From: Pseudolabrys sp.
Lineage (GTDB): Bacteria; Pseudomonadota; Alphaproteobacteria; Rhizobiales; Xanthobacteraceae
Direction: 5' to 3'
Assembly: GCA_017849615.1 (NCBI GenBank)
Contig: JAFIGS010000004.1
Span: forward strand, 1-64,000
Length of the DNA stretch: 64,000 bases
This document shows, piece by piece, positions 1-64,000 of the stretch; position 1 is the stretch's first letter, and each line of letters starts with the position of its first letter. The notes beneath the pieces were generated by a model. The model was not told the origin of the DNA. It saw only the letters and a program-made list of their open reading frames with translations, and did not search any database. Made by a program: the position numbers and the translations under genes.

Positions 1-547
1 CATTATGCCTAGAAGGACTATAACCATTGCCGTCCGGCCCCGCCGGGGACGTCACCCAGAGACGTCTTGATGACGCGCCCCGCGGTGGCGCCTGCGGTCG
101 GGGCTCGTGACCCCGCTCGCGGGAGGCCGCGGGTAGCCGTCCGGGCCCACTACGGGGCTCTGCCTTCAATGGCTGGACGGGGGTTCGGTGAACGCGGGCG
201 AAAGCCTGCCGCAGGTCGATGTCCTCGCACAAGGAGGCTCGATCGCTGGCCGGCCGCCGGAAGTGCGGCCCCGCGGACAGAAATCGCCACCATGGAGCGC
301 CGCGGGGCGCAGGCCTTTCTCCGATCGCAAGGAGGGGCCGGCACCGCAAGGTGCATCTGTTGGGCGCCTCGCGGCGCTCCATTCCCTCGGCATGTCGCCG
401 GGGGTGGAAGGGAAAGCCGGCGTGACCCGCGCCGTAAAGAACAGGGGTGGCGGAGCGTTGGCTGTTTGAAAACTGAATCAGGAAATCGAGGACACGTCAT
501 ACGCGCGTCACCCTTCCTCGCCACGGGAGGACAGGAAAGACGACAGA
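1..547. ncRNA. candidate structured non-coding RNA or structured repeat; no credible CDS
   Basis: No reading frame here looks like a protein; the frames are Arg/Pro/Gly-rich and mutually overlapping. The DNA is packed with inverted repeats. The strongest is an 18-bp stem pairing 293-310 with 364-381 with only one G-U pair. Its loop contains GCACC-GCAA-GGTGC (341-354), a GNRA-tetraloop hairpin. Others are a GAAA-tetraloop hairpin at 194-209, GGCCGC/GCGGCC (252-257 with 265-270), CGCCGG/CCGGCG (396-401 with 417-422) and GACGTC/GACGTC (48-53 with 61-66). GNRA loops capping stems argue for a folded RNA. I looked for RNase P, tmRNA and group II intron hallmarks and did not find them. The strand is undecided, although the G-U pair and the GNRA loops read on plus. 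Confidence 0.4.
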
Positions 548-1399
548 CTAAACCCCGAGATTATCGATCAGCCGCGTCTTGCCGATCTTGGCCGCCACCA
601 GCAGACGGATAGGCCCGTCCTTGATCGACGCGACCGGCTTCAACGTTAGCGCATGGCGCGCCTCGAGATAATCCAGCTTGAAGCCGGCGCGGGCGATTTC
701 GCTGGCGCCTTCTTCCATCACCATCTCGATAGGCTCGCCGCGCTTGATGCGCCCCGCGCTCGCCTTGAGCACGCGCGAGAGCACCGTCGCCGCGGCGCGC
801 TCGCTCTCGGAGAGATAGACGTTGCGCGACGACATCGCGAGGCCGTCCTTCTCGCGCACCGTCGGAATGCCGATCACCTTGACGCCGAGATCGAGATCCC
901 TGGCCATCTGCGTGACGACGCGAAGCTGCTGGTAGTCCTTCTGGCCGAACAGCGCGAAATCCGGCCGCACCTGCGTGAACAGCTTGCTCACCACGGTGGC
1001 GACGCCGCCGAAGAAATGCGGGCGGAACCGGTCCTCGAGGCTGGCGAGGGCGGCGCCTTCGGGCGCCACGCGCGTGGCGAAGCCTTCCGGGTACATTTCG
1101 GCCGCCGTCGGCGCCCACACGGCATCGACTTTGAGCGCCGCCAGCGCCTTCACATCGGCGTCGAAGGTGCGGGGATAGCTGCCGAAGTCCTCGGTCGGCG
1201 CGAATTGGGTCGGGTTGACGAAGATCGACACCACGACGCGGCGGGCGCGCTTGCGGGCCTCGCGCACCAGTTTGAGATGGCCTTCGTGCAGGGCGCCCAT
1301 GGTCGGCACCAGGGCGATGGCCTGCCGGGCCCGGCGATAAGGCTCCATCGCCCGGCGCAGCGAGGAGACGGTGCGGAGAATTTTCGGTCGGTCGGCCAT
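548..1399 (-). CDS. panC: pantoate--beta-alanine ligase (pantothenate synthetase)
   Basis: Catalyses the ATP-dependent condensation of pantoate and beta-alanine to pantothenate, the last step of vitamin B5 synthesis, in the cytoplasm. The 283-aa protein has the family signatures: [11 protein letters not shown] near residues 31-41 (HIGH-like ATP-binding loop), [15 protein letters not shown] and the KMSKS-like MSSRN. Length is normal for the family. I start at MADRPK rather than at an upstream in-frame Met, because the family begins a few residues before the VPTMG motif. It is divergent from mipZ; the 176-bp gap between them carries a candidate mipZ promoter. Confidence 0.95.
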
Positions 1400-1523
1400 G
1401 GTCGAAGGTCCCGGTATCGGCGGCGCGTTATGGCCCTGTCGGCGGACCGTCGTCAATCACGGTTAAAACCGCGACGTCATGGTTGATAAGGCCGGTCGGG
1501 TTAATGGTTAAACTGCCGCAAAC

Positions 1524-1552
1524 TTGACGAAAGGCCTATCGTTCAAAGAATA
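1524..1552 (+). promoter_or_regulatory. candidate sigma-70-type promoter of mipZ
   Basis: TTGACG (1524-1529), a 17-nt spacer and AGAATA (1547-1552) lie 24 nt upstream of the mipZ ATG. The surrounding region also carries several GGTTAA-like half sites (for example 1500-1512), but no correctly spaced CtrA box (TTAA-N7-TTAA). Confidence 0.4.
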
Positions 1553-1575
1553 TTGCCCCAGTAAGGGACGCATCC

Positions 1576-2496
1576 ATGTTGGTCCAGCCGATCAATCCAA
1601 AGCCGCAGTCTGCGCATGTCGTCGTGCTCGGCAACGAGAAGGGCGGCTCGGGCAAATCGACGACCGCGCTGCATATCGCGGTGGCGTTGATGAAGGCCGG
1701 CCAGAAGGTCGCGACCATCGATCTCGATTCCCGCCAGCAGAGCTTCACCCATTACATCCAGAACCGCCGCGACTGGGCCGAGCGCGCGGGCATCCGCCTC
1801 GAACTGCCGACGCACTACTGCGTGCCGCGCGCCGACGGCAATCTGGTCGAGGCCAACGAGGCGGCCGAGTTCGCCGCGTTCTCGCGCGCGATCGCCCGCA
1901 TCGAACACAGCCACGACGTCGTCATCATCGACACGCCCGGCAACGACACCTATCTGATGCGGCTCGCCCACTCGATGGCCGATACCCTGGTCACGCCGCT
2001 CAACGACTCCTTCGTCGATTTCGACGTGCTGGCCAAGATCGACCAGACCAATTTCACCGTCACGGGCGAGAGCCATTACGCGGAGATGGTGCGCGAGGCG
2101 CGCCGTCAGCGCCGCCTCGTCGATGGCAAGCTCACCGACTGGATCGTGGTGCGCAACCGTCTGTCGGCGCTGGGCTCGCGCAACAAGAAGCTGGTCGGCG
2201 AGGGCATCCAGGCGCTGGCCAAGCGCATGGGCTTCCGCAGCGTCGACGGTTTCGCCGAGCGCGTCGTTTATCGCGAGTTCTTTCCGCGCGGGCTGACCGC
2301 GTTCGACGATCTCGACGAGCAGACGCTGGGCATGCGGCCGAACATGTCGCATCTGACGGCCCGCGAGGAGGTCATCGGCCTGCTGAACGCGCTGCGCCTG
2401 CCGATGTCGGAAAACGGCCGCCGCCGCGCCGCCGCCCGGGCCGAATGGTATTCGGTCATGGATCAGCCGCTGCAGGTTCACGACCTGCTGGCCTGA
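1576..2496 (+). CDS. mipZ: division-plane positioning ATPase MipZ (ParA/MinD family)
   Basis: A 306-aa P-loop ATPase of the ParA/MinD superfamily. The deviant Walker A motif NEKGGSGKSTTA lies near residue 20, followed by the switch region IDLDSRQQSF and Walker B VVIIDTPGND. In Caulobacter, MipZ forms gradients from the ParB-bound origin and inhibits FtsZ, placing the division site; the sequence resembles MipZ more than plasmid ParA, with no N-terminal HTH and a long C-terminal region. It has no parB partner next door, as expected for MipZ. It is followed by the VWA and J-domain genes on the same strand. Confidence 0.9.
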   Translation: MLVQPINPKPQSAHVVVLGNEKGGSGKSTTALHIAVALMKAGQKVATIDLDSRQQSFTHYIQNRRDWAERAGIRLELPTHYCVPRADGNLVEANEAAEFAAFSRAIARIEHSHDVVIIDTPGNDTYLMRLAHSMADTLVTPLNDSFVDFDVLAKIDQTNFTVTGESHYAEMVREARRQRRLVDGKLTDWIVVRNRLSALGSRNKKLVGEGIQALAKRMGFRSVDGFAERVVYREFFPRGLTAFDDLDEQTLGMRPNMSHLTAREEVIGLLNALRLPMSENGRRRAAARAEWYSVMDQPLQVHDLLA

Positions 2497-2608
2497 GCTT
2501 TCCCCTCCATTTTGTCGCACTTTACCGGTCGGCGGCCCGCTTTCGCGGATCGTTGCGCATGATTAGGTGTTGCCTCGATCCCGCGCAAACCGGTGTACAC
2601 TTCCGCCC

Positions 2609-3331
2609 ATGAGCACTCCGACCCGCAAAGGCACCGAGCAAGCCCCCGCAACTTCCTCGCGCGCCGATATCGACGCCTTCCTCTCCAAGGTGAAGTCGCT
2701 CGGCCCGGCCGTGACGGCGGGCAAGCGCGGCCGGCTGGTGTTCGCGCTCGACGCCACCATGAGCCGGCAGCCGACCTGGGACACGGCGCAGCAGCTTCAG
2801 GCCGAGATGTTCCGCGAGGCGGCCGCGATCGGCGGCCTCGACATCCAGCTCGTCTATTTCCGCGGCATGGGCGAGTGCCGCTCGTCCGCCTTCGTCGCCG
2901 ACGCCGACCGGCTGTCCACGCTGATGTCGCGCATCGACTGCCGCGGCGGCCACACCCAGATCGCCAAGGTGCTCAGCCACACCCGCAAGGAGCACAAGAC
3001 GCAGGCCGTGCAGGCGCTGGTCTATGTTGGCGACGCGATGGAGGAGGCGGTCGACGATCTCGCCGCCGCCGCTGGCGAACTCGGCCTGCTCGGCGTGCCG
3101 GTTTTCATGTTCCAGGAGGGCCGCGACCCGGTGGCGGAAAATGCGTTTCGTGAGATCGCCCGGCTGTCGCGCGGCGCGTATTCCCACTTCGACCCCGGCG
3201 CCGCGCATCAACTCGCCGAACTGCTGCGCGCGGTTGCCGCCTATGCCGCCGGCGGCATGAAGGCGCTCACCGCCTTGTCCAGTCGCCAGGCCGGCGGCGC
3301 GCAACTGCTGCTCGCCCAGTTGCGCCGCTGA
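2609..3331 (+). CDS. von Willebrand factor A-like domain protein, function unknown
   Basis: A 240-aa cytoplasmic protein with a VWA-type fold. A MIDAS-like DxTxS motif is present as D48-A-T-M-S in LVFALDATMS, followed by acidic/Thr positions consistent with a metal site (GGHTQIAKVL, YVGDAMEE). No signal peptide or membrane segment. The start at MSTPTRK is chosen over an upstream frame extension because the coding pattern begins there. It stops one base before the J-domain gene, so the two are probably co-transcribed and translationally coupled. Substrate or partner unknown. Confidence 0.75.
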   Translation: MSTPTRKGTEQAPATSSRADIDAFLSKVKSLGPAVTAGKRGRLVFALDATMSRQPTWDTAQQLQAEMFREAAAIGGLDIQLVYFRGMGECRSSAFVADADRLSTLMSRIDCRGGHTQIAKVLSHTRKEHKTQAVQALVYVGDAMEEAVDDLAAAAGELGLLGVPVFMFQEGRDPVAENAFREIARLSRGAYSHFDPGAAHQLAELLRAVAAYAAGGMKALTALSSRQAGGAQLLLAQLRR

Positions 3332-3332
3332 C

Positions 3333-4028
3333 ATGCCCACACTCGTTTTCGGCATTCTCATTCTGGTCGGCGCGCTGTGGGTGATGGGCGTGATGTCGCG
3401 CGTCGATCCCAAGGTCGCCGCCCGCGTGGTCAAGGCTGCCGGCGGTCTGATCTCGCTCGGCATGGCCATCTATCTCGGCCTGCGCGGCCAGCCCTTCATC
3501 GCCATCCCGCTCGGCATGTTCGGCCTGGGATTGCTCGGCTGGATCGGGCCGGCGGGCTTTACCGACCGCATCCGCAAGTCTGGCGGGCAGGTGTCCCGGG
3601 TGCGCACGCCCTATATCGAGATGACGCTCGATCACGACTCCGGCGCCATGAGCGGCACGGTGCTGGCCGGCCGTTATGCCGGCCGCGGCCTGGACGATTT
3701 GACGGTCGATGCGCTGCTGGCTTTGCTCGCCGAGGCCGACGACGAAACCCGCGCGCTATTGATGCCGTATCTTGACCGCCGGGATCCCGCCTGGCGTGAA
3801 CACGCGCAAGGTGACACGGCAGCGGGGCGGGCTGCGCCGGCCAGCGCCAAAATGACGGACGAGGAGGCCTATCAGGTCCTTGGCCTGGAACCCGGCGCGC
3901 GCGAGCGCGACATCACCCGGGCGCATCGCGCCCTGATGAAGAAATTTCATCCCGACCAGGGGGGATCGACGTATCTCGCGGCCCGGATTAACGAGGCCAA
4001 GGAAACGCTGCTTCGCCGACATCGCTGA
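3333..4028 (+). CDS. membrane-anchored J-domain (DnaJ-like) protein
   Basis: A 231-aa protein with two hydrophobic N-terminal segments (about residues 2-20 and 35-62) and a C-terminal J domain (YQVLGLEPGA ... KKFHPDQGG) containing the diagnostic HPD tripeptide. J domains stimulate the ATPase of DnaK/Hsp70, so this should recruit DnaK to the inner membrane; the Tim14/DjlA-like architecture with a C-terminal J domain fits. The middle linker is charged and carries no zinc finger, so it is not canonical DnaJ. It starts one base after the VWA gene stop. Its client is unknown. Confidence 0.85.
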   Translation: MPTLVFGILILVGALWVMGVMSRVDPKVAARVVKAAGGLISLGMAIYLGLRGQPFIAIPLGMFGLGLLGWIGPAGFTDRIRKSGGQVSRVRTPYIEMTLDHDSGAMSGTVLAGRYAGRGLDDLTVDALLALLAEADDETRALLMPYLDRRDPAWREHAQGDTAAGRAAPASAKMTDEEAYQVLGLEPGARERDITRAHRALMKKFHPDQGGSTYLAARINEAKETLLRRHR

Positions 4029-4149
4029 TGCTCTCCACACGCAACACCACCAGCGGCTCCTGTCGTTCGATGCTTCCTGTTATCTGCCGTGACGATCGAC
4101 GCAATTGCCGTCGCCCGGCTTGTTATGGCTCCCGTCTAATGCCGACGGG

Positions 4150-5721
4150 TTAGTTCTTCATTAGCAGGCAGGGAATTTCGCTGCGCTTGAGGTTCTTGCA
4201 GGCGGCTTCCGCCTGGGTCTTCTCGAGGCCGGCGAAGCGGGCGCGGAACAGCGAGCGTTCGCCTCTGGCGACTTTTTCGGTGAAAGGCTCGGCGTGGCCG
4301 AGTTGCGCCTTGGCCTTGGTCTGCGCGGCTTCGAGACGCTCCTTGGCGGCGGTTTCCTCCGGGAAAGCGCCAACCTGGATCATCCAGCCGCTGCGCGGCC
4401 TGGACGCGCCGACCGTTTCCTGAGCCGGCGACGGCACGGGAACGGTCGCGCCGACCGAGGCGACCTGCTGCCGCGTGGACGGCGGGGTGGCGGGCAGCGT
4501 GCCGAGAATTCCGGTTTCAGGCTCGCCGGTTGGCGCGGGCAGGTCGCTCTTCACCGTGGCGATCGTGCTGACGGTCGTCGGTCCCGGCGGCGGCGGCATC
4601 AGGGCGCGGCCGGCCGGCGGCAATTGCGACAGCGCGGCGACCTGCGTCTTGCCGGAGCGAACGAGGACGGTCTTGACCGCATTCGGCTTGATCGGCGCGG
4701 ACGAACCGATTTCGGGGCTGTCGACGGCCGCGACTTCCACCGCACGCGGGTCGGCGACCGGGGTCGGCGGCTGCGCGGGCATCTTGATCTCGGCGACCGC
4801 CGTGGTGCCTTCGGCAACGGGAGGCGCCGTGCGCCGGGCCGAGGCGACCTGGTAGGTCTTGCCGATCAGGCCACGCACCACGGCGTCGCGGGCGCCCGCC
4901 GAGCGGCCGCCGAAAACGGCGGCGACGAGGTGGCGGTTGTTGCGGTTCACCGAGGTGACGATGTTGAAGCCGGAAGCGCGGATATAGCCGGTCTTGATGC
5001 CATCGACGCCGTCGACGCTGCCGAGCAGGCGGTTATGGCCGCGGACGGTGCGCCCCTCATAAACGAAGGAGCGGGTGTTGAAATAGCGGAAGTAGTTCGG
5101 GAACCGGTCCTGCAGCGCCCGGCCGAGCAAAGCCTGGTCGCGCGCGGTGGTGACCTGCGCGTCGTCCGGAAGGCCGTTGGCGTTGCGATAGGTCGTGTTC
5201 GACATGCCCAGCGAGCGCGCCTTGGCGGTCATCATGCGGGCGAAGGTGGGTTCGTCGCCGCCGATGTATTCGGCGATCACGGTGGCGACATCGTTGGCCG
5301 ATTTCACGACCAGCGCCTTGATCGCGGTCTCGACGCTGATGGTCTCGCCGGCCTTGAGGCCCATTTTCGACGGGGCCTGCCCGGCGGCGTGCGCCGAAGC
5401 CGGCATGCTGCTGTTGAGCTTGACCTTGCCGGATTCCAGGCGCTCGAACAGCATGTAGAGCGTCATCATCTTGGTCAGCGATGCCGGATGCCGGATAGCG
5501 TCGGCGTTGCTGGCGTGCAGCACGGCGCCCGTATTGCCATCGACAACAATCGACGCAGTCGGCGGATTGTAGGTGCTCGCAGCCTGGGCCGGCTTGCCCC
5601 GCGATTTCTTGCGCGAGCGCGCTTCCGCGCTGCCACTTACGGCAGTTACGGCTATGACAACGGCAAGGCCGAGGGAACTCCAACGCAACAAGCGTTGGCG
5701 GTCGCTGTCTTGCCGCGTCAT
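4150..5721 (-). CDS. D-alanyl-D-alanine carboxypeptidase (peptidase S11) with C-terminal SPOR domain
   Basis: A 523-aa secreted penicillin-binding protein trimming peptidoglycan stem pentapeptides. From the chosen start (MTRQDS) there is a signal peptide ending near residue 35. The S11 catalytic motifs are all present: S81-L-T-K84, S141-A-N143 and K243-T-G. A long Pro/Thr/Val-rich linker follows, and the last about 75 residues (SGWMIQVGAFPEETAAKERL and onward) form a SPOR domain, which binds denuded septal glycan. This places the enzyme at the division site. Two upstream in-frame Met codons exist (5733 and 5790) but would bury the signal peptide. Confidence 0.9.
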   Translation of the reverse strand: MTRQDSDRQRLLRWSSLGLAVVIAVTAVSGSAEARSRKKSRGKPAQAASTYNPPTASIVVDGNTGAVLHASNADAIRHPASLTKMMTLYMLFERLESGKVKLNSSMPASAHAAGQAPSKMGLKAGETISVETAIKALVVKSANDVATVIAEYIGGDEPTFARMMTAKARSLGMSNTTYRNANGLPDDAQVTTARDQALLGRALQDRFPNYFRYFNTRSFVYEGRTVRGHNRLLGSVDGVDGIKTGYIRASGFNIVTSVNRNNRHLVAAVFGGRSAGARDAVVRGLIGKTYQVASARRTAPPVAEGTTAVAEIKMPAQPPTPVADPRAVEVAAVDSPEIGSSAPIKPNAVKTVLVRSGKTQVAALSQLPPAGRALMPPPPGPTTVSTIATVKSDLPAPTGEPETGILGTLPATPPSTRQQVASVGATVPVPSPAQETVGASRPRSGWMIQVGAFPEETAAKERLEAAQTKAKAQLGHAEPFTEKVARGERSLFRARFAGLEKTQAEAACKNLKRSEIPCLLMKN

Positions 5722-5870
5722 CGGACCTCTCATACCCCACCGAACCACGTGCTGGCCTTGCTTCGACTTGTCGACAAATTTATAGCGCATCTTTGACGCT
5801 AGAACGGCGCAGGCTAGGCAAACGTCGTTACCAAAATCCTAATCTATGCCTCTGATTTTATGATAAATTT

Positions 5871-5918
5871 TGCACCGCAACAGAAATGCTTGACTTTATT
5901 GTGCGGTGCACTACAAAT
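5871..5918 (+). promoter_or_regulatory. phasin promoter with overlapping inverted-repeat operator
   Basis: A perfect 9-bp inverted repeat, TGCACCGCA (5871-5879) and TGCGGTGCA (5902-5910), brackets a promoter: -35 TTGACT (5890-5895), 16-nt spacer, -10 TACAAA (5912-5917). The right arm lies between the -35 and -10 hexamers. Phasin genes are classically repressed by the polyhydroxyalkanoate sensor PhaR, which binds TGC-rich sites, so a PhaR operator is a reasonable inference. Confidence 0.5.
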
Positions 5919-5994
5919 GTTCCCCAAGTCCGGGGTTGACCGGGCCGATTCATTCATCGGGAACGCCGCCGGAGCGGCCGGGAAGGGAATTACC

Positions 5995-6324
5995 ATGGTC
6001 AAGAATTTCGAAGAAATCCAGCAAGCCAGCAAGGAAAACATCGACCTCGCCGTGAAGTCGGTGAGCAATGTTTCCAAGAGCGCCCAGGCCATCGCGGCCG
6101 AAATCGCCGACTACTCGAAAAAGTCGTTCGAGGAAAGCACCGCGGCGCTGGAAAAGCTGTTCGGCGCCAAGTCGCTGGAGAAGGCGTTCGAAGTGCAGAG
6201 CGAGTACGCCAAGGCCGCTTACGAGGGCTTTGTCGCCGAATCCACCAAGCTCGGTGAAATGTACTCGGCGCTCGCCAAGGAAAGCTACAAGCCGTTCGAA
6301 AGCCTGCTGGCGAAGGCCAAGTAG
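5995..6324 (+). CDS. phasin family protein (PHA granule-associated)
   Basis: A 109-aa, Lys/Ala/Glu-rich, helix-forming protein with the phasin pattern: VKNFEEIQQASKENIDLAVKSVS, then a long amphipathic coiled-coil-like region and a C-terminal KPFESLLAKAK. Phasins coat polyhydroxyalkanoate granules and control their size. I start at the ATG at 5995, preceded by a GGAAGGGAA ribosome-binding site, rather than an upstream frame extension that runs through the promoter. Followed by a strong intrinsic terminator. Confidence 0.85.
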   Translation: MVKNFEEIQQASKENIDLAVKSVSNVSKSAQAIAAEIADYSKKSFEESTAALEKLFGAKSLEKAFEVQSEYAKAAYEGFVAESTKLGEMYSALAKESYKPFESLLAKAK

Positions 6325-6373
6325 GCACTTCGATCTGCAAGACACGGCGCGTACGATACCGCGCGACGAATTG

Positions 6374-6401
6374 AAAAAGCCCGGCACTGCCGGGCTTTTT
6401 T
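6374..6401 (+). terminator. Rho-independent terminator of the phasin gene
   Basis: Perfect 8-bp stem AGCCCGGC/GCCGGGCT (6378-6385 with 6389-6396), 3-nt loop, followed by a T run. The A run before it may let it act in the opposite direction too, for the convergent TadG-like gene. Confidence 0.85.
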
Positions 6402-6425
6402 GCGTTCTGGTCTGTGAGCGGCGGC

Positions 6426-8129
6426 TTACCTGGCGACGCGCAGTTGGGTCAGGTTGGTGCCGATCTGGTTGAACACCGCCGCGATGCCGTTGGCGCTGGT
6501 GACGACAAAGAACTTCGACGGGTCCGCCATCTTGTCCTTCGTGCCCGCACAGTTCCGCAACAAGACCGAGGTCGGATCGCCGTCGGTGTTGACGTGGATC
6601 GTGTAGATCGTGACGCCTGATTTCTTGATATTGGCGCAGGTGCCGTTGCCGTTGTTGTCGTACATCCGGTAGTCGACGGAGGTGCTGATCGCCGAGCCGT
6701 TGCCGTACCAGCGGTCCCAGGTGTTGAGACCGTCCGACATCAGGATGATCACGTCGGAGTATTCGTAGTTCGGATCCTTCGGCGGCATGGTGTAGGGCCC
6801 GATGCCGACAAGCGAATGCCAGCCCATCACAAGGCCGATCGGCTGATTGGTGCCGCCGTTGGGGTCGAGGCCATCGACCAGCGAATTCAACTGCGACCAG
6901 TTGTAGGTCAGTCCGATCGAGGGCGACGGGCAATAGGTGTCCTGACGCGCCGGATAGAGCGTCGTCTTGTTGCCGGTGTTCGGCGTCGTTGCAGTCTGGT
7001 CGTTACCCGCCGAAGTGCCCGGCGCACTGGTCGAGCCGCGATCGGCGACGCAGCCGGTCCACGTGCTTCGGGCATTCGGAATCCACGTATGCTCGTAGTA
7101 ACCGCTGTTGGTCTTGCACACCTTGCTGCTGCCGCTGCCGGAGCACGAGCAATTGCTGCGCCCCGAGCAGGAGGCCGAACTGCCGGTCGCCGAGAAAGTC
7201 GTGCTGTTGTAGCAGCCGGGATAGTAGAAGCCGGCCTTGGTGCCGTCCTTGCCGCCGCTATCAATGCCGGGACAGATGTAGCCGGAATAGGCGCCGCTCG
7301 AGGGAATCTTCGACACCGAGCCGGCGACGTCGGAGGGCCCCGACGCACAGCCGAAGCCGGTTTTCGAGTTGCTGAACGGGCAGTTGTCGCCCGGGCCGGT
7401 CTGATCCCAGGTGCTTTTGTTGCTGCTGTTGGCGAGCCAGGTCGCCATATAAGCCGGTTCGGACTCCCATTCGGTCCAGTCGATCCAGCTTGCGTTGTAG
7501 CTGCCGGCGCCGACATTCACGCCGCGGCTGAACGGAATCATGGACACGTAGACATCGCCGTTCACGGTGGCGGCGTTCTTGAGCTGCGTAAGCAGATCCT
7601 TGGTGGCCGCTTTGAGGGCGGTCATCTTGCCATCGGAAGCCATCGATCCGGTCGTATCGAGCACAAGCGCGACACGCAGGCGCGTCGAACCCCACGCCGT
7701 CGTGGATGAGCCCGCGACCGTCAGGTCGTTGTAGCCGATGACGCCGAGGAAGGTGGTCGGCACGGACACCGAACCATCGACGACGATCTTCGAGCCGCCG
7801 GTGCTGGTGTAAGACGCCTTGATGTTGAGGTTCGAGGCCTCGGGGCGATTGAACATCGCGGTGAAATAGGTGAGCGCCTTGGCGTTGAGCTCGGAGCTGC
7901 TCAGTGTCGCGGCGTCGCGCGCCAGCATCAGCGCGGTCGAGTCGAGCGCGGCCTGCATCGCGGCCTTGACGTTGTTGGCATGGCTGTAATCGACGGCATA
8001 ACCGACGGCGCCGACCATCGGCAGCGTGGCCATTGCGAAGGTGATGGCGACGTTACCGCGGCGGTCGCCGCGAAAGGCGCGCAGACTGCGCGCCGCCCCG
8101 TCGGCCAAACGGTTCCAGATCGTTTTCAT
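6426..8129 (-). CDS. TadG-like pilus-assembly/VWA-domain membrane protein
   Basis: A 567-aa protein with the TadE/TadG N-terminal signature: a charged leader, then RRGNVAITFAMATLPMVGAV as a single membrane segment, followed by the helix that lines up with Tad pseudopilins. The rest is periplasmic and contains a VWA domain with MIDAS motif DTTGSM (LVLDTTGSMASDGKM) and, near the C-terminus, LMSDGLNTWD. A central Cys/Ser/Gly-rich insert (SASCSGRSNCSCSGSGSS) is probably disulfide-bonded. Stand-alone TadG-like genes away from a tad locus are common in Rhizobiales; no other tad gene is in this window. Confidence 0.8.
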   Translation of the reverse strand: MKTIWNRLADGAARSLRAFRGDRRGNVAITFAMATLPMVGAVGYAVDYSHANNVKAAMQAALDSTALMLARDAATLSSSELNAKALTYFTAMFNRPEASNLNIKASYTSTGGSKIVVDGSVSVPTTFLGVIGYNDLTVAGSSTTAWGSTRLRVALVLDTTGSMASDGKMTALKAATKDLLTQLKNAATVNGDVYVSMIPFSRGVNVGAGSYNASWIDWTEWESEPAYMATWLANSSNKSTWDQTGPGDNCPFSNSKTGFGCASGPSDVAGSVSKIPSSGAYSGYICPGIDSGGKDGTKAGFYYPGCYNSTTFSATGSSASCSGRSNCSCSGSGSSKVCKTNSGYYEHTWIPNARSTWTGCVADRGSTSAPGTSAGNDQTATTPNTGNKTTLYPARQDTYCPSPSIGLTYNWSQLNSLVDGLDPNGGTNQPIGLVMGWHSLVGIGPYTMPPKDPNYEYSDVIILMSDGLNTWDRWYGNGSAISTSVDYRMYDNNGNGTCANIKKSGVTIYTIHVNTDGDPTSVLLRNCAGTKDKMADPSKFFVVTSANGIAAVFNQIGTNLTQLRVAR

Positions 8130-8717
8130 GACGGTCCACCAGACGCGCTTTATGTTCTCCCGTTCCGATAAACGGTGCTGTTAAATTGCACGTATACGGC
8201 GGCGTCGAAAAACAGGGACAGTTCCTAAACCTCGGCGCCGATACCGGGCCGCAAGCGCCGGCAGGTCAAAGGGTTCGATGGTTAACCGGCATTGCGTCAG
8301 ACCCGGTGAATGCCGATTAGTTCTTAGATGTCGTCGTTAACGCCCGGTTGTAGGAATACCACCGTGCCCGCCGGACGCGGGAGGATCGCGCCGGAATGGC
8401 GCGGTTGTCCCGCTGCGAATTCCGTCGAAATCGGAGCGCAATCTGTCGTTCGTGAGGGCCCGGATGCCTTGCCAAGGGCGGTTCAGTGGCTATCTGACGC
8501 ACAGGGAACGGCAAAATCCGAGCGGAAGGCCTCGGGCGCGTCTGCGTAGAATGACAATTTCGCGGCTTGGAAGGACGGCGCCGGGGTCCCTATGATGGTG
8601 AATAACGGAGGCATTTGGGGGTGACGGCAGGTCCCGAGGGTGCAACGCTCGACGGGCCAAAGTCGCCGCACCGGCTTTCCGCTAACTGCTTTGCTCGGAC
8701 GTGAATTCTGACTGACC
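8130..8717. other. 588-bp intergenic region with no convincing gene
   Basis: Divergent gap between the TadG-like gene and clpS. Short frames here are low complexity. A GGAGG at 8608-8612 precedes a possible 27-codon GTG frame (8621-8704) that could be a leader, but nothing supports its translation beyond the Shine-Dalgarno-like sequence. The clpS promoter should lie here. Confidence 0.4.
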
Positions 8718-8810
8718 ATGACCAGGAACGTGACGCTCGACCCTTTGTCTCGCCGGCCTGTCGCCGCGCCGGAGCGCAGCGCTGGCATGCAGCCGCGCAT
8801 ATCGGTGCGG

Positions 8811-9146
8811 ATGGCTGACGACGACCGCAAGGGCAAACCGCCGGGCGGCGAGCCGAACGTCGCGGTCATCACCAAGACGAAGCCGCAGACCAAGCGGCCA
8901 AATCTGTACCGCGTCCTTATATTGAACGACGACTACACGCCGATGGAGTTCGTCGTCCACGTGATCGAGCGCTTCTTCAGCAAGGATCATGAGGCGGCAA
9001 CCCGCATCATGCTGCATGTGCACCACCACGGCATGGGCGAGTGCGGCGTCTATACCTATGAGGTCGCGGAGACCAAAGTGACGCAGGTCATGGACTTCGC
9101 GCGCAAACATCAGCATCCTTTGCAATGCGTGATGGAAAAAAAGTAG
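8811..9146 (+). CDS. clpS: ATP-dependent Clp protease adaptor ClpS
   Basis: A 111-aa N-recognin that binds N-degron substrates and hands them to ClpAP. The hallmark [31 protein letters not shown] and the C-terminal [17 protein letters not shown] are all present. The frame is open further up to 8718, with alternative starts at 8718 and 8787; I use the internal ATG (MADDDRKG) because the family N-terminus is short and disordered there. It lies directly upstream of clpA, the usual order. Confidence 0.93.
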
Positions 9147-9219
9147 GCTTCGGGGAGTGGGGGACGCTTTCGCCGATACGACCGACAGACGCTTCGACAT
9201 AACGGGACTGGAACACTGA

Positions 9220-11664
<2,445 letters not shown>

Positions 11665-11684
11665 GGCGCCCTCGCAACCAATCG

Positions 11685-11714
11685 AAAGGCCGGGCCGCGC
11701 GCCCGGCCTTTTGA
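11685..11714 (+). terminator. Rho-independent terminator after clpA
   Basis: AAAGGCCGGGC and GCCCGGCCTTT form a perfect 11-bp stem around CGCGC, ending in a short T run, 20 nt after the clpA stop. Confidence 0.8.
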
Positions 11715-11783
11715 TTCGGCAGGACGTGCCTGCGCGCCGCGAAGGGGCCTGCGCGCATTGCCGGTTGCGGACGCCTGGGCCGT

Positions 11784-12542
11784 ATGGGAAACCGGATGCC
11801 AATGCCGGTTCTCAAGTCCTACCCATCATCATCCGCGGCGTATCTCGGCGGCGTCAGGCACGCGCTGACCTCCGTGTTCTTTCCGGTGATAGCCGGCACC
11901 TATATCGGCATTGGCGCGCTGGCGCATGATTTCGGCCTGTCCGCGCTGTGGCTGACGCTCTCCACGCTGTTCGTCTGGGCCGGGCCGGCGCAGGTGATTC
12001 TGATTTCGGGCATCGGCGCCGGGGCGGCGCTGGTCGAGGTCGCCATTGCCGTTACCCTGAGCGGCATCCGCCTGTTTCCGATGGTGATGGCGCTGCTGCC
12101 GCTGTTGCGCACGCGCGAAACCCGCACGAGCGACCTGATCCTGCCCGCGCATTTCACCGCGGTGAGCATGTGGATCGAGTCGCTGCGCGTCCTGCCCGGC
12201 ATCGCCCATGAAAATCGCGTCGCTTACTGCAACGGTCTGTCGTCGACCTATACCGGCATCGCGGCGACCTTCGGCCTTGTCGGCTTTTATCTCGCGGCCG
12301 GGTTGCCGTCCTTGTTTGCGGCCGCACTGTTGTTCATCACCCCGATCTCGTTTTTGATTTCGACGGCGCGCAGCGCGGTGACGATGCTTGATCGTCTCGC
12401 GCTCGGGCTCGGCCTCGTCGGCGGCGCCGCATTCGCCGCCATGCAGATCGAATTCGATCTCCTGTGGGCGGGCGTCGGCGGCGGCACCATCGCTTATCTG
12501 GTGAGCCGCATTCGCAGGAAGCCGGCGAGGGCGGACATATGA
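11784..12542 (+). CDS. azlC: AzlC family branched-chain amino acid exporter, large subunit
   Basis: A 252-aa inner-membrane protein with multiple hydrophobic segments typical of AzlC (GVRHALTSVFFPVIAGTYIG, GLSALWLTLSTLFVWAGPAQ). AzlCD pairs export branched-chain amino acids and analogues such as azaleucine. Alternative Met starts at 11796 and 11802 are equally plausible; a GGGAAA lies before 11796. The stop overlaps the azlD start by ATGA, so the pair is coupled. Confidence 0.88.
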   Translation: MGNRMPMPVLKSYPSSSAAYLGGVRHALTSVFFPVIAGTYIGIGALAHDFGLSALWLTLSTLFVWAGPAQVILISGIGAGAALVEVAIAVTLSGIRLFPMVMALLPLLRTRETRTSDLILPAHFTAVSMWIESLRVLPGIAHENRVAYCNGLSSTYTGIAATFGLVGFYLAAGLPSLFAAALLFITPISFLISTARSAVTMLDRLALGLGLVGGAAFAAMQIEFDLLWAGVGGGTIAYLVSRIRRKPARADI

Positions 12543-12877
12543 GCGCGGACCTCTGGCCCTATGTCGTTCTCATGCTCGTCGGCTTTCTGCCCAACGAGGC
12601 CTGGCGTCTGGTCGGCCTCGTTCTGGCGCGCGGGCTGAACGAACAATCCGAGATTGTGCTGTGGTCGCGGGCGGTGGCGACCGCGATCCTCGCCGGCGTG
12701 GTGGCCAAGCTCGTCGTATTCGCCAGCGGCTCGCTGGCGACCATTCCGCTCGGCGTGCGCATCGGAGCCGTGGTGATCGGCTTCGCCGCTTTTCTGCTCA
12801 TCCGCCGCTCGCCGCTGGCGGGCGTCCTGGTCGGCGAAGCGGTGCTGCTGGCCGGCGGCTATTTTTTCGCGCCCTGA
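12539..12877 (+). CDS. azlD: AzlD family branched-chain amino acid exporter, small subunit
   Basis: A 112-aa membrane protein with four hydrophobic segments, matching AzlD size and topology (LMLVGFLPNEAWRLVGLVLA, IRRSPLAGVLVGEAVLLAGG). Start ATG overlaps the azlC stop in ATGA. It is the small partner needed for AzlC export activity. Confidence 0.85.
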   Translation: MSADLWPYVVLMLVGFLPNEAWRLVGLVLARGLNEQSEIVLWSRAVATAILAGVVAKLVVFASGSLATIPLGVRIGAVVIGFAAFLLIRRSPLAGVLVGEAVLLAGGYFFAP

Positions 12878-12881
12878 AACG

Positions 12882-13304
12882 TCAGGCGAGCGCCGCCGCG
12901 AGTTTCCTGGCCATCTCCGCCAGCAACTCCGGCTTTTCCTTTTCCGCCGCGGGCGGCTTCATCGGCACGCCGGTCTTGCGCGGGATGACGTGGACGTGGA
13001 GGTGAAACACCACCTGGCCGCCGGCGCTCTCGTTGAACTGCTGCACCGTGACGCCGTCGGCCCCGAGCGTCTTCATCGCCGCCTGCGCGATCTTCTGCGC
13101 CACCTTGGCGACATGGGCGAGGTCGTCGGCCGGGCAGTCGATCAGATTGCGCGCGGCCGCCTTCGGCAGCACCAGCGTGTGACCCGGCGCCCGCGGCATA
13201 ATGTCGAGGAACGCCAGCGCCTTGTCGTCCTCATAGACCTGGTGACAGGGCAACTCGCCGCGCAGGATCTTGGCGAAGATGTTGTTGGGATCGTAGCTCG
13301 GCAT
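12882..13304 (-). CDS. HIT family nucleotide-binding hydrolase
   Basis: A 140-aa histidine-triad protein, probably a nucleoside phosphoramidase or dinucleotide hydrolase acting in the cytoplasm. The N-terminal region has NIFAKILRGELPCHQVYED and DIMPRAPGHTLVLPK; the active site is H-x-H-x-H in FHLHVHVIPR. I start at MPSYDP. The long frame upstream runs through a palindromic repeat and the next gene and is not part of it. Confidence 0.92.
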   Translation of the reverse strand: MPSYDPNNIFAKILRGELPCHQVYEDDKALAFLDIMPRAPGHTLVLPKAAARNLIDCPADDLAHVAKVAQKIAQAAMKTLGADGVTVQQFNESAGGQVVFHLHVHVIPRKTGVPMKPPAAEKEKPELLAEMARKLAAALA

Positions 13305-13326
13305 GGGGCGCTCCGGTTTCATTCTG

Positions 13327-13428
13327 GTCATTCCGGGGTGCGCCGAACGCGCGAACCCGGAATCCAGTGGCGTATTCTGACTTCGCATCTGGATTCCGGA
13401 TCGGCGCTGACGCGCCGTCCGGAATGAC
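13327..13428. repeat. 102-bp palindromic intergenic repeat (REP/RIME-like)
   Basis: The outer 41 bp (13327-13367, GTCATTCCGGGG... to ...CCCGGAATCCAG) is an imperfect inverted copy of 13389-13428 (CTGGATTCCGG... to ...CCGGAATGAC), separated by a 21-bp spacer. It lies between the HIT gene start and the GNAT gene stop and could fold into a long hairpin. The GTCATTCCGG ends are like those of dispersed repeats widespread in rhizobial genomes. Confidence 0.7.
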
Positions 13429-13434
13429 GGATGT

Positions 13435-14751
13435 TCATTCCTGCTCGTCCAAATCCTTGCGGAATGGCGCGGCCGCCGCAAGCTCTTCCGAGGCCGCTTC
13501 GACATAGGCGCGTTCGCGCTTGAGATAGTCGGCGATGGCGCGGCGCAGCCCCGGATCGGAGATGTAATGCGCCGAATAGGTGGTGTGGGGCAGGTAGCCG
13601 CGCGCCAGCTTGTGCTCGCCCTGGGCGCCGGCCTCGACCCAGCGCAGGCCCTTGGCGATGGCGTAGTCGATGGCCTGATAGTAGCAGACCTCGAAATGCA
13701 GGAACGGGTGGTGCTCGATGGCGCCCCAGTTGCGGCCATAGAGCGTGTCGCCGCCGACGAAGTTGATGGCGCCCGCGATATAGCGCCCGCCGCGCCTCGC
13801 CATGATCAGCACGACGCGGTCCGCCATGGTCTGGCCGATGCGCGAAAAGAACGCGCGCGTGAGGTACGGGCTGCCCCATTTGCGCGAGCCGGTGTCCATG
13901 TAGAAGGCGAAGAAGGCATCCCAGACCGCTTCGGTCAGGTCGGGGCCGGTGAGGCACACGATATCGATGCCGGGCTCCAGGGCTTCCTTGCGCTCGCGGC
14001 GGATGGTCTTGCGCTTGCGCGAGGACAGTTCGCCGAGAAAGTCCTCGAAGCCGCCATAGCCCTTGTTCTCGAAATGGAACTGCTGGTCGGTGCGCTGCAG
14101 GTAGCCGCGCTCGCCGAGCAGGTCCCATTCCGGTTTGGTGCAAAAAGTGACGTGGGCCGACGACAGGTCGTTCGCGTCCGTCAGTTTGGCGAGCGCCTCG
14201 GCCAGCACGTCGCGAATGCCGGCGGCGCCCGGTCCGGGGCGGGCGAGCAGGCGAGGGCCCGTCACCGGCGTGAACGGCGCCGACACCTGGAGCTTGGGAT
14301 AATAGGCGCCGCCTGCGCGTTCGAAGGCGTCGGCCCAGCCCTGATCGAAAACGTATTCGCCGCGCGAATGTGTCTTCGCGTAGCAGGGCGCCGCGCCGAG
14401 CAAGGTGCCGCTGGCGCTCTCCGCCAGCAGGTAGCGCGGCATCCAGCCGGTCCGCCCTCCGACGCAGGAGGTCTGTTCAAGGGCCGAGAGAAAAGCGTGA
14501 GAAACGAATGGGTTATTCCATTGTCCTCGTGTGGATAATTCTGGGGATAAGTCGTCCTCATCATCCACATCAGGAGCCCGGATTTCCCCACCCGGACTGT
14601 GGATCGCCCTGGTGGCCTGTGGAGAAGTTATCCCGCCTGTGGACAAGCCGGGCGCTTCCGGCGGCCGCTGCCCGGCGCAAGTATCCCATTCCTCGGCAGA
14701 AATCTCGGCGAGGCTCTGCACCATGCGGATGCGGATTTCGTCGTCGCTCAT
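13435..14751 (-). CDS. GNAT/FemAB-like N-acyltransferase (DUF482-type) with in-frame insertion
   Basis: A 438-aa protein of the DUF482/peptidogalycan-biosynthesis type, a double-GNAT fold related to FemAB. The family landmarks are a DACA-like start (EEWDTCAG), then NPFVSHAFLSALEQT, YVFDQGWADAFERAG, RKRKTIRRERKEAL and HYISDPGLRRAIADYL. Substrate unproven. Oddity: about 50 residues (roughly 27-78, Pro/Ser/Asp-rich) intrude between the TCAG and NPFVSHAF motifs, which are normally close together. The DNA for this insertion is a cluster of DnaA-box-like 9-mers (see the separate entry), and the frame stays open through it. Confidence 0.82.
   Translation of the reverse strand: MSDDEIRIRMVQSLAEISAEEWDTCAGQRPPEAPGLSTGGITSPQATRAIHSPGGEIRAPDVDDEDDLSPELSTRGQWNNPFVSHAFLSALEQTSCVGGRTGWMPRYLLAESASGTLLGAAPCYAKTHSRGEYVFDQGWADAFERAGGAYYPKLQVSAPFTPVTGPRLLARPGPGAAGIRDVLAEALAKLTDANDLSSAHVTFCTKPEWDLLGERGYLQRTDQQFHFENKGYGGFEDFLGELSSRKRKTIRRERKEALEPGIDIVCLTGPDLTEAVWDAFFAFYMDTGSRKWGSPYLTRAFFSRIGQTMADRVVLIMARRGGRYIAGAINFVGGDTLYGRNWGAIEHHPFLHFEVCYYQAIDYAIAKGLRWVEAGAQGEHKLARGYLPHTTYSAHYISDPGLRRAIADYLKRERAYVEAASEELAAAAPFRKDLDEQE
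14530..14646. repeat. cluster of DnaA-box-like 9-mers inside the GNAT gene
   Basis: Within 117 bp there is one perfect DnaA box TGTGGATAA (14530-14538). Four others are one mismatch away: TGGGGATAA (14542-14550), TCATCCACA (14561-14569), TGTGGAGAA (14618-14626) and TGTGGACAA (14638-14646). TGTGGATCG (14598) and TTATCCCGC (14628) differ at two positions. Boxes face both ways. They fall in the segment encoding the protein insertion. The neighbourhood has no oriC-type genes (dnaA, hemE, rpsT, gidA). Confidence 0.7.
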
Positions 14752-14834
14752 GGGGACAATTCAGGACTTCAGGCGGGTGCTGTGGAAAGGCTGCGGCGCG
14801 TCGGAGGCCGATGGTGGAGCGTCGGCCCCTCGCG

Positions 14835-15098
14835 TTACGGGCACACGATCATCTGGTAGCCCGTCGGTCCTTCCCATGTCTCTTCGCGTTCCGCGTGGCA
14901 GTTTGGCGGCAGCGGGTTGCAGCCGCGCTTGGTGCAGATAATCGGCGCTTGCGGCGCGGCCGCCCTCGGCGCCACGTGTGGAGCCTTGGGCTTCGGCACC
15001 GGGTTGGGTTGCGCCTGGCCGGCGCCCGGCAGCGCCACGACCAGTACCATGGCGGCGACCACCGTGGTTCGGCGGAGAAGGGTCCAAGCTCGCATCAT
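14835..15098 (-). CDS. small secreted Cys-rich protein (paralog A)
   Basis: An 87-aa protein with a signal peptide (MMRAWTLLRRTTVVAAMVLV then ALPGAGQA), a Pro/Lys-rich spacer and a compact C-terminal module: C-T-x-x-G-C-x-P-[LI]-P-P-N-C, then W-x-G-x-[TS]-G-Y, ending in V-C-P. The four Cys suggest two disulfides in the periplasm. The next gene on the same strand shares the module. Function unknown. Confidence 0.65.
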   Translation of the reverse strand: MMRAWTLLRRTTVVAAMVLVVALPGAGQAQPNPVPKPKAPHVAPRAAAPQAPIICTKRGCNPLPPNCHAEREETWEGPTGYQMIVCP

Positions 15099-15205
15099 GT
15101 GATCGTTAGCCTCGCGGGTGTCCTGAGGCAGCTATCCTAGCCGCAAGTCATGGTGGCCGCCGACACGATTACGAGAGGCTGGGCAGCCGCCGCGCAGGAT
15201 GCGGG

Positions 15206-15472
15206 TCAGCGGCAGACCACGACGTCGTAACCGCTTGGCATGCCGTCCCAGCGGTAGCCGGTTTGCGGACGGCAATTCGGCGGTATCGGGTGGCAGCCGA
15301 ATTCGGTGCAGGCGATCTGGCGCGGCGCCGACCGCACGGGCCGTTTGACGGGTTTCTTCTTCGACTTCATGACCTGCTGCGACGACTGTGCCGCCGCCGG
15401 AAGAGCGGGGGCGGCCACGGCCGTGGCAAAGGCCAATGCGAAAGTGGCTGTCAGTATCCGGGCAAAGCGCAT
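15206..15472 (-). CDS. small secreted Cys-rich protein (paralog B)
   Basis: An 88-aa protein with signal peptide MRFARILTATFALAFATAVA, a basic KSKKKPVKRPVR spacer and a C-terminal module CTEFGCHPIPPNC ... WDGMPSGYDVVVC that lines up with paralog A. The duplication is tandem, 107 bp apart. Start chosen at the signal peptide; the longer upstream frame overlaps the GDPD gene. Function unknown. Confidence 0.7.
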   Translation of the reverse strand: MRFARILTATFALAFATAVAAPALPAAAQSSQQVMKSKKKPVKRPVRSAPRQIACTEFGCHPIPPNCRPQTGYRWDGMPSGYDVVVCR

Positions 15473-15519
15473 GGGTGAATAACCATCCTGCCGGAAAGAT
15501 GGTTCCGGCGGCCGCCGCT

Positions 15520-16269
15520 TCAAGACGCCCGAAAGCCTTCGAAAATGATCTGGTCGGCATGGCGCGCGGCCCTGGCCCGATCCTCGGCGCTGCGCACGGT
15601 CCATGTCAGGAGCGGCAGGCCGAACACATGGCGCGCGACCAGCGGCGCCGGCGACGGCAGGTCCCTGACCGACCAGGCGATGAAATGCGGCCGGGTCCGC
15701 GGGGCGTGAAGCAGGAAGGCGAGGTTGCGTTTCGTGGCCGCCGGCAGCGCGGCCCATTCGGCATGATCGTAATGGCGCTCGGCGACAATGCCCCGCGTGA
15801 GCGCCGGGGCCATGTCGCGCAGCGCCACGACCGGCGCGGGATCGAACGACATGGCCGCGGCCGATCCCTTGTACCGGCCGAGCACTTCCGCGACCCGCCG
15901 CGCCAGCCGAAGGTCGCCGTCGAACCGGCTCTTGATTTCAACGACCAGAGGCACGCGCCCGCCGACCAGATCGCAAAGATCGGGCAGGGTCATCATCAGG
16001 TCCGCCGTCGCCTTGAAGCGGACCTGCTTCAGGGCGGCGGCGTCGAGGCTCTTGAGGGCGGCATTGCCCTCGGTCAGCCGGCCGAGCGCGTCGTCATGAT
16101 GCACCATGGCCTCGCCATCGGCGCTGATCTGGACGTCGCATTCGATGCCATAATTGCCGGCGATGGCTGCTTCGAACGCCGACCGCGTGTTCTCGATGAC
16201 GCCGGCCGCGGCGTCATGCAGCCCGCGATGGGCGATCGGACGTGCGGTGAGCCAGTCCAGATCCGGCAT
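15520..16269 (-). CDS. glycerophosphodiester phosphodiesterase family protein
   Basis: A 249-aa cytoplasmic GDPD-type TIM barrel hydrolysing glycerophosphodiesters to glycerol-3-phosphate and an alcohol. Catalytic landmarks are visible: AHRGLH near residues 13-18, ENTRSAFEAA, the metal-binding E-x-D in GIECDVQ, and HHDDALGRLT. No signal peptide. RidA lies 15 bp upstream on the same strand, so they may be co-transcribed. Confidence 0.9.
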   Translation of the reverse strand: MPDLDWLTARPIAHRGLHDAAAGVIENTRSAFEAAIAGNYGIECDVQISADGEAMVHHDDALGRLTEGNAALKSLDAAALKQVRFKATADLMMTLPDLCDLVGGRVPLVVEIKSRFDGDLRLARRVAEVLGRYKGSAAAMSFDPAPVVALRDMAPALTRGIVAERHYDHAEWAALPAATKRNLAFLLHAPRTRPHFIAWSVRDLPSPAPLVARHVFGLPLLTWTVRSAEDRARAARHADQIIFEGFRAS

Positions 16270-16284
16270 GAGCGGTCCCGCGCG

Positions 16285-16752
16285 TCAGGCGACCTCGAAG
16301 GTGGCTTCGACTTCCACCGCGGCATTGGCCGGCAGCGCCGAAACGCCGACCGTGGAGCGCGCGTGGCGGCCCTTGTCGCCGAACACCTCGACCATCAGGT
16401 CGGACGCGCCGTTCATCACCTTCGGGCCGTCGGCGTAGCCGGGTGCCGAATTGATGAAGCCGCCGAGCCGCACCACGCGCACCACCTTGTCGAGGTCGCC
16501 GACAGCGGCCTTGACCTGGGCGATCAGGTTGATGGCGCAGGCCCGCGCCGCCTTCTGGCCGTCTTCCATGGAGACCGCGCCGCCGAGCTGGCCGGCGGCC
16601 ACCAGCTTGCCCCCGTCGCCGAAGCAGAGCTGGCCCGAGACGGTCAGCAGATTGCCCGTGCGCACGCACGCGACATAGTTGGCGATCGGCGCCGCCGGCG
16701 TCGGCAGGGTGATGCCGAGATCGCTGAGTTTCTTGTCGATGGCGCCGGTCAT
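16285..16752 (-). CDS. RidA family protein (YjgF/YER057c/UK114)
   Basis: A 155-aa protein of the RidA superfamily, enamine/imine deaminases that detoxify 2-aminoacrylate and related intermediates. Recognisable segments are NLLTVSGQLCF, AARACAINLIAQVKAAVGDLDKVVRV, and HARSTVGVSALPANAAVEVEATFEV. Chemotactic arginine position is retained in ARSTVGV. Start at MTGAIDKK; an upstream extension is not needed. Confidence 0.88.
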   Translation of the reverse strand: MTGAIDKKLSDLGITLPTPAAPIANYVACVRTGNLLTVSGQLCFGDGGKLVAAGQLGGAVSMEDGQKAARACAINLIAQVKAAVGDLDKVVRVVRLGGFINSAPGYADGPKVMNGASDLMVEVFGDKGRHARSTVGVSALPANAAVEVEATFEVA

Positions 16753-16928
16753 GAATCGTCTCCGTCTGTCGCATGGTTCTAGGAAAGCTGGCGTAAAGTC
16801 TTGGCCGATGGGGGCTTTGAGCGCAAGGCTTGGACCCGACACTCGGGCCCAACACTCGCGTCCAAGACACGCCTCCTTATTGCCCCTATCATTGCGCCAG
16901 ATACGCGGGATTCTTCGCAGGGTTGCCC

Positions 16929-17834
16929 ATGACACAGACCATATTCCGCTTCGCGCTGCCGGTGCTCGCCGCCTTCGGAGTGGCGCTGTCCGTGGGACCG
17001 ACCGACAGCCCGGTTCGCGCCGCGCCGATCGCAGCGCCGGCGCCGGCGGCCGAGGCGGTCAAGCCTGTCGCGCTCGCGCTGCACCGGGCGGTGTACGACC
17101 TCAAGCTTGCCAAATCGAGCGGCAGCCGCGGCATCCAGGCGGTGCGCGGCCGCATCCTGTACGATTTCGGCGGCAGCGCCTGCGATGGCTACGATCTGCA
17201 ATTCCGCCAGGTCTCCGAACTCGACTCCGGCGAAGGCAAGACGGTCCTGAGCGATCTGCGCTCCTCCACCTGGGAGAGTGCCGACGCTGCCAAATTCCGC
17301 TTCAACTCGGAGAACGTGCTGAACGCCACGGTGACCGACACGGTCGATGGCAACGCCGAGCGCACCGCCTCGGGCGTCAAGGTCGAGCTCAAGAAGCCGA
17401 AGGAAAAGACCTTCACCGTGCCGTCCGAAATCGTGTTTCCGACCGAGCACATGCGCCGCATCGTCGAGGCGGCGCATGCCGGCAAGACCATCCTCGAATT
17501 CCCGGTCTATGACGGCTCCGACACCGGCGAGAAGGTTTACAACACGCTGACCGTGATCGGCGCCGCCATTGATCCGGCGCGGAAGCCGGCGGACGATGCC
17601 ACCGGCAAGGAGCCGTCCATGGCCGGCATGCTGCGCTGGCCGGTGACCGTGAGCTACTTCGACAAGAAGGGCGCCGACGACGAGCGCACGGGCGAGCAGA
17701 CTCCGGTCTATGCCATCGCCTTCGAGCTGTACGAGAACGGCATCTCGCGGTCGCTAACGCTCGACTACAACGACTTCACCATCAAGGGCGAGATGAGCTC
17801 GCTGGAGATGAAGAAGGCGAAGGCGTGCAAGTGA
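16929..17834 (+). CDS. eipB: cell envelope integrity protein EipB family (DUF1849)
   Basis: A 301-aa periplasmic protein. A signal peptide (FRFALPVLAAFGVALSVG) precedes the mature domain, which carries the family segments LHRAVYDLKLAKSSGSRGI, GRILYDFGGSACDGYDL and VSYFDK. In Brucella, EipB is a conserved beta-spiral periplasmic protein needed for envelope integrity. ATG at 16929 chosen because it starts the signal peptide. Divergent from ridA. Confidence 0.85.
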   Translation: MTQTIFRFALPVLAAFGVALSVGPTDSPVRAAPIAAPAPAAEAVKPVALALHRAVYDLKLAKSSGSRGIQAVRGRILYDFGGSACDGYDLQFRQVSELDSGEGKTVLSDLRSSTWESADAAKFRFNSENVLNATVTDTVDGNAERTASGVKVELKKPKEKTFTVPSEIVFPTEHMRRIVEAAHAGKTILEFPVYDGSDTGEKVYNTLTVIGAAIDPARKPADDATGKEPSMAGMLRWPVTVSYFDKKGADDERTGEQTPVYAIAFELYENGISRSLTLDYNDFTIKGEMSSLEMKKAKACK

Positions 17835-17837
17835 GGG

Positions 17838-17976
17838 CACTTGTCCCGGGCGCAATGCAGCGCGTAGCGGTGCATTGCAGAGCCGGGACCTTCGCGAATT
17901 CTGAGCCTGGGGTGGTCCCGGTTCTGCGGCGCACCGTTACGCTTCGCTCCACGCTGCGCCGCGCCCGGGACAAGTG
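17838..17976. repeat. palindromic dispersed repeat, copy 1
   Basis: A 139-bp element with perfect 16-bp inverted ends, CACTTGTCCCGGGCGC and GCGCCCGGGACAAGTG. It has an internal CAGAGCCGGGACC and a ...GTGGTCCCGG... core that match copy 2 at 58986-59120. It lies between the convergent eipB and dinB genes, 4 bp after the eipB stop, and may serve as a bidirectional terminator. Confidence 0.8.
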
Positions 17977-17981
17977 AGCCG

Positions 17982-19232
17982 TTACTCCTCCTCGATCGCC
18001 AGTCCCTTGACCACCGCGGCCTTGCCGAACTTTTCGCGCAATTTGTCGATCGCATGCTCGGCCAGCGCGCCGCGCCGGTCGAGCAGGTCCGACAGATCCT
18101 CGCCGTCCGACTCGACGAGATGGCTGACGCCGATGCCGATGAGCCGGAAGCGCGTCGCGCCGATCTCGTTTTTGAGCATGTCGCGGCCCTCGGCGAAGAT
18201 ACGGCCGGCAAGCTGCGTCGGCGCGGCCAGGGAGCGCGCCCGGGTGCGGGTCTTGAAGTCGGCGGTCTTGAGCTTGAGCGTCACCGTCGAGCCGGCGAGC
18301 CCGGCCGCCTTGAGGCGCGCCGACACCTTCTCGGTCAGTTCCCACAAGGTCTGCTCCAGCGGGCGGAAGTCGCTGATGTCGGTGTTGAACGTGGTCTCGG
18401 ACGAGACGCTCTTGGTGTCGCGCTCCGGATCCACCTTGCGCGTGTCGATGCCGTGCGCCAGCCGCCACAGCCGCTGGCCTTCCTCGCCGTAGCGGCGCAT
18501 CAGGTCGTGCTCGTCGGCGCGCTGCAGGTCGCCGATCAGGCGGAAGCCGTCATGGGCGAGCTTGGCGGCGCTCACCGCGCCGACGCCGTAGATGAAGCCG
18601 ACCGGGCGAGGGGCGAGGAAGGCGAGGGCCTCGCTCTGGCCGATCACGGCAAAGCCGCGCGGCTTGTCGAGGTCGGAGGCGATCTTGGCGAGGAACTTGT
18701 TTGCGGAGAGGCCGATCGACACCGTGACGCCGATGTCGCGCTCGACGTCGCGCGCCAGCTTCGCCAGCACCTTGGCCGCGCTCATGCCGTGCAGGCGCTC
18801 GGTGCCGGTGAGATCGAGGAAGGCCTCGTCGATCGACAGGGGCTCGACCTGCGGCGTCAGCGCGTGCATCGCCGCGCGCACCTGGCGCCCGACCTCGCTG
18901 TATTTGCGGATGTCCGGCTTGACCACGGTCGCCTTGGGGCAGAGCTCCAGCGCCTTGAACATCGGCATCGCGGAGCGCACGCCGTAGGTGCGGGCGATGT
19001 AGCAGCAGGTCGAGACCACGCCGCGCTTGCCGCCGCCGACGATCAGCGGCTTGTCGGCGAGCGAGGGATCGTCGCGCTTTTCGATGGTCGCGTAAAACGC
19101 GTCGCAATCGATATGGGCGATGGTCAGGCTCGCCAGCTCGGCATGGCGGATGAGTCGCGGCGAGCCGCAGGCCGCGCAGCGTTTTGCCGTATCGGCCGCG
19201 TCCTTGAGACAATCGCGGCAGAAGGCGGTCAC
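17982..19232 (-). CDS. dinB: DNA polymerase IV (Y-family translesion polymerase)
   Basis: A 416-aa error-prone polymerase. It begins with a small zinc-ribbon (FCRDCLKD ... [10 protein letters not shown]), an N-terminal extension seen in rhizobial DinB. Then come the catalytic palm [12 protein letters not shown], the steric gate region, [12 protein letters not shown] (second metal ligands) and a helix-hairpin-helix, with the little-finger domain to the end. The GTG start at 19232 overlaps the upstream DUF3572 stop as GTGA, indicating translational coupling. The C-terminal beta-clamp motif is not obvious. Confidence 0.93.
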
Positions 19233-19528
19233 GGAATCTCGCGCTCCCAGGGCTGGCCGCCGAGTGCGATGTGGGCGCGGAAGATGTCGTCCGGCGCGCA
19301 ACCGGCATGGGCGATGAATTCGCCGGCGGTCTGCTCGTCCGAGGCGAGGTAGGCGAGCACGCCGGCGAGGAACCCCGGCTCGCCGATCTGGTCGCGAATC
19401 CCGGACGGGTCGAGGCCGGTGACACCGAAGAACCTGGTTAACCGTTCCGCATCCTCGGCGATGAAGCCAAGTGCTTGAATCGCCAGCGCTTCGGCGGCCT
19501 CGAGAGGCATGGGGCGGGGCGCTTTCAC
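19229..19528 (-). CDS. DUF3572 family protein
   Basis: A 99-aa acidic cytoplasmic protein with the DUF3572 pattern ([34 protein letters not shown], ... LAYLASDEQ). Helical, no catalytic motif recognised. It is directly upstream of and overlapping dinB, the usual order in Rhizobiales. Start could be MKAPRP or MPLEAA six codons later. Confidence 0.8.
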
Positions 19529-19652
19529 TGAACGAATTTGCCTTTCCGTAAGAAATCGCGACTAACGTCTAAACCGATCATACCCCACGCCGGCCCAGCT
19601 TCGGACGCCGCCGCGTCAGGGGAGGCAGTTCCTGGGGACAACGGGGCGGACC

Positions 19653-20024
19653 ATGGCGAAGACCGTCCTGATCGTCGAGGACAACGAACTCAACATGAAG
19701 CTCTTCCACGATCTCTTGGAAGCGCACGGTTATGACGTCGTCGGCACCCGCAGCGGCATCGACGCGCTCGATCTCGCCCGCAAGCACCGGCCGGATCTGA
19801 TCCTGATGGATATCCAGCTACCGGAAGTGTCGGGGCTCGAGGTCACCAAGTGGCTCAAGGACGACGCCGAGCTCAAGGCGATCCCGGTGGTCGCCGTGAC
19901 CGCCTTCGCCATGAAGGGCGACGAGGAGCGCATTCGCGAGGGCGGCTGCGAGGCCTATCTCTCCAAACCGATCTCGGTGGGCAAGTTCATCGAGACCGTT
20001 CGTCAGTTTCTGGGGCCTGCCTGA
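19653..20024 (+). CDS. divK: single-domain response regulator DivK
   Basis: A 123-aa CheY-like receiver. Acidic pocket E-D-N in LIVEDNELN, phospho-acceptor Asp in LILMDIQLP (about D53), Thr in VVAVTAFAM and Lys in YLSKPI. The sequence and its position upstream of pleD identify DivK, which in Caulobacter relays PleC/DivJ signals to the DivL-CckA-CtrA pathway. Divergent from DUF3572-dinB. Confidence 0.93.
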
Positions 20025-20054
20025 TTTGAGGCTTTGCCTGGAAGGAAATTTGTA

Positions 20055-21428
20055 ATGACTGCCCGCGTGCTCGTTGTCGATGACATTCCGGCCAATGTGA
20101 AGCTGCTGGAGGCGCGGCTGTCCGCCGAATACTTCGACGTCGCCAGCGCCTATTCGGGCGCCGAAGCGCTGGCGCTGTGCGACCGCGCCGAATGCGACAT
20201 CGTGCTGCTCGACGTCATGATGCCGGACATGGATGGCTTCGAGGTCTGCCGCCGGCTCAAATCCAATCCGCTGACCCATCACATCCCCGTCGTGATGGTG
20301 ACCGCGCTCGACCAGCCGTCCGACCGCGTCAAGGGTCTGGAAGCCGGGGCCGACGATTTCCTCACCAAGCCGGTGAGCGACGTCGCGCTGATTTCGCGCG
20401 TGCGCTCGCTGGCCCGCCTGAAGATGGTGACCGACGAGCTGCGCATGCGCGCGCTGACCTCGCGGGAGATCGGCATCCAGAGCGCCGAGCGCGAGTCGGT
20501 CGCTGACAGCGGCCGCAACGGCAAGATCCTCATCGTCGACGATCGCCAGTCTTCCTACGAGCGCATCGCCCAGACGCTCGGTGCGGAACACACGGTCGAT
20601 GTGCAGTCCGATCCGAAAGAGGCGCTGTTCCGCGCCGCCGAGGGCGATTACGAACTGATGATCGTGTCGCTCGGCCTCAAGGATTTCGACGGCCTGCGGC
20701 TGTGCAGCCAGGTGCGCTCGCTCGAGCGCACCCGCGCGCTGCCGATCCTCGCCATCGCCGAGCCGGACAACAATGCGCGGCTGGTCCGCGGCCTCGAGAT
20801 CGGCATCAACGACTATCTGGTCCGGCCGGTCGACAAGAACGAGATGCTGGCGCGCGTGCGCACGCAGGTGAAGCGCAAGCGCTACACCGACCGCCTGCGC
20901 GACACCTTCGTCGCCTCGATCGAGATGGCGGTCACCGATGCGCTGACCGGGCTGCATAACCGCCGCTACATGGAAACCCATCTCGGCGCGCTCACCGAGC
21001 AGGCGGCGCAGCGCGGCAAGCCGCTGTCGGTGCTGATCCTCGACATCGACTTCTTCAAGTCGGTCAACGACAACCACGGCCACGACGCCGGCGACGATGT
21101 GCTGCGCGAATTCGCGGTGCGCATCCGCAAGGCGATCCGCAACATCGATCTGGCCTGCCGCTATGGCGGCGAGGAGTTCGTCATCGTCATGCCGGAAACG
21201 GATCTGGCGGTCGCCGGCATGGTGGCCGAGCGCATCCGCCGCCGCATTGCCGGCGAGGCCTTCTCGATCCAGCAGGGCGCCAAGCACCTCGACGTCACCT
21301 TGTCGATCGGCATCGCGGCGCTCGGCGCCAATGGCGACACCGCCGCGGCGATGCTCAAGCGCGCCGACCAGGCGCTGTACCGCGCCAAGCGCGACGGCCG
21401 CAACCGCGTCGTCGAAGAGGCGGCGTAA
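20055..21428 (+). CDS. pleD: response regulator / diguanylate cyclase PleD
   Basis: A 457-aa protein: REC1 (VVDDIPANVKL, acceptor Asp in IVLLDVMMPD), a degenerate REC2 (about residues 155-270, where the acceptor position reads VSLGLKD instead of an Asp-containing loop), then a GGDEF domain with active site RYGGEEF. An RxxD inhibitory site (RNID) sits five residues upstream, so the enzyme should be c-di-GMP feedback-inhibited. DALTGLHNRRYMETHL begins the cyclase domain. ATG at 20055 has a GGAAGGAA site upstream. Immediately follows divK. Confidence 0.95.
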   Translation: MTARVLVVDDIPANVKLLEARLSAEYFDVASAYSGAEALALCDRAECDIVLLDVMMPDMDGFEVCRRLKSNPLTHHIPVVMVTALDQPSDRVKGLEAGADDFLTKPVSDVALISRVRSLARLKMVTDELRMRALTSREIGIQSAERESVADSGRNGKILIVDDRQSSYERIAQTLGAEHTVDVQSDPKEALFRAAEGDYELMIVSLGLKDFDGLRLCSQVRSLERTRALPILAIAEPDNNARLVRGLEIGINDYLVRPVDKNEMLARVRTQVKRKRYTDRLRDTFVASIEMAVTDALTGLHNRRYMETHLGALTEQAAQRGKPLSVLILDIDFFKSVNDNHGHDAGDDVLREFAVRIRKAIRNIDLACRYGGEEFVIVMPETDLAVAGMVAERIRRRIAGEAFSIQQGAKHLDVTLSIGIAALGANGDTAAAMLKRADQALYRAKRDGRNRVVEEAA

Positions 21429-21434
21429 CGGCCG

Positions 21435-21803
21435 CTAGCGTCCGCAATTCCACTGATAGCCGATCGGCGTGTGCGTCCAGCACGGGCCGAAATCGCCGCC
21501 GTTCCAGCGGCCGCGGTAGAACTGCGGCTGCGGATAGCGCCAGTAGGCGATGCGCGCGCCGCCGGCGCGGTAATAAGCGCGGCGCTCGCGCTGGATTTCC
21601 TTCTGCCGGTCGCGCTCGATTTGTTCCGGCGTGCGATAGCCGGGCAGGAAGCCGACGCCCTTCGGCACGCGTTTCGCCACCTGCTTCCTGACGGGCTTCG
21701 TCACGGTGGTCGGCGCGTCCTGCGCCGCGGCGAGGGCGGGCGGCGCGGCGATCAGCAAGGCGGCAATCAGGCTGGCGGCAAGGGCGGCGATGGCGAGTCT
21801 CAT
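21435..21803 (-). CDS. small secreted protein, function unknown
   Basis: A 122-aa protein with a signal peptide (MRLAIAALAASLIAALLIAA then PPALAAAQ), a basic stretch and an Arg/Tyr/Trp-rich C-terminus (FYRGRWNGGDFGPCWTHTP, ending NCGR). Two Cys may form a disulfide. Its start is chosen at the signal peptide. It resembles the two Cys-rich secreted proteins at 14835-15472 in general design but not in motif. Confidence 0.65.
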   Translation of the reverse strand: MRLAIAALAASLIAALLIAAPPALAAAQDAPTTVTKPVRKQVAKRVPKGVGFLPGYRTPEQIERDRQKEIQRERRAYYRAGGARIAYWRYPQPQFYRGRWNGGDFGPCWTHTPIGYQWNCGR

Positions 21804-21834
21804 GATGCCGCCACTATAGCCGCAACGGCGCGGC

Positions 21835-22500
21835 TCACGCCACCGAGGTGAGCACCGCGCCGTAGTGGCACACCGCGGCGGCCAGCACGAAGCCGTGCCA
21901 GATCGCGTTCTGAAACCGCAGGCTGCGCCAGACATGGAAAATGACGCCGGCAGAATACAGGACGCCGCCGGCGACGATCAGCGCCAAGGTCACCGGCTCC
22001 AGCGCCGCGGCGACCGGGCCGATCACCGACAGGCCGCTCCAGCCCATGACGAGATAGAGCGCGATGGCGGCGCGGTCGAAGCGGCCGGGGAAGGCGAGCT
22101 TGAGCGCGATGCCGATGGCGGCGGCGAGCCACTGCACGATGAGGATGGCGAGCGGCGCCGCGCCGCCCGATTGCGCGGTGATCGGCAGCACGAAGGCGGT
22201 GTAGGTCGCGGCGATCAGCACATAGATCGCCGAATGGTCGAAGCGTCGCAGCCACCATTTCACCGGCGACAGCGGCCACATGTTGTAGGCGGCGGAAAAG
22301 CCGATCATCGCGATCAGCCCGGCGAGATAGATCGCCACCGCGGTGACCTGCGAGACGTCGGCGTGGCGCACGGCGATGACGAGCAGCACCGCCGCGCCGG
22401 CAATGGCCAGCGCGATGCCGAGGATGTGCACGACGCCATCGGCAATGGTCTCGGCGCGGTCGTAATTCCAGGGGAAAGGGTGAGTGATCGGCGCGTTCAT
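21835..22500 (-). CDS. hemolysin III family membrane protein (PAQR/TrhA)
   Basis: A 221-aa protein with seven hydrophobic segments. It has the PAQR-like metal-site residues: an early ETIADGVVHILGIALAI, S-x-x-Y-N-M in GFSAAYNMWPL, RFDHSAIYVLIAATYT, and a late HVWRSLRFQNAIWHGFVLAAAVCHY. TrhA proteins affect membrane energetics and fluidity; the hemolysin name is historical. Start ATG at 22500. Confidence 0.88.
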   Translation of the reverse strand: MNAPITHPFPWNYDRAETIADGVVHILGIALAIAGAAVLLVIAVRHADVSQVTAVAIYLAGLIAMIGFSAAYNMWPLSPVKWWLRRFDHSAIYVLIAATYTAFVLPITAQSGGAAPLAILIVQWLAAAIGIALKLAFPGRFDRAAIALYLVMGWSGLSVIGPVAAALEPVTLALIVAGGVLYSAGVIFHVWRSLRFQNAIWHGFVLAAAVCHYGAVLTSVA

Positions 22501-22618
22501 GCGGCGAGTGTGACGGGCGAATGGGGCGCGGGGATGACGGGATACCGGCCCCACGATTGCAGGTTGCAACCGGGCCGGATTTTCGCAACAGTATGCCCAC
22601 CTTGGGGGAGGGGCAGTA

Positions 22619-23362
22619 ATGCGTATCGTTCTTGCGGCGGTGGCAGCCTTGTCATGTGCGGGCTGCGTCACCGGAGAAACCGTTCAGTTTCGTGCCCAGC
22701 AGGGCCAGGAATCCATCATCCGCGACGGCCAGGCCGCGCTGGTTTCAAAAAAGAAGAACTCGATCGTCATCGCGCGGCCGGCGGCGCGTCAATTCCAGTC
22801 GGGCGGACGGCCGGTATTCGTCGTCGGCATCAACAACCTGTCGCAGCAGCCGCAGAACTTTCTGGTCTCGGGCGTGCAGGTGACGCAGGTCGTCAACGGC
22901 GAAGCCACGCCGCTAGAAGTCATCACCTACGAAAAGCTGGTGCAGGAAGAAAAGACGCGGCAGGTGTTCGCCGCCGTCGCCACCGGCCTGTCCGCCGGGG
23001 CGAACTCCTACAGCGCCTCGCGCGCGGGCTATTACAACGCCAATTCGACGGTCTACACGCCGCGCGGCAGCTATCAGGTGCACACCACCGGCTACAGCCC
23101 GACCGCGGCGGCGATCGCGCAGTCGAACGCGAACGCGCAGAACTCGGCGATGATCTCGAATACGATCGAAGCCGGCCAGCGCAATCTCGCCGTGCTGGAG
23201 CAGGCGGTCATCAAGGACAACACGCTGATGCCGGGCGAATGGTATGGCGGCCAGCTTCACATCGCGCCGCTGGTCAGCGCCGACGGCAACAAGACCTATA
23301 CGATCTCGGTGCTGGTCGGAAACGAGCGGCACGAGATACAGGTGGCGCAGGGCCTTCTGTAG
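22619..23362 (+). CDS. predicted lipoprotein, function unknown
   Basis: A 247-aa protein with a signal peptide ending in a lipobox-like LSCAGC, so it is probably lipid-anchored. The mature part is Gln/Asn/Ser-rich with tandem AIAQSNANAQNSA segments, and a C-terminal domain (MPGEWYGGQLHIAPL ... GNKTYTISVLVG) that looks like a beta-sandwich. No enzyme motif. Preceded by GGGGGAGGGG. Confidence 0.7.
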   Translation: MRIVLAAVAALSCAGCVTGETVQFRAQQGQESIIRDGQAALVSKKKNSIVIARPAARQFQSGGRPVFVVGINNLSQQPQNFLVSGVQVTQVVNGEATPLEVITYEKLVQEEKTRQVFAAVATGLSAGANSYSASRAGYYNANSTVYTPRGSYQVHTTGYSPTAAAIAQSNANAQNSAMISNTIEAGQRNLAVLEQAVIKDNTLMPGEWYGGQLHIAPLVSADGNKTYTISVLVGNERHEIQVAQGLL

Positions 23363-23433
23363 TTTGTTTGACCGTGCGCTCATCAAACCAACTGGTTGCG
23401 GTAATCGAGAAATTTTATTGAATCGGCATTCAA

Positions 23434-24276
23434 GTGACCCCTGAAATTTCAGAATTTTCTTATGGTTTTGCGTTGACCAACGAAATTGTTGGTTGGGCCC
23501 CCTTGGCCGCTGCGCCGCTTTTTCCGAGTTTGATTGAGGAGGGTAAGGCTGGTGGCGGGTACGACGTGAAATTGGATCAGCCCGGTTTGGCGATATACCT
23601 TCAATTTAAGAGGTCACACTGTATGGTGCGTCCCAACGCACGAGAAATAAGCGAATATGGGTTGCCATTGGCGATACCATTCTATCGTTTTGCAATTACC
23701 GAAGCGAAAAAATCCAATCAACATGAAATGCTCCTTGCATTAGATGAAGATGAAGACCTTGTTTTTTACGCGGCTCCTCAATTTCATCTTTTGGACGAAA
23801 TAAACCATGCTTGGAGCCAGAATAGGGTCGCTGATCGATCTATTTTCTTGCGGCCTGGCGATATAGGTTCGCTGGACGATGAAAGTCATCATGTTGCCTT
23901 CGATGGAGCTAGAGCATGGCTCTGTTCTGAACCTAAGAAAATCGATTTCGTTGGCGCGCGCGAGGTGGCTCAGACGATAGTCACCATGCTTTCGGACGAC
24001 GTGCGGCCGTTGCGTACAAAATTGACTGAAATGTCAAGCAGGCAAAAATCGGCAGTCGCTCGAGCTAGAGATCGCATCGAGGAACGTGAATCTCAGTCTG
24101 GCTATCTCACTTACGTGACTGAGATTCACGATTCTGTAGTCTCGCGAGACGGAGTGCCGTTGCGCTCGTCGCGCCGACTAACCGAAGAGCAGATGCTGCT
24201 GCGGGAACTGGCAGACGAAGCCACAAAAAACTTTAATGCTCAGCTAATTATTATTCAGCCGGCTGCCGGCGGTTAG
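23434..24276 (+). CDS. unknown protein with possible PD-(D/E)XK-like motif
   Basis: A 280-aa protein from a GTG start, clearly AT-richer than its neighbours, so probably acquired. The N-terminal half reads GFALTNEIVGWAPLAAAPLF, then Y43-D-V with Q57-F-K59 in YLQFKRSH, a spacing compatible with a degenerate PD-(D/E)XK nuclease core. Later segments FYAAPQFHLLDEINHAW and ADRSIFLRPGDIG look like a conserved orphan family, but I do not recognise a named one. It lies outside the adjacent Tn7-like element. Confidence 0.5.
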   Translation: MTPEISEFSYGFALTNEIVGWAPLAAAPLFPSLIEEGKAGGGYDVKLDQPGLAIYLQFKRSHCMVRPNAREISEYGLPLAIPFYRFAITEAKKSNQHEMLLALDEDEDLVFYAAPQFHLLDEINHAWSQNRVADRSIFLRPGDIGSLDDESHHVAFDGARAWLCSEPKKIDFVGAREVAQTIVTMLSDDVRPLRTKLTEMSSRQKSAVARARDRIEERESQSGYLTYVTEIHDSVVSRDGVPLRSSRRLTEEQMLLRELADEATKNFNAQLIIIQPAAGG

Positions 24277-24428
24277 TATCAAATATCCCCGAAGCTAATG
24301 GTTTTCCTTCGACGCATTTCTTCGTGCGTTGCCGCTTAATCACGCGAACTTTGGTCCTTCAGAAGCTTTCATGGTTCGTCCCCGAGGTGTGGCGCGTACG
24401 CTTGGAATTTCAAAACATGCAAAACGAA

Positions 24429-24459
24429 AACGCTGGCGCCTTTGCGGAGCGCCAGCGTT
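24429..24459 (-). terminator. orphan minus-strand terminator, probably the original nrdJ terminator
   Basis: Perfect 11-bp stem AACGCTGGCGC (24429-24439) with GCGCCAGCGTT (24449-24459). Read on minus, it is followed by TTCGTTTTG. No minus-strand gene ends just before it except tniQ, which has its own terminator at 24614-24639. It lies 8 bp outside the transposon target duplication; joining the two flanks of the transposon would put it about 30 nt after the nrdJ stop. Confidence 0.7.
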
Positions 24460-24466
24460 AAGCTTA

Positions 24467-24471
24467 CTGGA
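24467..24471. repeat. 5-bp target site duplication, left copy (CTGGA)
   Basis: CTGGA directly precedes the TGT of the left end and is repeated at 44065-44069 directly after the ACA of the right end. Five-bp duplications are the norm for Tn7-like transposition. Confidence 0.88.
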
Positions 24472-24498
24472 TGTCAGGCGATCCATTGATTTTCCGCA
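24472..24498 (+). repeat. left terminal inverted repeat of the Tn7-like element
   Basis: Starts TGTCAGGCGATCC and contains TTTTCCGCA at offset 19-27 (24490-24498), matching the right end read inward. A second TTTTGCCGC (24505-24513) may be an additional TnsB-type binding site. Confidence 0.88.
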
Positions 24499-24661
24499 TT
24501 CGGCGTTTTGCCGCCCTGATTCCATTCGAGTTTCACTAGACACGTCCTCGACGAACTCCGCAAATGGAACCATATCACACCCGCAGGGTGCCCAGATCGG
24601 CGGATCTGGGCACAAAAAGCCCTCGGCATAGCGAGGGCTGCTGGAGGCACGGATAGGCGGC
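24499..24661. other. left-end non-coding region of the element
   Basis: Between the left terminal repeat and the tniQ stop. It holds further TTnCCGC-like repeats, a perfect hairpin GTGCCCAGATC/GATCTGGGCAC (24588-24598 with 24603-24613) and the tni operon terminator. No gene seen. Confidence 0.6.
24614..24639 (-). terminator. Rho-independent terminator of the tni operon
   Basis: On minus: AGCCCTCG-ctatgc-CGAGGGCT (24639 to 24618) followed by a T run (24614-24617), 22 nt after the tniQ stop. Confidence 0.85.
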
Positions 24662-26500
24662 TTACCTTTCGACCTCCGCCCTCCTGTAGAAGAGGGCTTT
24701 GTACGTAGCCTTTGGCAACTCCGGCGCCGGCTCGATGCCTTTTCGTCTCAGTGCGGCCCGCACCGCACGTGGATGCTGCCCCGCGCTCTCGGCCAGCTCG
24801 GCGAGTTGGACGTACTTTGACCGGAAGGCCACCAGATCTTTTCTGGCGACGAGCCTGACGGCTGCGTTGTTGACCGAATTGATGGCGCGGTAGGTCGGCA
24901 GATTGCCGTTGTCGATGAGCGCACGGACAACGCCGTGGAAAGTGCTCATTTCAACCATCACGGCTTCGAGGGTGAGCCCGTCCGGTGCGGGCTTTCTGAC
25001 GTATTGGCGGACTTCGGCGAGGTCGACCAACAGGGCTGTGTAACCGCGCTCGCCATCAAGCCTGGCGCGTCTTCTGATCTTGCCGTCCAGCACGCCGCGG
25101 ACGATCGCTATCGCGCTGCAGTTCACGCGTTTGGCGGTCTTGGCGATGCCCATCATGCCGGCGGGCGCCTTGGTGACCGGCTCGGCGCCCGCGAGCAGCC
25201 TGTCCAAGAACCCGTCGAGCTCCGCCGGTGCGAACAAGAGCGTCTTCAGCTTCTTGGCGGCGTGGCCGAGCACCGGCTCGATGAAGCCGTGTTCGAGCAA
25301 GAGCTTCGTATGGACACGTCCAGCGTTGGTGTAGGTTTCAGCCTCTTTTAGCGAAATGGCTCCCTTCAGCATCTTCAGGACTGGTCGTGCCTTCCCGGAG
25401 TCGAAAAGGACGCGGTGGTCCCGGAGGCGCCTTTGGTGGGCGTCGATGATGCCGGTGGCTTCCAGGGCCTTCCGGAGGCCCATGGGGTGCATGCCGGTTT
25501 CCAGGGACGCGGTCCGGATGGAGTGGACGCGGCGTTCCTCGATCACCGTGCCGAAAAGCTTGGTCGGCGGGCCGAGCGGCATAGTCTCGATGACGCAGCG
25601 CCGGACAAGATCGCGGATGGGCCGGTAGCTGGATTGCTGACCCACCGCCGTGAGCCATTCGTGAAGTTTGCCGAACCGTGCGCGCGGCCCTTCGTTTGGC
25701 ACGCGCGATTCTTGGTATGAGGCGTTCATCCTGGCGAGGAACGTGCGGATGCCGTGTTCGCCGTCGCGGACGATGTCGAAGCCTTTGCCGCCGCAGACGC
25801 GCCATTGCTCAGGCGTTAGCGCTTTCAGGTTATGTTTTCGGCTGTAGAGCGCTGCGGCGCCGAACATCTCGCAGGTTTTGATGGCGGCGAAAAGGTCGAG
25901 GCTATCGAGTAACGCTGGTCGTCCGGACGTGCCTTGGAGCCGTTCAGCGACGTAGCGTTCGAGTCCTGCGGCAGGCCGCCGAACGGCGTCTGCGACCAGC
26001 CGGGGCAGGTTGGCCAGCGCCGGCGCTACCAGCGCCGCAAAGTCGTACATCGTGGTGACGTCTGCGTGGGCGATTTCGGCGAGCGCGACGTCGTGCATCG
26101 GACACGTATGGACGGCCGCGAGCCGCCATATGATGCGGCCGTATACGGCCTGCTTGGGCGGGCTCCGCGAGGTGGCGATGTCGCCCTGAAGACATTCGGG
26201 ACAGACGAACACCTGAGAGCGCCGGATGTTGAGGCGCAACAGCCTCTCGCCGCGCAGTGTGGTGCCAGCCTCGTCCGTCCGAATGGCATTGCGGGCGAGT
26301 TCTGCGGCCGGGATCCTTGTGAGTTCGGCTAGCGCCTGGAAGGCGTCGGCGCGGCCGGCGACGATGCCGCGAAATGGCACCCCGACCAGGGTGCAGAACT
26401 CCTGGGCGGACTGCTCGAAGTGCGCGACCGCGAGCCGCGAGACGTAACTGGTCGGGCATTCGTCGGGCGCGATCGGCAAGACAGGATCGAGGTAGCTCAA
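24662..26500 (-). CDS. tniQ: TniQ/TnsD-like target-selection protein
   Basis: A 612-aa TniQ-family protein. The N-terminus has the family's DECPTSYVSRLAVAH pattern, and the zinc-binding CPEC ... CPMHDVAL lies at about residues 99-140. A long C-terminal extension contains repeated helical units (KLLLEHGFIEPVLGHAAKKL, LAELAESAGQHPRAVRAALRRKGI) that look like HTH DNA-binding modules. At this length it is TnsD-like, i.e. a site-specific DNA reader, rather than the short TniQ of CRISPR-associated elements; no cas genes are present. Start overlaps the tniB stop by ATGA. Probably recognises the 3' end of nrdJ. Confidence 0.9.
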   Translation of the reverse strand: MSYLDPVLPIAPDECPTSYVSRLAVAHFEQSAQEFCTLVGVPFRGIVAGRADAFQALAELTRIPAAELARNAIRTDEAGTTLRGERLLRLNIRRSQVFVCPECLQGDIATSRSPPKQAVYGRIIWRLAAVHTCPMHDVALAEIAHADVTTMYDFAALVAPALANLPRLVADAVRRPAAGLERYVAERLQGTSGRPALLDSLDLFAAIKTCEMFGAAALYSRKHNLKALTPEQWRVCGGKGFDIVRDGEHGIRTFLARMNASYQESRVPNEGPRARFGKLHEWLTAVGQQSSYRPIRDLVRRCVIETMPLGPPTKLFGTVIEERRVHSIRTASLETGMHPMGLRKALEATGIIDAHQRRLRDHRVLFDSGKARPVLKMLKGAISLKEAETYTNAGRVHTKLLLEHGFIEPVLGHAAKKLKTLLFAPAELDGFLDRLLAGAEPVTKAPAGMMGIAKTAKRVNCSAIAIVRGVLDGKIRRRARLDGERGYTALLVDLAEVRQYVRKPAPDGLTLEAVMVEMSTFHGVVRALIDNGNLPTYRAINSVNNAAVRLVARKDLVAFRSKYVQLAELAESAGQHPRAVRAALRRKGIEPAPELPKATYKALFYRRAEVER

Positions 26501-27606
26501 CGGCGGCCCCCGCGCTTTCCCTTAGACCGTTTTCCTTTGCCGGCTCCGCGGTCAGACCTGCCGCCGTCCTCGCTGTCCTCATCGATTTCTTCGGTCCGCC
26601 GGCCGAGCACTGCGGTGCAGTCGATGTCGGCCCAGTTCGGCATCGTGAAGGGGTTTTCGCTGGCGAGGCATCCGGTATGCACCGCGAAGGCCTCGGCGAA
26701 GTGCTGCCTGGTTAGGCCGTCCGCCCCATACTCCAGGGCCAAGCAGATCGCCTTTTGGGCTAACTCGATCGAGGTGCCGACCTGATAGAGGCCCGCATGG
26801 ATGAGCCTGGGAATGAGTGCATCGAGCACGGTGTTTTGCAGGGGCAGCTCAGCGACGCTGGCAAAATCCGCAATCGCTTCCTCCATTACCTCGATGTCAT
26901 CCGGCAGGACGAGCGATGGAAACTCGAAATGCCGGGTGCGGCGCCTGATTTCGTCGACAGGCTGCGTAAGGGCGACGATTTCCGGCAGGCCGCTGAGGAC
27001 GACGATGATCGGCCATGTAGGCGACACAAGCAGTGTCTTGATCATGTTGCGGATGTCGTCGATTTCCTCCTCGTTCGCATATCTGGTCACATTGTGAATC
27101 TCGTCGAAGTGGACCACAACCTTGCGGCGCCTTTCGATGCGCCGGTAGATCTTCTCCCATACGATGTGGGCGGGCGGATTGCCTTTGATCGGCAGTCCCA
27201 GTTCTCCCAGAGTGATGCGTCCGAACGCTTTTGGCGTACAAAACGACGGCACGCGAACGTAAACGGCGGCGCATCCCGAATAGGGAACCATGTATCCCGG
27301 AAACGCCGGGTGGCGTCCGATGAGCCGCTTGAGCGATAGCGACTTGCCTGCACCGGACTCTCCGACCAGCATGATGGCGCGGCCTTCGCGGCGGTTGCCC
27401 GGACCTTCCGGCACCTTCGGGTCGGCGCGTAGGGTCAGTTCGTTTAGCACTTCCTGGAACTCGGTCGCGAGCTTGTCGTCGCGGTTCAAGCGCAGGAAGC
27501 GCGCCTTGACGCGCTCCATACGGTCGAGCCTTGCCCGCACTTCAGAACCCTGCAGCGCGCGGATGCGTGCGAGCGGATCGTCGTGAATGACGTCGTCGTC
27601 GGACAA
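26497..27606 (-). CDS. tniB: TniB/TnsC-like AAA+ transposition regulator
   Basis: A 369-aa AAA+ ATPase. Walker A GESGAGKS (about residues 80-90), Walker B VVVHFDEIHNV and the sensor-like IIVVLSGLPEI are present. TnsC/TniB assembles on target DNA marked by TniQ and activates the transposase. A Lys/Arg/Gly-rich tail (GKGKRSKGKRGGRR) ends the protein. It starts 2 nt after the tniA stop and overlaps the tniQ start, so all four are one coupled operon. Confidence 0.92.
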   Translation of the reverse strand: MSDDDVIHDDPLARIRALQGSEVRARLDRMERVKARFLRLNRDDKLATEFQEVLNELTLRADPKVPEGPGNRREGRAIMLVGESGAGKSLSLKRLIGRHPAFPGYMVPYSGCAAVYVRVPSFCTPKAFGRITLGELGLPIKGNPPAHIVWEKIYRRIERRRKVVVHFDEIHNVTRYANEEEIDDIRNMIKTLLVSPTWPIIVVLSGLPEIVALTQPVDEIRRRTRHFEFPSLVLPDDIEVMEEAIADFASVAELPLQNTVLDALIPRLIHAGLYQVGTSIELAQKAICLALEYGADGLTRQHFAEAFAVHTGCLASENPFTMPNWADIDCTAVLGRRTEEIDEDSEDGGRSDRGAGKGKRSKGKRGGRR

Positions 27607-27608
27607 GG

Positions 27609-29897
27609 TCAGTCCTCCATCCGGTATTTTCGGGCGGGCGCGCTGCGGTCTGCCGGTTTGGTGGGGGACGGCGAGGCCTCGTCATCGGGTGCGATCTGGG
27701 GTGCAGCCTTCGCCGACGGTTCGTCGCCGCCTACCGGAACGAGGTTGTCGAACAGGCCTGCGCCGGTGCTGGAGATTTGGGGATCCGGTTTGGCCCAAGT
27801 GAAGCTGATGGCGAGATCGCGTTCGGCGCGCTCTATCTCCGCGACCGTGTCAATCCGCGCGCCGATGCCGGAGCGCGCGATCCCGTTTGCCGAGACCTGC
27901 TGGATGGCTCGGAGCGCCTCGCGGACGGCCGGCTCGGCGACCTTAGCTTCGCGTGCGAAGCGGCGGCCGATGTCAGCCAATGTGGCGATCCAGTCGCTTA
28001 GCCGGACGCGGTCGAAACCGCCGTGCACGCACGGCACGGTGAGCCAGTCTTTGCCGACGCGAACCGAGATAGCGCCGATGTCTTCTGCGTCGACGCGGAC
28101 GTCAACCTCGACGCCGCTGCCGACGTGCCGGCGATGAACTTCGAGATGCTCTGAGTTGTAGTTGAGGCCGAGCATGTGGATGCCGCCGGCGCGGATTTTG
28201 TAGGTTTTCTTGATTCCGAAGATTGCGCGCATCTTGTCGCGATCCGGCGGCTCGTTGACGTGGAACGCCTTGGTGAGGCGCCGCCAGGCATTTCGTGGCG
28301 TCTCGCCGCCCAGGCCCTCGTGTGGCATGTTGTGGTAAGCATCGACCACAAAACGGACCAAGACGACTGCGAGCTCGTCGACGTCTAGGTTGGCCATGGC
28401 TTGCGGATTGTAGTCGCCGAGTTCGACAGTGTTTTCGAATGTTCTGCCATGCAGGCGGGAGATCAGTGCTGTGTGGACGGTGCCAAACACGCGCTCGATG
28501 CGGCCGCGGTGGTGGGTGAGATCGATGGGCGGGATTTTGGGCGACCCGCTAAGATCGATGATCACGGACTGCGTCGCATCGGCGATGAAAGATGAGCCAC
28601 TGTCGGATGCAATTTGTTCGGGGGAGCATCGCATGTCCCATAGCGTGACGGCTCCTGCCGCCGAGGCATAAGCGCTCTTGTCGCTGACTATCATGCGGAG
28701 TGTTGCGATCGCATTGGCCGCGGACGGGGTGGGGGCGAGCCTCATGCCCACAATGCAGCGTGTGGCGCAGTCGATGGCGGCGCAGATCCACATGCGGCCC
28801 CGTTCGATCTGTGCCTGCTGTTCTGGGCTGAGGTATTCCCACAGACCTGCGTCAATGAGCAGGACCATGAGGCTGACCTGCCACTCGTCGATTTCGACGC
28901 GCTGTCCCGGCCTCGTTACGTCGAGGCCGGCGGCCACCATGGCGAACTTGCGCTTGGCGGCGAGGACGCCATAACGGCCGGCATAAACGTCGTACCTGTC
29001 GAGCTTATTGATGACGTTGAAGAACGCCTTGTCGCTCGGATGCGGCAACGGCAGCTTGGTCGGTCCCTCTTTGCCTCTTGCAATCGCTGCGGCATTTGCG
29101 GCGACCGCTTGGGCGTTCTCCGGCAGCGTATCGATCTCGTCGCAGAGGTCCTTGTAAAGGTGCTTTTTCTTGGGGCGGTTCAGCGCCGCGTAGCGGACCG
29201 CGTGCTTCCACATCAACAGAGCAATCTTAATGCTGATCCTACGGTCGCGATTTCCGCCCTTATTGTTGCGGAGCACGCACGGATTGAGGCCGGCGTTTTC
29301 GTAGGTGACGATCCAGTCGCGCCAGATGCGGACGCAGGGTGCATTGGTCGGCGGCGGTCCTTTGGTGCCTGCTCGGGCTTTTCTTTTGCCGCGTCCAGGC
29401 TTGCGCGATTTTGCGATATCGAGTTCGGCGCTCTCCGCCTCGATTTCAGGGATCAGTTCTTCCATGACGTCGTCAGAGCGGCTGACCTTGCGGCCGGATG
29501 CACGCACCGCCTGGCCGTTCGCTTCACGCACCAGGAAGCGTGAGACCCATTCAAGCTTCCACATGACCGCGGGCAGTTCGTCGTCAGCGAGGTCGGCGAG
29601 CCGCTCGATGCTGGTGCGCTCGCGCGTGCCGGCCTTTTCGGGGGCGAACCACCCGCGGTCGAACCTGTATCCGGGTTTGTCGCGCTCCTGCTGCAGGCGC
29701 GCTTGGGTGAAAGTCTCAGAAAGCGGCGGACTGACATCGAGACGCGACAAGAGATAACTGCCGCTGTCGTCGCCGCTAGGCTTGGCGTTGCCGAAGGGAA
29801 TGCCGCCTATAATCACGCGGTCGAACGGCCCTATGCGCACGGGCAGTATCTCTGGCGATCGCGGTGGCGGAAGCGGCGGCGCCGCGGCCGGGATCAT
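27609..29897 (-). CDS. tniA: TniA/TnsB-like DDE transposase
   Basis: A 762-aa DDE transposase of the TnsB/MuA/TniA group. The retroviral-integrase-type core has D in RVEIDEWQVSL, D in IASDSGSSF and E in RGRIERVFGTVH, then a Mu-transposase C-terminal beta-barrel-like region. N-terminal about 300 residues include a helical DNA-binding segment (NAPCVRIWRDWIVTYENAG). It should bind the end repeats and join 3' ends to target DNA. Start overlaps the tnsA stop as ATGA. Confidence 0.93.
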   Translation of the reverse strand: MIPAAAPPLPPPRSPEILPVRIGPFDRVIIGGIPFGNAKPSGDDSGSYLLSRLDVSPPLSETFTQARLQQERDKPGYRFDRGWFAPEKAGTRERTSIERLADLADDELPAVMWKLEWVSRFLVREANGQAVRASGRKVSRSDDVMEELIPEIEAESAELDIAKSRKPGRGKRKARAGTKGPPPTNAPCVRIWRDWIVTYENAGLNPCVLRNNKGGNRDRRISIKIALLMWKHAVRYAALNRPKKKHLYKDLCDEIDTLPENAQAVAANAAAIARGKEGPTKLPLPHPSDKAFFNVINKLDRYDVYAGRYGVLAAKRKFAMVAAGLDVTRPGQRVEIDEWQVSLMVLLIDAGLWEYLSPEQQAQIERGRMWICAAIDCATRCIVGMRLAPTPSAANAIATLRMIVSDKSAYASAAGAVTLWDMRCSPEQIASDSGSSFIADATQSVIIDLSGSPKIPPIDLTHHRGRIERVFGTVHTALISRLHGRTFENTVELGDYNPQAMANLDVDELAVVLVRFVVDAYHNMPHEGLGGETPRNAWRRLTKAFHVNEPPDRDKMRAIFGIKKTYKIRAGGIHMLGLNYNSEHLEVHRRHVGSGVEVDVRVDAEDIGAISVRVGKDWLTVPCVHGGFDRVRLSDWIATLADIGRRFAREAKVAEPAVREALRAIQQVSANGIARSGIGARIDTVAEIERAERDLAISFTWAKPDPQISSTGAGLFDNLVPVGGDEPSAKAAPQIAPDDEASPSPTKPADRSAPARKYRMED

Positions 29898-30595
29898 CGC
29901 GCCTTCTCCCTGTCCGGTCGGAAGATCGTCGTGTCATAGCCGATGCGTCCGCCGTCGATATCGAGCTCGCCGTCGCCGATCAGGCGGACGATTGCGCGGA
30001 AGCCCCGTCCTTCGAGGCCGCTATAACGGACGAGTTCTCCGATCCGGACGCTGCCTTTGAGGTCGCCGACCAGCTCGCGCATGCGGTCGTCCGGCGCTCC
30101 GGGCGGGTCGCGACGCACTGCATGGATCAGTCTGCCGTTGTGGACCAGGTCCGGATGCAGGTCTTCCTCGGTCATCAGGACGGCCGCGTCGGCAAAGCTG
30201 CGCGACATTTGTTCGGCGATGCAGCGAATGATCGGCCACCACTTCTTCTTGAACTTGGCCGGTTTGATCGCGACCGCAATCTTGCGGCCATCCTTCATCA
30301 GCAGCAGGAAGTCGAACGTATGCCTGCTGGCCTTACCGTGCTCGTCCACGTAGCAGACCGGAGTTGGCTGCTCGCGGACGTCGGCAACGTCGCGGTGGGT
30401 GCAAAACACGTACGCGGCCTGCTCCTCTAGGCCGCCCTCACAGTAGATGCGCCGAGGTTCGGCACCGCCGACGATGGAAGAGCGCGCCGAGAAGCGAGAC
30501 CGCCGAGACGGAATCCGCGTCGCGACCGAGGCTCCCGGCGGTCTCCAGAACGACGAAGTCGGTACAGGCTGCTCGATCATGACCCGGTACGGCAA
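29894..30595 (-). CDS. tnsA: TnsA-like 5'-strand endonuclease
   Basis: A protein of about 230 aa with the TnsA catalytic layout: E in YCEGGLEEQAAYVF, D in RHTFDFLLLMKDG and K in IAVAIKPAKFKKK, equivalent to the E-D-K triad of the TnsA restriction-like domain. The C-terminal part is winged-helix-like (GSVRIGELVRYSGLEG). TnsA cuts the non-transferred strands, so the element should move by cut-and-paste. Start is uncertain: TTG at 30595 or ATG at 30580. Confidence 0.85.
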   Translation of the reverse strand: MPYRVMIEQPVPTSSFWRPPGASVATRIPSRRSRFSARSSIVGGAEPRRIYCEGGLEEQAAYVFCTHRDVADVREQPTPVCYVDEHGKASRHTFDFLLLMKDGRKIAVAIKPAKFKKKWWPIIRCIAEQMSRSFADAAVLMTEEDLHPDLVHNGRLIHAVRRDPPGAPDDRMRELVGDLKGSVRIGELVRYSGLEGRGFRAIVRLIGDGELDIDGGRIGYDTTIFRPDREKAR

Positions 30596-30910
30596 TGCGA
30601 TCCCATTCGCCGGACAGGTCCGGCGTGCAACAGCTCAACGATGTGGGAGGTGGCGCGCCCAGTCCGAGACTTGGCGCTTGCGCCATGCCGCGGTGTGAGG
30701 GAGAATCGAAGCGCTAGTGCTGTGGCTCCGCTCCCCTCCGTGGGGACGACCATTACGGCGAGGCGGTCCGTTCCTGCGGGCCGCCTTCGCTTTTGTAGGC
30801 TACGTGCTCATTGTGGCCTCCAATTCCCGATTGCGCGCGCAAGATGACTCGGGATCCTGCAAGTCCCGAGTCGAAAAATGCAGAATTTTGAGTCACTTAG
30901 CTGGCGCCGC
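30596..30910. other. 315-bp internal intergenic region upstream of tnsA
   Basis: No gene. It carries a perfect 9-bp hairpin GACTCGGGA/TCCCGAGTC (30846-30854 with 30864-30872), not followed by a T run on either strand. The tni operon promoter is expected here. No TGT-type element end was found, consistent with this being interior to the transposon. Confidence 0.5.
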
Positions 30911-31860
30911 TTAAATCCTTGGAGAATCGATCGAATCGCCAGTGGTTAGCTCCGGCAAAACGTCCTCCTGCTCGGGCTCGAAGGCGAGATTCATGCGCGA
31001 CAGGAGGTCTGAAGCGCATCTTGTCCGTCCGGACCACACGTCGTCCGGCTCCGATGACAGAACGTGTGAGGCGATCGCGTAGGCCCTGGGATCGAGCGTC
31101 CGAAGTTCGAGGGGTTCGGCATCCCGCGCGACCGTGAGACCGACGTGCGGCTTGGCACCGATCGCTTCCTGGAGCACTTGAGCCTGCCCCTGGTCTTCAA
31201 GGCGGACAGCAGCTGGTCCGGGTGCCAAACCTCAACGGGCGGCCAGCCGGACGTCCGGAAGATCGTCCGGTATCGCTCCTTGGTGATGGCTGCATGGTCA
31301 AGTGTCACGGCCTTGTACACCCCTGCGATGTCCTGGTGGTTCAGATCAGACCGCAGCGCCAACAAGATGAGCCGGTCCTCGTCCGCCAGATCGCCCGGCA
31401 CCAGCGCGCCAGCGGCGAATTCGTAGGCGCGCAAGGCGGTGCCGCCGAACACCGTCACGTCCTCTGCGAGCGGACGCGCCCACAGCGCGCGCAGAATGCG
31501 CGCCATCTTCGTCGGCACGTGCGCCAAGCGGTAGGCCTTGGCAACGCGTCCAGCCGTGAGAATGCCGTCCCGCATCGACGTCACCGTCTGCTTGGCCGCC
31601 TCACGGCGCTTCATGAAATCGTCGTAGGTGCGCTCGGTCTCCGGCGCGCGCCGGCCGAGCGAGGTGAATTTCTTCTTGCCGGTCTCGGGGTCCTGACGGT
31701 AGCGGGCCAGGTAGGCGGCCCCGTTGACCACCTTCCATTGCATGCCGCCGTCGAGCGACGACCGTTGTCGGAGGGCCGGCCCGTAGGACGCCCAAGCTTT
31801 CTCCAGGTCCTGGATGTGGCGGCGCTCGGTCGGGCCGATATCAATCAATTCATCATACAC
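30911..31860 (-). pseudogene. GSU2403-type nucleotidyltransferase-fold protein, frameshifted
   Basis: The first frame, from a GTG at 31860 (VYDELIDIGPTERRH), carries MQWKVVNGAAYLARYRQ, LGRRAPETERTYDDFMKR and the nucleotidyltransferase signature VFGGTALRAYEFAAGALV. After PDQLLSALK (near 31190) the coherent sequence moves to another frame: DQGQAQVLQEAIGAKPHVG, then LRTLDPRAYAIASHVL to the stop at 30911. A single-base deletion explains it. The family is linked to AbiEii-like nucleotidyltransferases. It may be a true pseudogene or a sequencing error. An in-frame Met at 31989 is too far upstream. Confidence 0.7.
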
Positions 31861-31862
31861 GA

Positions 31863-31901
31863 TTTCTACCCCGGTCGCTACTTGTGATTTTGGGGTAGAA
31901 A
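31863..31901. promoter_or_regulatory. 10-bp inverted repeat (operator candidate) before the nucleotidyltransferase gene
   Basis: TTTCTACCCC (31863-31872) and GGGGTAGAAA (31892-31901) are perfect inverted copies 19 bp apart. They sit just upstream of the GTG start at 31860 and cover its likely ribosome-binding GGGG. A repressor site or RNA hairpin is plausible. Confidence 0.45.
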
Positions 31902-32205
31902 ACAGACCTGAGCGAGAGGAGTCCACAAATATCGTATCGGCGTGGCTGAAAGCGATTAGGAGGCGCTTCCCACCTCGTACGGGGAGCATTTTGGAAGAAG
32001 GTCGGCTCCGCGCGGACCAGCCAGCTTCAATGGCCCAGGTGCGGGCCCGATCTGTGCATGGTGGCGTCTGCGCCCTTGGAAATTGCTAATCAGCGAGAGA
32101 TGGTAAAGGCGCGTGAGTGCAATCGCCGGTCGGCGACTCTATTCACATGTCAGTGACGTGCAACTCTAGGCTGAATTACGAGCCGGGTGGTCGGGGGCGG
32201 TAAGC

Positions 32206-33900
32206 GTGCATCTGCGGCGGACTGATGTTCGGGATCAACCGACCGAGATCAAATCGGCCGTGCGCGCTGCCGTGGCTGGCATCGAGACCGCCTTTGCGGG
32301 CAGGGCGGTTCCGCCGCGCACCCGTCTTGATATCTGTCGTCACCTGCTCGGCCTAGAACAATCTACGCGGGCGATCGCACGAATTCTGGATCCGCTCTGC
32401 CAGCTGCTTTCGAGCCAGCCGCCCGATGAACAACACTACTGGATCAGTACATTTTCGACATTACTGATGCGGCCGCATAAGCGGGCGGAATTGGCCGCGT
32501 ACTTCACTCCTCCCCCAATAGTTCGCCATTTGCTAGCCCAGGCCGAGCATCATGGGCTCGACCTCAAAACTGCGGAAGTGATCGATCCGGCAGCCGGCGG
32601 CGCTGCGTTTGTATCCAGCCTGGCTGGCCGTATGCGTGAACTCGGGTGCCACCCGTGGGACATAAAGAGGAGACTGTTCGGGATTGAACTTGATCGACAT
32701 CTTGCTCGCTTAGGCGAACTTTTAGTCTCTCAGCGTCTGGGTAATGCATCTATCCAGCAGGCCACGTTTCAGGTCGCCGATGCTTTGTTTCTTTCTGACA
32801 AGTTCACAGGTCGCTTCGACGCTGTATTTGTTAATCCGCCGTACGGCCGAGCGTTTGATGCGGTCGACAATTTGCCCCCTGATTGGGAACAGTCATCAGC
32901 TCTTGGTCATGTGAACAAATATGCCCTCTTCATCGGGCTTGCGCTGCGTCTCGCGAAGCCGGGTGGCATAGTCGGGGTCGTCGCACCGTCGAGCTTCATC
33001 GCAGGACCTTCATTCGGGCGACTTCGGAGCACTATTAGAACTCAAGCCGAAGTGCTGCGAGTGGATGTTCTGGAACGGAAGCACGTCTTTTATGAGGTCC
33101 AACAAGACGCCTGTGTATCTCTGATGCGGCGACTGGATGCGCCGAAACTGGCTACATACGCATTCCGGCCGACTTGCGCCCATATCGATAGGAAATGGGA
33201 TATCGTTCATGTTGGGCACCTGACCGCATCAACGGATGATTTGAGCGCCCCGTGGGTTCTCCCCAGTCAGCATGGTGAAGACGTTTTTCAGTCCTGTTCC
33301 GGCCGATTGTCCGACTACGGTGTCACGGCCAAGGCCGGCTATTTTGTTTGGAATCGCCAGAAGCAGCGGATGTCTCGGAAGAAGTCTGCACGCAAGCCAA
33401 ATTTTCCTCTGATCTGGGCTAACAACATCAAGGCGGGAAAACTTTGTACCCCTCGTGCGCGCGAGGGGCACGGTGTCGACTACGTCACCATTGCCCCAGG
33501 CAATTCTGTTATAATTAAATCTGGCGCAATATTTCTGCAAAGAACTACGAATAACAAACAACCCCGGCGTTTAGTCGCAGGTCGAATTGCCGAAAGTCTC
33601 GTGAAGCGACTTGGTGGTGTGGTCAGTGAAAATCACACGATCGCGATTCTGCCATCTCGCGAGAACGTTCGGCTGTCGCTGCTTTGTAAGCTATTGAATT
33701 CAAAATCAGTGGATGATCTCTATCGCCGAGTAGGCGGTACGGCGAGCATTTCGGTCTCGTCATTGCGGGACTTGCCGCTTCCGTTTCCGGAAGACCTAGA
33801 ACGCGCGCTGCAGACCACCGACGACTTCGACCTGGCGGTCGAACGAGCCTATCGTTTTTCCGCGCTAGGCACCCGCAAGCGGGACCCGGTGCCCGTATGA
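32206..33900 (+). CDS. N6-adenine-type DNA methyltransferase (DISARM-associated)
   Basis: A 564-aa class I SAM-dependent methylase. Motif I is D-P-A-A-G-G (near residue 127, VIDPAAGGAAF) and motif IV is N-P-P-Y at residue 210 (FVNPPYGRAF), the amino-methyltransferase signature of Eco57I/N6-adenine enzymes. A C-terminal part with target-recognition-like sequence follows (SENHTIAIL, SISVSSLRDLPLPFP). In DISARM it would mark host DNA as self. GTG start preceded by GGGGGCGG. Its stop overlaps the next start as ATGA. Confidence 0.88.
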   Translation: MHLRRTDVRDQPTEIKSAVRAAVAGIETAFAGRAVPPRTRLDICRHLLGLEQSTRAIARILDPLCQLLSSQPPDEQHYWISTFSTLLMRPHKRAELAAYFTPPPIVRHLLAQAEHHGLDLKTAEVIDPAAGGAAFVSSLAGRMRELGCHPWDIKRRLFGIELDRHLARLGELLVSQRLGNASIQQATFQVADALFLSDKFTGRFDAVFVNPPYGRAFDAVDNLPPDWEQSSALGHVNKYALFIGLALRLAKPGGIVGVVAPSSFIAGPSFGRLRSTIRTQAEVLRVDVLERKHVFYEVQQDACVSLMRRLDAPKLATYAFRPTCAHIDRKWDIVHVGHLTASTDDLSAPWVLPSQHGEDVFQSCSGRLSDYGVTAKAGYFVWNRQKQRMSRKKSARKPNFPLIWANNIKAGKLCTPRAREGHGVDYVTIAPGNSVIIKSGAIFLQRTTNNKQPRRLVAGRIAESLVKRLGGVVSENHTIAILPSRENVRLSLLCKLLNSKSVDDLYRRVGGTASISVSSLRDLPLPFPEDLERALQTTDDFDLAVERAYRFSALGTRKRDPVPV

Positions 33901-36620
33901 AATCGAAGCGGGGCGCTCAGGGACGGTCTCCGGCTGGCCGCGGGCGGCCCGATATCCATGGCCGTCGCGAGCAATCGCGCGCCGCTATCCAGTCGCAGTT
34001 GACCCAGGCGAAGGCGGCGCTGGCCACCAGCCGTTCGTCTTCATCTCCTGAAATGTTGGTTAGACCTGGAATCACCTCGGGAAACTTGGTGCATTATGCC
34101 TCCACGGCGGATCCCAGCGCGTGGTTGCGACCGGACGCTGGGCGTCCTCTGATAGAAGGCCTCCTGACTTCGATCCAGGACGGCGCAGATCGCGCCCTAT
34201 TTTGCTGGCCCCATCGCCCAGGCAGCGGCTTCGTGATCGCGGCGGTGGCACTTCGAGAGGCCCGATCCACAGGAAGGCTTGCGCACAGCACGGTTGCATA
34301 TTGGCCGTGGCGGTCAGGAACGACTTGGGCTGCTCGTCAGGTTCTCGTAAATCCGGTCGATCTTGCTCAGGTGGCCACGCAGGCAGTCAACGAGATTGAT
34401 GCGGGTGCCGAGTGGGCGTCACCGAACTTGGCCCACAAGTCGCTGTGCATGATCGAGATGCGGCTTCGCGATCTCCGATCGACAGAGGCGAAAAAAAACC
34501 TGATCGTCAGAAGCCCAACTTTGCTTGAAACGACATGTGTCTTCTCGCCGAACAGAGACAAGCGACAAAGCGCTTACAATTCAGATACGCAACAGATCCT
34601 TCGCCGCGTTCGTGAACACACCCATATGGGCGATCCGAACGCCGGCCTCGAAGGTCATCTTGAGGCTGTCGGAAGGCCTATAAGTGCTCCTTTTGCAGTC
34701 CTGGGATTGCCTCCGGTAATAGTGCCAGAAGCACTTGGCCGATTTCTTTCGTGCCCAAGAATTGAAAAATATGGCTTGGACGCGATCGTTGTCGATTTGA
34801 CACGGACCGGACGATCCGACCTTCAAGAAGACTGGGAGCTCCATTTCGAGGCCCTTCTCAAAGCTTTGGATAGTCACGTCGGTCGGCGCCCGCCGATCGT
34901 GATGTTCATTGACGACGCATTTGTCATGCGGCGCGCGACTAGACTCGCCAATAGGCAGCTTGCGAGTGCTCATCCGAGACGAAAGCTGCGCGAATCCGGC
35001 GTTTATCTTGACCGCGATGGGATATTTGGCGCGGAAAGCCGGTTGCCTCAGGATTTGGCGCCGATTTCCTTTGAAGCCGACATCAAAGACGCGTCTTTGG
35101 CTCCGATCCGGCGGCGACTTCTATCTCTAGGGCGGGATCTCAAAAGAAGCGGAGTGGCATTCGCCGCGAGTGCTGCGGCAACCGTCCTGAGGTTCGTTCG
35201 TCGTTCGGCATCGTCGCCGCTTGGATTGCGCGAGGCACAAGAGATCGCTGACATTCTTTTCGATGGAGAAGATGAAGTTGACGGCGCCATCCGTGCGATG
35301 TTCAGACCGAAAATGGCACTCGGGCAATTGGGCTCCATCAAAGACGTTGCGCCCGAGTTCGGCGTCGAGGCGGACAGTCTTCTCAGCGCAATAGAAGGCA
35401 AATGTGCAAATTGGGTGACTGACTCTCCCGTTTCCGCAAAACTATCTTCGCTCTTGGCCGACGCGAAATGGAATTCAAGTAGATCGATGATATCGATCTC
35501 GGAACGGACGGTTGCGGAACTGTTTATGGCGTCCGACCGAGCATTGTCGTGTCGCTGCTCCATTGTTGATCACGGCTCCTTAGCCAGCCGACTCCAGGCA
35601 GAGAAGCCACAACGGTTACTTCTTTTGGGTCCGACGCCAGAAGCGATACGTGCCTTGCTCACCGCAAAAGACGTTCCCCACCTGGTGGCGTTGTTGGGTG
35701 ATGTAGCTGGCGCGTCGTTGCTAGGCACCGAAGTTGCTCCTTTGGAGCGACTCCCTGAATTCTCGGGCTTTTCAGCCAGAGCAAGAGCTTTCGTCCAGGC
35801 GCTTGGCAAAGGCGGCGGCGACGAAGAACTCGATATTTCCGAGGTCCAGTTCCGCATTGAAGCGAAGCCCCCCGAGGGAGAGATCGATCTAACGCGCTCA
35901 GATGACGCTTACCGCGGGGACGTCGTACGTCTTACGACGAGCCGTGGCCATAAATTGGTATATCGTCCAGCAAGCGACGTCCTCATTTTCCGACAAAGCG
36001 AAGTACGACCCTTCGAGCGAATCGCGGCGCGCGAACTCGACGTCGGCGAGAGCATCTTGGTGCTGGATGAAACCGTGCGTGAGCCAATTCGCAAGGCTAT
36101 GGCCGGATCGCGGCAGAGTCTGCGGCAACTCGCTCTGTACCATGACCACATCACTCGCATCAGAGCAGCGCTACCTGGCGGGTCTGACACCGACAAAGCG
36201 CGGTATGTCCTTGAGCAGATGCGCGGGATCAACCCAGCCGTTGGAGCGCACGAAGTTCCAAACATTCGACGGTGGTTGACCGCCGATTTAGCTCCGGGCC
36301 ATTCGGACGGCGTCAAACAGCCGCGAGCTGCCCAAGACCAAATGCGATTTGGCATCTTCATGAAGGCTGTCGGCGTGCCTGTTGAGCTGGCAGATGTGTA
36401 TTGGAAACTTGCGATTTTGCCGACGAGAGCATTTCGGGCTCGGGAAGGGCACGCCTTCAACCAGCGCGTGGTGCAGTTTGTACTTGATCCCGAAGGCACT
36501 TCTTCTGGGTTCGGCGCTTGGAAGACGATGCCCGGGCTGTGGCAGATCGTCATCGAATCCGTCGACCAGATCAGTGAGATCATGCCTTCATCATCGGCAG
36601 CCGGAGGCAGCCATGCGTGA
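33897..36620 (+). CDS. 907-aa unknown DISARM-associated protein (DrmE candidate)
   Basis: Position in the operon is that of DrmD or DrmE. It has no intact SNF2 helicase motifs, so it is not DrmD. The N-terminal region has a helicase-like but degenerate P-loop area (FCWPHRPGSGFVIAAVALRE), then VVDLTRTG and a Walker-B-like PPIVMFIDDAFVMRR. The C-terminal half is alpha/beta with IDLTRSDDAYRGDVVRLTTS. This fits DrmE, the function-unknown class 2 DISARM subunit, or an unnamed replacement. Start overlaps the methylase stop; the end overlaps the drmA start by 8 nt. Confidence 0.55.
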   Translation: MKSKRGAQGRSPAGRGRPDIHGRREQSRAAIQSQLTQAKAALATSRSSSSPEMLVRPGITSGNLVHYASTADPSAWLRPDAGRPLIEGLLTSIQDGADRALFCWPHRPGSGFVIAAVALREARSTGRLAHSTVAYWPWRSGTTWAARQVLVNPVDLAQVATQAVNEIDAGAEWASPNLAHKSLCMIEMRLRDLRSTEAKKNLIVRSPTLLETTCVFSPNRDKRQSAYNSDTQQILRRVREHTHMGDPNAGLEGHLEAVGRPISAPFAVLGLPPVIVPEALGRFLSCPRIEKYGLDAIVVDLTRTGRSDLQEDWELHFEALLKALDSHVGRRPPIVMFIDDAFVMRRATRLANRQLASAHPRRKLRESGVYLDRDGIFGAESRLPQDLAPISFEADIKDASLAPIRRRLLSLGRDLKRSGVAFAASAAATVLRFVRRSASSPLGLREAQEIADILFDGEDEVDGAIRAMFRPKMALGQLGSIKDVAPEFGVEADSLLSAIEGKCANWVTDSPVSAKLSSLLADAKWNSSRSMISISERTVAELFMASDRALSCRCSIVDHGSLASRLQAEKPQRLLLLGPTPEAIRALLTAKDVPHLVALLGDVAGASLLGTEVAPLERLPEFSGFSARARAFVQALGKGGGDEELDISEVQFRIEAKPPEGEIDLTRSDDAYRGDVVRLTTSRGHKLVYRPASDVLIFRQSEVRPFERIAARELDVGESILVLDETVREPIRKAMAGSRQSLRQLALYHDHITRIRAALPGGSDTDKARYVLEQMRGINPAVGAHEVPNIRRWLTADLAPGHSDGVKQPRAAQDQMRFGIFMKAVGVPVELADVYWKLAILPTRAFRAREGHAFNQRVVQFVLDPEGTSSGFGAWKTMPGLWQIVIESVDQISEIMPSSSAAGGSHA

Positions 36621-39600
36621 CGCGGTTTTCGAAGAGCTCGGCTGGGACGAGCAACAAGAACTCAAAGAGGCCGTCTGCGATGCGGTATTGGAGCGCACGC
36701 GCCGTGTCGTATCCGGCGAGGGTCCGCATGGAGCCGCCATTTTGGGCGAAAAGCCTTCTAAGGTGCTTTCGAGCGGCTTCATTCTGCCGAAACTCAATGA
36801 AGACGGCGATGACGAATCGAGCGACATCCGCATTGCGTCCCATGGTCTGGACATCAGACTTCGATCCATCGACAGCGGTACAATTACGATCAAGCCATCA
36901 TTCTGGGTCTATGTGCGTGCCCTTCCGACGTCGGCGGAGCTTTTTGCCAGAAACGGCAGGTTGATTCCAAAGGCGGACTTCAACCAGGACACTCGCTCGA
37001 AGATCAATGCCGAGATACGGCGGCGTTCGGAATCAGAAATTCCAAAAGGCACCAAGTCCAGAGAGAGGGCCCAGCTGCGAGCGGCAATTTCCCGAGAGGT
37101 CTACCGTTCGATCGGTGTCATCGTTCCGGATGACACAACTCTGGCTGCTGGCGATGATCGGGCAGCTGAAACCATCGAGGACGGCGTCCCCCCGCCACCC
37201 GTGATAAACGGAGGCAGGTTGCGGATTCCCGACCGGCTTTCACGGCAGTACGAAATCCCTGTTAAGTGGCTCCGCGTCGATGTGGACGCGCCGGTCCTGA
37301 AGCTGTCACTTCCCTGTCGTCCGTCGGAATGGGAGGCCGCAAGCGCCGATTATCGAAGGCAGCTCGAAGCCAGCATCCGGGGCGCTTGTCAGACTTGGCT
37401 TGCTTCGGATGTGGGAAAAGCTAATGCATGGCGTAAGAAGCGCCCGCCCTCCGAAGCGTTCTGGGGCGCTGCAAAGTGGGATGAGTTTCTCGCGAACTTG
37501 CGTGCGACGGCACCGGTCGCCAGCGATTTGATCCCTGAATTTAAAGTCCAAATTCTGGTCCAAGCACTACCCGATCCTCTGGAGGAAGGCACATTTTCCG
37601 TAAGGCTGGCGTTGGAAAATTTGCAGGAGAGGGACGAGGACAAAGAGCACGGCCTATTCGGAGTTTCGCTGGTCGCCAACATTCCGACTGCCTCGCTGCG
37701 GCCGATGCGGCTTGAGCGCGTCCGACGCAGCTATCACCTCTCCGGTTTCATGACCATGCCGGCGATCGGAGTGAACGGTGGCGTTACGGATCTCAGCATT
37801 AAGGATCACGTGCGCGTCCTCAAAACGAGTTGGATGCCAAAGTACGTGCTGCCACGCATTCAAGCGGTCAGCATTCCATCTGTTCCGACGACCTATAGTG
37901 CTTTAGCTTCGAGCTCCACGGACGTCGCCGATCTATTGCGCCTGTCCAAGAGCATGGAGGAGTGGCTTGAGCGGATCCGCACAGATATCCGTCTGTCGGA
38001 AGCTGGGGAGGAAGGAAGCGACTCCGATGAGGCAGCTCAGCGTGCTCGGTTCGATGACGATCTCGCTGCGTGGGGGCGGGAACGCATCCGGATCGAGAAA
38101 GGGATCCGTCTCCTTCTGAAGTCGCGCAACGAGTGGAAGCGCGATCCGTCGTCGAACAAGGCGATTCCATACCGCGCGTGGCTTCTATTGAATACAGCAT
38201 TCGCCGACGCGACTCCGCCCAGAAAAGAAAACAGCAAGCCCGGCTGGCGGCTGTTTCAAATGGCTTTCGTGCTTTCACACCTGCCAACGCTTGCATCGCG
38301 TCTCCCTGAATATGCGGATGAATTCGACGCGGAGTACGATGAAGATTCCGTAAGCCTTCTCTACATGTCGACCGGTGGCGGCAAGACGGAAGCCTTCTTC
38401 GGTACGCTTGTTTATGCGCTTTTCATCGATCGGCTGCGGGGCAAACATCGTGGCGTCACGGCAATGATGCACTATCCGCTGCGGCTATTGACCGTTCAGC
38501 AGGCGCAACGGCTCGCCAAACTGCTCGCCCAGGCCGAACTCGTCCGGCGCCGCGAGCGCATTGATGGGGCTCCATTTGAAATCGGCTTCTGGGTTGGCAG
38601 TTCCAACACACCGAACCGCACCGAAAGGAAGCCCGGCGAAGTCGAAGATGCTTTGAGGTGCATTCCAACCTGGAATCACAAGCGTGCTGCAGACGAAACG
38701 CTTCTCGAAGCGAGCGAACAGCCGGAAGACAGGAACTATGTGATAGCGAAGGAGTCCTGGAACAAGCTCCCGGAGTGTCCGTTTTGCCGGTCTAGGCTGG
38801 GGACGGGATTGCGGCTATTTCCCGAGCGCCGCAATCAGCTAGGCATCGTATGTTTCAACCAAGCTTGCGCTTGGGTCGCCGCACATCCTCGCGGCGAAGG
38901 TATCGCACCAGAGCCGCTTCCGTTCTTTGTCGTCGATACCGACATCTACCGTAGAGCACCTTCGGTCCTGCTTGGAACCATCGATAAGCTGGCCCTGCTC
39001 GGTCAAAGCATCGAGACGGTCGATCGGATCGCCGGAATGTTCGGTATGGCGCGAGCCATTGAAGGGGGTCCGAACGGGCTCCTTCAGATGCTCAATGGCG
39101 CGCTAGCGGATTCGCCGGAGCAGCAACAACTCGCAAGAGTCGCTCCTTCATATCAGGACGGGACCGAAGTCTTTCACGATCCGTTTCCTAGCCTGATCGT
39201 TCAAGACGAGATGCATCTGCTGGAAGAGAGTCTCGGTACATTCGGAGGAATTTTCGAAACGGGTCTCTTCGCCTGGCTGAGCCGGTTAGCTCCGCTGCTG
39301 GGTCAACGCGCCTGTCGAATTCCCGGGGCTCCGGACCGTCCGCGTCTGCCTCACGTCATTGGCGCCACCGCCACGGCCGCCGACGTGGCGCGTCATGTCC
39401 GCTCACTCTATCAACGACGGGTGACCCAATTCCCGCATCCCGGGCCGTCCCTCCATGAAGGCTTTTACACACGAGTCGCACGTTTCGAAGATGGAGGAGA
39501 GGCCGCAGCCGCCCGCGATGGGAATGTGGGAAGCGCGCGGCAGCGCGAGAGCGCCGCCCCTTGGGGACGCGTGTACGCAAGCCTCATGACGAACGGTCGT

Positions 39601-40836
39601 CTACATACCGTGACCACGTTGTCCATTTTAGCGGCGCATGCCGCGACGATTACGCGATGGCAACGCGACCTCGCATCTGGCGACCCCATACGTCTTCAGC
39701 GCGTCTGCGGGGAACTGGAGCAGAATACGTCGGATGCCATATGGGCAGAGCGACGGCGTGACGCGCTTCGGCGGGCAACGGCCGAGAGCAAATACGAACT
39801 GTTGGCGAACCTGATCGATCTGCATCGGATTGAACTTTCTTACGTGACGAACAAGAAGGGCGGGGATCAAATTCTGTCCGCGCTTATGGGCGAAGTGCGC
39901 GAAGCGCACGCGGCGATGGGTCCGGAATATGAGCTCGACGAATATCGGATGGAATTGATCTCAGGCGGCGTGGACATCCGCGGGATCCAGGCCGTAGTGA
40001 AGGCAGCAGAACGTCAATTCGATCCCATGCGGGACCAGATATCCCAATCTCTGCGAGGCATCGTTGCGACTTCGGCCATTTCCCACGGTGTAGACGTCGA
40101 GATATTCAACGCGATGGCGTTCGCGGGCATGCCTCCCGACATCGCGGAATACATACAAGCCTCTTCGCGCGTCGGCCGAACACACGTCGGCTTTTCCTTG
40201 CTGATTCCTACGCCGCAGACACGCCGCGACCGCTTTGTGGTCGAGGTTCACGAATCGTTTCATCGGCTGCTGGAGAGAATGATCGCGCCTCCTGCCGCTG
40301 AGCGTTGGGCCGACCGCGCAATTCAGCGAACCATACCTTCGCTGGTTCAGATGTGGCTTGGAGGCGTGCAGCACCAACAACAATTCTGCCGCGCGGCCCG
40401 CAAGGGCCAGATGACGTTGCCCACAACCGTCGAACAAGCGGAGCGGATATTCCGCGACAAGGCTCTGTTTGACGATTGCGTCCGGTTCGTCGTTGAGGCT
40501 GTCGGCGTTTCCGCAGGCACGGGAGCCCCGGCGAATCCCTCATATTATAGCGGACTCGTCCGCGCATACGCCGACCAAGTCCGCTCGGTGATTCTAAGCA
40601 ATGAATTCGTTGGTCGCCTGGCCGATTTTTGGAGAAACTCATATTCAAATTTCCAGCAGCCAATGACGAGCTTGCGCGACGTCGACGTGGCGGGCCGCAT
40701 ACGCGGATCAACGCGTGTTCAGAAAAACCAGACCATCTCTGCGGAGTGCGTCGCCACGGCAATGAGCATCATAAGAAATCGCGGCATATCGCTGTCGCGC
40801 CGATCTCCCAATAGTGAGTTGGATCAAGAGAGTTAA
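36613..40836 (+). CDS. drmA: DISARM helicase DrmA
   Basis: A 1407-aa superfamily 2 helicase. Walker A STGGGKTEAFFG lies near residue 586, a DEMH motif II in VQDEMHLLEE near 866, and motif VI QASSRVGRT near 1181-1189. A long N-terminal region precedes the motor. Four Cys in CPFCRSR ... CFNQAC suggest a zinc site. DrmA is the DISARM core helicase and pairs with DrmB to block unmodified phage DNA. The ATG at 36613 has GGAGG upstream. Confidence 0.9.
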   Translation: MRDAVFEELGWDEQQELKEAVCDAVLERTRRVVSGEGPHGAAILGEKPSKVLSSGFILPKLNEDGDDESSDIRIASHGLDIRLRSIDSGTITIKPSFWVYVRALPTSAELFARNGRLIPKADFNQDTRSKINAEIRRRSESEIPKGTKSRERAQLRAAISREVYRSIGVIVPDDTTLAAGDDRAAETIEDGVPPPPVINGGRLRIPDRLSRQYEIPVKWLRVDVDAPVLKLSLPCRPSEWEAASADYRRQLEASIRGACQTWLASDVGKANAWRKKRPPSEAFWGAAKWDEFLANLRATAPVASDLIPEFKVQILVQALPDPLEEGTFSVRLALENLQERDEDKEHGLFGVSLVANIPTASLRPMRLERVRRSYHLSGFMTMPAIGVNGGVTDLSIKDHVRVLKTSWMPKYVLPRIQAVSIPSVPTTYSALASSSTDVADLLRLSKSMEEWLERIRTDIRLSEAGEEGSDSDEAAQRARFDDDLAAWGRERIRIEKGIRLLLKSRNEWKRDPSSNKAIPYRAWLLLNTAFADATPPRKENSKPGWRLFQMAFVLSHLPTLASRLPEYADEFDAEYDEDSVSLLYMSTGGGKTEAFFGTLVYALFIDRLRGKHRGVTAMMHYPLRLLTVQQAQRLAKLLAQAELVRRRERIDGAPFEIGFWVGSSNTPNRTERKPGEVEDALRCIPTWNHKRAADETLLEASEQPEDRNYVIAKESWNKLPECPFCRSRLGTGLRLFPERRNQLGIVCFNQACAWVAAHPRGEGIAPEPLPFFVVDTDIYRRAPSVLLGTIDKLALLGQSIETVDRIAGMFGMARAIEGGPNGLLQMLNGALADSPEQQQLARVAPSYQDGTEVFHDPFPSLIVQDEMHLLEESLGTFGGIFETGLFAWLSRLAPLLGQRACRIPGAPDRPRLPHVIGATATAADVARHVRSLYQRRVTQFPHPGPSLHEGFYTRVARFEDGGEAAAARDGNVGSARQRESAAPWGRVYASLMTNGRLHTVTTLSILAAHAATITRWQRDLASGDPIRLQRVCGELEQNTSDAIWAERRRDALRRATAESKYELLANLIDLHRIELSYVTNKKGGDQILSALMGEVREAHAAMGPEYELDEYRMELISGGVDIRGIQAVVKAAERQFDPMRDQISQSLRGIVATSAISHGVDVEIFNAMAFAGMPPDIAEYIQASSRVGRTHVGFSLLIPTPQTRRDRFVVEVHESFHRLLERMIAPPAAERWADRAIQRTIPSLVQMWLGGVQHQQQFCRAARKGQMTLPTTVEQAERIFRDKALFDDCVRFVVEAVGVSAGTGAPANPSYYSGLVRAYADQVRSVILSNEFVGRLADFWRNSYSNFQQPMTSLRDVDVAGRIRGSTRVQKNQTISAECVATAMSIIRNRGISLSRRSPNSELDQES

Positions 40837-40837
40837 G

Positions 40838-43072
40838 ATGAGCGACTCCAAAGCCCCCACAATGCAACGTTCACGGAGCCAGTTGGCTACCGCCTATGCG
40901 CCTCATTCGCTGTTTATGTTCGAAGGTGGTTTGGGCGCCTGCATGGCTTTGCCGGATAACGGAAACCGAAAAGCGGACGAACTCAGCCAGACGACCGAAA
41001 GACTTATCGGCGAGCAAATTCAGGAGTATTTCGAGGCCTGGGCCGAACGCGCGCGCAGGGGGAACAATCTTAAACATCCAGTGCCGCTGAGGTTGGCGAT
41101 CGACAGCCGTGCTATCGCCGACAACGACACGGTTCGCGTCCGTCTTGGAGACCTTGCATTTCAAGTCCCCAACACAGTTGGCTACATACCTTTTCCTCTG
41201 GCATTCCGCTGCACCCGCTGCGGATTATATCGCGGCTCGAAGTCGGTCGAGCGCTTTTCCGTGGACGCGCCGAAGTTCAGGAATGCCTGCCCAACCGGAA
41301 GCGACGCGTGCGCAAATGACTGGGAACAGATCGATGTGGTCCTCGCGCACTGGTCGGGCGAAGTCGAACCAATTACTCCAGGCTACCGTCATTGGAACGA
41401 CGAAGCGCAAGAGATTCGAGACATCGAAAAGTGCACGTCTTGTGAGTCTGACAGGTTCTTCCTGGAGCGCCCGCCCGGAGCCCTAGCCCGATGGCACTTC
41501 CGGTGCGTCGTATGCAACACCGTCCGCGACATTCTTCAGCGCGACCGCGAAACACTGCAGACGCTTGGACCGCTTCTCGGTCAGAATCTCGCATTGCCAG
41601 CCGAAATAAACATGGAGCCGGTGTCATGCCGAGCATCGGCCGTCTACTACTCGCATGGAGATCGGCTGCTGGATTTCAAAGCTGACCAGTACGTGTCATT
41701 GCTGGCGCAGACAAAGAGGGGGGATCTGGAGGCCTTCCTCTCGTCTGAGTTCGGCTATCCCGTTGCGCAGATATCCAACGACCAAAAAGAAGCTCTGCTG
41801 AAGGCCGCCGGCCGGGCAAGCGAATGGGACACATACATTCAAAGTCGTCGGGCAATCGAGACGTTGGAGCAGACTGGAGCTGACGCGTCTGTGCTCGACC
41901 CTCTTCGACAACTTTTGCGAAACACAGAAGATAAGTGGAACGCGACGATTTTCGCGGGTACGCAGAAGGCGAGCGCCGGCATTGCGACTGCCGTGGGTCT
42001 TCGACAGCAATTCGTTCGGAGGTTCGACCCAATCCGGATGGCGGTCGAGCACAAGACCCTGGCAGAGGAAAAGCTCCATAGCGGCCAAATGAGTGACGGT
42101 CGCGCGGTTTCGGTGGATGTCAGCATCTTGGACGAGTTCTTGATACCGGATGGCGTCACCGACGAAGCGCTGGAGCGCTTGAGAACGCAGGTCCGGCGCC
42201 GACTGACGCTCTTGGGAGTCGCGGAAATGCGCCTCGTCCGGGACGTGCGCGTCTGCGAGTACACATTCGGCTACAGTCGAACCTCCGCTCAACCGGTGAT
42301 CCGACGGGAGAAATCCAGGGATGCTGAATTGCCCGTTCGGTTGCGTTTGTTCGACCGCGTGCGAGTCGGGGATGTGTCCCAAACACCTGTTCTCTGCCTC
42401 GTTCAATCGAACGAAGGTTTGTACGTGAAACTGGACGAAGCGACTGTGCTGAATTGGTTATCAGAGAATGCCGTCCAGCCCAGGGCTTCGGACCCTGGGG
42501 TTAGATTAGGTGGGCTCCTCATCGAGGAGTTCGCGGAACTTGAGGGCAATGATGACACGAAATTCTCGCGGTTTCTCGACGAGTACAGAAGAGAGCGGGC
42601 TCAGGACAGGAGAGCGTACCCATTCGTATACACGCTGCTGCATACGATGGCGCACCACTTGGTGAACGTCTCTGCGTCAATGTCAGGATTAGACGCCGGA
42701 TCGTTTGGTGAGCACATCTTCGTGCCCAATCTGTCGTTTCTTGTCTACAGACGCGGAATGACAATGGATTTGGGCAATCTTTCTTCGATGTGGCGGGACC
42801 GAGGGGATCCGACTTATGGAAACGAAGTCCTCGACCGCATGGTGAATCCAGCGAGCCTAAGGTGCGGATCGGAATCGGTGTGCAATCACCGAGGCGGCGC
42901 CTGTCCGGACTGCATCTTGCTGCCAGAAAGCACCTGCATCACGCGAAACGAGCTTTTGTCCAGGTCGGTTCTGATTGGGCGCGGGTCCCCGCGGTGGGAC
43001 AAATCAGTCCGCAATCTAAAAGGGTTCTACGAGGTCGCGGGCCAACGAGCCGCAGCGGTGAGGGGTACGTGA
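40838..43072 (+). CDS. drmB: DISARM DUF1998 protein DrmB
   Basis: A 744-aa protein with Cys pairs FRCTRCGLY (about residue 125), CTSC ... CVVC (about 198-224) and a C-terminal DUF1998 module HTMAHHLVN ... NLSFLVYRRG ... CNHRGGACPDCI, all typical of DrmB, which complexes with DrmA. N-terminal SQLATAYAPHSLFMFEGGLG matches the usual start. Starts one base after drmA and overlaps drmC as GTGA. Confidence 0.9.
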   Translation: MSDSKAPTMQRSRSQLATAYAPHSLFMFEGGLGACMALPDNGNRKADELSQTTERLIGEQIQEYFEAWAERARRGNNLKHPVPLRLAIDSRAIADNDTVRVRLGDLAFQVPNTVGYIPFPLAFRCTRCGLYRGSKSVERFSVDAPKFRNACPTGSDACANDWEQIDVVLAHWSGEVEPITPGYRHWNDEAQEIRDIEKCTSCESDRFFLERPPGALARWHFRCVVCNTVRDILQRDRETLQTLGPLLGQNLALPAEINMEPVSCRASAVYYSHGDRLLDFKADQYVSLLAQTKRGDLEAFLSSEFGYPVAQISNDQKEALLKAAGRASEWDTYIQSRRAIETLEQTGADASVLDPLRQLLRNTEDKWNATIFAGTQKASAGIATAVGLRQQFVRRFDPIRMAVEHKTLAEEKLHSGQMSDGRAVSVDVSILDEFLIPDGVTDEALERLRTQVRRRLTLLGVAEMRLVRDVRVCEYTFGYSRTSAQPVIRREKSRDAELPVRLRLFDRVRVGDVSQTPVLCLVQSNEGLYVKLDEATVLNWLSENAVQPRASDPGVRLGGLLIEEFAELEGNDDTKFSRFLDEYRRERAQDRRAYPFVYTLLHTMAHHLVNVSASMSGLDAGSFGEHIFVPNLSFLVYRRGMTMDLGNLSSMWRDRGDPTYGNEVLDRMVNPASLRCGSESVCNHRGGACPDCILLPESTCITRNELLSRSVLIGRGSPRWDKSVRNLKGFYEVAGQRAAAVRGT

Positions 43073-43905
43073 GCAACGCGGCCCCGATCGGCGATGCGCT
43101 TGCGCACTCTATCGTCCAGTCATTGGGCTCGGATTGCGCGGCCGCTGCCCACTTTGCGCACGCGGTGGCAACCAGAGAACTGGGGGCCTTCCTCGACAGA
43201 GATAGCCTCCGAATCGGTCCGGCTGCTGTCGTCAGCCGGATTGCAGAGGATTTTGGTAGGCGCGGTTGGATAACCCCCACAAACACTGGTTGGATGATTG
43301 GGCCGAATCTCGCGCCTTCTTTGCTTCCGGCTTTTCTTCAAGGCGCAGCTGCAATGGGCAACCTGTTCTCTGATCATGGGCGGGCAGCTGCGGCGATTAC
43401 GCTGCCGCCGTCACCAAGCTGGATAGAACGCGCGCTGCCCACGACGGGTTTCGCGTATGCCTCGTTGCTTTCGACTGACGATGCCTTGCGGCGAGTTGCG
43501 GCGGAAGCAGTCAACACGCTGACTTTAATGACCCCTTTCTTGAATGAAGAAGGACTAGAGTACGTGATTTCACTAGCGGCGCTCAGTCGGGCAGCTGTAC
43601 GGAAGCTAATCGTCCGCGAACTTGGAGGAGCTCGCGATCTGATCACGTCGAGGGCGAACCGAGTACGAAGCGCAGGTTTGGAGGTTCTTAATTACCATCT
43701 TCCGACAGGTGACGGGTTCGAAACATTCCATGCCAAGGTTGCACTAGCTGACAGCGACTTGGCTTACGTCGGAAGCGCCAATTTGACGGTCTTTGCACGG
43801 CGCTCCATGGATCTTGGATTCGTCGTAGATGGCAAAGCGGCGCGAGTCGTCGCATCCGTGATAAAGGCGGTCGAGCGCGTCTCGGTGGCGGTTCCCTTGA
43901 GCTAG
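43069..43905 (+). CDS. drmC: DISARM phospholipase D-like protein DrmC
   Basis: A 278-aa protein with one clear PLD HKD-type motif, FHAKVALADSDLAYVGSANLT, near residue 225. The N-terminal half holds helical DNA-binding-like sequence. One HKD per chain means the active enzyme would be a dimer. DrmC is the third DISARM core gene. GTG start at 43069, with GAGGGG upstream, overlaps the drmB stop. Last gene of the operon. Confidence 0.88.
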   Translation: MSNAAPIGDALAHSIVQSLGSDCAAAAHFAHAVATRELGAFLDRDSLRIGPAAVVSRIAEDFGRRGWITPTNTGWMIGPNLAPSLLPAFLQGAAAMGNLFSDHGRAAAAITLPPSPSWIERALPTTGFAYASLLSTDDALRRVAAEAVNTLTLMTPFLNEEGLEYVISLAALSRAAVRKLIVRELGGARDLITSRANRVRSAGLEVLNYHLPTGDGFETFHAKVALADSDLAYVGSANLTVFARRSMDLGFVVDGKAARVVASVIKAVERVSVAVPLS

Positions 43906-43932
43906 AGAACTCCGCGTGGCCCCAACCTACGA

Positions 43933-43966
43933 GAACGGACCCGCATCTTGCGATGCGGGTCCGTTC
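43933..43966 (+). terminator. strong hairpin terminator after drmC
   Basis: Perfect 15-bp stem GAACGGACCCGCATC/GATGCGGGTCCGTTC around TTGC, followed on plus by ATTTGTTG. It ends the DISARM operon inside the transposon's right end. It does not look like a minus-strand terminator. Confidence 0.8.
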
Positions 43967-44037
43967 ATTTGTTGAGCTCGGTCCGTTCCCTACTGCGGCA
44001 ATGCTTTGCTTCCATTTACGGAAGCACATTGGGTCAG

Positions 44038-44064
44038 TGCGGAAAAACGATGAGTCCTCTCACA
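44038..44064 (-). repeat. right terminal inverted repeat of the Tn7-like element
   Basis: Read inward on minus it begins TGTGAGAGGACTC and has TTTTCCGCA at offset 19-27 (44038-44046). It matches the left end at 20 of 27 positions without gaps. Further inward, CTTCCGTAA and TTGCCGCAG on minus (about 44016 and 43996) resemble extra TnsB sites. Confidence 0.88.
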
Positions 44065-44069
44065 CTGGA
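44065..44069. repeat. 5-bp target site duplication, right copy (CTGGA)
   Basis: Identical to 24467-24471 and directly adjacent to the right terminus. Confidence 0.88.
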
Positions 44070-44081
44070 GCGTACGAAGCC

Positions 44082-47000
44082 TCAGCTGCACCCACTCGTG
44101 CTTCCACATGTGTCGCACTTCATGCAGGTGCCGTTGCGCACCAGGGTGAAGTTGCCGCATTCGCCGCACATCTCGCCCTCATAGCCCTTGGCCTTGGCTT
44201 CGGCGCGGCGCTCGGAGGCGAGCGCCTTGGCGGAAGGCTGCGCCACGGCGACGGCCGCCGTCGCGTGGCCGACTTCGAGCTGCTGAGCCGGTGACAGCTT
44301 CATCTCCGGCTCGGCCTTCAGGGCGGTCGCGGCGTGCGCGCCGGAGAAGGCCGTGACCTTCGCTGTCGCCACCGCCTGCGGGGCGGCGGACTGCGCCGAC
44401 ACCACCGAGAGTTTGTCGGCGCGCGAGCGCGTCAGCCCCTTGGAGATGAAGTTCGGCGCCGCCTTGCCTTCGCTTTCGCCGGCGCCCAGCGCGTCGAACG
44501 AGCCCTGGCTCGGATCGACATGGGCGAGGTCGTAGCGCTCGAGATACGACACCGCGAGCTCGCGGAACACGTAATCGAGGATCGAGGTGGCGTATTTGAT
44601 CGAGTCGTTGCCCTGCACCGGGCCCTGCGGCTCGAAGCGGGTGAAGGTGAAGGCGTCGACATATTCCTCGAGCGGCACGCCGTATTGCAGGCCGAGCGAA
44701 ATGGCGATGGCGAAGTTGTTGAGCAGCGACCGCAGAGCCGCGCCTTCCTTGTGCATATCGACGAAGATCTCGCCGAGACGCCCGTCGTCATATTCGCCGG
44801 TCCGCAGGTACACCTTGTGGCCGCCGACCACGGCCTTCTGCGTGTAACCCTTGCGGCGCGAAGGCAGCTTCTCGCGCTCGCGCAGCACGGTGATGCGCTC
44901 GACGATCTTCTCGACCACCTTCTCGGCGGCGATCGCGGCGCGGCTTGCTGCCGGCTTGTCGAGGAACGCTTCGATCGCGTCGTCCTCGTCTTCCTCGTCG
45001 GCGATGAGCTGCGCGTTGAGCGGCTGCGAGAGCTTGGAGCCGTCGCGGTACAGCGCGTTGGCCTTCAGCGCCAGCTTCCAGGACAGGAGATAGGCCTCCT
45101 TGCAGTCCTCGACGGTGGCTTCGTTCGGCATGTTGATGGTCTTGGAGATGGCGCCCGAGATGAAGGGCTGCGCCGCCGCCATCATCTTGATGTGGCTGTC
45201 CACCGACAGATAGCGCTTGCCGGTGCGGCCGCAGGGGTTGGCGCAGTCGAACACCGGATAGTGCTCGAGCTTGAGGTGCGGCGCGCCTTCCACGGTCATG
45301 GCGCCGGCCACATGGATGTTGGCGGCCTCGATCTCGCGCTTTCCGAAGCCGAGCGCGGCGAGAAGGTCGAAGGTCGGCAATGCGAGCTGCTCGGCCGAGA
45401 TGCCGAGGGTGTCGCGGCAGAAGGCTTCGCCAATGGTCCACTTGTTGAAGGCGAACTTGATGTCGAACGCCGTCGGCAGCGCCTTCTCGATCTTGGCGAT
45501 GATCTCGTCGGTGAAGCCCTTGGCCTTCAACGTCGTGTGGTTGATGCCCGGGGCCTGCGCCAGCGAGCCATGGCCCACGGCATAGACCTCGATCTCGGCG
45601 ATCTGCGCTTCCGAGTAGCCGAGCGTGCGCAGGGCTTCGGGCACCGCGCGGTTGATGATCTTGAAGTAGCCGCCGCCGGCCAGCTTCTTGAACTTCACCA
45701 GCGCGAAGTCGGGCTCGATACCGGTGGTGTCGCAATCCATGACGAGGCCGATCGTGCCGGTCGGCGCGATCACGGTGGCCTGCGCGTTGCGGTAGCCGTG
45801 CTTCTCGCCGAGCTCGATGGCGCGGTCCCACGCCGCCTTGGCGTGCGCGATCAAGGTCTGGTCGGGGCACGAGGCGTGGTCGAGCGGCACCGGGGCCTGC
45901 GAGAGCTTCTCATAGCCCTGGCGCTCGCCATAAGCGGCGCGGCGGTGGTTGCGCATCACGCGCAGCATGTGCTCGCGGTTCTTCTTGTAGCCGGGGAACG
46001 GACCCTGCTTCTCCGCCATTTCGGCCGAGGTGGCGTAGGACACGCCGGTCATGATCGCGGTGAGGGCGCCGGCATAGGCGCGGCCTTCGTCCGAGTCATA
46101 CGACATGCCGGAGGTCATCAGCAGGCCGCCGATATTGGCGTAGCCGAGGCCGAGCGTGCGGAATTCGTAGGAGAGCTGGGCGATTTCCCTGGACGGGAAC
46201 TGCGCCATCAGCACCGAGATTTCCAGCACCACGGTCCACAGGCGCACCGCGTGCTCGTAGCTCTCCACATCGAAGGCGCCGGTCTTGCCGTCGCGGAAGG
46301 TGAGGAGGTTCAGCGAGGCGAGGTTGCAGGCCGTGTCGTCGAGGAACATGTACTCGGAGCACGGATTGGAGCCGCGGATTTCACCCGACGCCGGGCAGGT
46401 GTGCCAGTCGTTCACAGTGGTGTGGTACTGCAGGCCCGGATCGGCGCAGGCCCAGGCCGCGTGGCCGATCTTTTCCCACAGATCGCGCGCCTGCACGGTC
46501 TTGGCGACCTTGCCGTTCTTGCGGAACGTCAGGTCCCACTTGCCGTTCGATTCAACCGCCTTGAGGAATTGGTCGTCGACGCGCACCGAGTTGTTCGAGT
46601 TCTGGCCCGAGACGGTGAGATAGGCGTCCGAGTCCCAATCGGTGTCGTAGATCGGGAAGTCGATATCGGTGTAGCCCTGCTTGGCGAACTGGATGACGCG
46701 CTTGATCAGGTTGTCCGGAACGTAGGATTTGCGGGCGAGCTTGATCTCGCGCTTCAGCGCCGGGTTCTTTTCCGGGTTGAAGCAGTCGTCGTCCGAACCT
46801 TCGCAGTTCACGCAGGCCTTCATCACGGCCTTGAGGTGCTTCTGGTTGATCTTGGAGCCGGTGACGAGCGCGGCGACCTTCTGCTCTTCCTGCACCTTCC
46901 AGTCGATGTACTTCTCGATATCCGGATGGTCGGCGTCGACGATCACCATCTTGGCGGCTCTACGCGTCGTGCCGCCCGACTTGATGGCGCCGGCGGCTCT

Positions 47001-47798
47001 GTCGCCGATCTTCAAGAATGACATCAGGCCCGACGACTTGCCGCCGCCGGACAGGCGCTCACCTTCGCCGCGCAGGTTTGAGAAGTTGGTGCCGGTGCCG
47101 GAACCGTATTTGAACAGGCGCGCCTCGCGCACCCACAGGTCCATGATGCCGCCTTCGTTCACCAGGTCGTCGCTGATGCTCTGGATGAAGCAGGCGTGCG
47201 GCTGGGGGTGCTCGTAGGACGACTTCGACTTGGTCAGCTTGCCGGTCTGGTAATCGACGTAATAGTGGCCCTGGCCGGGGCCGTCGATGCCGTAGGCCCA
47301 GTGCAGGCCGGTGTTGAACCACTGCGGCGAGTTCGGCGCGCACATCTGGTTGGCGAGCATGAAGCGCAGTTCGTCATAGAAAGCCTGGGCGTCGTCTTCA
47401 TTGTCGAAGTAGCCGCCTTTCCAGCCCCAGTAGGTCCAGGTGCCGGCCAGACGATCGAACACCTGCTTCGACGAAGTCTCGCCGATATAGCGTTCCTTCT
47501 CGGGCAAAGCTTCGAGCGCGGCCTCGTCGGCCACGGAGCGCCACAGGAAGGAGGGGACGGCGTTTTCTTCGACCTTCTTGAGGCGGGCGGGCACGCCGGC
47601 CTTGCGGAAATACTTCTGGGCGAGAACGTCGGAGGCGACCTGCGACCAGAATTCCGGCACCTCCACATTGTCCAGCTTGAAGACAATGGAGCCGTCGGGG
47701 TTTTTGATCTCGGACGTGGTCAGCCGGAATTGGATGCCCGCGTAGGCCGAATTCTGACCATTGCCTGCATCCTTGGTGTAGCGCCGTTCGATCCGCAT
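44082..47798 (-). CDS. nrdJ: vitamin B12-dependent (class II) ribonucleoside-diphosphate reductase
   Basis: A 1238-aa class II reductase that uses adenosylcobalamin to make deoxynucleotides, independent of oxygen. Clear family segments are [52 protein letters not shown] and [10 protein letters not shown], then a C-terminal zinc ribbon [22 protein letters not shown]. The ATG at 47798 is used, with GGGGAC upstream; a TTG at 47813 is unlikely. Its natural terminator appears displaced by the transposon. Confidence 0.96.
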
Positions 47799-48816
47799 CT
47801 TCTTAGTCCCCAAATTCCGGGCGGCTCAGCGGCCGCCGACGATTATTCCAGACGGACCTGTCCCTGTCCGCCTTCCGACAACTCAGACTCTGTCTGACCC
47901 TGCATCCTGTGGCCCGGGCGCTCGTGAACCGGCACCCGGTACCGCCGTACCCCGTGGGGTCCGGCACGCAAACTTCACCCGTTCCCTGACAACGCCTGTG
48001 CGGGCTGTCGGGGCTCAAAACGCGACGTCACGTCGGGTTTGGAAGTTCCGGCGGGAACGCAAAAACGGGAACTCATCACCCACACCGTACTGTTACAAAG
48101 CTATGTGGACTCACCGCTTACGTCAACAACAGATAGTGGGTATGAGTAACCAAATCCCTAAATCTTGTGTCTGTTGAGTGAAAGACGGGGACAACGCCCC
48201 GCTCACACGCTGGCGAGTATGGCCCTCATGAGCGGACCGTGAAGTCGTTTTTTTCGCGCGCTGACCTGGGTTTTGATGCCTACAGCGGTGACGCAAAAAT
48301 GACGGAAAATGGGGCCTTGCCGACAACCCACAGCTTCTTTTCTGAGGGGCGGAGCCGGGGATAAGCCCGGGATAAACACCGGGGAACCCGACTGGGAGTC
48401 GATGATTCTCGGTTTGGCATCAGCCGCTTAGCCGGTGGGCGCGGCGCCGGGACTAGCGGTATGGAGTGTCCCACCGCTGTTGAAGACGCAAGCTGTTGTG
48501 TTCTTGAGGGTTTGCAAAGGAATCGCCGATGTGCCCGGGACCAAGCCCCATGAGAAAAGGCGGACCCGCAAGAGCCCGCCTTTTCGTTTCCCCGGCACTG
48601 TCATCTCGTTTTCAGCGCAAATGCCCAAACAACAGCGGCAGTGCTGAATTCGCGGGCACGATAACTCCAGAATCCGGGCAAAGGCAATGGATGGTGAGGG
48701 CGGTGTCCGTAATGCCGGCGGGGCTGGAGATGAACCGCCGCCCGTCCTCGAAATTGATGTTGTTCGTGACCTGACACCGATACGGATACCTTCCGCGTTT
48801 CGAGGAGACTTGGACA
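47799..48816. other. about 1-kb intergenic region: nrdJ leader and arr upstream region
   Basis: No convincing gene. On minus, TTGACG then 17 nt then TAGCTT (48126 to 48098) could be the nrdJ promoter, giving a leader of nearly 300 nt with hairpins such as TCAGAC/GTCTGA (47885-47899). No B12-box or cobalamin riboswitch core was found. At 48555-48584, AAAAGGCGG/CCGCCTTTT flanks an imperfect stem, a possible terminator. The arr promoter should lie at its right side. Confidence 0.45.
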
Positions 48817-49233
48817 ATGTCTGCAGCGGCCACCGTGTTTTCGCAGTCGTATTTCCATGGCACGCGGGCCAATCTGCGCCCCGGCGACTGTATTGCGGCC
48901 GGCTACGCGTCGAATTTCTCGGAAACCCAGGCGCTTTCCTGGGTTTATTTCTCGAGCACGCTCGATGCCGCCATCTGGGGCGCCGAGCTGGCCGTCGGCG
49001 ACGCACCACAACGGATCTATGTCGTGGAGCCGACCGGGCCGATCGTCGACGACCCCAATCTCACCGACAAGAAGTTTCCCGGCAACCCGACGCAATCCTT
49101 CCGCTCCCGCGAGCCGCTCAGGATCATCGCCGAAGTGACCAGCTGGCAGGGCCATGCGCCCGAGCAGTTGAGGGCGATGAAAGAGGGCCTGGCACGTCTG
49201 GCGCAAGACGGCGGCCAGCACATCATCGACTGA
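48817..49233 (+). CDS. arr: NAD(+)--rifampin ADP-ribosyltransferase
   Basis: A 138-aa enzyme that ADP-ribosylates rifamycins and inactivates them. The family motifs are nearly complete: YFHGTRANLRPGD, YFSSTLDAAIWGAELA, IYVVEPTGPIVDDPNLTDKK, FPGNPTQSFRSREPLRI and WQGHAPEQL. The H-Y-D triad positions are covered. ATG at 48817, CGAGGAGA ribosome-binding site. A single gene with no integron attC site next to it, so it is probably chromosomal. Followed by an HTH remnant in another frame. Confidence 0.93.
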   Translation: MSAAATVFSQSYFHGTRANLRPGDCIAAGYASNFSETQALSWVYFSSTLDAAIWGAELAVGDAPQRIYVVEPTGPIVDDPNLTDKKFPGNPTQSFRSREPLRIIAEVTSWQGHAPEQLRAMKEGLARLAQDGGQHIID

Positions 49234-49265
49234 CGGTCCAGCCGTGGCTGGCACCTGTGGTCCCG

Positions 49266-49374
49266 GTGCCGCCGGAGGAAATCAAGGGATTGCGGGAACG
49301 CGAACAGGTGTCGCGGCAAGTGTTCGCGAGCCATCTCAACGTGTGCAAGGACGCTGTCAGCGGTGCGCCATTAA
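49266..49374 (+). pseudogene. remnant of an XRE/HigA-type HTH regulator
   Basis: In the frame starting at 49266: VPPEEIKGLREREQVSRQVF then ASHLNVCKDAVS, closely resembling the HTH of HigA/NadS-type antitoxins (usually ...FARHLNVxxDxVSxWERG). The sequence degenerates after DAVS, lacks the WERG and the rest of the domain, and has no credible start codon. It begins about 30 nt after the arr stop. Confidence 0.55.
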
Positions 49375-49636
49375 AAGGTCGGCTGCAATCTTTCCCCTCA
49401 GATCGGAGTTCTTCGATCTTTGCTTAAAGCGCGACCCAGTCCTCAGGCAGTCGTTCTTGGCGGGCGAGTGGAGACACGGTGCGACAAGCGCCAATGTCGA
49501 TCTCAGCGAATCCATATGCGACGCAACCTCTCGAAAACGCATGAAAAATGTCAGCAAATGCGCCGGCGGCGCGCTGGACATGGGCGTGCCGAGGTGCCAC
49601 AACGCGCCCGTCTCGCAACGGAAATGCGCGTCGGCG

Positions 49637-50047
49637 ATGAAAAGTTTCCTTCTGAAATTCTTCACCTGGTGGAATTCGTCCACCTTCGGCACCGACTTGT
49701 GGACCCGGCTCCATGGCGAGCGGGTCGGCACCGACGAGTTCGGCAATACCTATTACCGGACCAAGGGCGGCAAGATCGATCCGACGCTGAAGTTTGAGCG
49801 TCGCTGGGTCATTTACAACGGCTATGCCGAGGCGAGCACGATTCCGCCGGGCTGGTACGGCTGGATGCATCACACCGTCGATGTTCCCCCGACCGAAGAG
49901 AACTACCAGCCGCGCGAATGGCAGAAGCCGCACCGGCCGAACCTGACCGGTACGCCCGGCGCCTATCGGCCGCAGGGCTCGACTTTGGCTTCGGGCCGTC
50001 GTCCCAAGGCAACCGGCGACTACAAGGCCTGGTCGCCGGAAGGCTGA
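49637..50047 (+). CDS. NADH:ubiquinone oxidoreductase accessory subunit NDUFA12-like
   Basis: A 136-aa protein with the B17.2/NDUFA12 signature: GTDLWTRLHGERVGTDEFGN, YYRTKGGK, RRWVIYNGYAEASTIPPGWY and GWMHHTVDVPP. It is an alphaproteobacterial and mitochondrial complex I supernumerary subunit, peripheral on the membrane arm. ATG at 49637 is used; the longer upstream frame (from 49244) is not conserved-looking. Upstream of the DUF2155 gene. Confidence 0.9.
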   Translation: MKSFLLKFFTWWNSSTFGTDLWTRLHGERVGTDEFGNTYYRTKGGKIDPTLKFERRWVIYNGYAEASTIPPGWYGWMHHTVDVPPTEENYQPREWQKPHRPNLTGTPGAYRPQGSTLASGRRPKATGDYKAWSPEG

Positions 50048-50172
50048 ACGCCGAGAGCGGCGTCACAGCCGCCCTTCCGCCGCCGCATTCACCGTGTTAA
50101 CCGGACCGTCAGCGCGCGCGGGCGAATCCATGCGCGGCGCTGGCCACGAGAACCCCTGATCAAGCGACATTT

Positions 50173-51162
50173 ATGGCCCGGGTCCGGCTTCCAGCGATAG
50201 CGATGATGGTGCTGCTCGGCGCGGGTCCGGCTCTCGCCCAGTTCACCGATCTATTCAGCGATCCGCCGCCGCGCCCGCCCGGCAGCGTCCCGCGCGGTCA
50301 GCAGCAGCCGGTACAGCAGCAACAGCGGCCGCCGCAGGGCTATTACGTTCCGCCGGCCGATCTCGGCCGCGGCCGCGATGTGCAAAGCGGCGCTACCGCG
50401 ACGCAGTCGGGCAACTGGGTCAATCCTGATTTGCCGCCGGCGCAGCCCTTGCCGGCGCCGATGAATTTACCGCCATCGGGCCGGCCGGGCCGTGGCGGCA
50501 TTCAGGCCGACGAACTTGCGCCTTTGCCGGGCACGAATACGGGGCCGGGTGATTTGACGCCGATGACACCGGTCGCGCCGGCGCCGCCGCCCGGCCAGCA
50601 GCCGCAGAACAACGCCAATACCAATCCAACGCAGACCCTTCCTGGTTTGCCGCCGGGCCAGCGTCAGCCGCCCGGCACCCCGCAGCAGCCGGCCAATACC
50701 GCGCCGCAGCCCGGCGACGAGATCGTGGTTGAGCCGCCGCCGCAGCGCATCGCCAATCCGACCGCGGTGTTCAACGGTCTCGACAAGATCACCGGCCGCA
50801 TCATTTCGTTCGACGTCGCCATTGACGAGACCGTTCAATTCGGCGCGCTGCGCGTGACGCCGCGCGTGTGCTATTCGCGGCCGCCAACCGAGACGCAGAA
50901 CACCGACTCCTTCACCCAGGTGGACGAGGTGACGCTCAACGGCGAGATCAAGCGCATCTTCTCCGGCTGGATGTTCGCGGCCAGCCCCGGTCTCAACGCC
51001 GTCGAGCATCCGACCTACGATGTCTGGCTGACCGACTGCAAAGGCGGCACGTCGCCCAATGTCGCGGAAGCGGGCGAAGGCCAGGCCGGCCGCAAGCCAC
51101 CTGAGGCTCCGGCGCCGGCGTCACGCACGCCGCAACCGCGCCCGGCGCCGCGCCAGCAATAG
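50173..51162 (+). CDS. DUF2155 domain-containing secreted protein
   Basis: A 329-aa protein: signal peptide (AIAMMVLLGAGPALAQ), then about 170 residues of Pro/Gln-rich disordered linker, then a DUF2155 domain (AVFNGLDKITGRIISFDVAID ... RVTPRVCYSRPPTETQNTDSF ... ASPGLNAVEHPTYDVWLTDC). Another Pro-rich tail follows. Function unknown. It sits between NDUFA12 and the convergent aat, a conserved rhizobial context. Confidence 0.85.
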   Translation: MARVRLPAIAMMVLLGAGPALAQFTDLFSDPPPRPPGSVPRGQQQPVQQQQRPPQGYYVPPADLGRGRDVQSGATATQSGNWVNPDLPPAQPLPAPMNLPPSGRPGRGGIQADELAPLPGTNTGPGDLTPMTPVAPAPPPGQQPQNNANTNPTQTLPGLPPGQRQPPGTPQQPANTAPQPGDEIVVEPPPQRIANPTAVFNGLDKITGRIISFDVAIDETVQFGALRVTPRVCYSRPPTETQNTDSFTQVDEVTLNGEIKRIFSGWMFAASPGLNAVEHPTYDVWLTDCKGGTSPNVAEAGEGQAGRKPPEAPAPASRTPQPRPAPRQQ

Positions 51163-51171
51163 CCGCCGTGC

Positions 51172-51843
51172 TTACTTCTCGAGAATGGCGAGCGCCTCGG
51201 CGCCGCTGATCGGACGATCGGCCGGCAGCGCCGTGAAGTCGGCAAGGCCGGTAAGCGCCTCGTCGAGCATCTTGTGATAGCGCTTCTTCGGCACCTCGAC
51301 GGCGCCGAATGAGCGCAGATGATCGGTCACGTATTGCGTGTCGCACAAAGTGAAGCCGCCGGCCTTGAGACGCGCGATGAGATGCACGAGCGCGATCTTG
51401 GACGCGTCGCGCACGGTGTGGAACATGCTCTCGCCGAAATAGGCGCGGCCGAGCGTGACGCCGTAGAGGCCGCCGACCAGCCGCTCGCCGTCATAGACCT
51501 CGACCGTGTGGCAATGGCCCAGATCGAAAAGCCCGCGATAAAGCTTGCGGATGCGCCCGTTGATCCAGGTGCGGTCGCGGTCGGGCGCCGGCGCCGCGCA
51601 GCCGTCGATCACCGCATCGAAGTCGCGATCGACATGGACGGTGAGGGCGGTGCTGCGCACCGTGCGCGCGAGGCGGGAGGCGACATGGAAGCCGGACAGG
51701 GGAATGATGCCGCGCTGTTCCGGCTCGATCCAGTACAGCGCCGGATCGTCGGCATTCTCGGCCATCGGGAAAATGCCGCAGGCATAGGCTTTGAGGAGGA
51801 CGTCCTGCGTGATTTCGAACGGGGCGTGATCGCGGCTGGCCAT
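51172..51843 (-). CDS. aat: leucyl/phenylalanyl-tRNA--protein transferase
   Basis: A 223-aa enzyme that adds Leu or Phe to N-terminal Arg/Lys of proteins, creating N-degrons for ClpS-ClpAP, whose genes are also in this window. Diagnostic segments are [26 protein letters not shown], and [20 protein letters not shown]. Normal length. Convergent with the DUF2155 gene, 9 bp apart. Confidence 0.93.
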
Positions 51844-51999
51844 GGCGGCCTATCTAAACCCAAACCGGAGGTTCCGGCACATTAAGATTTTGCTTACCGT
51901 CAATCATTCGAATTTTAGACGGGTTGAACATTCGCTTGCCATCTCGCGTTGCCGCCTCGCCAGACCCGCTGGAATCGAAACCGTCAGGCCGAGGTCATC

Positions 52000-52383
52000 A
52001 TGGGACGCGGACCACAACCGACCAAAGTGCTGCTGGTGGAGGACGACACTCTCATCAGCACCGTCGTCGCCGACGAATTGCGCGACCACGGCTTCGTGGT
52101 TCACGAGGCCACCACCGGCGCAGAGGCGATGAGCTACCTCGACTCCGAGCCCGACATCGCCATCCTGTTCACCGATATCAATCTGCCGGGCGACGTCGAC
52201 GGCCGGGAGCTGGCGGCGCGCGCCCGCGCCAAGCGCCCGGAACTGCCGATCGTCTATGCCTCGGGGCGCCATGCGCCGTTCGGCCTTGACGGCATGGTGA
52301 CGCGCTCGCTGTTCCTGCCGAAGCCGTATCGTCCTGCCGAGGTCTGCGCGCTGCTGGCGCGGCTGACGGAGCGGCCGCACTGA
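52000..52383 (+). CDS. single-domain response regulator
   Basis: A 127-aa receiver domain. LLVEDDTLI holds the acidic pair, LFTDINLPGDVDGREL holds the acceptor Asp, and FLPKPYR holds the conserved Lys. No output domain. Start at the ATG at 52000 with GGCCGAGG upstream. Convergent with the receiver-kinase gene below, so it may act with the local kinases. Confidence 0.85.
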   Translation: MGRGPQPTKVLLVEDDTLISTVVADELRDHGFVVHEATTGAEAMSYLDSEPDIAILFTDINLPGDVDGRELAARARAKRPELPIVYASGRHAPFGLDGMVTRSLFLPKPYRPAEVCALLARLTERPH

Positions 52384-52392
52384 AGCCGTGAA

Positions 52393-53493
52393 TCAGGCGG
52401 CGGTTCTCGAGGCGGCCTCGGGCGTCGATTTCGGCGCCGGCGCGCCGAACAGATCGAACGTCACCACGATGCGGGCGCCGCGGTGGCTGTGATCCTGCTC
52501 GATATTGGCGCGGATCTTTTCGGCCATGGCGCGGACGATCCGCTGGCCGAGGCCCGTTGATTTGGGACCGCCGCTCGGGGCGATACCGACGCCGTCATCC
52601 TCGACGACGAGAATGCCGCGGTTGTCGCCGTCCTTGCGCAACATGACGCGGATCGCGCCCTTGCCGCCGGGGTAGGCGTATTTCAACGCGTTGGTGACGA
52701 GTTCGTTGACGATCATGCCGATGGCGACGGCATGATCGGGCGTCGCGGCGATCGGTTCGGCATTGAGCGAAAGCTGCGCCAGCGCGCCGCCTTCGGCGGA
52801 GCGTCGCAGGTCCTCAACGAGCGCCTCGAGATAAAGGTCGATCGCGACCGCCTGCACGTCATCCGACGTGTAGAGGCGGCGGTGAACCTGCGCCACCGCC
52901 ATCACGCGACCGGTGGCGTCGCTCAGGGCTTCGCTGACTTCGGCGTTGTGCGCGGCGTTGGACTGAATGGTGAGCAGCGAGGCGATGAGCTGCAGGCTGT
53001 TGCCGACGCGATGGTTCACTTCGCGCATCAGCAGCGCGCGTTCGGCCGCCAGCGCCTCGAAGCGGTCGCGTGCTTCGCGCACTTCGGCTTCGGCTGCTTC
53101 CTTGGCGCGGCGCATGCGCATGGCATCGACGGCCGCATGGAAGGCCGCCTTGAGCAGGTAAATGAACTCGCCCTGGACGTCCTTGACGACGTAGTCGAAG
53201 GCGCCGGCCTTGAGCACCGCGACGGCCATGCGCGAATCCTGCGCGCCGGTCACGACGATGACCGGCGGGTGATTGGGCATCGCGTTGATGCGTTCGGTCA
53301 GCTCCGCGCCGGATATGCCGGGCATGTATAGGTCAACGGCAACGACATCGAAGTCGGGATGTTGCGCCAGCAATTCGAGGCCGGACTCGCCGTCGCCGGC
53401 TGTGATGACCTCAATGCCGTCCCGGCCCAGGCTGCGCTTGACCAGCGCACACAGGCATTGATCGTCATCGATGTAGAGAACCTTGCGGGGCAT
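52393..53493 (-). CDS. hybrid receiver + HisKA_2-type sensor kinase
   Basis: A 366-aa soluble protein: N-terminal REC (VLYIDDDQCLC, acceptor Asp in VVAVDLYMPG), a coiled-coil linker, then a HisKA_2 dimerisation domain with phospho-His in REVNHRVGNSLQLIASLL and an HATPase domain (MIVNELVTNALKYAYP ... VVEDDGVGI ... GLGQRIVRAM). HisKA_2 kinases with an N-terminal REC are typical alphaproteobacterial stress or light-signalling kinases. Follows the next two genes in the same direction. Confidence 0.9.
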   Translation of the reverse strand: MPRKVLYIDDDQCLCALVKRSLGRDGIEVITAGDGESGLELLAQHPDFDVVAVDLYMPGISGAELTERINAMPNHPPVIVVTGAQDSRMAVAVLKAGAFDYVVKDVQGEFIYLLKAAFHAAVDAMRMRRAKEAAEAEVREARDRFEALAAERALLMREVNHRVGNSLQLIASLLTIQSNAAHNAEVSEALSDATGRVMAVAQVHRRLYTSDDVQAVAIDLYLEALVEDLRRSAEGGALAQLSLNAEPIAATPDHAVAIGMIVNELVTNALKYAYPGGKGAIRVMLRKDGDNRGILVVEDDGVGIAPSGGPKSTGLGQRIVRAMAEKIRANIEQDHSHRGARIVVTFDLFGAPAPKSTPEAASRTAA

Positions 53494-53499
53494 GGGTGC

Positions 53500-53952
53500 T
53501 TACTCGGGGGAGGGCACCTGGATGACCGAGAAGAACAGACCAAGCTGCCGGATGGCGTTGGCGAAATTCTCGTAGTTAACCGGCTTGGTAATATAGACGT
53601 TGCAGCCGAGGTCGTAGCAGCGCTGAACTTCCTGCGCGTCGTCGGTGGTCGTGAGCACCACCACCGGCACGCGCTTCATGTGCTCGTTCGACTTGATGCG
53701 ACCGAGGATCTCGACGCCGGTCATGTCGGGCAAGTTGAGGTCGAGCAGGACGAGCAGGGGCTTGCCTTTGCTGGCGAGTCCGGAGCCGTCGGCGCCGAAC
53801 AGGTAGTTGACCCCGTCGGTGCCGTTCTTGAACGGCGCGATCGGGTTGTTGACGCCGGCGCGGCGGATGTTCTTCTCGATGAGGCGCGCATGGCCCTCAT
53901 CGTCCTCGATCATCACGATCTCGACGGGCCGCTCCGAAGTCCGGCTGTTCAT
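53500..53952 (-). CDS. single-domain response regulator (Rcp1/CheY-like)
   Basis: A 150-aa receiver of the extended type found next to bacteriophytochrome-like kinases: IVMIEDDEGHARLIEKNI, acceptor Asp in LVLLDLNLPD, VVVLTTTDD and YITKPVNYENF. It overlaps the upstream kinase gene by ATGA and lies 6 bp before the receiver-kinase gene, so the three form one phosphorelay operon. Confidence 0.9.
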   Translation of the reverse strand: MNSRTSERPVEIVMIEDDEGHARLIEKNIRRAGVNNPIAPFKNGTDGVNYLFGADGSGLASKGKPLLVLLDLNLPDMTGVEILGRIKSNEHMKRVPVVVLTTTDDAQEVQRCYDLGCNVYITKPVNYENFANAIRQLGLFFSVIQVPSPE

Positions 53953-55469
53953 GCAGCGCTCCTTTTGTCCCCCACCCAGCGCCGGGGCAGCGTCACGGTA
54001 AACGTGCTGCCCTTACCGGGTTCCGAATTCAGCCCCATAGTACCACCCATCCGCCGGACCAAAGCGCGGACGTGAGCCAGGCCAATACCTTCGCCCGGCC
54101 GATCCTGCTTACCAGCGCGGCGGAACAGCTCAAAGACGCGCTGGAAGTCGCCGGGATCGATGCCGCGGCCATTATCCTGGACGTCGTACATGGCATGTGT
54201 GGCTGTCAAACGGCCACGTATATCGATCTGCAATTTTTCGCCGTCGCGGCCATATTTAAGTGCATTATCAATAAGATTCCCGAAAATCTGCTGGGCGGCC
54301 AATGGGTCCGTTTCAACCGACGGCAGGTCGGCAACGTTCAAGGTGGCGGAAAGTTCCGTCACGCGGTGACTGACTGTGTCGATGAGGCCGCCGACGAGGG
54401 CGTTCATGTTCACCGTCTCGGGATGGAACTGGCGGCGGCCCTCCCGGGACAGCCGGAGGACTGCGGTGATGAGGCGGTCCATGTTCCCGATCGAGGACTT
54501 GATGAAGCCGATGGCCTCGTCGAAGTCCTGTCCAAGCTGGGCCGTGGGATCGGCCTCCAGGGCGGGGTCGGCCTGGTTTTTGAGCGTGGCCACCTCGGCC
54601 CGGAGGCGTTCCACCTCGGCGAAGATGTCCTGGCGCAGGGCCTCCAGCTCGGAGGTGAAGCCCATGATGTTGACCAGCGGCGAGCGCAGGTCGTGGCTGA
54701 CGATGTAGGCGAAACGCTGGATTTCCTCGTTGGCCTCGGACAGGTCCGCGGTGCGAAATTCGACAATGCGTTCGAGATTGGCGTTGGTGCCCGCAAGCTC
54801 CTGGCGGGCGACCTCGGCGCGGCGATAGTTGCGCTGCACCAGAAAAATAGACACCGCCCCGATTGCGACGATCAACAGGCTGCCGCCGATGGTGAGAAAC
54901 AGCAGCACGGTGTTGTTGCGGTCGCTGATTTGAGCGCGCTCGATGCGGACCTGTCGCTGTGTCGCGACGGCCTCGGCAACGGTCTGGCGGATTTCCTCCA
55001 TGGTATTGCGCCCGACATCGCTGCCGATGAGTGCAAGCGCGCCAGCGGTGTCGCCGCGCTGAGCCATATCGACCGTGCGCGCCATTTCTTCAATTTTCGG
55101 GCGGCTGAGCACCTCGATCTTGTCAACCGTCGGCTTGAGCGCGGGGTCGTCGCCGGCCGCCTGGCGCAGCTCATCAATCGAGGGAGCAATGCGGGGGGCG
55201 GCGGAACTATAGTCCGTCAGGTAGTCGGGGCGGCCCGTCAGCAGGTACCCACGCTGGCCGCTTTCGGCCCGCCGCATGATCAGGAGGACGTTGGTCAGAC
55301 GGTCCTGAAGTTGCAGGGTTTGGTTGAGGTTCTCGGCATCGTCGCCGGCGCGGTTGACGACGAAGGCCGTCGCTATGCTGATGGCGACCAGCAGCGCAAA
55401 GGCACTGCCCAGGAGGACCGGCTGCAATTTGCTCTTGTAGATGGCGGTAAGCGGTCTGCGCCCGGGCAT
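53949..55469 (-). CDS. CHASE3-domain sensor histidine kinase
   Basis: A 506-aa membrane kinase. TM1 (VLLGSAFALLVAISIATAFV), a periplasmic CHASE3 sensor (RRAESGQRGYLLTGRPDYL), TM2 (VLLFLTIGGSLLIVAIGAV), coiled coil, HisKA (FAYIVSHDLRSPLVNIMGF with the phospho-His) and HATPase (GNLIDNALKYGRDG ... VQDNGRGIDPGDF). Start at MPGRRPLTA; an upstream in-frame Met at 55547 lacks support. Ligand unknown. Likely phosphorylates the overlapping response regulator. Confidence 0.9.
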   Translation of the reverse strand: MPGRRPLTAIYKSKLQPVLLGSAFALLVAISIATAFVVNRAGDDAENLNQTLQLQDRLTNVLLIMRRAESGQRGYLLTGRPDYLTDYSSAAPRIAPSIDELRQAAGDDPALKPTVDKIEVLSRPKIEEMARTVDMAQRGDTAGALALIGSDVGRNTMEEIRQTVAEAVATQRQVRIERAQISDRNNTVLLFLTIGGSLLIVAIGAVSIFLVQRNYRRAEVARQELAGTNANLERIVEFRTADLSEANEEIQRFAYIVSHDLRSPLVNIMGFTSELEALRQDIFAEVERLRAEVATLKNQADPALEADPTAQLGQDFDEAIGFIKSSIGNMDRLITAVLRLSREGRRQFHPETVNMNALVGGLIDTVSHRVTELSATLNVADLPSVETDPLAAQQIFGNLIDNALKYGRDGEKLQIDIRGRLTATHAMYDVQDNGRGIDPGDFQRVFELFRRAGKQDRPGEGIGLAHVRALVRRMGGTMGLNSEPGKGSTFTVTLPRRWVGDKRSAA

Positions 55470-55672
55470 CAGCGATCCATGGTTCCAGGGCTGGAACCGC
55501 TCCAACCGGATATCATAAGCGCCAGCCCCCGAAAGGGTTGCAGGCAAGGCCGCGAAGAGCGGCGCGTTGGCTTGGCTGCCGGGGGCACGAAGGACGCTCT
55601 CAACGAGTCATGGGCACTCCCGGTCGTATAGCCTTGGGCAATGCCGCTGTCGATTGTTGCGGCCGCTGCCGG

Positions 55673-56635
55673 TCAGGCCGTCCGGAAGGCCCGCGGCGAT
55701 GCGCCGAAGCGCTTGCGGAAACAGCGATTGAAGTAGGGGACTTCGTTGAAGCCGCAGGCATAGGCGATTTCGGCGATCGCCATCAGGTCGCAGGCGGGGT
55801 CGCGCAGCATGCGTCGCGCTTTTTGCAGACGAAGCTCGGCGGTCCGCTCGACAAAGCCTGCTTCGGTCCCCTGCAGCAGATCCTGCACGTAACGCGGCGA
55901 CAGGCCGAGCTTCCGGGCGACATGCGCCGGCGAAAATCCGGAATTGGCGTAGCCCGTCTCGATTTCCGAGATCACGGCCCGCAGGCGTGCCGCGCGCAGA
56001 CCGCGCTGCCCGCCGGCCTGCGCGACATCCCGGCCGGCGCCGACGGCCAGCGCGATCAGGTCCAGCACCGACTGGCCGATATGAGCCGACAGCGGCTCAT
56101 CCGCACTCCCGGTTTCCGGCCCCTGCAGGAAGCCGGCGTAACGGCGCAGATGGGCCATTGCCTCGGTCCCGCCATCGAGCGGCGCGGCGACGAGGTCCTC
56201 GACGTTTCTGATCAGCGACTGCAGGCGCTCACGCGGTACCGTGAAGGCCATCCAGGCGTGATCTTCGCCGAAGCGGCTGTCGCCGGCTTCGTAGTAATTC
56301 AAGAGCGCGGGCATGCCGGGCTGCACCAGCAACTCGCGGCCGCGCTGCGCGATCGTCATGGGATGCCGGCCGCGATTGAAAAATAGAAACAACTCGTCGC
56401 GCGCATCAAGGCTCAGTTCATGACGGGAGCGGCGCACGCGCGCCAGAGAACCATTGAACCAGGCGGCCGCCACCGGCCCGAACTGCGCGAATTCGAGATG
56501 CGCCGCGAAAGGCCGGCCCTCGATCGCCGCGACGTCGAGCAGGCCGAACTGCGCTGTGTATTGCTCGCGCCACTGCGCGAAGCGTTGGGTGTCGTTCAAA
56601 TGGCCGGCGAACTGGTCGGTCGAAAAGGCAGGCAT
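55673..56635 (-). CDS. AraC family transcriptional regulator
   Basis: A 320-aa activator-type regulator. The N-terminal cupin-like sensor (AraC-binding-like, residues 10-180, e.g. RHELSLDARDELFLFFNRG) precedes a C-terminal double HTH: FSPAHVARKLGLSPRYVQDLL and LMAIAEIAYACGFNEVPYFN followed by RCFRKRFGASPRAFR. Divergent from the porin-like gene across 236 bp, which makes that gene a candidate target. Confidence 0.9.
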   Translation of the reverse strand: MPAFSTDQFAGHLNDTQRFAQWREQYTAQFGLLDVAAIEGRPFAAHLEFAQFGPVAAAWFNGSLARVRRSRHELSLDARDELFLFFNRGRHPMTIAQRGRELLVQPGMPALLNYYEAGDSRFGEDHAWMAFTVPRERLQSLIRNVEDLVAAPLDGGTEAMAHLRRYAGFLQGPETGSADEPLSAHIGQSVLDLIALAVGAGRDVAQAGGQRGLRAARLRAVISEIETGYANSGFSPAHVARKLGLSPRYVQDLLQGTEAGFVERTAELRLQKARRMLRDPACDLMAIAEIAYACGFNEVPYFNRCFRKRFGASPRAFRTA

Positions 56636-56871
56636 TTCAATGTGCTTTTATTGCAATATTTCAATTCCGAAGCTTGGGCTCGTTGCGCAAAAATCCAACT
56701 CCAATGCGCTTTGTTCGTCCGTGATGAGAATACCACAGGGCTTTGAAAAATGTAGGTATCGCGTGCGGGAGTCCAAATTCGATGCGGCGGCGGACAACGC
56801 GAATTCCCGCGCCTTCGGCATTCTGGCGGCGGATTTTCCGATGCCAGTCAATCAAGTGCAGAAGGGCGACA

Positions 56872-57585
56872 ATGAACATCAACAAGACGATCCTGATCGG
56901 CTTTGCGGCCACCAGTTTTCTGTCTGCGAGTATCTTGCCGGCCGCCGCCGCCGATGTCGCGCCGGTCAGCAAAGTGTTCTCTCCGGCCCGTGCCTTCACA
57001 TGGTCGGGCGTGTATGCCGGGGTGAGCGCGGGCTATGCGTTCGGCAACGCCGATACGTTCCTCGCCGTCGGCGGAGCGACCAATCCGTTCTCGTCGAAGT
57101 ACGACGGCTTCGTCGGCGGCGCCCAGCTCGGCTATAACTGGCAGGCCGGGTCTATCGTCTTCGGCGTCGAGGTCGAAATGAACTACGCCGATGTCAGCGG
57201 CACCGCGCTGGTCCCGACCACGACGGTGGTGACGACCAACAAGCTGGAATGGTTCGGCGCCGCGCGTGGCCGCATCGGCTATGCCTTCGACCGCATCATG
57301 CCTTACGTCACGGGCGGCGTTGCCTTCGGCAAGAACAAGCTCGAAGTGAACGACGTTGCCAACAACGTGAAGGTCAGCGATACCGCAACGCATGTCGGTT
57401 GGACGCTCGGCGGCGGTGTGGAAGTGGCGATGCGCGACAACTGGAGCGCAAAGATCGAGTATCTTCACGTCGATCTGGGCAACAAGAACAGCTACCTGGC
57501 CAGCATCATCGGCGGCCCTGGTTCGTTCATGGATGCGGACCTGAAATTCGGCCTGGTGCGCGCCGGCGTCAATTACAGGTTCTGA
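56872..57585 (+). CDS. outer-membrane beta-barrel protein (Omp25/Omp31-like)
   Basis: A 237-aa protein: signal peptide (ILIGFAATSFLSASILPAAA), then an 8-stranded barrel pattern beginning FTWSGVYAGVSAGYAFGN and ending with a terminal Phe after GLVRAGVNYRF, the BamA-recognition type. Typical of rhizobial Omp25/Omp31 proteins. The ATG at 56872 with GAAGGG upstream is chosen over an upstream extension. Confidence 0.9.
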   Translation: MNINKTILIGFAATSFLSASILPAAAADVAPVSKVFSPARAFTWSGVYAGVSAGYAFGNADTFLAVGGATNPFSSKYDGFVGGAQLGYNWQAGSIVFGVEVEMNYADVSGTALVPTTTVVTTNKLEWFGAARGRIGYAFDRIMPYVTGGVAFGKNKLEVNDVANNVKVSDTATHVGWTLGGGVEVAMRDNWSAKIEYLHVDLGNKNSYLASIIGGPGSFMDADLKFGLVRAGVNYRF

Positions 57586-57609
57586 CCGAAGACCTCGCGC
57601 CGGCCGCCG

Positions 57610-58980
57610 TCACGACGACAGCGGCTGGCTTTCTTCCATACCACCCTGAGCGAGGAACTGCTCCAGCCAGTGGATGTGATAATCGCCGTTGATGACGTCG
57701 GTCTCGCGCACCAGCGCCCGGAACAGCGGCAGCGTCGTCTCGATGCCATCGACCACGACCTCGTCGAGCGCGCGTTTGAGCCGCATCAGCGCCTCGGTGC
57801 GGGTCTTGCCGTGGACAATGAGCTTGCCGACCAGGGAGTCGTAATAGGGCGGGATCGTGTAGCCCTGATACACCGCGCTGTCGATGCGCACGCCGAGGCC
57901 GCCGGGCGGATGATAGTGCAGGATCTTGCCGGGCGACGGCCGGAATGACACCGGGTTCTCCGCGTTGATGCGGCACTCGATAGCGTGACCGAAGAAATTG
58001 ATATCGCTCTGCTTGAGCGTCAGTTCGGCGCCGGCTGCGACGCGGATCTGCTCGAAGATCAGGTCGATACCGGTGATCATTTCCGTCACCGGATGCTCGA
58101 CCTGGATGCGCGTGTTCATTTCGATGAAGTAGAACTCGCCGTTTTCATACAGGAATTCGACGGTGCCGACGCCGAGATACTGGATCTCGCGCATCGCCTT
58201 GGCGACGATCTCGCCGATCCTGTCGCGCGCCGCGACATTGAGCGCGGGTGAGGGGCTCTCCTCGAGCACCTTCTGATGGCGGCGCTGCAACGAGCAGTCG
58301 CGCTCGCCCAGATGAATGGCATTGCCCCTGCCGTCGCCGAGCACCTGGATTTCGATGTGGCGCGGCTTGCCGAGATACTTCTCGATATAGACGGCATCGC
58401 TGCCGAAATTGGCCTTGGCTTCCGAGCGCGCGGTGGACAGGGCGCAGGACAGTTCCTCCGCGCTGCGCGCGACGCGCATGCCCTTGCCGCCGCCGCCGGC
58501 CGCGGCCTTGATCAGCACGGGAAAGCCGATTTCTTTCGCGACGCGGGCGGCTTCGGCGTCGTCGGTCACGCCGCCGTCCGAGCCGGGCACGACCGGAATG
58601 CCGAGGCGCTTGGCGGTGCGCTTGGCCTCGATCTTGTCGCCCATGGTGCGGATATGCTCGGCCTTGGGACCGATGAAGTGGAGGCCGTGGTCGGCGAGAA
58701 TTTCGGCAAAGCGCGCATTCTCGGACAGGAAGCCGTAACCCGGATGCACGGCGTCGGCGCCGGTGATCTCGCAGGCGGCGAGAATGGCTGGGATGTTGAG
58801 GTAGCTGTCCTTGGCCGAGGGCGGGCCGATGCAGACGCTTTCGTCCGCGAAGCGCACATGCATGGCATCGGCGTCGGCGGTGGAATGCACCGCGACCGTC
58901 TTGATGCCGAGCTCCTTGCAGGCGCGCAGCACGCGCAGCGCAATCTCGCCGCGATTGGCAATGAGGATTTTATCGAACAT
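57610..58980 (-). CDS. accC: acetyl-CoA carboxylase, biotin carboxylase subunit
   Basis: A 456-aa ATP-grasp enzyme that carboxylates biotin on BCCP, the first half-reaction of fatty acid synthesis. It has the N-terminal [16 protein letters not shown], the glycine loop [28 protein letters not shown] with catalytic Glu/Arg, and KLIVHGKTR. The gap to accB is 162 bp and carries a palindromic repeat (58986-59120), unusual because accB-accC is normally tight. Confidence 0.96.
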
Positions 58981-58985
58981 GGGGT

Positions 58986-59120
58986 TCTCTTGTCCCGGAC
59001 GCGGTGCAGCGCGTAGCGCAGCGGAGCGGTGCAGCGCAGAGCCGGGACCGTTCCAACCTGTGGCGGTCCCGGTTCAGCAGCGCACCACTCCGTGTTGCGC
59101 TGCGCCCGGGACAAGTGAGA
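58986..59120. repeat. palindromic dispersed repeat, copy 2, between accB and accC
   Basis: Same family as 17838-17976: TCTCTTGTCCCGGACGC at one end and GCGCCCGGGACAAGTGAGA at the other, with CAGAGCCGGGACC in the middle. It fills most of the accB-accC gap, so any transcript from accB into accC would carry a large hairpin. Confidence 0.8.
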
Positions 59121-59142
59121 GGTGCGCGCGGTCGCAAAGCTG

Positions 59143-59607
59143 TCACTCGATTATGACCAGGGGCTCGCCGAACTCCACCGGCTGACCGTCCTCGAACAGG
59201 ATCTGCGTCACCGTACCCCCGCGCGGCGCCGGGATCTGGTTCATGGTCTTCATCGCTTCGATGATCAGCAGGGTCTCGCCGGATTTCACCTTGGCGCCGA
59301 CCTCGATATAGGGGCGGGCGCCCGGTTCCGGCGCCGTGTAGGCGGTGCCGACCATCGGCGACTTGACCACGCCGGGGTGCTTGGCCGGGTCGATCGGCTT
59401 GGACACGGACTCGGTAATCGGCTGCGGCACCGCGGCGGCCCGCGGGGCGGGCGCGGCGGCGGCGGCAACAACGCCGCCACGGGCAACACGAATGCGCTGC
59501 CCCCCCTGCTCGATTTCGATTTCGGTCAGGCCGGTCTCGTCGAGCAGCTTTGACAGCTCCTGGATGAGCTCGCGGTCGACCAGAGGCGATTTCGGCGGTT
59601 TTGCCAT
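59143..59607 (-). CDS. accB: acetyl-CoA carboxylase biotin carboxyl carrier protein
   Basis: A 154-aa BCCP. N-terminal [20 protein letters not shown] domain, an Ala/Pro-rich flexible linker, and a C-terminal biotinyl domain with the biotinylated Lys in EAMKTMN (about K120). The thumb loop is present ([15 protein letters not shown]). It is upstream of accC and downstream of aroQ, on the same strand. Confidence 0.95.
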
Positions 59608-59674
59608 TCAAACGGTTCCAGGTTGAGGCGCTAGCCCCGGCATCGCCGGGCACAAGCGCATAGCGTACGACTTC

Positions 59675-60127
59675 TTAACGTTCCTTAGCGCCGATCATGC
59701 CGGCAAGGCCTTCGATGGCCAGCGCGTAGCCGTGGATGCCGAAGCCGGCCAGCACGCCGCGCGCCACCTTTGAGACATAGGAGTGATGCCGGAAGCTTTC
59801 ACGCTGATGCACGTTGGTGAGGTGGATTTCGATGACCGGCAGCTCCGTCAGCGCCAGCGCGTCGAGAATGGCCACCGAGGTGTGGGTGTAGGCCGCCGGA
59901 TTGATGACAATGCCGGACGCCTTGTTGATGCGGGCTTCCTGGATGACGGTGACCAACTCGCCCTCGATGTTGGACTGCCTGAACACCATGTCGAGGCCGA
60001 AGCGCTTGCAGGTCTCGGCGCACAGGTTTTCGACATCCTTGAGCGTGGACGAGCCATATTTGGCCGGCTCGCGAACGCCGAGCATGTTCAGGTTGGGTCC
60101 GTTGAGGACGTAGATCGTTTGAGACAT
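59675..60127 (-). CDS. aroQ: type II 3-dehydroquinate dehydratase
   Basis: A 150-aa enzyme of the shikimate pathway. It has [19 protein letters not shown] at the N-terminus (Tyr of the lid loop), [25 protein letters not shown], and [19 protein letters not shown] with the catalytic His. Forms dodecamers. Located just upstream of accB, as usual in Rhizobiales. Confidence 0.95.
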
Positions 60128-60275
60128 TGCGAATTCCGGCAGTAATCGACGAGCGCCGCGCCTTGAATCGCGGGCGCGACCCAACCGGAACGCTTTATAG
60201 GTGGCCGAGGCAGAGAGGGGAAGAGCGCAGCCCAACTCGTGCGAGGCGGCGTAAGTACCTGAAATAAAATGACAA

Positions 60276-61412
60276 TCACGCCGCCGAGGCGAGTTCTCCC
60301 GTGGCCACGGTTTCAGCGGCGGCCCAATCGATGACATCGCGTATGGCCGCGAGGCGAGAGCGGCCGGCGGCGGTCGCCGCCTTGAACATGGCAGTTTGGC
60401 GGTCGCCGCTGGTGCCGACTTCCAGGATTTGGGCGAGGTGCGCGATTTCGGCGGCGCAGCCGAAGGTTTCAATGTCCGGCGCGATGAAGGAACCGATCTG
60501 GTCCAGCCACTGCCGGATCGTGATCGGCTGGCGGGTGAATGGCTCGACAAAGGTCGCGGCGATGCCATGGCGCTGGGCGTGCCACTTGTTTTCGGCGGTG
60601 ATGGCGCGGCCGACGCGGTCGAAGCCGACATTGACGCTCCGGTCGCGGTCGAGCGCGCTCACCAGGCAGCGAAACAGTGCGGCGATGGCGATGGCGTCGT
60701 CGAGGCGCGTGCAACTGTCGGCAATTCGCAATTCGAGGGTCGGGTTCGCGACTGAAGGACGGATTGCCCACCAGATGTAACTGGCATCCGGAATAATGCC
60801 GGCTCCGACCAGCGCCGCAACATATTCGTCGTAGTCCTGATTGGTGCGGAACAGTTCGGGCAGACCCGTGCGTGGCAATTCGTCGTAGGCGGCGAGCCGG
60901 TAGCCGGTGAGGCCGGTGAGGTGGCCCTGCCAGAATGGCGACGAGGTCGACAGCGCCAGCAGCAGCGGCAGATAGGGGGTGACGCGCAGCATCAGATTGA
61001 TACGGGTGTCGAGGTCGGGCACGGCGACATGGACATGCAGGCCACACATCATGTTGCGCAGGCCGATCATCTGCAGGTCATCCATGATGGCGCCGTAGCG
61101 CTCCTTCTGCGTCGGCATCATCTCGGGCCAGAAGGCGAGCGGAAAGGTGCCCATGGCTGCAATGCCGAGGCCGCGCTCGCGCGCGGCGTCGCCCAGCGCA
61201 AGGCGCAGCCGCGCCAGATGCGCCCGCGCTTCACCCATGGTCTCGCAAACCGGCGTCACGGTTTCGATTTGCGACTGCAGCATTTCGGTGGCGACGGACT
61301 TGCCGAGCGTTTGTTTGACGCGGGCGAGGAATTGCTTGTCGAGGCGTCGCACCGCGCGGCGCGACGACGCATCAAAAACGAAGAATTCCTCTTCCAGTCC
61401 GATCGTATACAT
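60276..61412 (-). CDS. carboxylate-amine ligase (YbdK/GCS2 family)
   Basis: A 378-aa GCS2-family ATP-dependent ligase. It has [10 protein letters not shown] at the N-terminus, [24 protein letters not shown] and [23 protein letters not shown]. Members show weak glutamate-cysteine ligase activity; the true substrate is unknown. It stands between aroQ and the DsbA-like gene, same strand, with a 148-bp gap to aroQ. Confidence 0.85.
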
Positions 61413-61541
61413 TCGCGCTACAACCCGTTCGGCGGTTTCGGGTTCCCGCGCAGTCTAGACGTAAAATACCGCCGGACCAGCGGCCCGGCGGCTGTTGTTC
61501 ATAAGCAGATTGCCGCAGTGCGTTGCAGCGCAAATCGAGGA

Positions 61542-62306
61542 TCAGCAGGTCGCTTTGCCGCAGCGGGCGTTGTTGACCTTTTCCTGCAGCACTTCGAGGC
61601 CAACGGCGCCGATGACGACATCGTTGCCGATGACGTAGCTCGGAGTGCCGTTCATGCCGAGCGCTTCGGCGAGCTTGAAGCTTTCCTGCAGAGTGTCCCG
61701 CACTTCGCTGCTCGCCATATCCTTCTCGAGCCGCGCCATGTCGAGGCCGGCATCCTTGGCAGCCGCCATTGCGTGCGACTTGTCGGCCTGACCGCGTCCG
61801 CCGAGCAGCTTCTGATGGAAGGCGAGATATTTCTTGCCGGTCGGGTCCTGCATACGCACCGCGACCGCGACCTGCGCCGCCTCGACCGAGCCCGGTCCGA
61901 GCACCGGGAATTCCTTGAGGACGACCTTCAGGTTGGGATCCTTCATCAGCGCCATCATGTCTTCCATGGCGCGTTTGCAGTAGCCGCAGTTGTAATCGAA
62001 GAACTCGACGAGAGTGACGTCGCCCTTGGGATTGCCCAGGGTGACCTGACGCTTGGAGGAGAAGATCGTCTCGGCATGCTGCTTCACCGCGGCCTTGTGC
62101 TTTTCGGCCTCGGCGGCTGTTGAACGTTTCTCGAGTTCGGCCATCGCCTCCTGCAGCACCTCGGGATGTGCGATCAGATATTCGCGGACGATCGCGCCGA
62201 TTTCGTCGCGCTGCGGGCCGGAGAATTCGGCGGCGCTCGCGGACTGCGTCAGCGCCAGCGCGAACAGGCCCGCACATACGGCGAGAAGGCGGCTTGCGGT
62301 TTTCAT
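61542..62306 (-). CDS. DsbA family thiol:disulfide oxidoreductase
   Basis: A 254-aa periplasmic protein with signal peptide (LLAVCAGLFALALTQSASA). The thioredoxin-fold domain has the C-G-Y-C active site in FFDYNCGYCKRAME, and the cis-Pro loop is NGTPSYVIG. An extra N-terminal helical dimerisation segment (REYLIAHPEVLQEAMAELEK) is like that of ScsC/DsbG-type or BdbD-like proteins. Start at MKTASR. Confidence 0.9.
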   Translation of the reverse strand: MKTASRLLAVCAGLFALALTQSASAAEFSGPQRDEIGAIVREYLIAHPEVLQEAMAELEKRSTAAEAEKHKAAVKQHAETIFSSKRQVTLGNPKGDVTLVEFFDYNCGYCKRAMEDMMALMKDPNLKVVLKEFPVLGPGSVEAAQVAVAVRMQDPTGKKYLAFHQKLLGGRGQADKSHAMAAAKDAGLDMARLEKDMASSEVRDTLQESFKLAEALGMNGTPSYVIGNDVVIGAVGLEVLQEKVNNARCGKATC

Positions 62307-62328
62307 CGGGGTTGGTCCTTGTCGGTGT

Positions 62329-63753
62329 TCAATTACGGGCATTGGTTGAAGGCTTGTCGTTGGTGATGTCGTTGGCGCGCACCCAGGGCGGCGAGCCGAC
62401 CGGCAGGCGCGCCTTGGCGCGGGCGGCGATTTGCCGGGCCGTTGGTAGATCATTCCGGTTAAGGGCGGCTTGCGCGGCGGCGAGATCGGCGCGGCCCATA
62501 TCGCCCTTGCGGCCATAGGCCATGGCGAGTTGGTCATAGGCTTCCGGGATGGTCGGCTCCCGCGCCAGCGCCGAATTGAGCAACCCAACGGCTTCCTCGG
62601 CGCTGGCCGTGTTGTTCGAGCCGATCAGCGCCTGCGCCAGCATGACCTGGATGAGGGGAGCGCTGTTCGACAATTGCACCGCGCGGCGCAGCGGCGCCAC
62701 AGCCTCGGCGCCCCGGCCGGCTTCCAGCAGGGCCTGGCCCTTGAGTTCCTGGAAATAGGGATTGCCCGGCTGGGCCTGGATCAGCCCCTCGATCTGGGCG
62801 AGCGCGTTGCGAAGATCGGCGTGGCGATAGGCGGCGATGGCCCGCGCATAGCGCGCCGGCATGCTCTGGTCGCTCATGGGAAAGCGCCTTGCCACTGCGT
62901 CGGGCCGATCGAGGAAACCGGCGAGCTTGGCGCGCATCATGTCGTGACGCGCCTGCAGCGCCGGCGGGTCCTTGACGTCAAAATAAGGGCTCTGCCGCGC
63001 CACCACTTCCAGTGCGGCGACACGTTCCTGCGGCATCGGATGAGTCTGCAAATAGGGATCGACATAGCGCGAATTGAACAGCGCCTCGTTCGACAGCCGC
63101 TTGAACAGTTCGATCATGCCGCGCGACGACTGCTTCGAGGCATTGAGGAACTTGACGCCTGCGTGGTCCGCCGCGTCTTCCTGCGTGCGCACATAAGCGA
63201 GCAGCGAGCGCTGGATCGCCGATTGCGGCGCCATGATCGCCGCGGCGCCGGCATTGGCGCCGCCGGCAACCGCGGCGCCGGCGCCGAGCAGCAGCGCGAT
63301 GATGGATGCGGTCTGCGCACGAGCCAGTTGCTCGCGGAGTTTGAGCAGATGGCCGCCTGCCAGATGGCCCGTCTCATGCGCGAACACGCCGATGATCTCG
63401 TTCGGCGTCTTGGCGTCGAACAGCGCGCCGGCGTTGATGAAGATGTGGCGGCCGTCCATGACGAAGGCGTTGAAGGTGCGGTCGTTGAGCACCACGACGC
63501 GGACATTCTGCTGGGCGAGTCCGGCGGCGCGCAGGACGGGTGTGGCGTAATCGCGCAGCAGACTCTCGATCTCGGTGTCGCGGATGACCGACATGCCGCC
63601 GGAGCGCTGCTGCGCGGCCGCCGGCGCGGTCATCGGGCCGATACCGGCGACCGCCACCGCCGCGGCGACGCCGACGGCGAAAGCCCGGCGAAGGCGGCGG
63701 CCGGCGGCTGGCGCAAGCGAAGCGGTCCTGTTAGGTAAGCCCGTCAATTCCAT
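62329..63753 (-). CDS. M48 family metalloprotease with TPR region (BepA-like)
   Basis: A 474-aa periplasmic zinc protease. Signal-like N-terminus, then H-E-x-x-H in VFAHETGHLAGGHLL, with the downstream third ligand in TQEDAADH-like RTQEDAADHAGV. The C-terminal half has TPR-like repeats (AIAAYRHADLRNALAQIEGL, NPYFQELKGQALLEAGRGAE). Resembles BepA/YfgC, which degrades or helps fold stalled outer-membrane proteins. It ends 23 bp before the DsbA-like gene, a sensible operon pairing. Confidence 0.88.
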   Translation of the reverse strand: MELTGLPNRTASLAPAAGRRLRRAFAVGVAAAVAVAGIGPMTAPAAAQQRSGGMSVIRDTEIESLLRDYATPVLRAAGLAQQNVRVVVLNDRTFNAFVMDGRHIFINAGALFDAKTPNEIIGVFAHETGHLAGGHLLKLREQLARAQTASIIALLLGAGAAVAGGANAGAAAIMAPQSAIQRSLLAYVRTQEDAADHAGVKFLNASKQSSRGMIELFKRLSNEALFNSRYVDPYLQTHPMPQERVAALEVVARQSPYFDVKDPPALQARHDMMRAKLAGFLDRPDAVARRFPMSDQSMPARYARAIAAYRHADLRNALAQIEGLIQAQPGNPYFQELKGQALLEAGRGAEAVAPLRRAVQLSNSAPLIQVMLAQALIGSNNTASAEEAVGLLNSALAREPTIPEAYDQLAMAYGRKGDMGRADLAAAQAALNRNDLPTARQIAARAKARLPVGSPPWVRANDITNDKPSTNARN

Positions 63754-64000
63754 GGTCTTCTGAACGCTGGCCTTGTTGGCGCTTCGAGGCGATTGGCGCG
63801 GAAACTAGGCGACGCGGGTGAACCGGGTCAATGTAAGCCGATTTGACACGGCCCCATTGAATTTTTGCGGCGTTCGGTCATCACAAAATGGCGATTCTGA
63901 ACCCGCGATTCACGCCCGCGCAACCGGTGTCTGCCAAGCAAGCCGCCGAATACGGCAGCAGCGGGGCGGGACCGTCTCGACAGGACTAAAAGGCAATGCT
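63754..64000. other. upstream region at the window edge
   Basis: Presumed promoter region of the M48 gene. A 33-codon plus-strand frame (63888-63989) exists, but it has no ribosome-binding site and no recognisable sequence. No other feature seen. Confidence 0.3.

Follow-up and report, generated by a model that had tools for sequence, protein, structure and literature searches.

A Tn7-like transposon with DISARM-like cargo in Pseudolabrys sp. and its probable homing to class II ribonucleotide reductase genes

The window analysed here, a 64-kb stretch of Pseudolabrys sp. DNA, contains a Tn7-like element of 19,593 bp (24472-44064) whose right end starts 17 nt past the stop codon of nrdJ, the gene for a vitamin B12-dependent class II ribonucleotide reductase (44082..47813, minus strand; NCBIfam NF005736, 2330 bits versus a cut-off of 1737). 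This position is the most telling feature of the element and was absent from the preliminary description of this DNA; recurrence of the site in alphaproteobacterial relatives points to the 3' side of nrdJ as a homing site. We consider it very probable that this Tn7-like transposon moves by cut-and-paste and that its only TniQ protein directs it, in the manner of TnsD, to class II ribonucleotide reductase genes.

Both boundaries of the element can be read directly. Two exact copies of the target-site duplication CTGGA (24467..24471 and 44065..44069) flank terminal inverted repeats of 27 bp (left, 24472..24498, plus strand; right, 44038..44064, minus strand), which have TGT ends, are identical at 20 of 27 positions and carry the TnsB-like box TTTTCCGCA at the same offset (24490-24498 in the left repeat; read as TTTTTCCGCA in the right one). 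The preliminary description had presented the element as fully delimited by these termini, repeats and duplication, and all of this holds. Tn7 likewise makes a 5-bp target duplication. A scan of the window, limited to left ends at 20000-25000 and right ends at 31000-50000, found an exact 5-bp duplication around 21 TGT...ACA pairs; the pair of the element scored 21/30 and the runner-up 15/30. Possible distal left-end boxes (24557..24585, plus strand; TCCGCAAATGG, then a weak CCCGCA) and possible second and third right-end boxes (43994..44024, minus strand; CTTCCGTA and ATTGCCGCA, about 22 bp apart) were read by eye; the distal left-end boxes are clearer in G665 and Nitrobacter G595 than in the element of the window. 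A box script applied to 11 elements reported two to three boxes at an end in some (G665, G635 and G612) and a single box in others, and the boxes beyond its output, read by eye, are putative TnsB sites.

Checks suggested in the preliminary description gave different outcomes for the empty site and for further copies of the ends. The joined flanks align across the junction in G012 (query 4-250 of 299, 81%), the only one of 42 other genomes of the genus in which they do so; some match to the joined flanks occurs in 36 of the 42 and, besides G012, among the matches listed, stops before or about at the junction. No other copy of either 27-bp end was found when the 4.4-Mb genome was searched at a tolerance of up to 3 mismatches. 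A hairpin with the same stem as that found after nrdJ in G012, the probable original nrdJ terminator (24429..24459, minus strand; z -3.2), now lies beyond the left end; nrdJ itself stays intact and is separated solely from this probable terminator. Another terminator-like hairpin is located just inside the right end (43933..43966, plus strand; z -5.4); its candidacy as a new nrdJ terminator was dropped because its T-rich tail is on the strand of the cargo.

The transposition genes form one open operon on the minus strand, in which neighbours overlap or lie 2 bp apart, confirming the coupled operon of four transposition proteins claimed earlier. It comprises tnsA, encoding the endonuclease subunit (29894..30595; Pfam, NCBIfam), tnsB/tniA, encoding the DDE transposase (27609..29897; Pfam, PADLOC), tnsC/tniB, encoding an AAA+ ATPase (26497..27606; Pfam AAA_22 and TniB), and tniQ, encoding a TnsD-like target selector of 612 aa (24662..26500; Pfam TniQ, 3.6e-18). 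We take E57, D95 and K111 of TnsA and D337, D432 and E468 of TnsB to be the catalytic residues. Since the genes are open and the catalytic-type positions of both proteins are conserved in at least 95% of the relatives present in the alignment rows, it is plausible that the element could still move, and it may be mobile today. The zinc motif of TniQ consists of Cys100, Cys103, Cys133 and His136, the CCCH pattern being invariant in all 22 rows of alignment A3, and the TniQ profile matches TnsD of PDB 8v32. The combination of TnsA and a DDE TnsB with TnsC/TniB and a TniQ-domain selector, the 5-bp duplication and the short inverted termini supports the earlier assignment of the element as Tn7-like. 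No TnsE was found among the ten element ORFs scanned (Pfam, PADLOC, NCBIfam), and no Cas effector in the same ten (Pfam, NCBIfam, PADLOC, E 0.001), so that the element does not classify as a CRISPR-associated transposon. The TniQ and TnsB models of PADLOC themselves carry a CRISPR-associated label.

The principal evidence for homing comes from comparison with other genomes, in which ends were paired by an exact 5-bp duplication and at least 19/30 terminal identity. This comparison with other tniQ-containing elements, also proposed in the preliminary description, yielded end pairs in 20 of 48 genomes, own included, namely 15 at nrdJ and, in Rhodobacteraceae, five at a second class II reductase; the 48 genomes are related and were chosen from hits, so these are not 20 independent draws. 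The successes are divided between a set of 31 genomes (10, own included) and a set of 17 (10), and mismatched controls, in which the reductase of one genome was paired with the tniQ end of another, gave 0/930 and 0/272, respectively, at the same threshold. The class II reductase genes are accordingly identified as a fixed chromosomal home site, occupied in a repeated position and orientation, and the duplications of the 20 end-paired elements all differ from one another. When TG...CA termini were made an additional condition, G1125, G033 and G598 escaped the test; without that condition they were recovered, at the price of a higher background (8/930 controls at 18).

Individual loci conform to the same arrangement. 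Nitrobacter sp. 62-13, whose TniQ is 71% identical, has a similar right end 18 nt after nrdJ and a GCGAG duplication at both ends, though the ends are on two contigs; G1125, found last, after the idea had been formed, has its end at 20 nt, with the duplication CCTCC and 21/30 identity. In all 11 linked Rhodobacteraceae loci that were read, right-end-like DNA begins 19-27 nt past the stop codon of the second reductase, the starts being placed partly by eye. In 20 relatives, a whole or partial tniQ lies downstream of nrdJ and shares its contig and strand. Four genomes in which the position looks right fell below the threshold and were left uncounted (G407, 18; G728, 16; G653, 12; G612, 11). A class-wide search at E 1e-40 returned just the own genome and G1125 (2/385), and the close lineage is therefore rare; a single-protein TniQ scan of viral contigs and genome contigs revealed no relative.

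At the 19/30 threshold, no pair was obtained in 28 of the 48 genomes, and contig breaks, cargo extending past the available stretch or decayed tniQ genes may explain some of these. No end pair was detected in the stretches examined for tniQ pieces or split tniQ genes near nrdJ (G610, G628, G655, G666, G702 and G604) or for G427. G535 yielded no convincing pair either, although a single row contains its nrdJ, its tns genes and the complete DISARM-like module. The stretch past tniQ extended over 24 kb in G535 and 5 kb in G666, neither of which was paired, and over at most 2.5 kb in the controls. Right-end-like repeats after nrdJ were not seen by eye in G651, G613, G391, G174 and G734. The ends of the G734 element are instead behind dcd (dCTP deaminase), with 13 nt between the stop codon and the right end, the duplication TCACC and 23/30 identity. 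Ten relatives share a contig with nrdJ without being downstream of and near it, and these are mostly distant (22-27%) or fragments, the exceptions being G613 (30%) and G734 (35%). The nrdJ-linked TniQ proteins do not form one clade: their tree requires 8 changes in linkage, a number equally low in 112 of 500 shuffles, and a larger TniQ tree requires 5. On two plasmids that were read, no annotated reductase lies within 20 kb of the relative, and where two plasmids carry both a tniQ relative and a reductase gene, the two are far apart.

As a mechanism, we propose that TniQ binds the DNA encoding the conserved C-terminal cysteine tail of the reductase, Cys-Met-x-Cys-x-x-Cys-Gly, represented near the C-terminus of the window's NrdJ by the Cys-Met-Lys-Cys-Asp-Thr-Cys-Gly codons (44104..44126, minus strand). 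A comparison of 27 reductase 3' ends showed that the cysteine-tail codons are common to both reductase families and that the first cysteine codon is at a near-constant distance from the insertion, about 59-71 nt in both families and 80 nt in G635. TnsC would bridge TniQ to TnsA and TnsB, and insertion would occur 14-35 nt past the stop codon, always with the same end facing the reductase and with the opposite end carrying the tns operon.

Attraction of the transposition complex by a terminator hairpin or other structure behind nrdJ, rather than by the coding sequence, appears unlikely: the duplication directly precedes a terminator-like hairpin, and Tn7 inserts in the glmS terminator according to the title of a cited reference, but the distance to the stop and cysteine codons is kept while the intergenic DNA varies among genomes, and both reductase families used have the cysteine-tail codons. 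Still less probable, in our estimate, is that the 3' end of nrdJ is a general island hot spot to which another integrating element brought this one. Several nrdJ-linked islands span 38-125 kb by their coordinates, some linked islands lack an end pair, and a second sequence resembling the nrdJ end occurs about 140 nt downstream in G427; against these observations, it is the Tn7-like element's own edge that bears the duplications and inverted repeats in 20 of the 48 genomes, and the Rhodobacteraceae elements have similar ends in different flanks. Chance insertion behind nrdJ of an ordinary Tn7-like transposon that lacks any target preference is the least credible account, being refuted by the repeated site (20 of 48 genomes end-paired at class II reductases versus 0/930 and 0/272 in the controls) unless the choice of genomes produced the repetition, even though some relatives lie away from any reductase gene.

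The favoured reading, homing by TniQ, has a close parallel in Tn7 itself, in which, according to PMC2918618, the binding site of TnsD is formed by the final 36 bp of glmS, corresponding to active-site codons, and insertion occurs about 20 bp past the stop codon. Both elements thus insert close past the stop of a conserved gene, with active-site codons as the target (here a proposed one), both encode TnsA, TnsB, TnsC and a long TniQ-family protein with a CCCH zinc motif, and both insert in a controlled orientation, as described for Tn7 in PMC11406308. In contrast to Tn7, the target here is a class II ribonucleotide reductase rather than glmS, and the tns operon is far from the target and points outward, with the cargo between the target gene and tns; in Tn7 proper, which inserts behind glmS, tnsA adjoins the right end, and in the window's element it is 13 kb away from that end. 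The gene order was previously described as unlike that of Tn7, which is correct, with the qualification that it is common in this lineage: of the 20 elements with paired ends, 11 have tniQ at 0.2-0.4 kb from the left end, and in the remaining nine this distance is 1.1-7 kb. Other elements likewise use TniQ-family proteins, each with a different home site, including parE and tRNA genes (TniQ/TnsD), comM (Tn6022) and res sites (Tn5053), as reported in PMC11406308 and PMC10293859; ribonucleotide reductase is not mentioned as a home site in the main text of PMC10293859 or in the available part of PMC11406308, and no description of a Tn7-like homing site at nrdJ or a class II reductase was found in the literature searched.

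The cargo is a divergent DISARM-like module with a probable anti-phage role. Its genes, all on the plus strand, encode an N6-adenine methyltransferase (32206..33900; Pfam, PADLOC), whose closest PADLOC model describes a type II methyltransferase, a 907-aa protein (33897..36620), a DrmA-like helicase (36607..40836; frame open from 36382, with similarity to two of three relatives beginning at codons 75-83), a DrmB-like protein (40814..43072) and a DrmC-like phospholipase-D protein (42790..43905; start approximate, the open frame overlapping the end of drmB). The three Drm-like proteins matched models of PADLOC (E-values of 1.7e-82, 4e-18 and 1.6e-10 for DrmA, DrmB and DrmC) and of NCBIfam, the NCBIfam scores all being below the cut-offs (323, 47 and 34 bits versus 950, 240 and 133). 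The 907-aa protein is a conserved module member, with relatives of 47-51% identity in three other modules, and has no match in Pfam, NCBIfam, PADLOC (even at E 10) or PDB sequences. No DrmD or DrmE model matched in the module, the matches of its remaining genes being to other PADLOC models. In DISARM, one module unites a methyltransferase with DrmA, DrmB and a protein of the phospholipase-D type (PMC9142583), and the module of the window has proteins resembling each of these; it differs in its sub-threshold NCBIfam scores, the lack of a DrmD/DrmE match and the conserved 907-aa protein, so the DISARM-like label of the preliminary description is retained for what is a distant match. Defence systems are known as cargo of Tn7-like elements, according to PMC8649781, the main text of which mentions neither DISARM nor nrd. 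Between the operon and the module lies a 332-aa ORF (30991..31989, minus strand) assigned to no family in Pfam, PADLOC or NCBIfam; a relative of its residues 47-210 (46%) is encoded close to tnsA in G734, and a relationship to a gene beside the Rhizobium johnstonii module was rejected on comparison.

More broadly, this TniQ lineage of alphaproteobacterial Tn7-like elements may home to genes of deoxynucleotide supply, switching between nrdJ and the second reductase, with at least one member directed to dcd (G734), a proposal for which we hold belief and doubt in equal measure. The TniQ proteins associated with the second reductase form one branch in Rhodobacteraceae; the tree is unrooted, and the direction of the switch is not fixed. 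Class II reductase genes are present on some plasmids, and some phages carry their own; because of this, the same TniQ could, if the homing model is true, bring the element onto mobile DNA, although the plasmids looked at do not show such cases. Ribonucleotide reductase genes would extend the small number of home sites known for Tn7-type elements, and the natural sets of related TniQ proteins that differ in target (nrdJ, the second reductase and dcd) make a change of DNA target by TniQ/TnsD directly accessible to experiment. These elements could serve to deliver large cargo to a defined position in alphaproteobacteria without disrupting the gene there, and the element of the window illustrates one route by which a DISARM-like module may travel.

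The preliminary description placed a Tn7-like transposon at 24472-44064, and these limits are exact to the base: CTGGA stands at 24467-24471 and 44065-44069, and the termini are identical at 20 of 27 positions. Among 21 TGT...ACA pairs with an exact 5-bp duplication in the stretches scanned, this pair matches at 21 of 30 positions, versus 15 of 30 for the next best. The single operon claimed for the transposition genes is also present (tnsA-tnsB-tnsC-tniQ, minus strand; the cargo is on the plus strand), and the catalytic-type positions of TnsA (E57, D95, K111) and TnsB (D337, D432, E468), like the P-loop lysine of TnsC (K88), show conservation of 95% or more across the rows present. Further copies of the two ends, suggested as a check, were not found: at up to three mismatches, each end is single in the 4.4-Mb genome (35 contigs, the window lying within one of 188,621 bases). 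The cargo has a G+C content of 0.57-0.59, no higher than that of the flanks (0.60-0.67), and the tns genes one of 0.60-0.64.

The element adjoins nrdJ, the gene of a class II, vitamin B12-dependent ribonucleotide reductase (44082-47813, minus strand; NF005736, 2330 bits against a cut-off of 1737); read from nrdJ, the stop codon is followed by 12 nt, the duplication and the right end. Past the left end is a strong hairpin (24429-24459, z -3.2) whose T-rich tail belongs to the strand of nrdJ. In G012 (G numbers denote genomes of relatives, L numbers loci read from relatives), which is from the same genus and in which no TnsB relative was found, a hairpin with an identical outer stem stands 3' of nrdJ, 28 nt from the T of the stop codon, versus 27 nt in the reconstructed empty site of the window, and the joined flanks of the element align with G012 across the junction. 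The element thus separates nrdJ from its probable terminator. Just inside the right end there is a second hairpin (43933-43966, z -5.4), its T-rich tail belonging to the strand of the cargo.

Searches for relatives of TniQ, counting the window's own and fragments, gave matches in 26 genomes out of 397 from the order and 39 out of 391 from the family; a profile search at E 1e-40 retrieved them in 2 of 385 genomes of the class. The closest, in Nitrobacter sp. 62-13 (G595), is 71% identical; its element has the right end 18 nt past nrdJ, on the same contig, and the left end on another contig, 203 nt past tniQ, with GCGAG duplicated at both ends. In G033, of the same genus as the window (TniQ 40% identical), a 29.3-kb element lies at nrdJ, 21 nt past the stop, flanked by GCGGT. 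By-eye tabulation of contigs bearing both genes gave 20 relatives in which tniQ, whole or in part, lies on the strand of nrdJ and about 3 to 123 kb downstream of it (G033, G153, G427, G635, G535, G612, G653, G598, G728, G666, G628, G610, G655, G702, G604 with a weak match, Bosea sp. WAO, Bradyrhizobium viridifuturi, Methylobacterium NEAU K, a Rhodospirillaceae MAG and Methylorubrum thiocyanatum), a count that excludes G406, whose weakly matching fragment is 162 kb further on, and six genomes of the family that had weak matches and were left out of the nrdJ search (G512, G588, G623, G642, G643, G662). Ten relatives do not show this layout (G613, G734, G471, G605, G676, G244, G361, G391, G417, G252). 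In G427 (L115), a second sequence resembling the 3' end of nrdJ occurs about 140 nt past the nrdJ stop and was perhaps left by another element that integrated there.

The pairing of ends was examined in genomes for which both the reductase 3' end and the DNA past tniQ were available; among exact 5-bp duplications with a right end within 60 nt of the stop, the one whose 30-bp termini matched best was taken. With termini left free, 10 of 31 genomes scored at least 19 (G665 27, G635 24, G502 23, Nitrobacter 22, the window, G033, G388 and G1125 21 each, G153 20, G598 19), and none of 930 controls combining one genome's reductase with another's tniQ end did so (eight reached 18). When TG...CA termini were required and G1125 was set aside, 8 of 30 scored at least 18, versus 0 of 870 controls. 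G1125, discovered once the idea existed, carries CCTCC 20 nt past the stop and scored 21 of 30 in the termini-free test; the scripted TG...CA test gave no pair, and its ends were then spotted by eye. A second set of 17 genomes from a scan of genome contigs, for which the test demanded TG...CA and reached as far as 10 kb beyond tniQ, gave 10 at 19 or more (controls: 0 of 272 at 18 or more): five at nrdJ with 19-21 (NEAU K, Bosea, M. thiocyanatum, the Rhodospirillaceae MAG, G770) and five with 22-27 at a second class II reductase (G778, G775, G782, G783, G780). Altogether ends were paired in 20 of 48 genomes, 15 at nrdJ and five at the second reductase, and all 20 duplications are distinct from one another. 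The 48 are a non-random subset of the genomes with matches and include some close kin.

The second reductase belongs to Rhodobacteraceae relatives, whose TniQ is 27-29% identical to that of the window. Two of these reductases were scanned; they pass the cut-off of TIGR02504 (NrdJ_Z) and fail that of NF005736, whereas the window's nrdJ passes both. Downstream of the second reductase, on the same strand, tniQ was found in 10 of 14 Rhodobacteraceae genomes searched, at 11-27 kb, and also in L171, at 0.6 kb and with most of the tns genes lost; L163, L176, L179 and L183 have none in that position. In all 11 linked loci, DNA similar among the genomes starts 19-27 nt past the stop, reading TGTGGCG... 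or TGTGAAGTGAC..., with variable DNA ahead of it; a left end pairs with it in five of these loci. In a quick tree, these TniQs form one branch (SH-aLRT 95), which also holds the row of G774. The 3' ends of both reductases encode Cys-Met-x-Cys-x-x-Cys-Gly, with the register shifted by one codon, and the first cysteine codon precedes the insertion by about 59-71 nt in both (80 in G635). In G734, ends with a TCACC duplication (23 of 30) lie 236 nt past tniQ and 13 nt past the stop of dcd, encoding dCTP deaminase (NF005734, above cut-off); this case is weaker, being single and since the locus-wide scan that revealed it also yields another pair at 26 of 30. That inverted repeat (L108, near 442 and 16407), outside the element's ends, is probably a dispersed repeat.

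The same end faces the reductase in every paired case, because the test was built so and tniQ lies on the far side. TniQ is 0.2-0.4 kb from the left end in 11 of the 20 paired elements (the window, Nitrobacter, G665, G502, G153, G598, G1125, Bosea, NEAU K, M. thiocyanatum, G770) and 1.1-7.0 kb in nine (G635, G388, G033, the Rhodospirillaceae MAG, five Rhodobacteraceae); the outward-pointing operon is thus a trait of the lineage. In the 11 elements whose ends were scanned, largely by eye, boxes tend to stand near 17, 39 and 61 at the target-side end; at the far end there tends to be a terminal box, with two more near 83 and 105. This is clearest in G665, G612 and Nitrobacter, and the script alone detected fewer in most. 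Judged by coordinates, 11 islands, among them three that the pairing test did not count, range in size from 15.3 to about 125 kb; the largest may be nested. The short stretch GAACnAAYCRTGAAT comes after a GC-rich hairpin, no more than a few hundred nt behind nrdJ, in eight genomes (G033, G635, G153, G702, Nitrobacter, G502, B. viridifuturi, Bosea; L080, L101, L113, L125, L131, L147, L186, L187), possibly as a promoter, leader or cargo signal; it was not found in the window, and in a ninth genome, G728 (L106), it is located past the left end found there, perhaps reflecting a second element in tandem. A Rhizobiales MAG (L156, 4873-6558) has two consecutive tnsA-like stretches ahead of tnsB, and on Methylobacterium radiotolerans plasmid pNYY1_1 (L237) a related tnsA-tnsB-tnsC-tniQ set adjoins CBASS defence genes, with no annotated ribonucleotide reductase within 20 kb.

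Five cargo genes of the window (methyltransferase, a 907-aa protein, DrmA, DrmB and DrmC-like) recur as a group in G535 at 48-63%, adjoining tns genes behind nrdJ. There (L102, L228) the module lies directly downstream of tniQ, on the opposite side of the tns operon from that in the window, and so seems to move as a unit. Rhizobium johnstonii 3841 has the same five on its plasmid pRL10 (33-67%), where the methyltransferase comes last, and four occur on a plasmid of R. phaseoli N161, where the methyltransferase match is weak and on the other strand. DrmA matches solved DrmA 7s9v (3.5e-42), and searches of Pfam, NCBIfam, PADLOC and PDB sequences with the 907-aa protein gave matches no better than chance; we class the module as a DISARM-like variant rather than as DISARM. 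Upstream of tnsA, a 332-aa ORF (30991-31989) may be a decayed gene, as its likeness to a gene close to tnsA of G734 is confined to residues 47-210.

The home sites named in the literature consulted are glmS, parE, tRNA genes, comM and res sites (PMC10293859, PMC11406308). No paper joining Tn7-like elements or TniQ with nrdJ or ribonucleotide reductase was found in the library searched, so the reductase site is new in the sense of not found there. In Tn7, the DNA bound by TnsD is the final 36 bp of glmS, a stretch coding for residues of the active site, and the element inserts some 20 bp beyond the stop codon (PMC2918618). The TniQ of the window is long (612 aa), has a CCCH motif (100, 103, 133, 136) that is present in all 22 rows of one alignment and in at least 95% of the 32 rows of another, and its profile matches solved TnsD 8v32 (E 8.4e-05). 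By these features and the Tn7 precedent, TniQ would act as the homing factor of the element.
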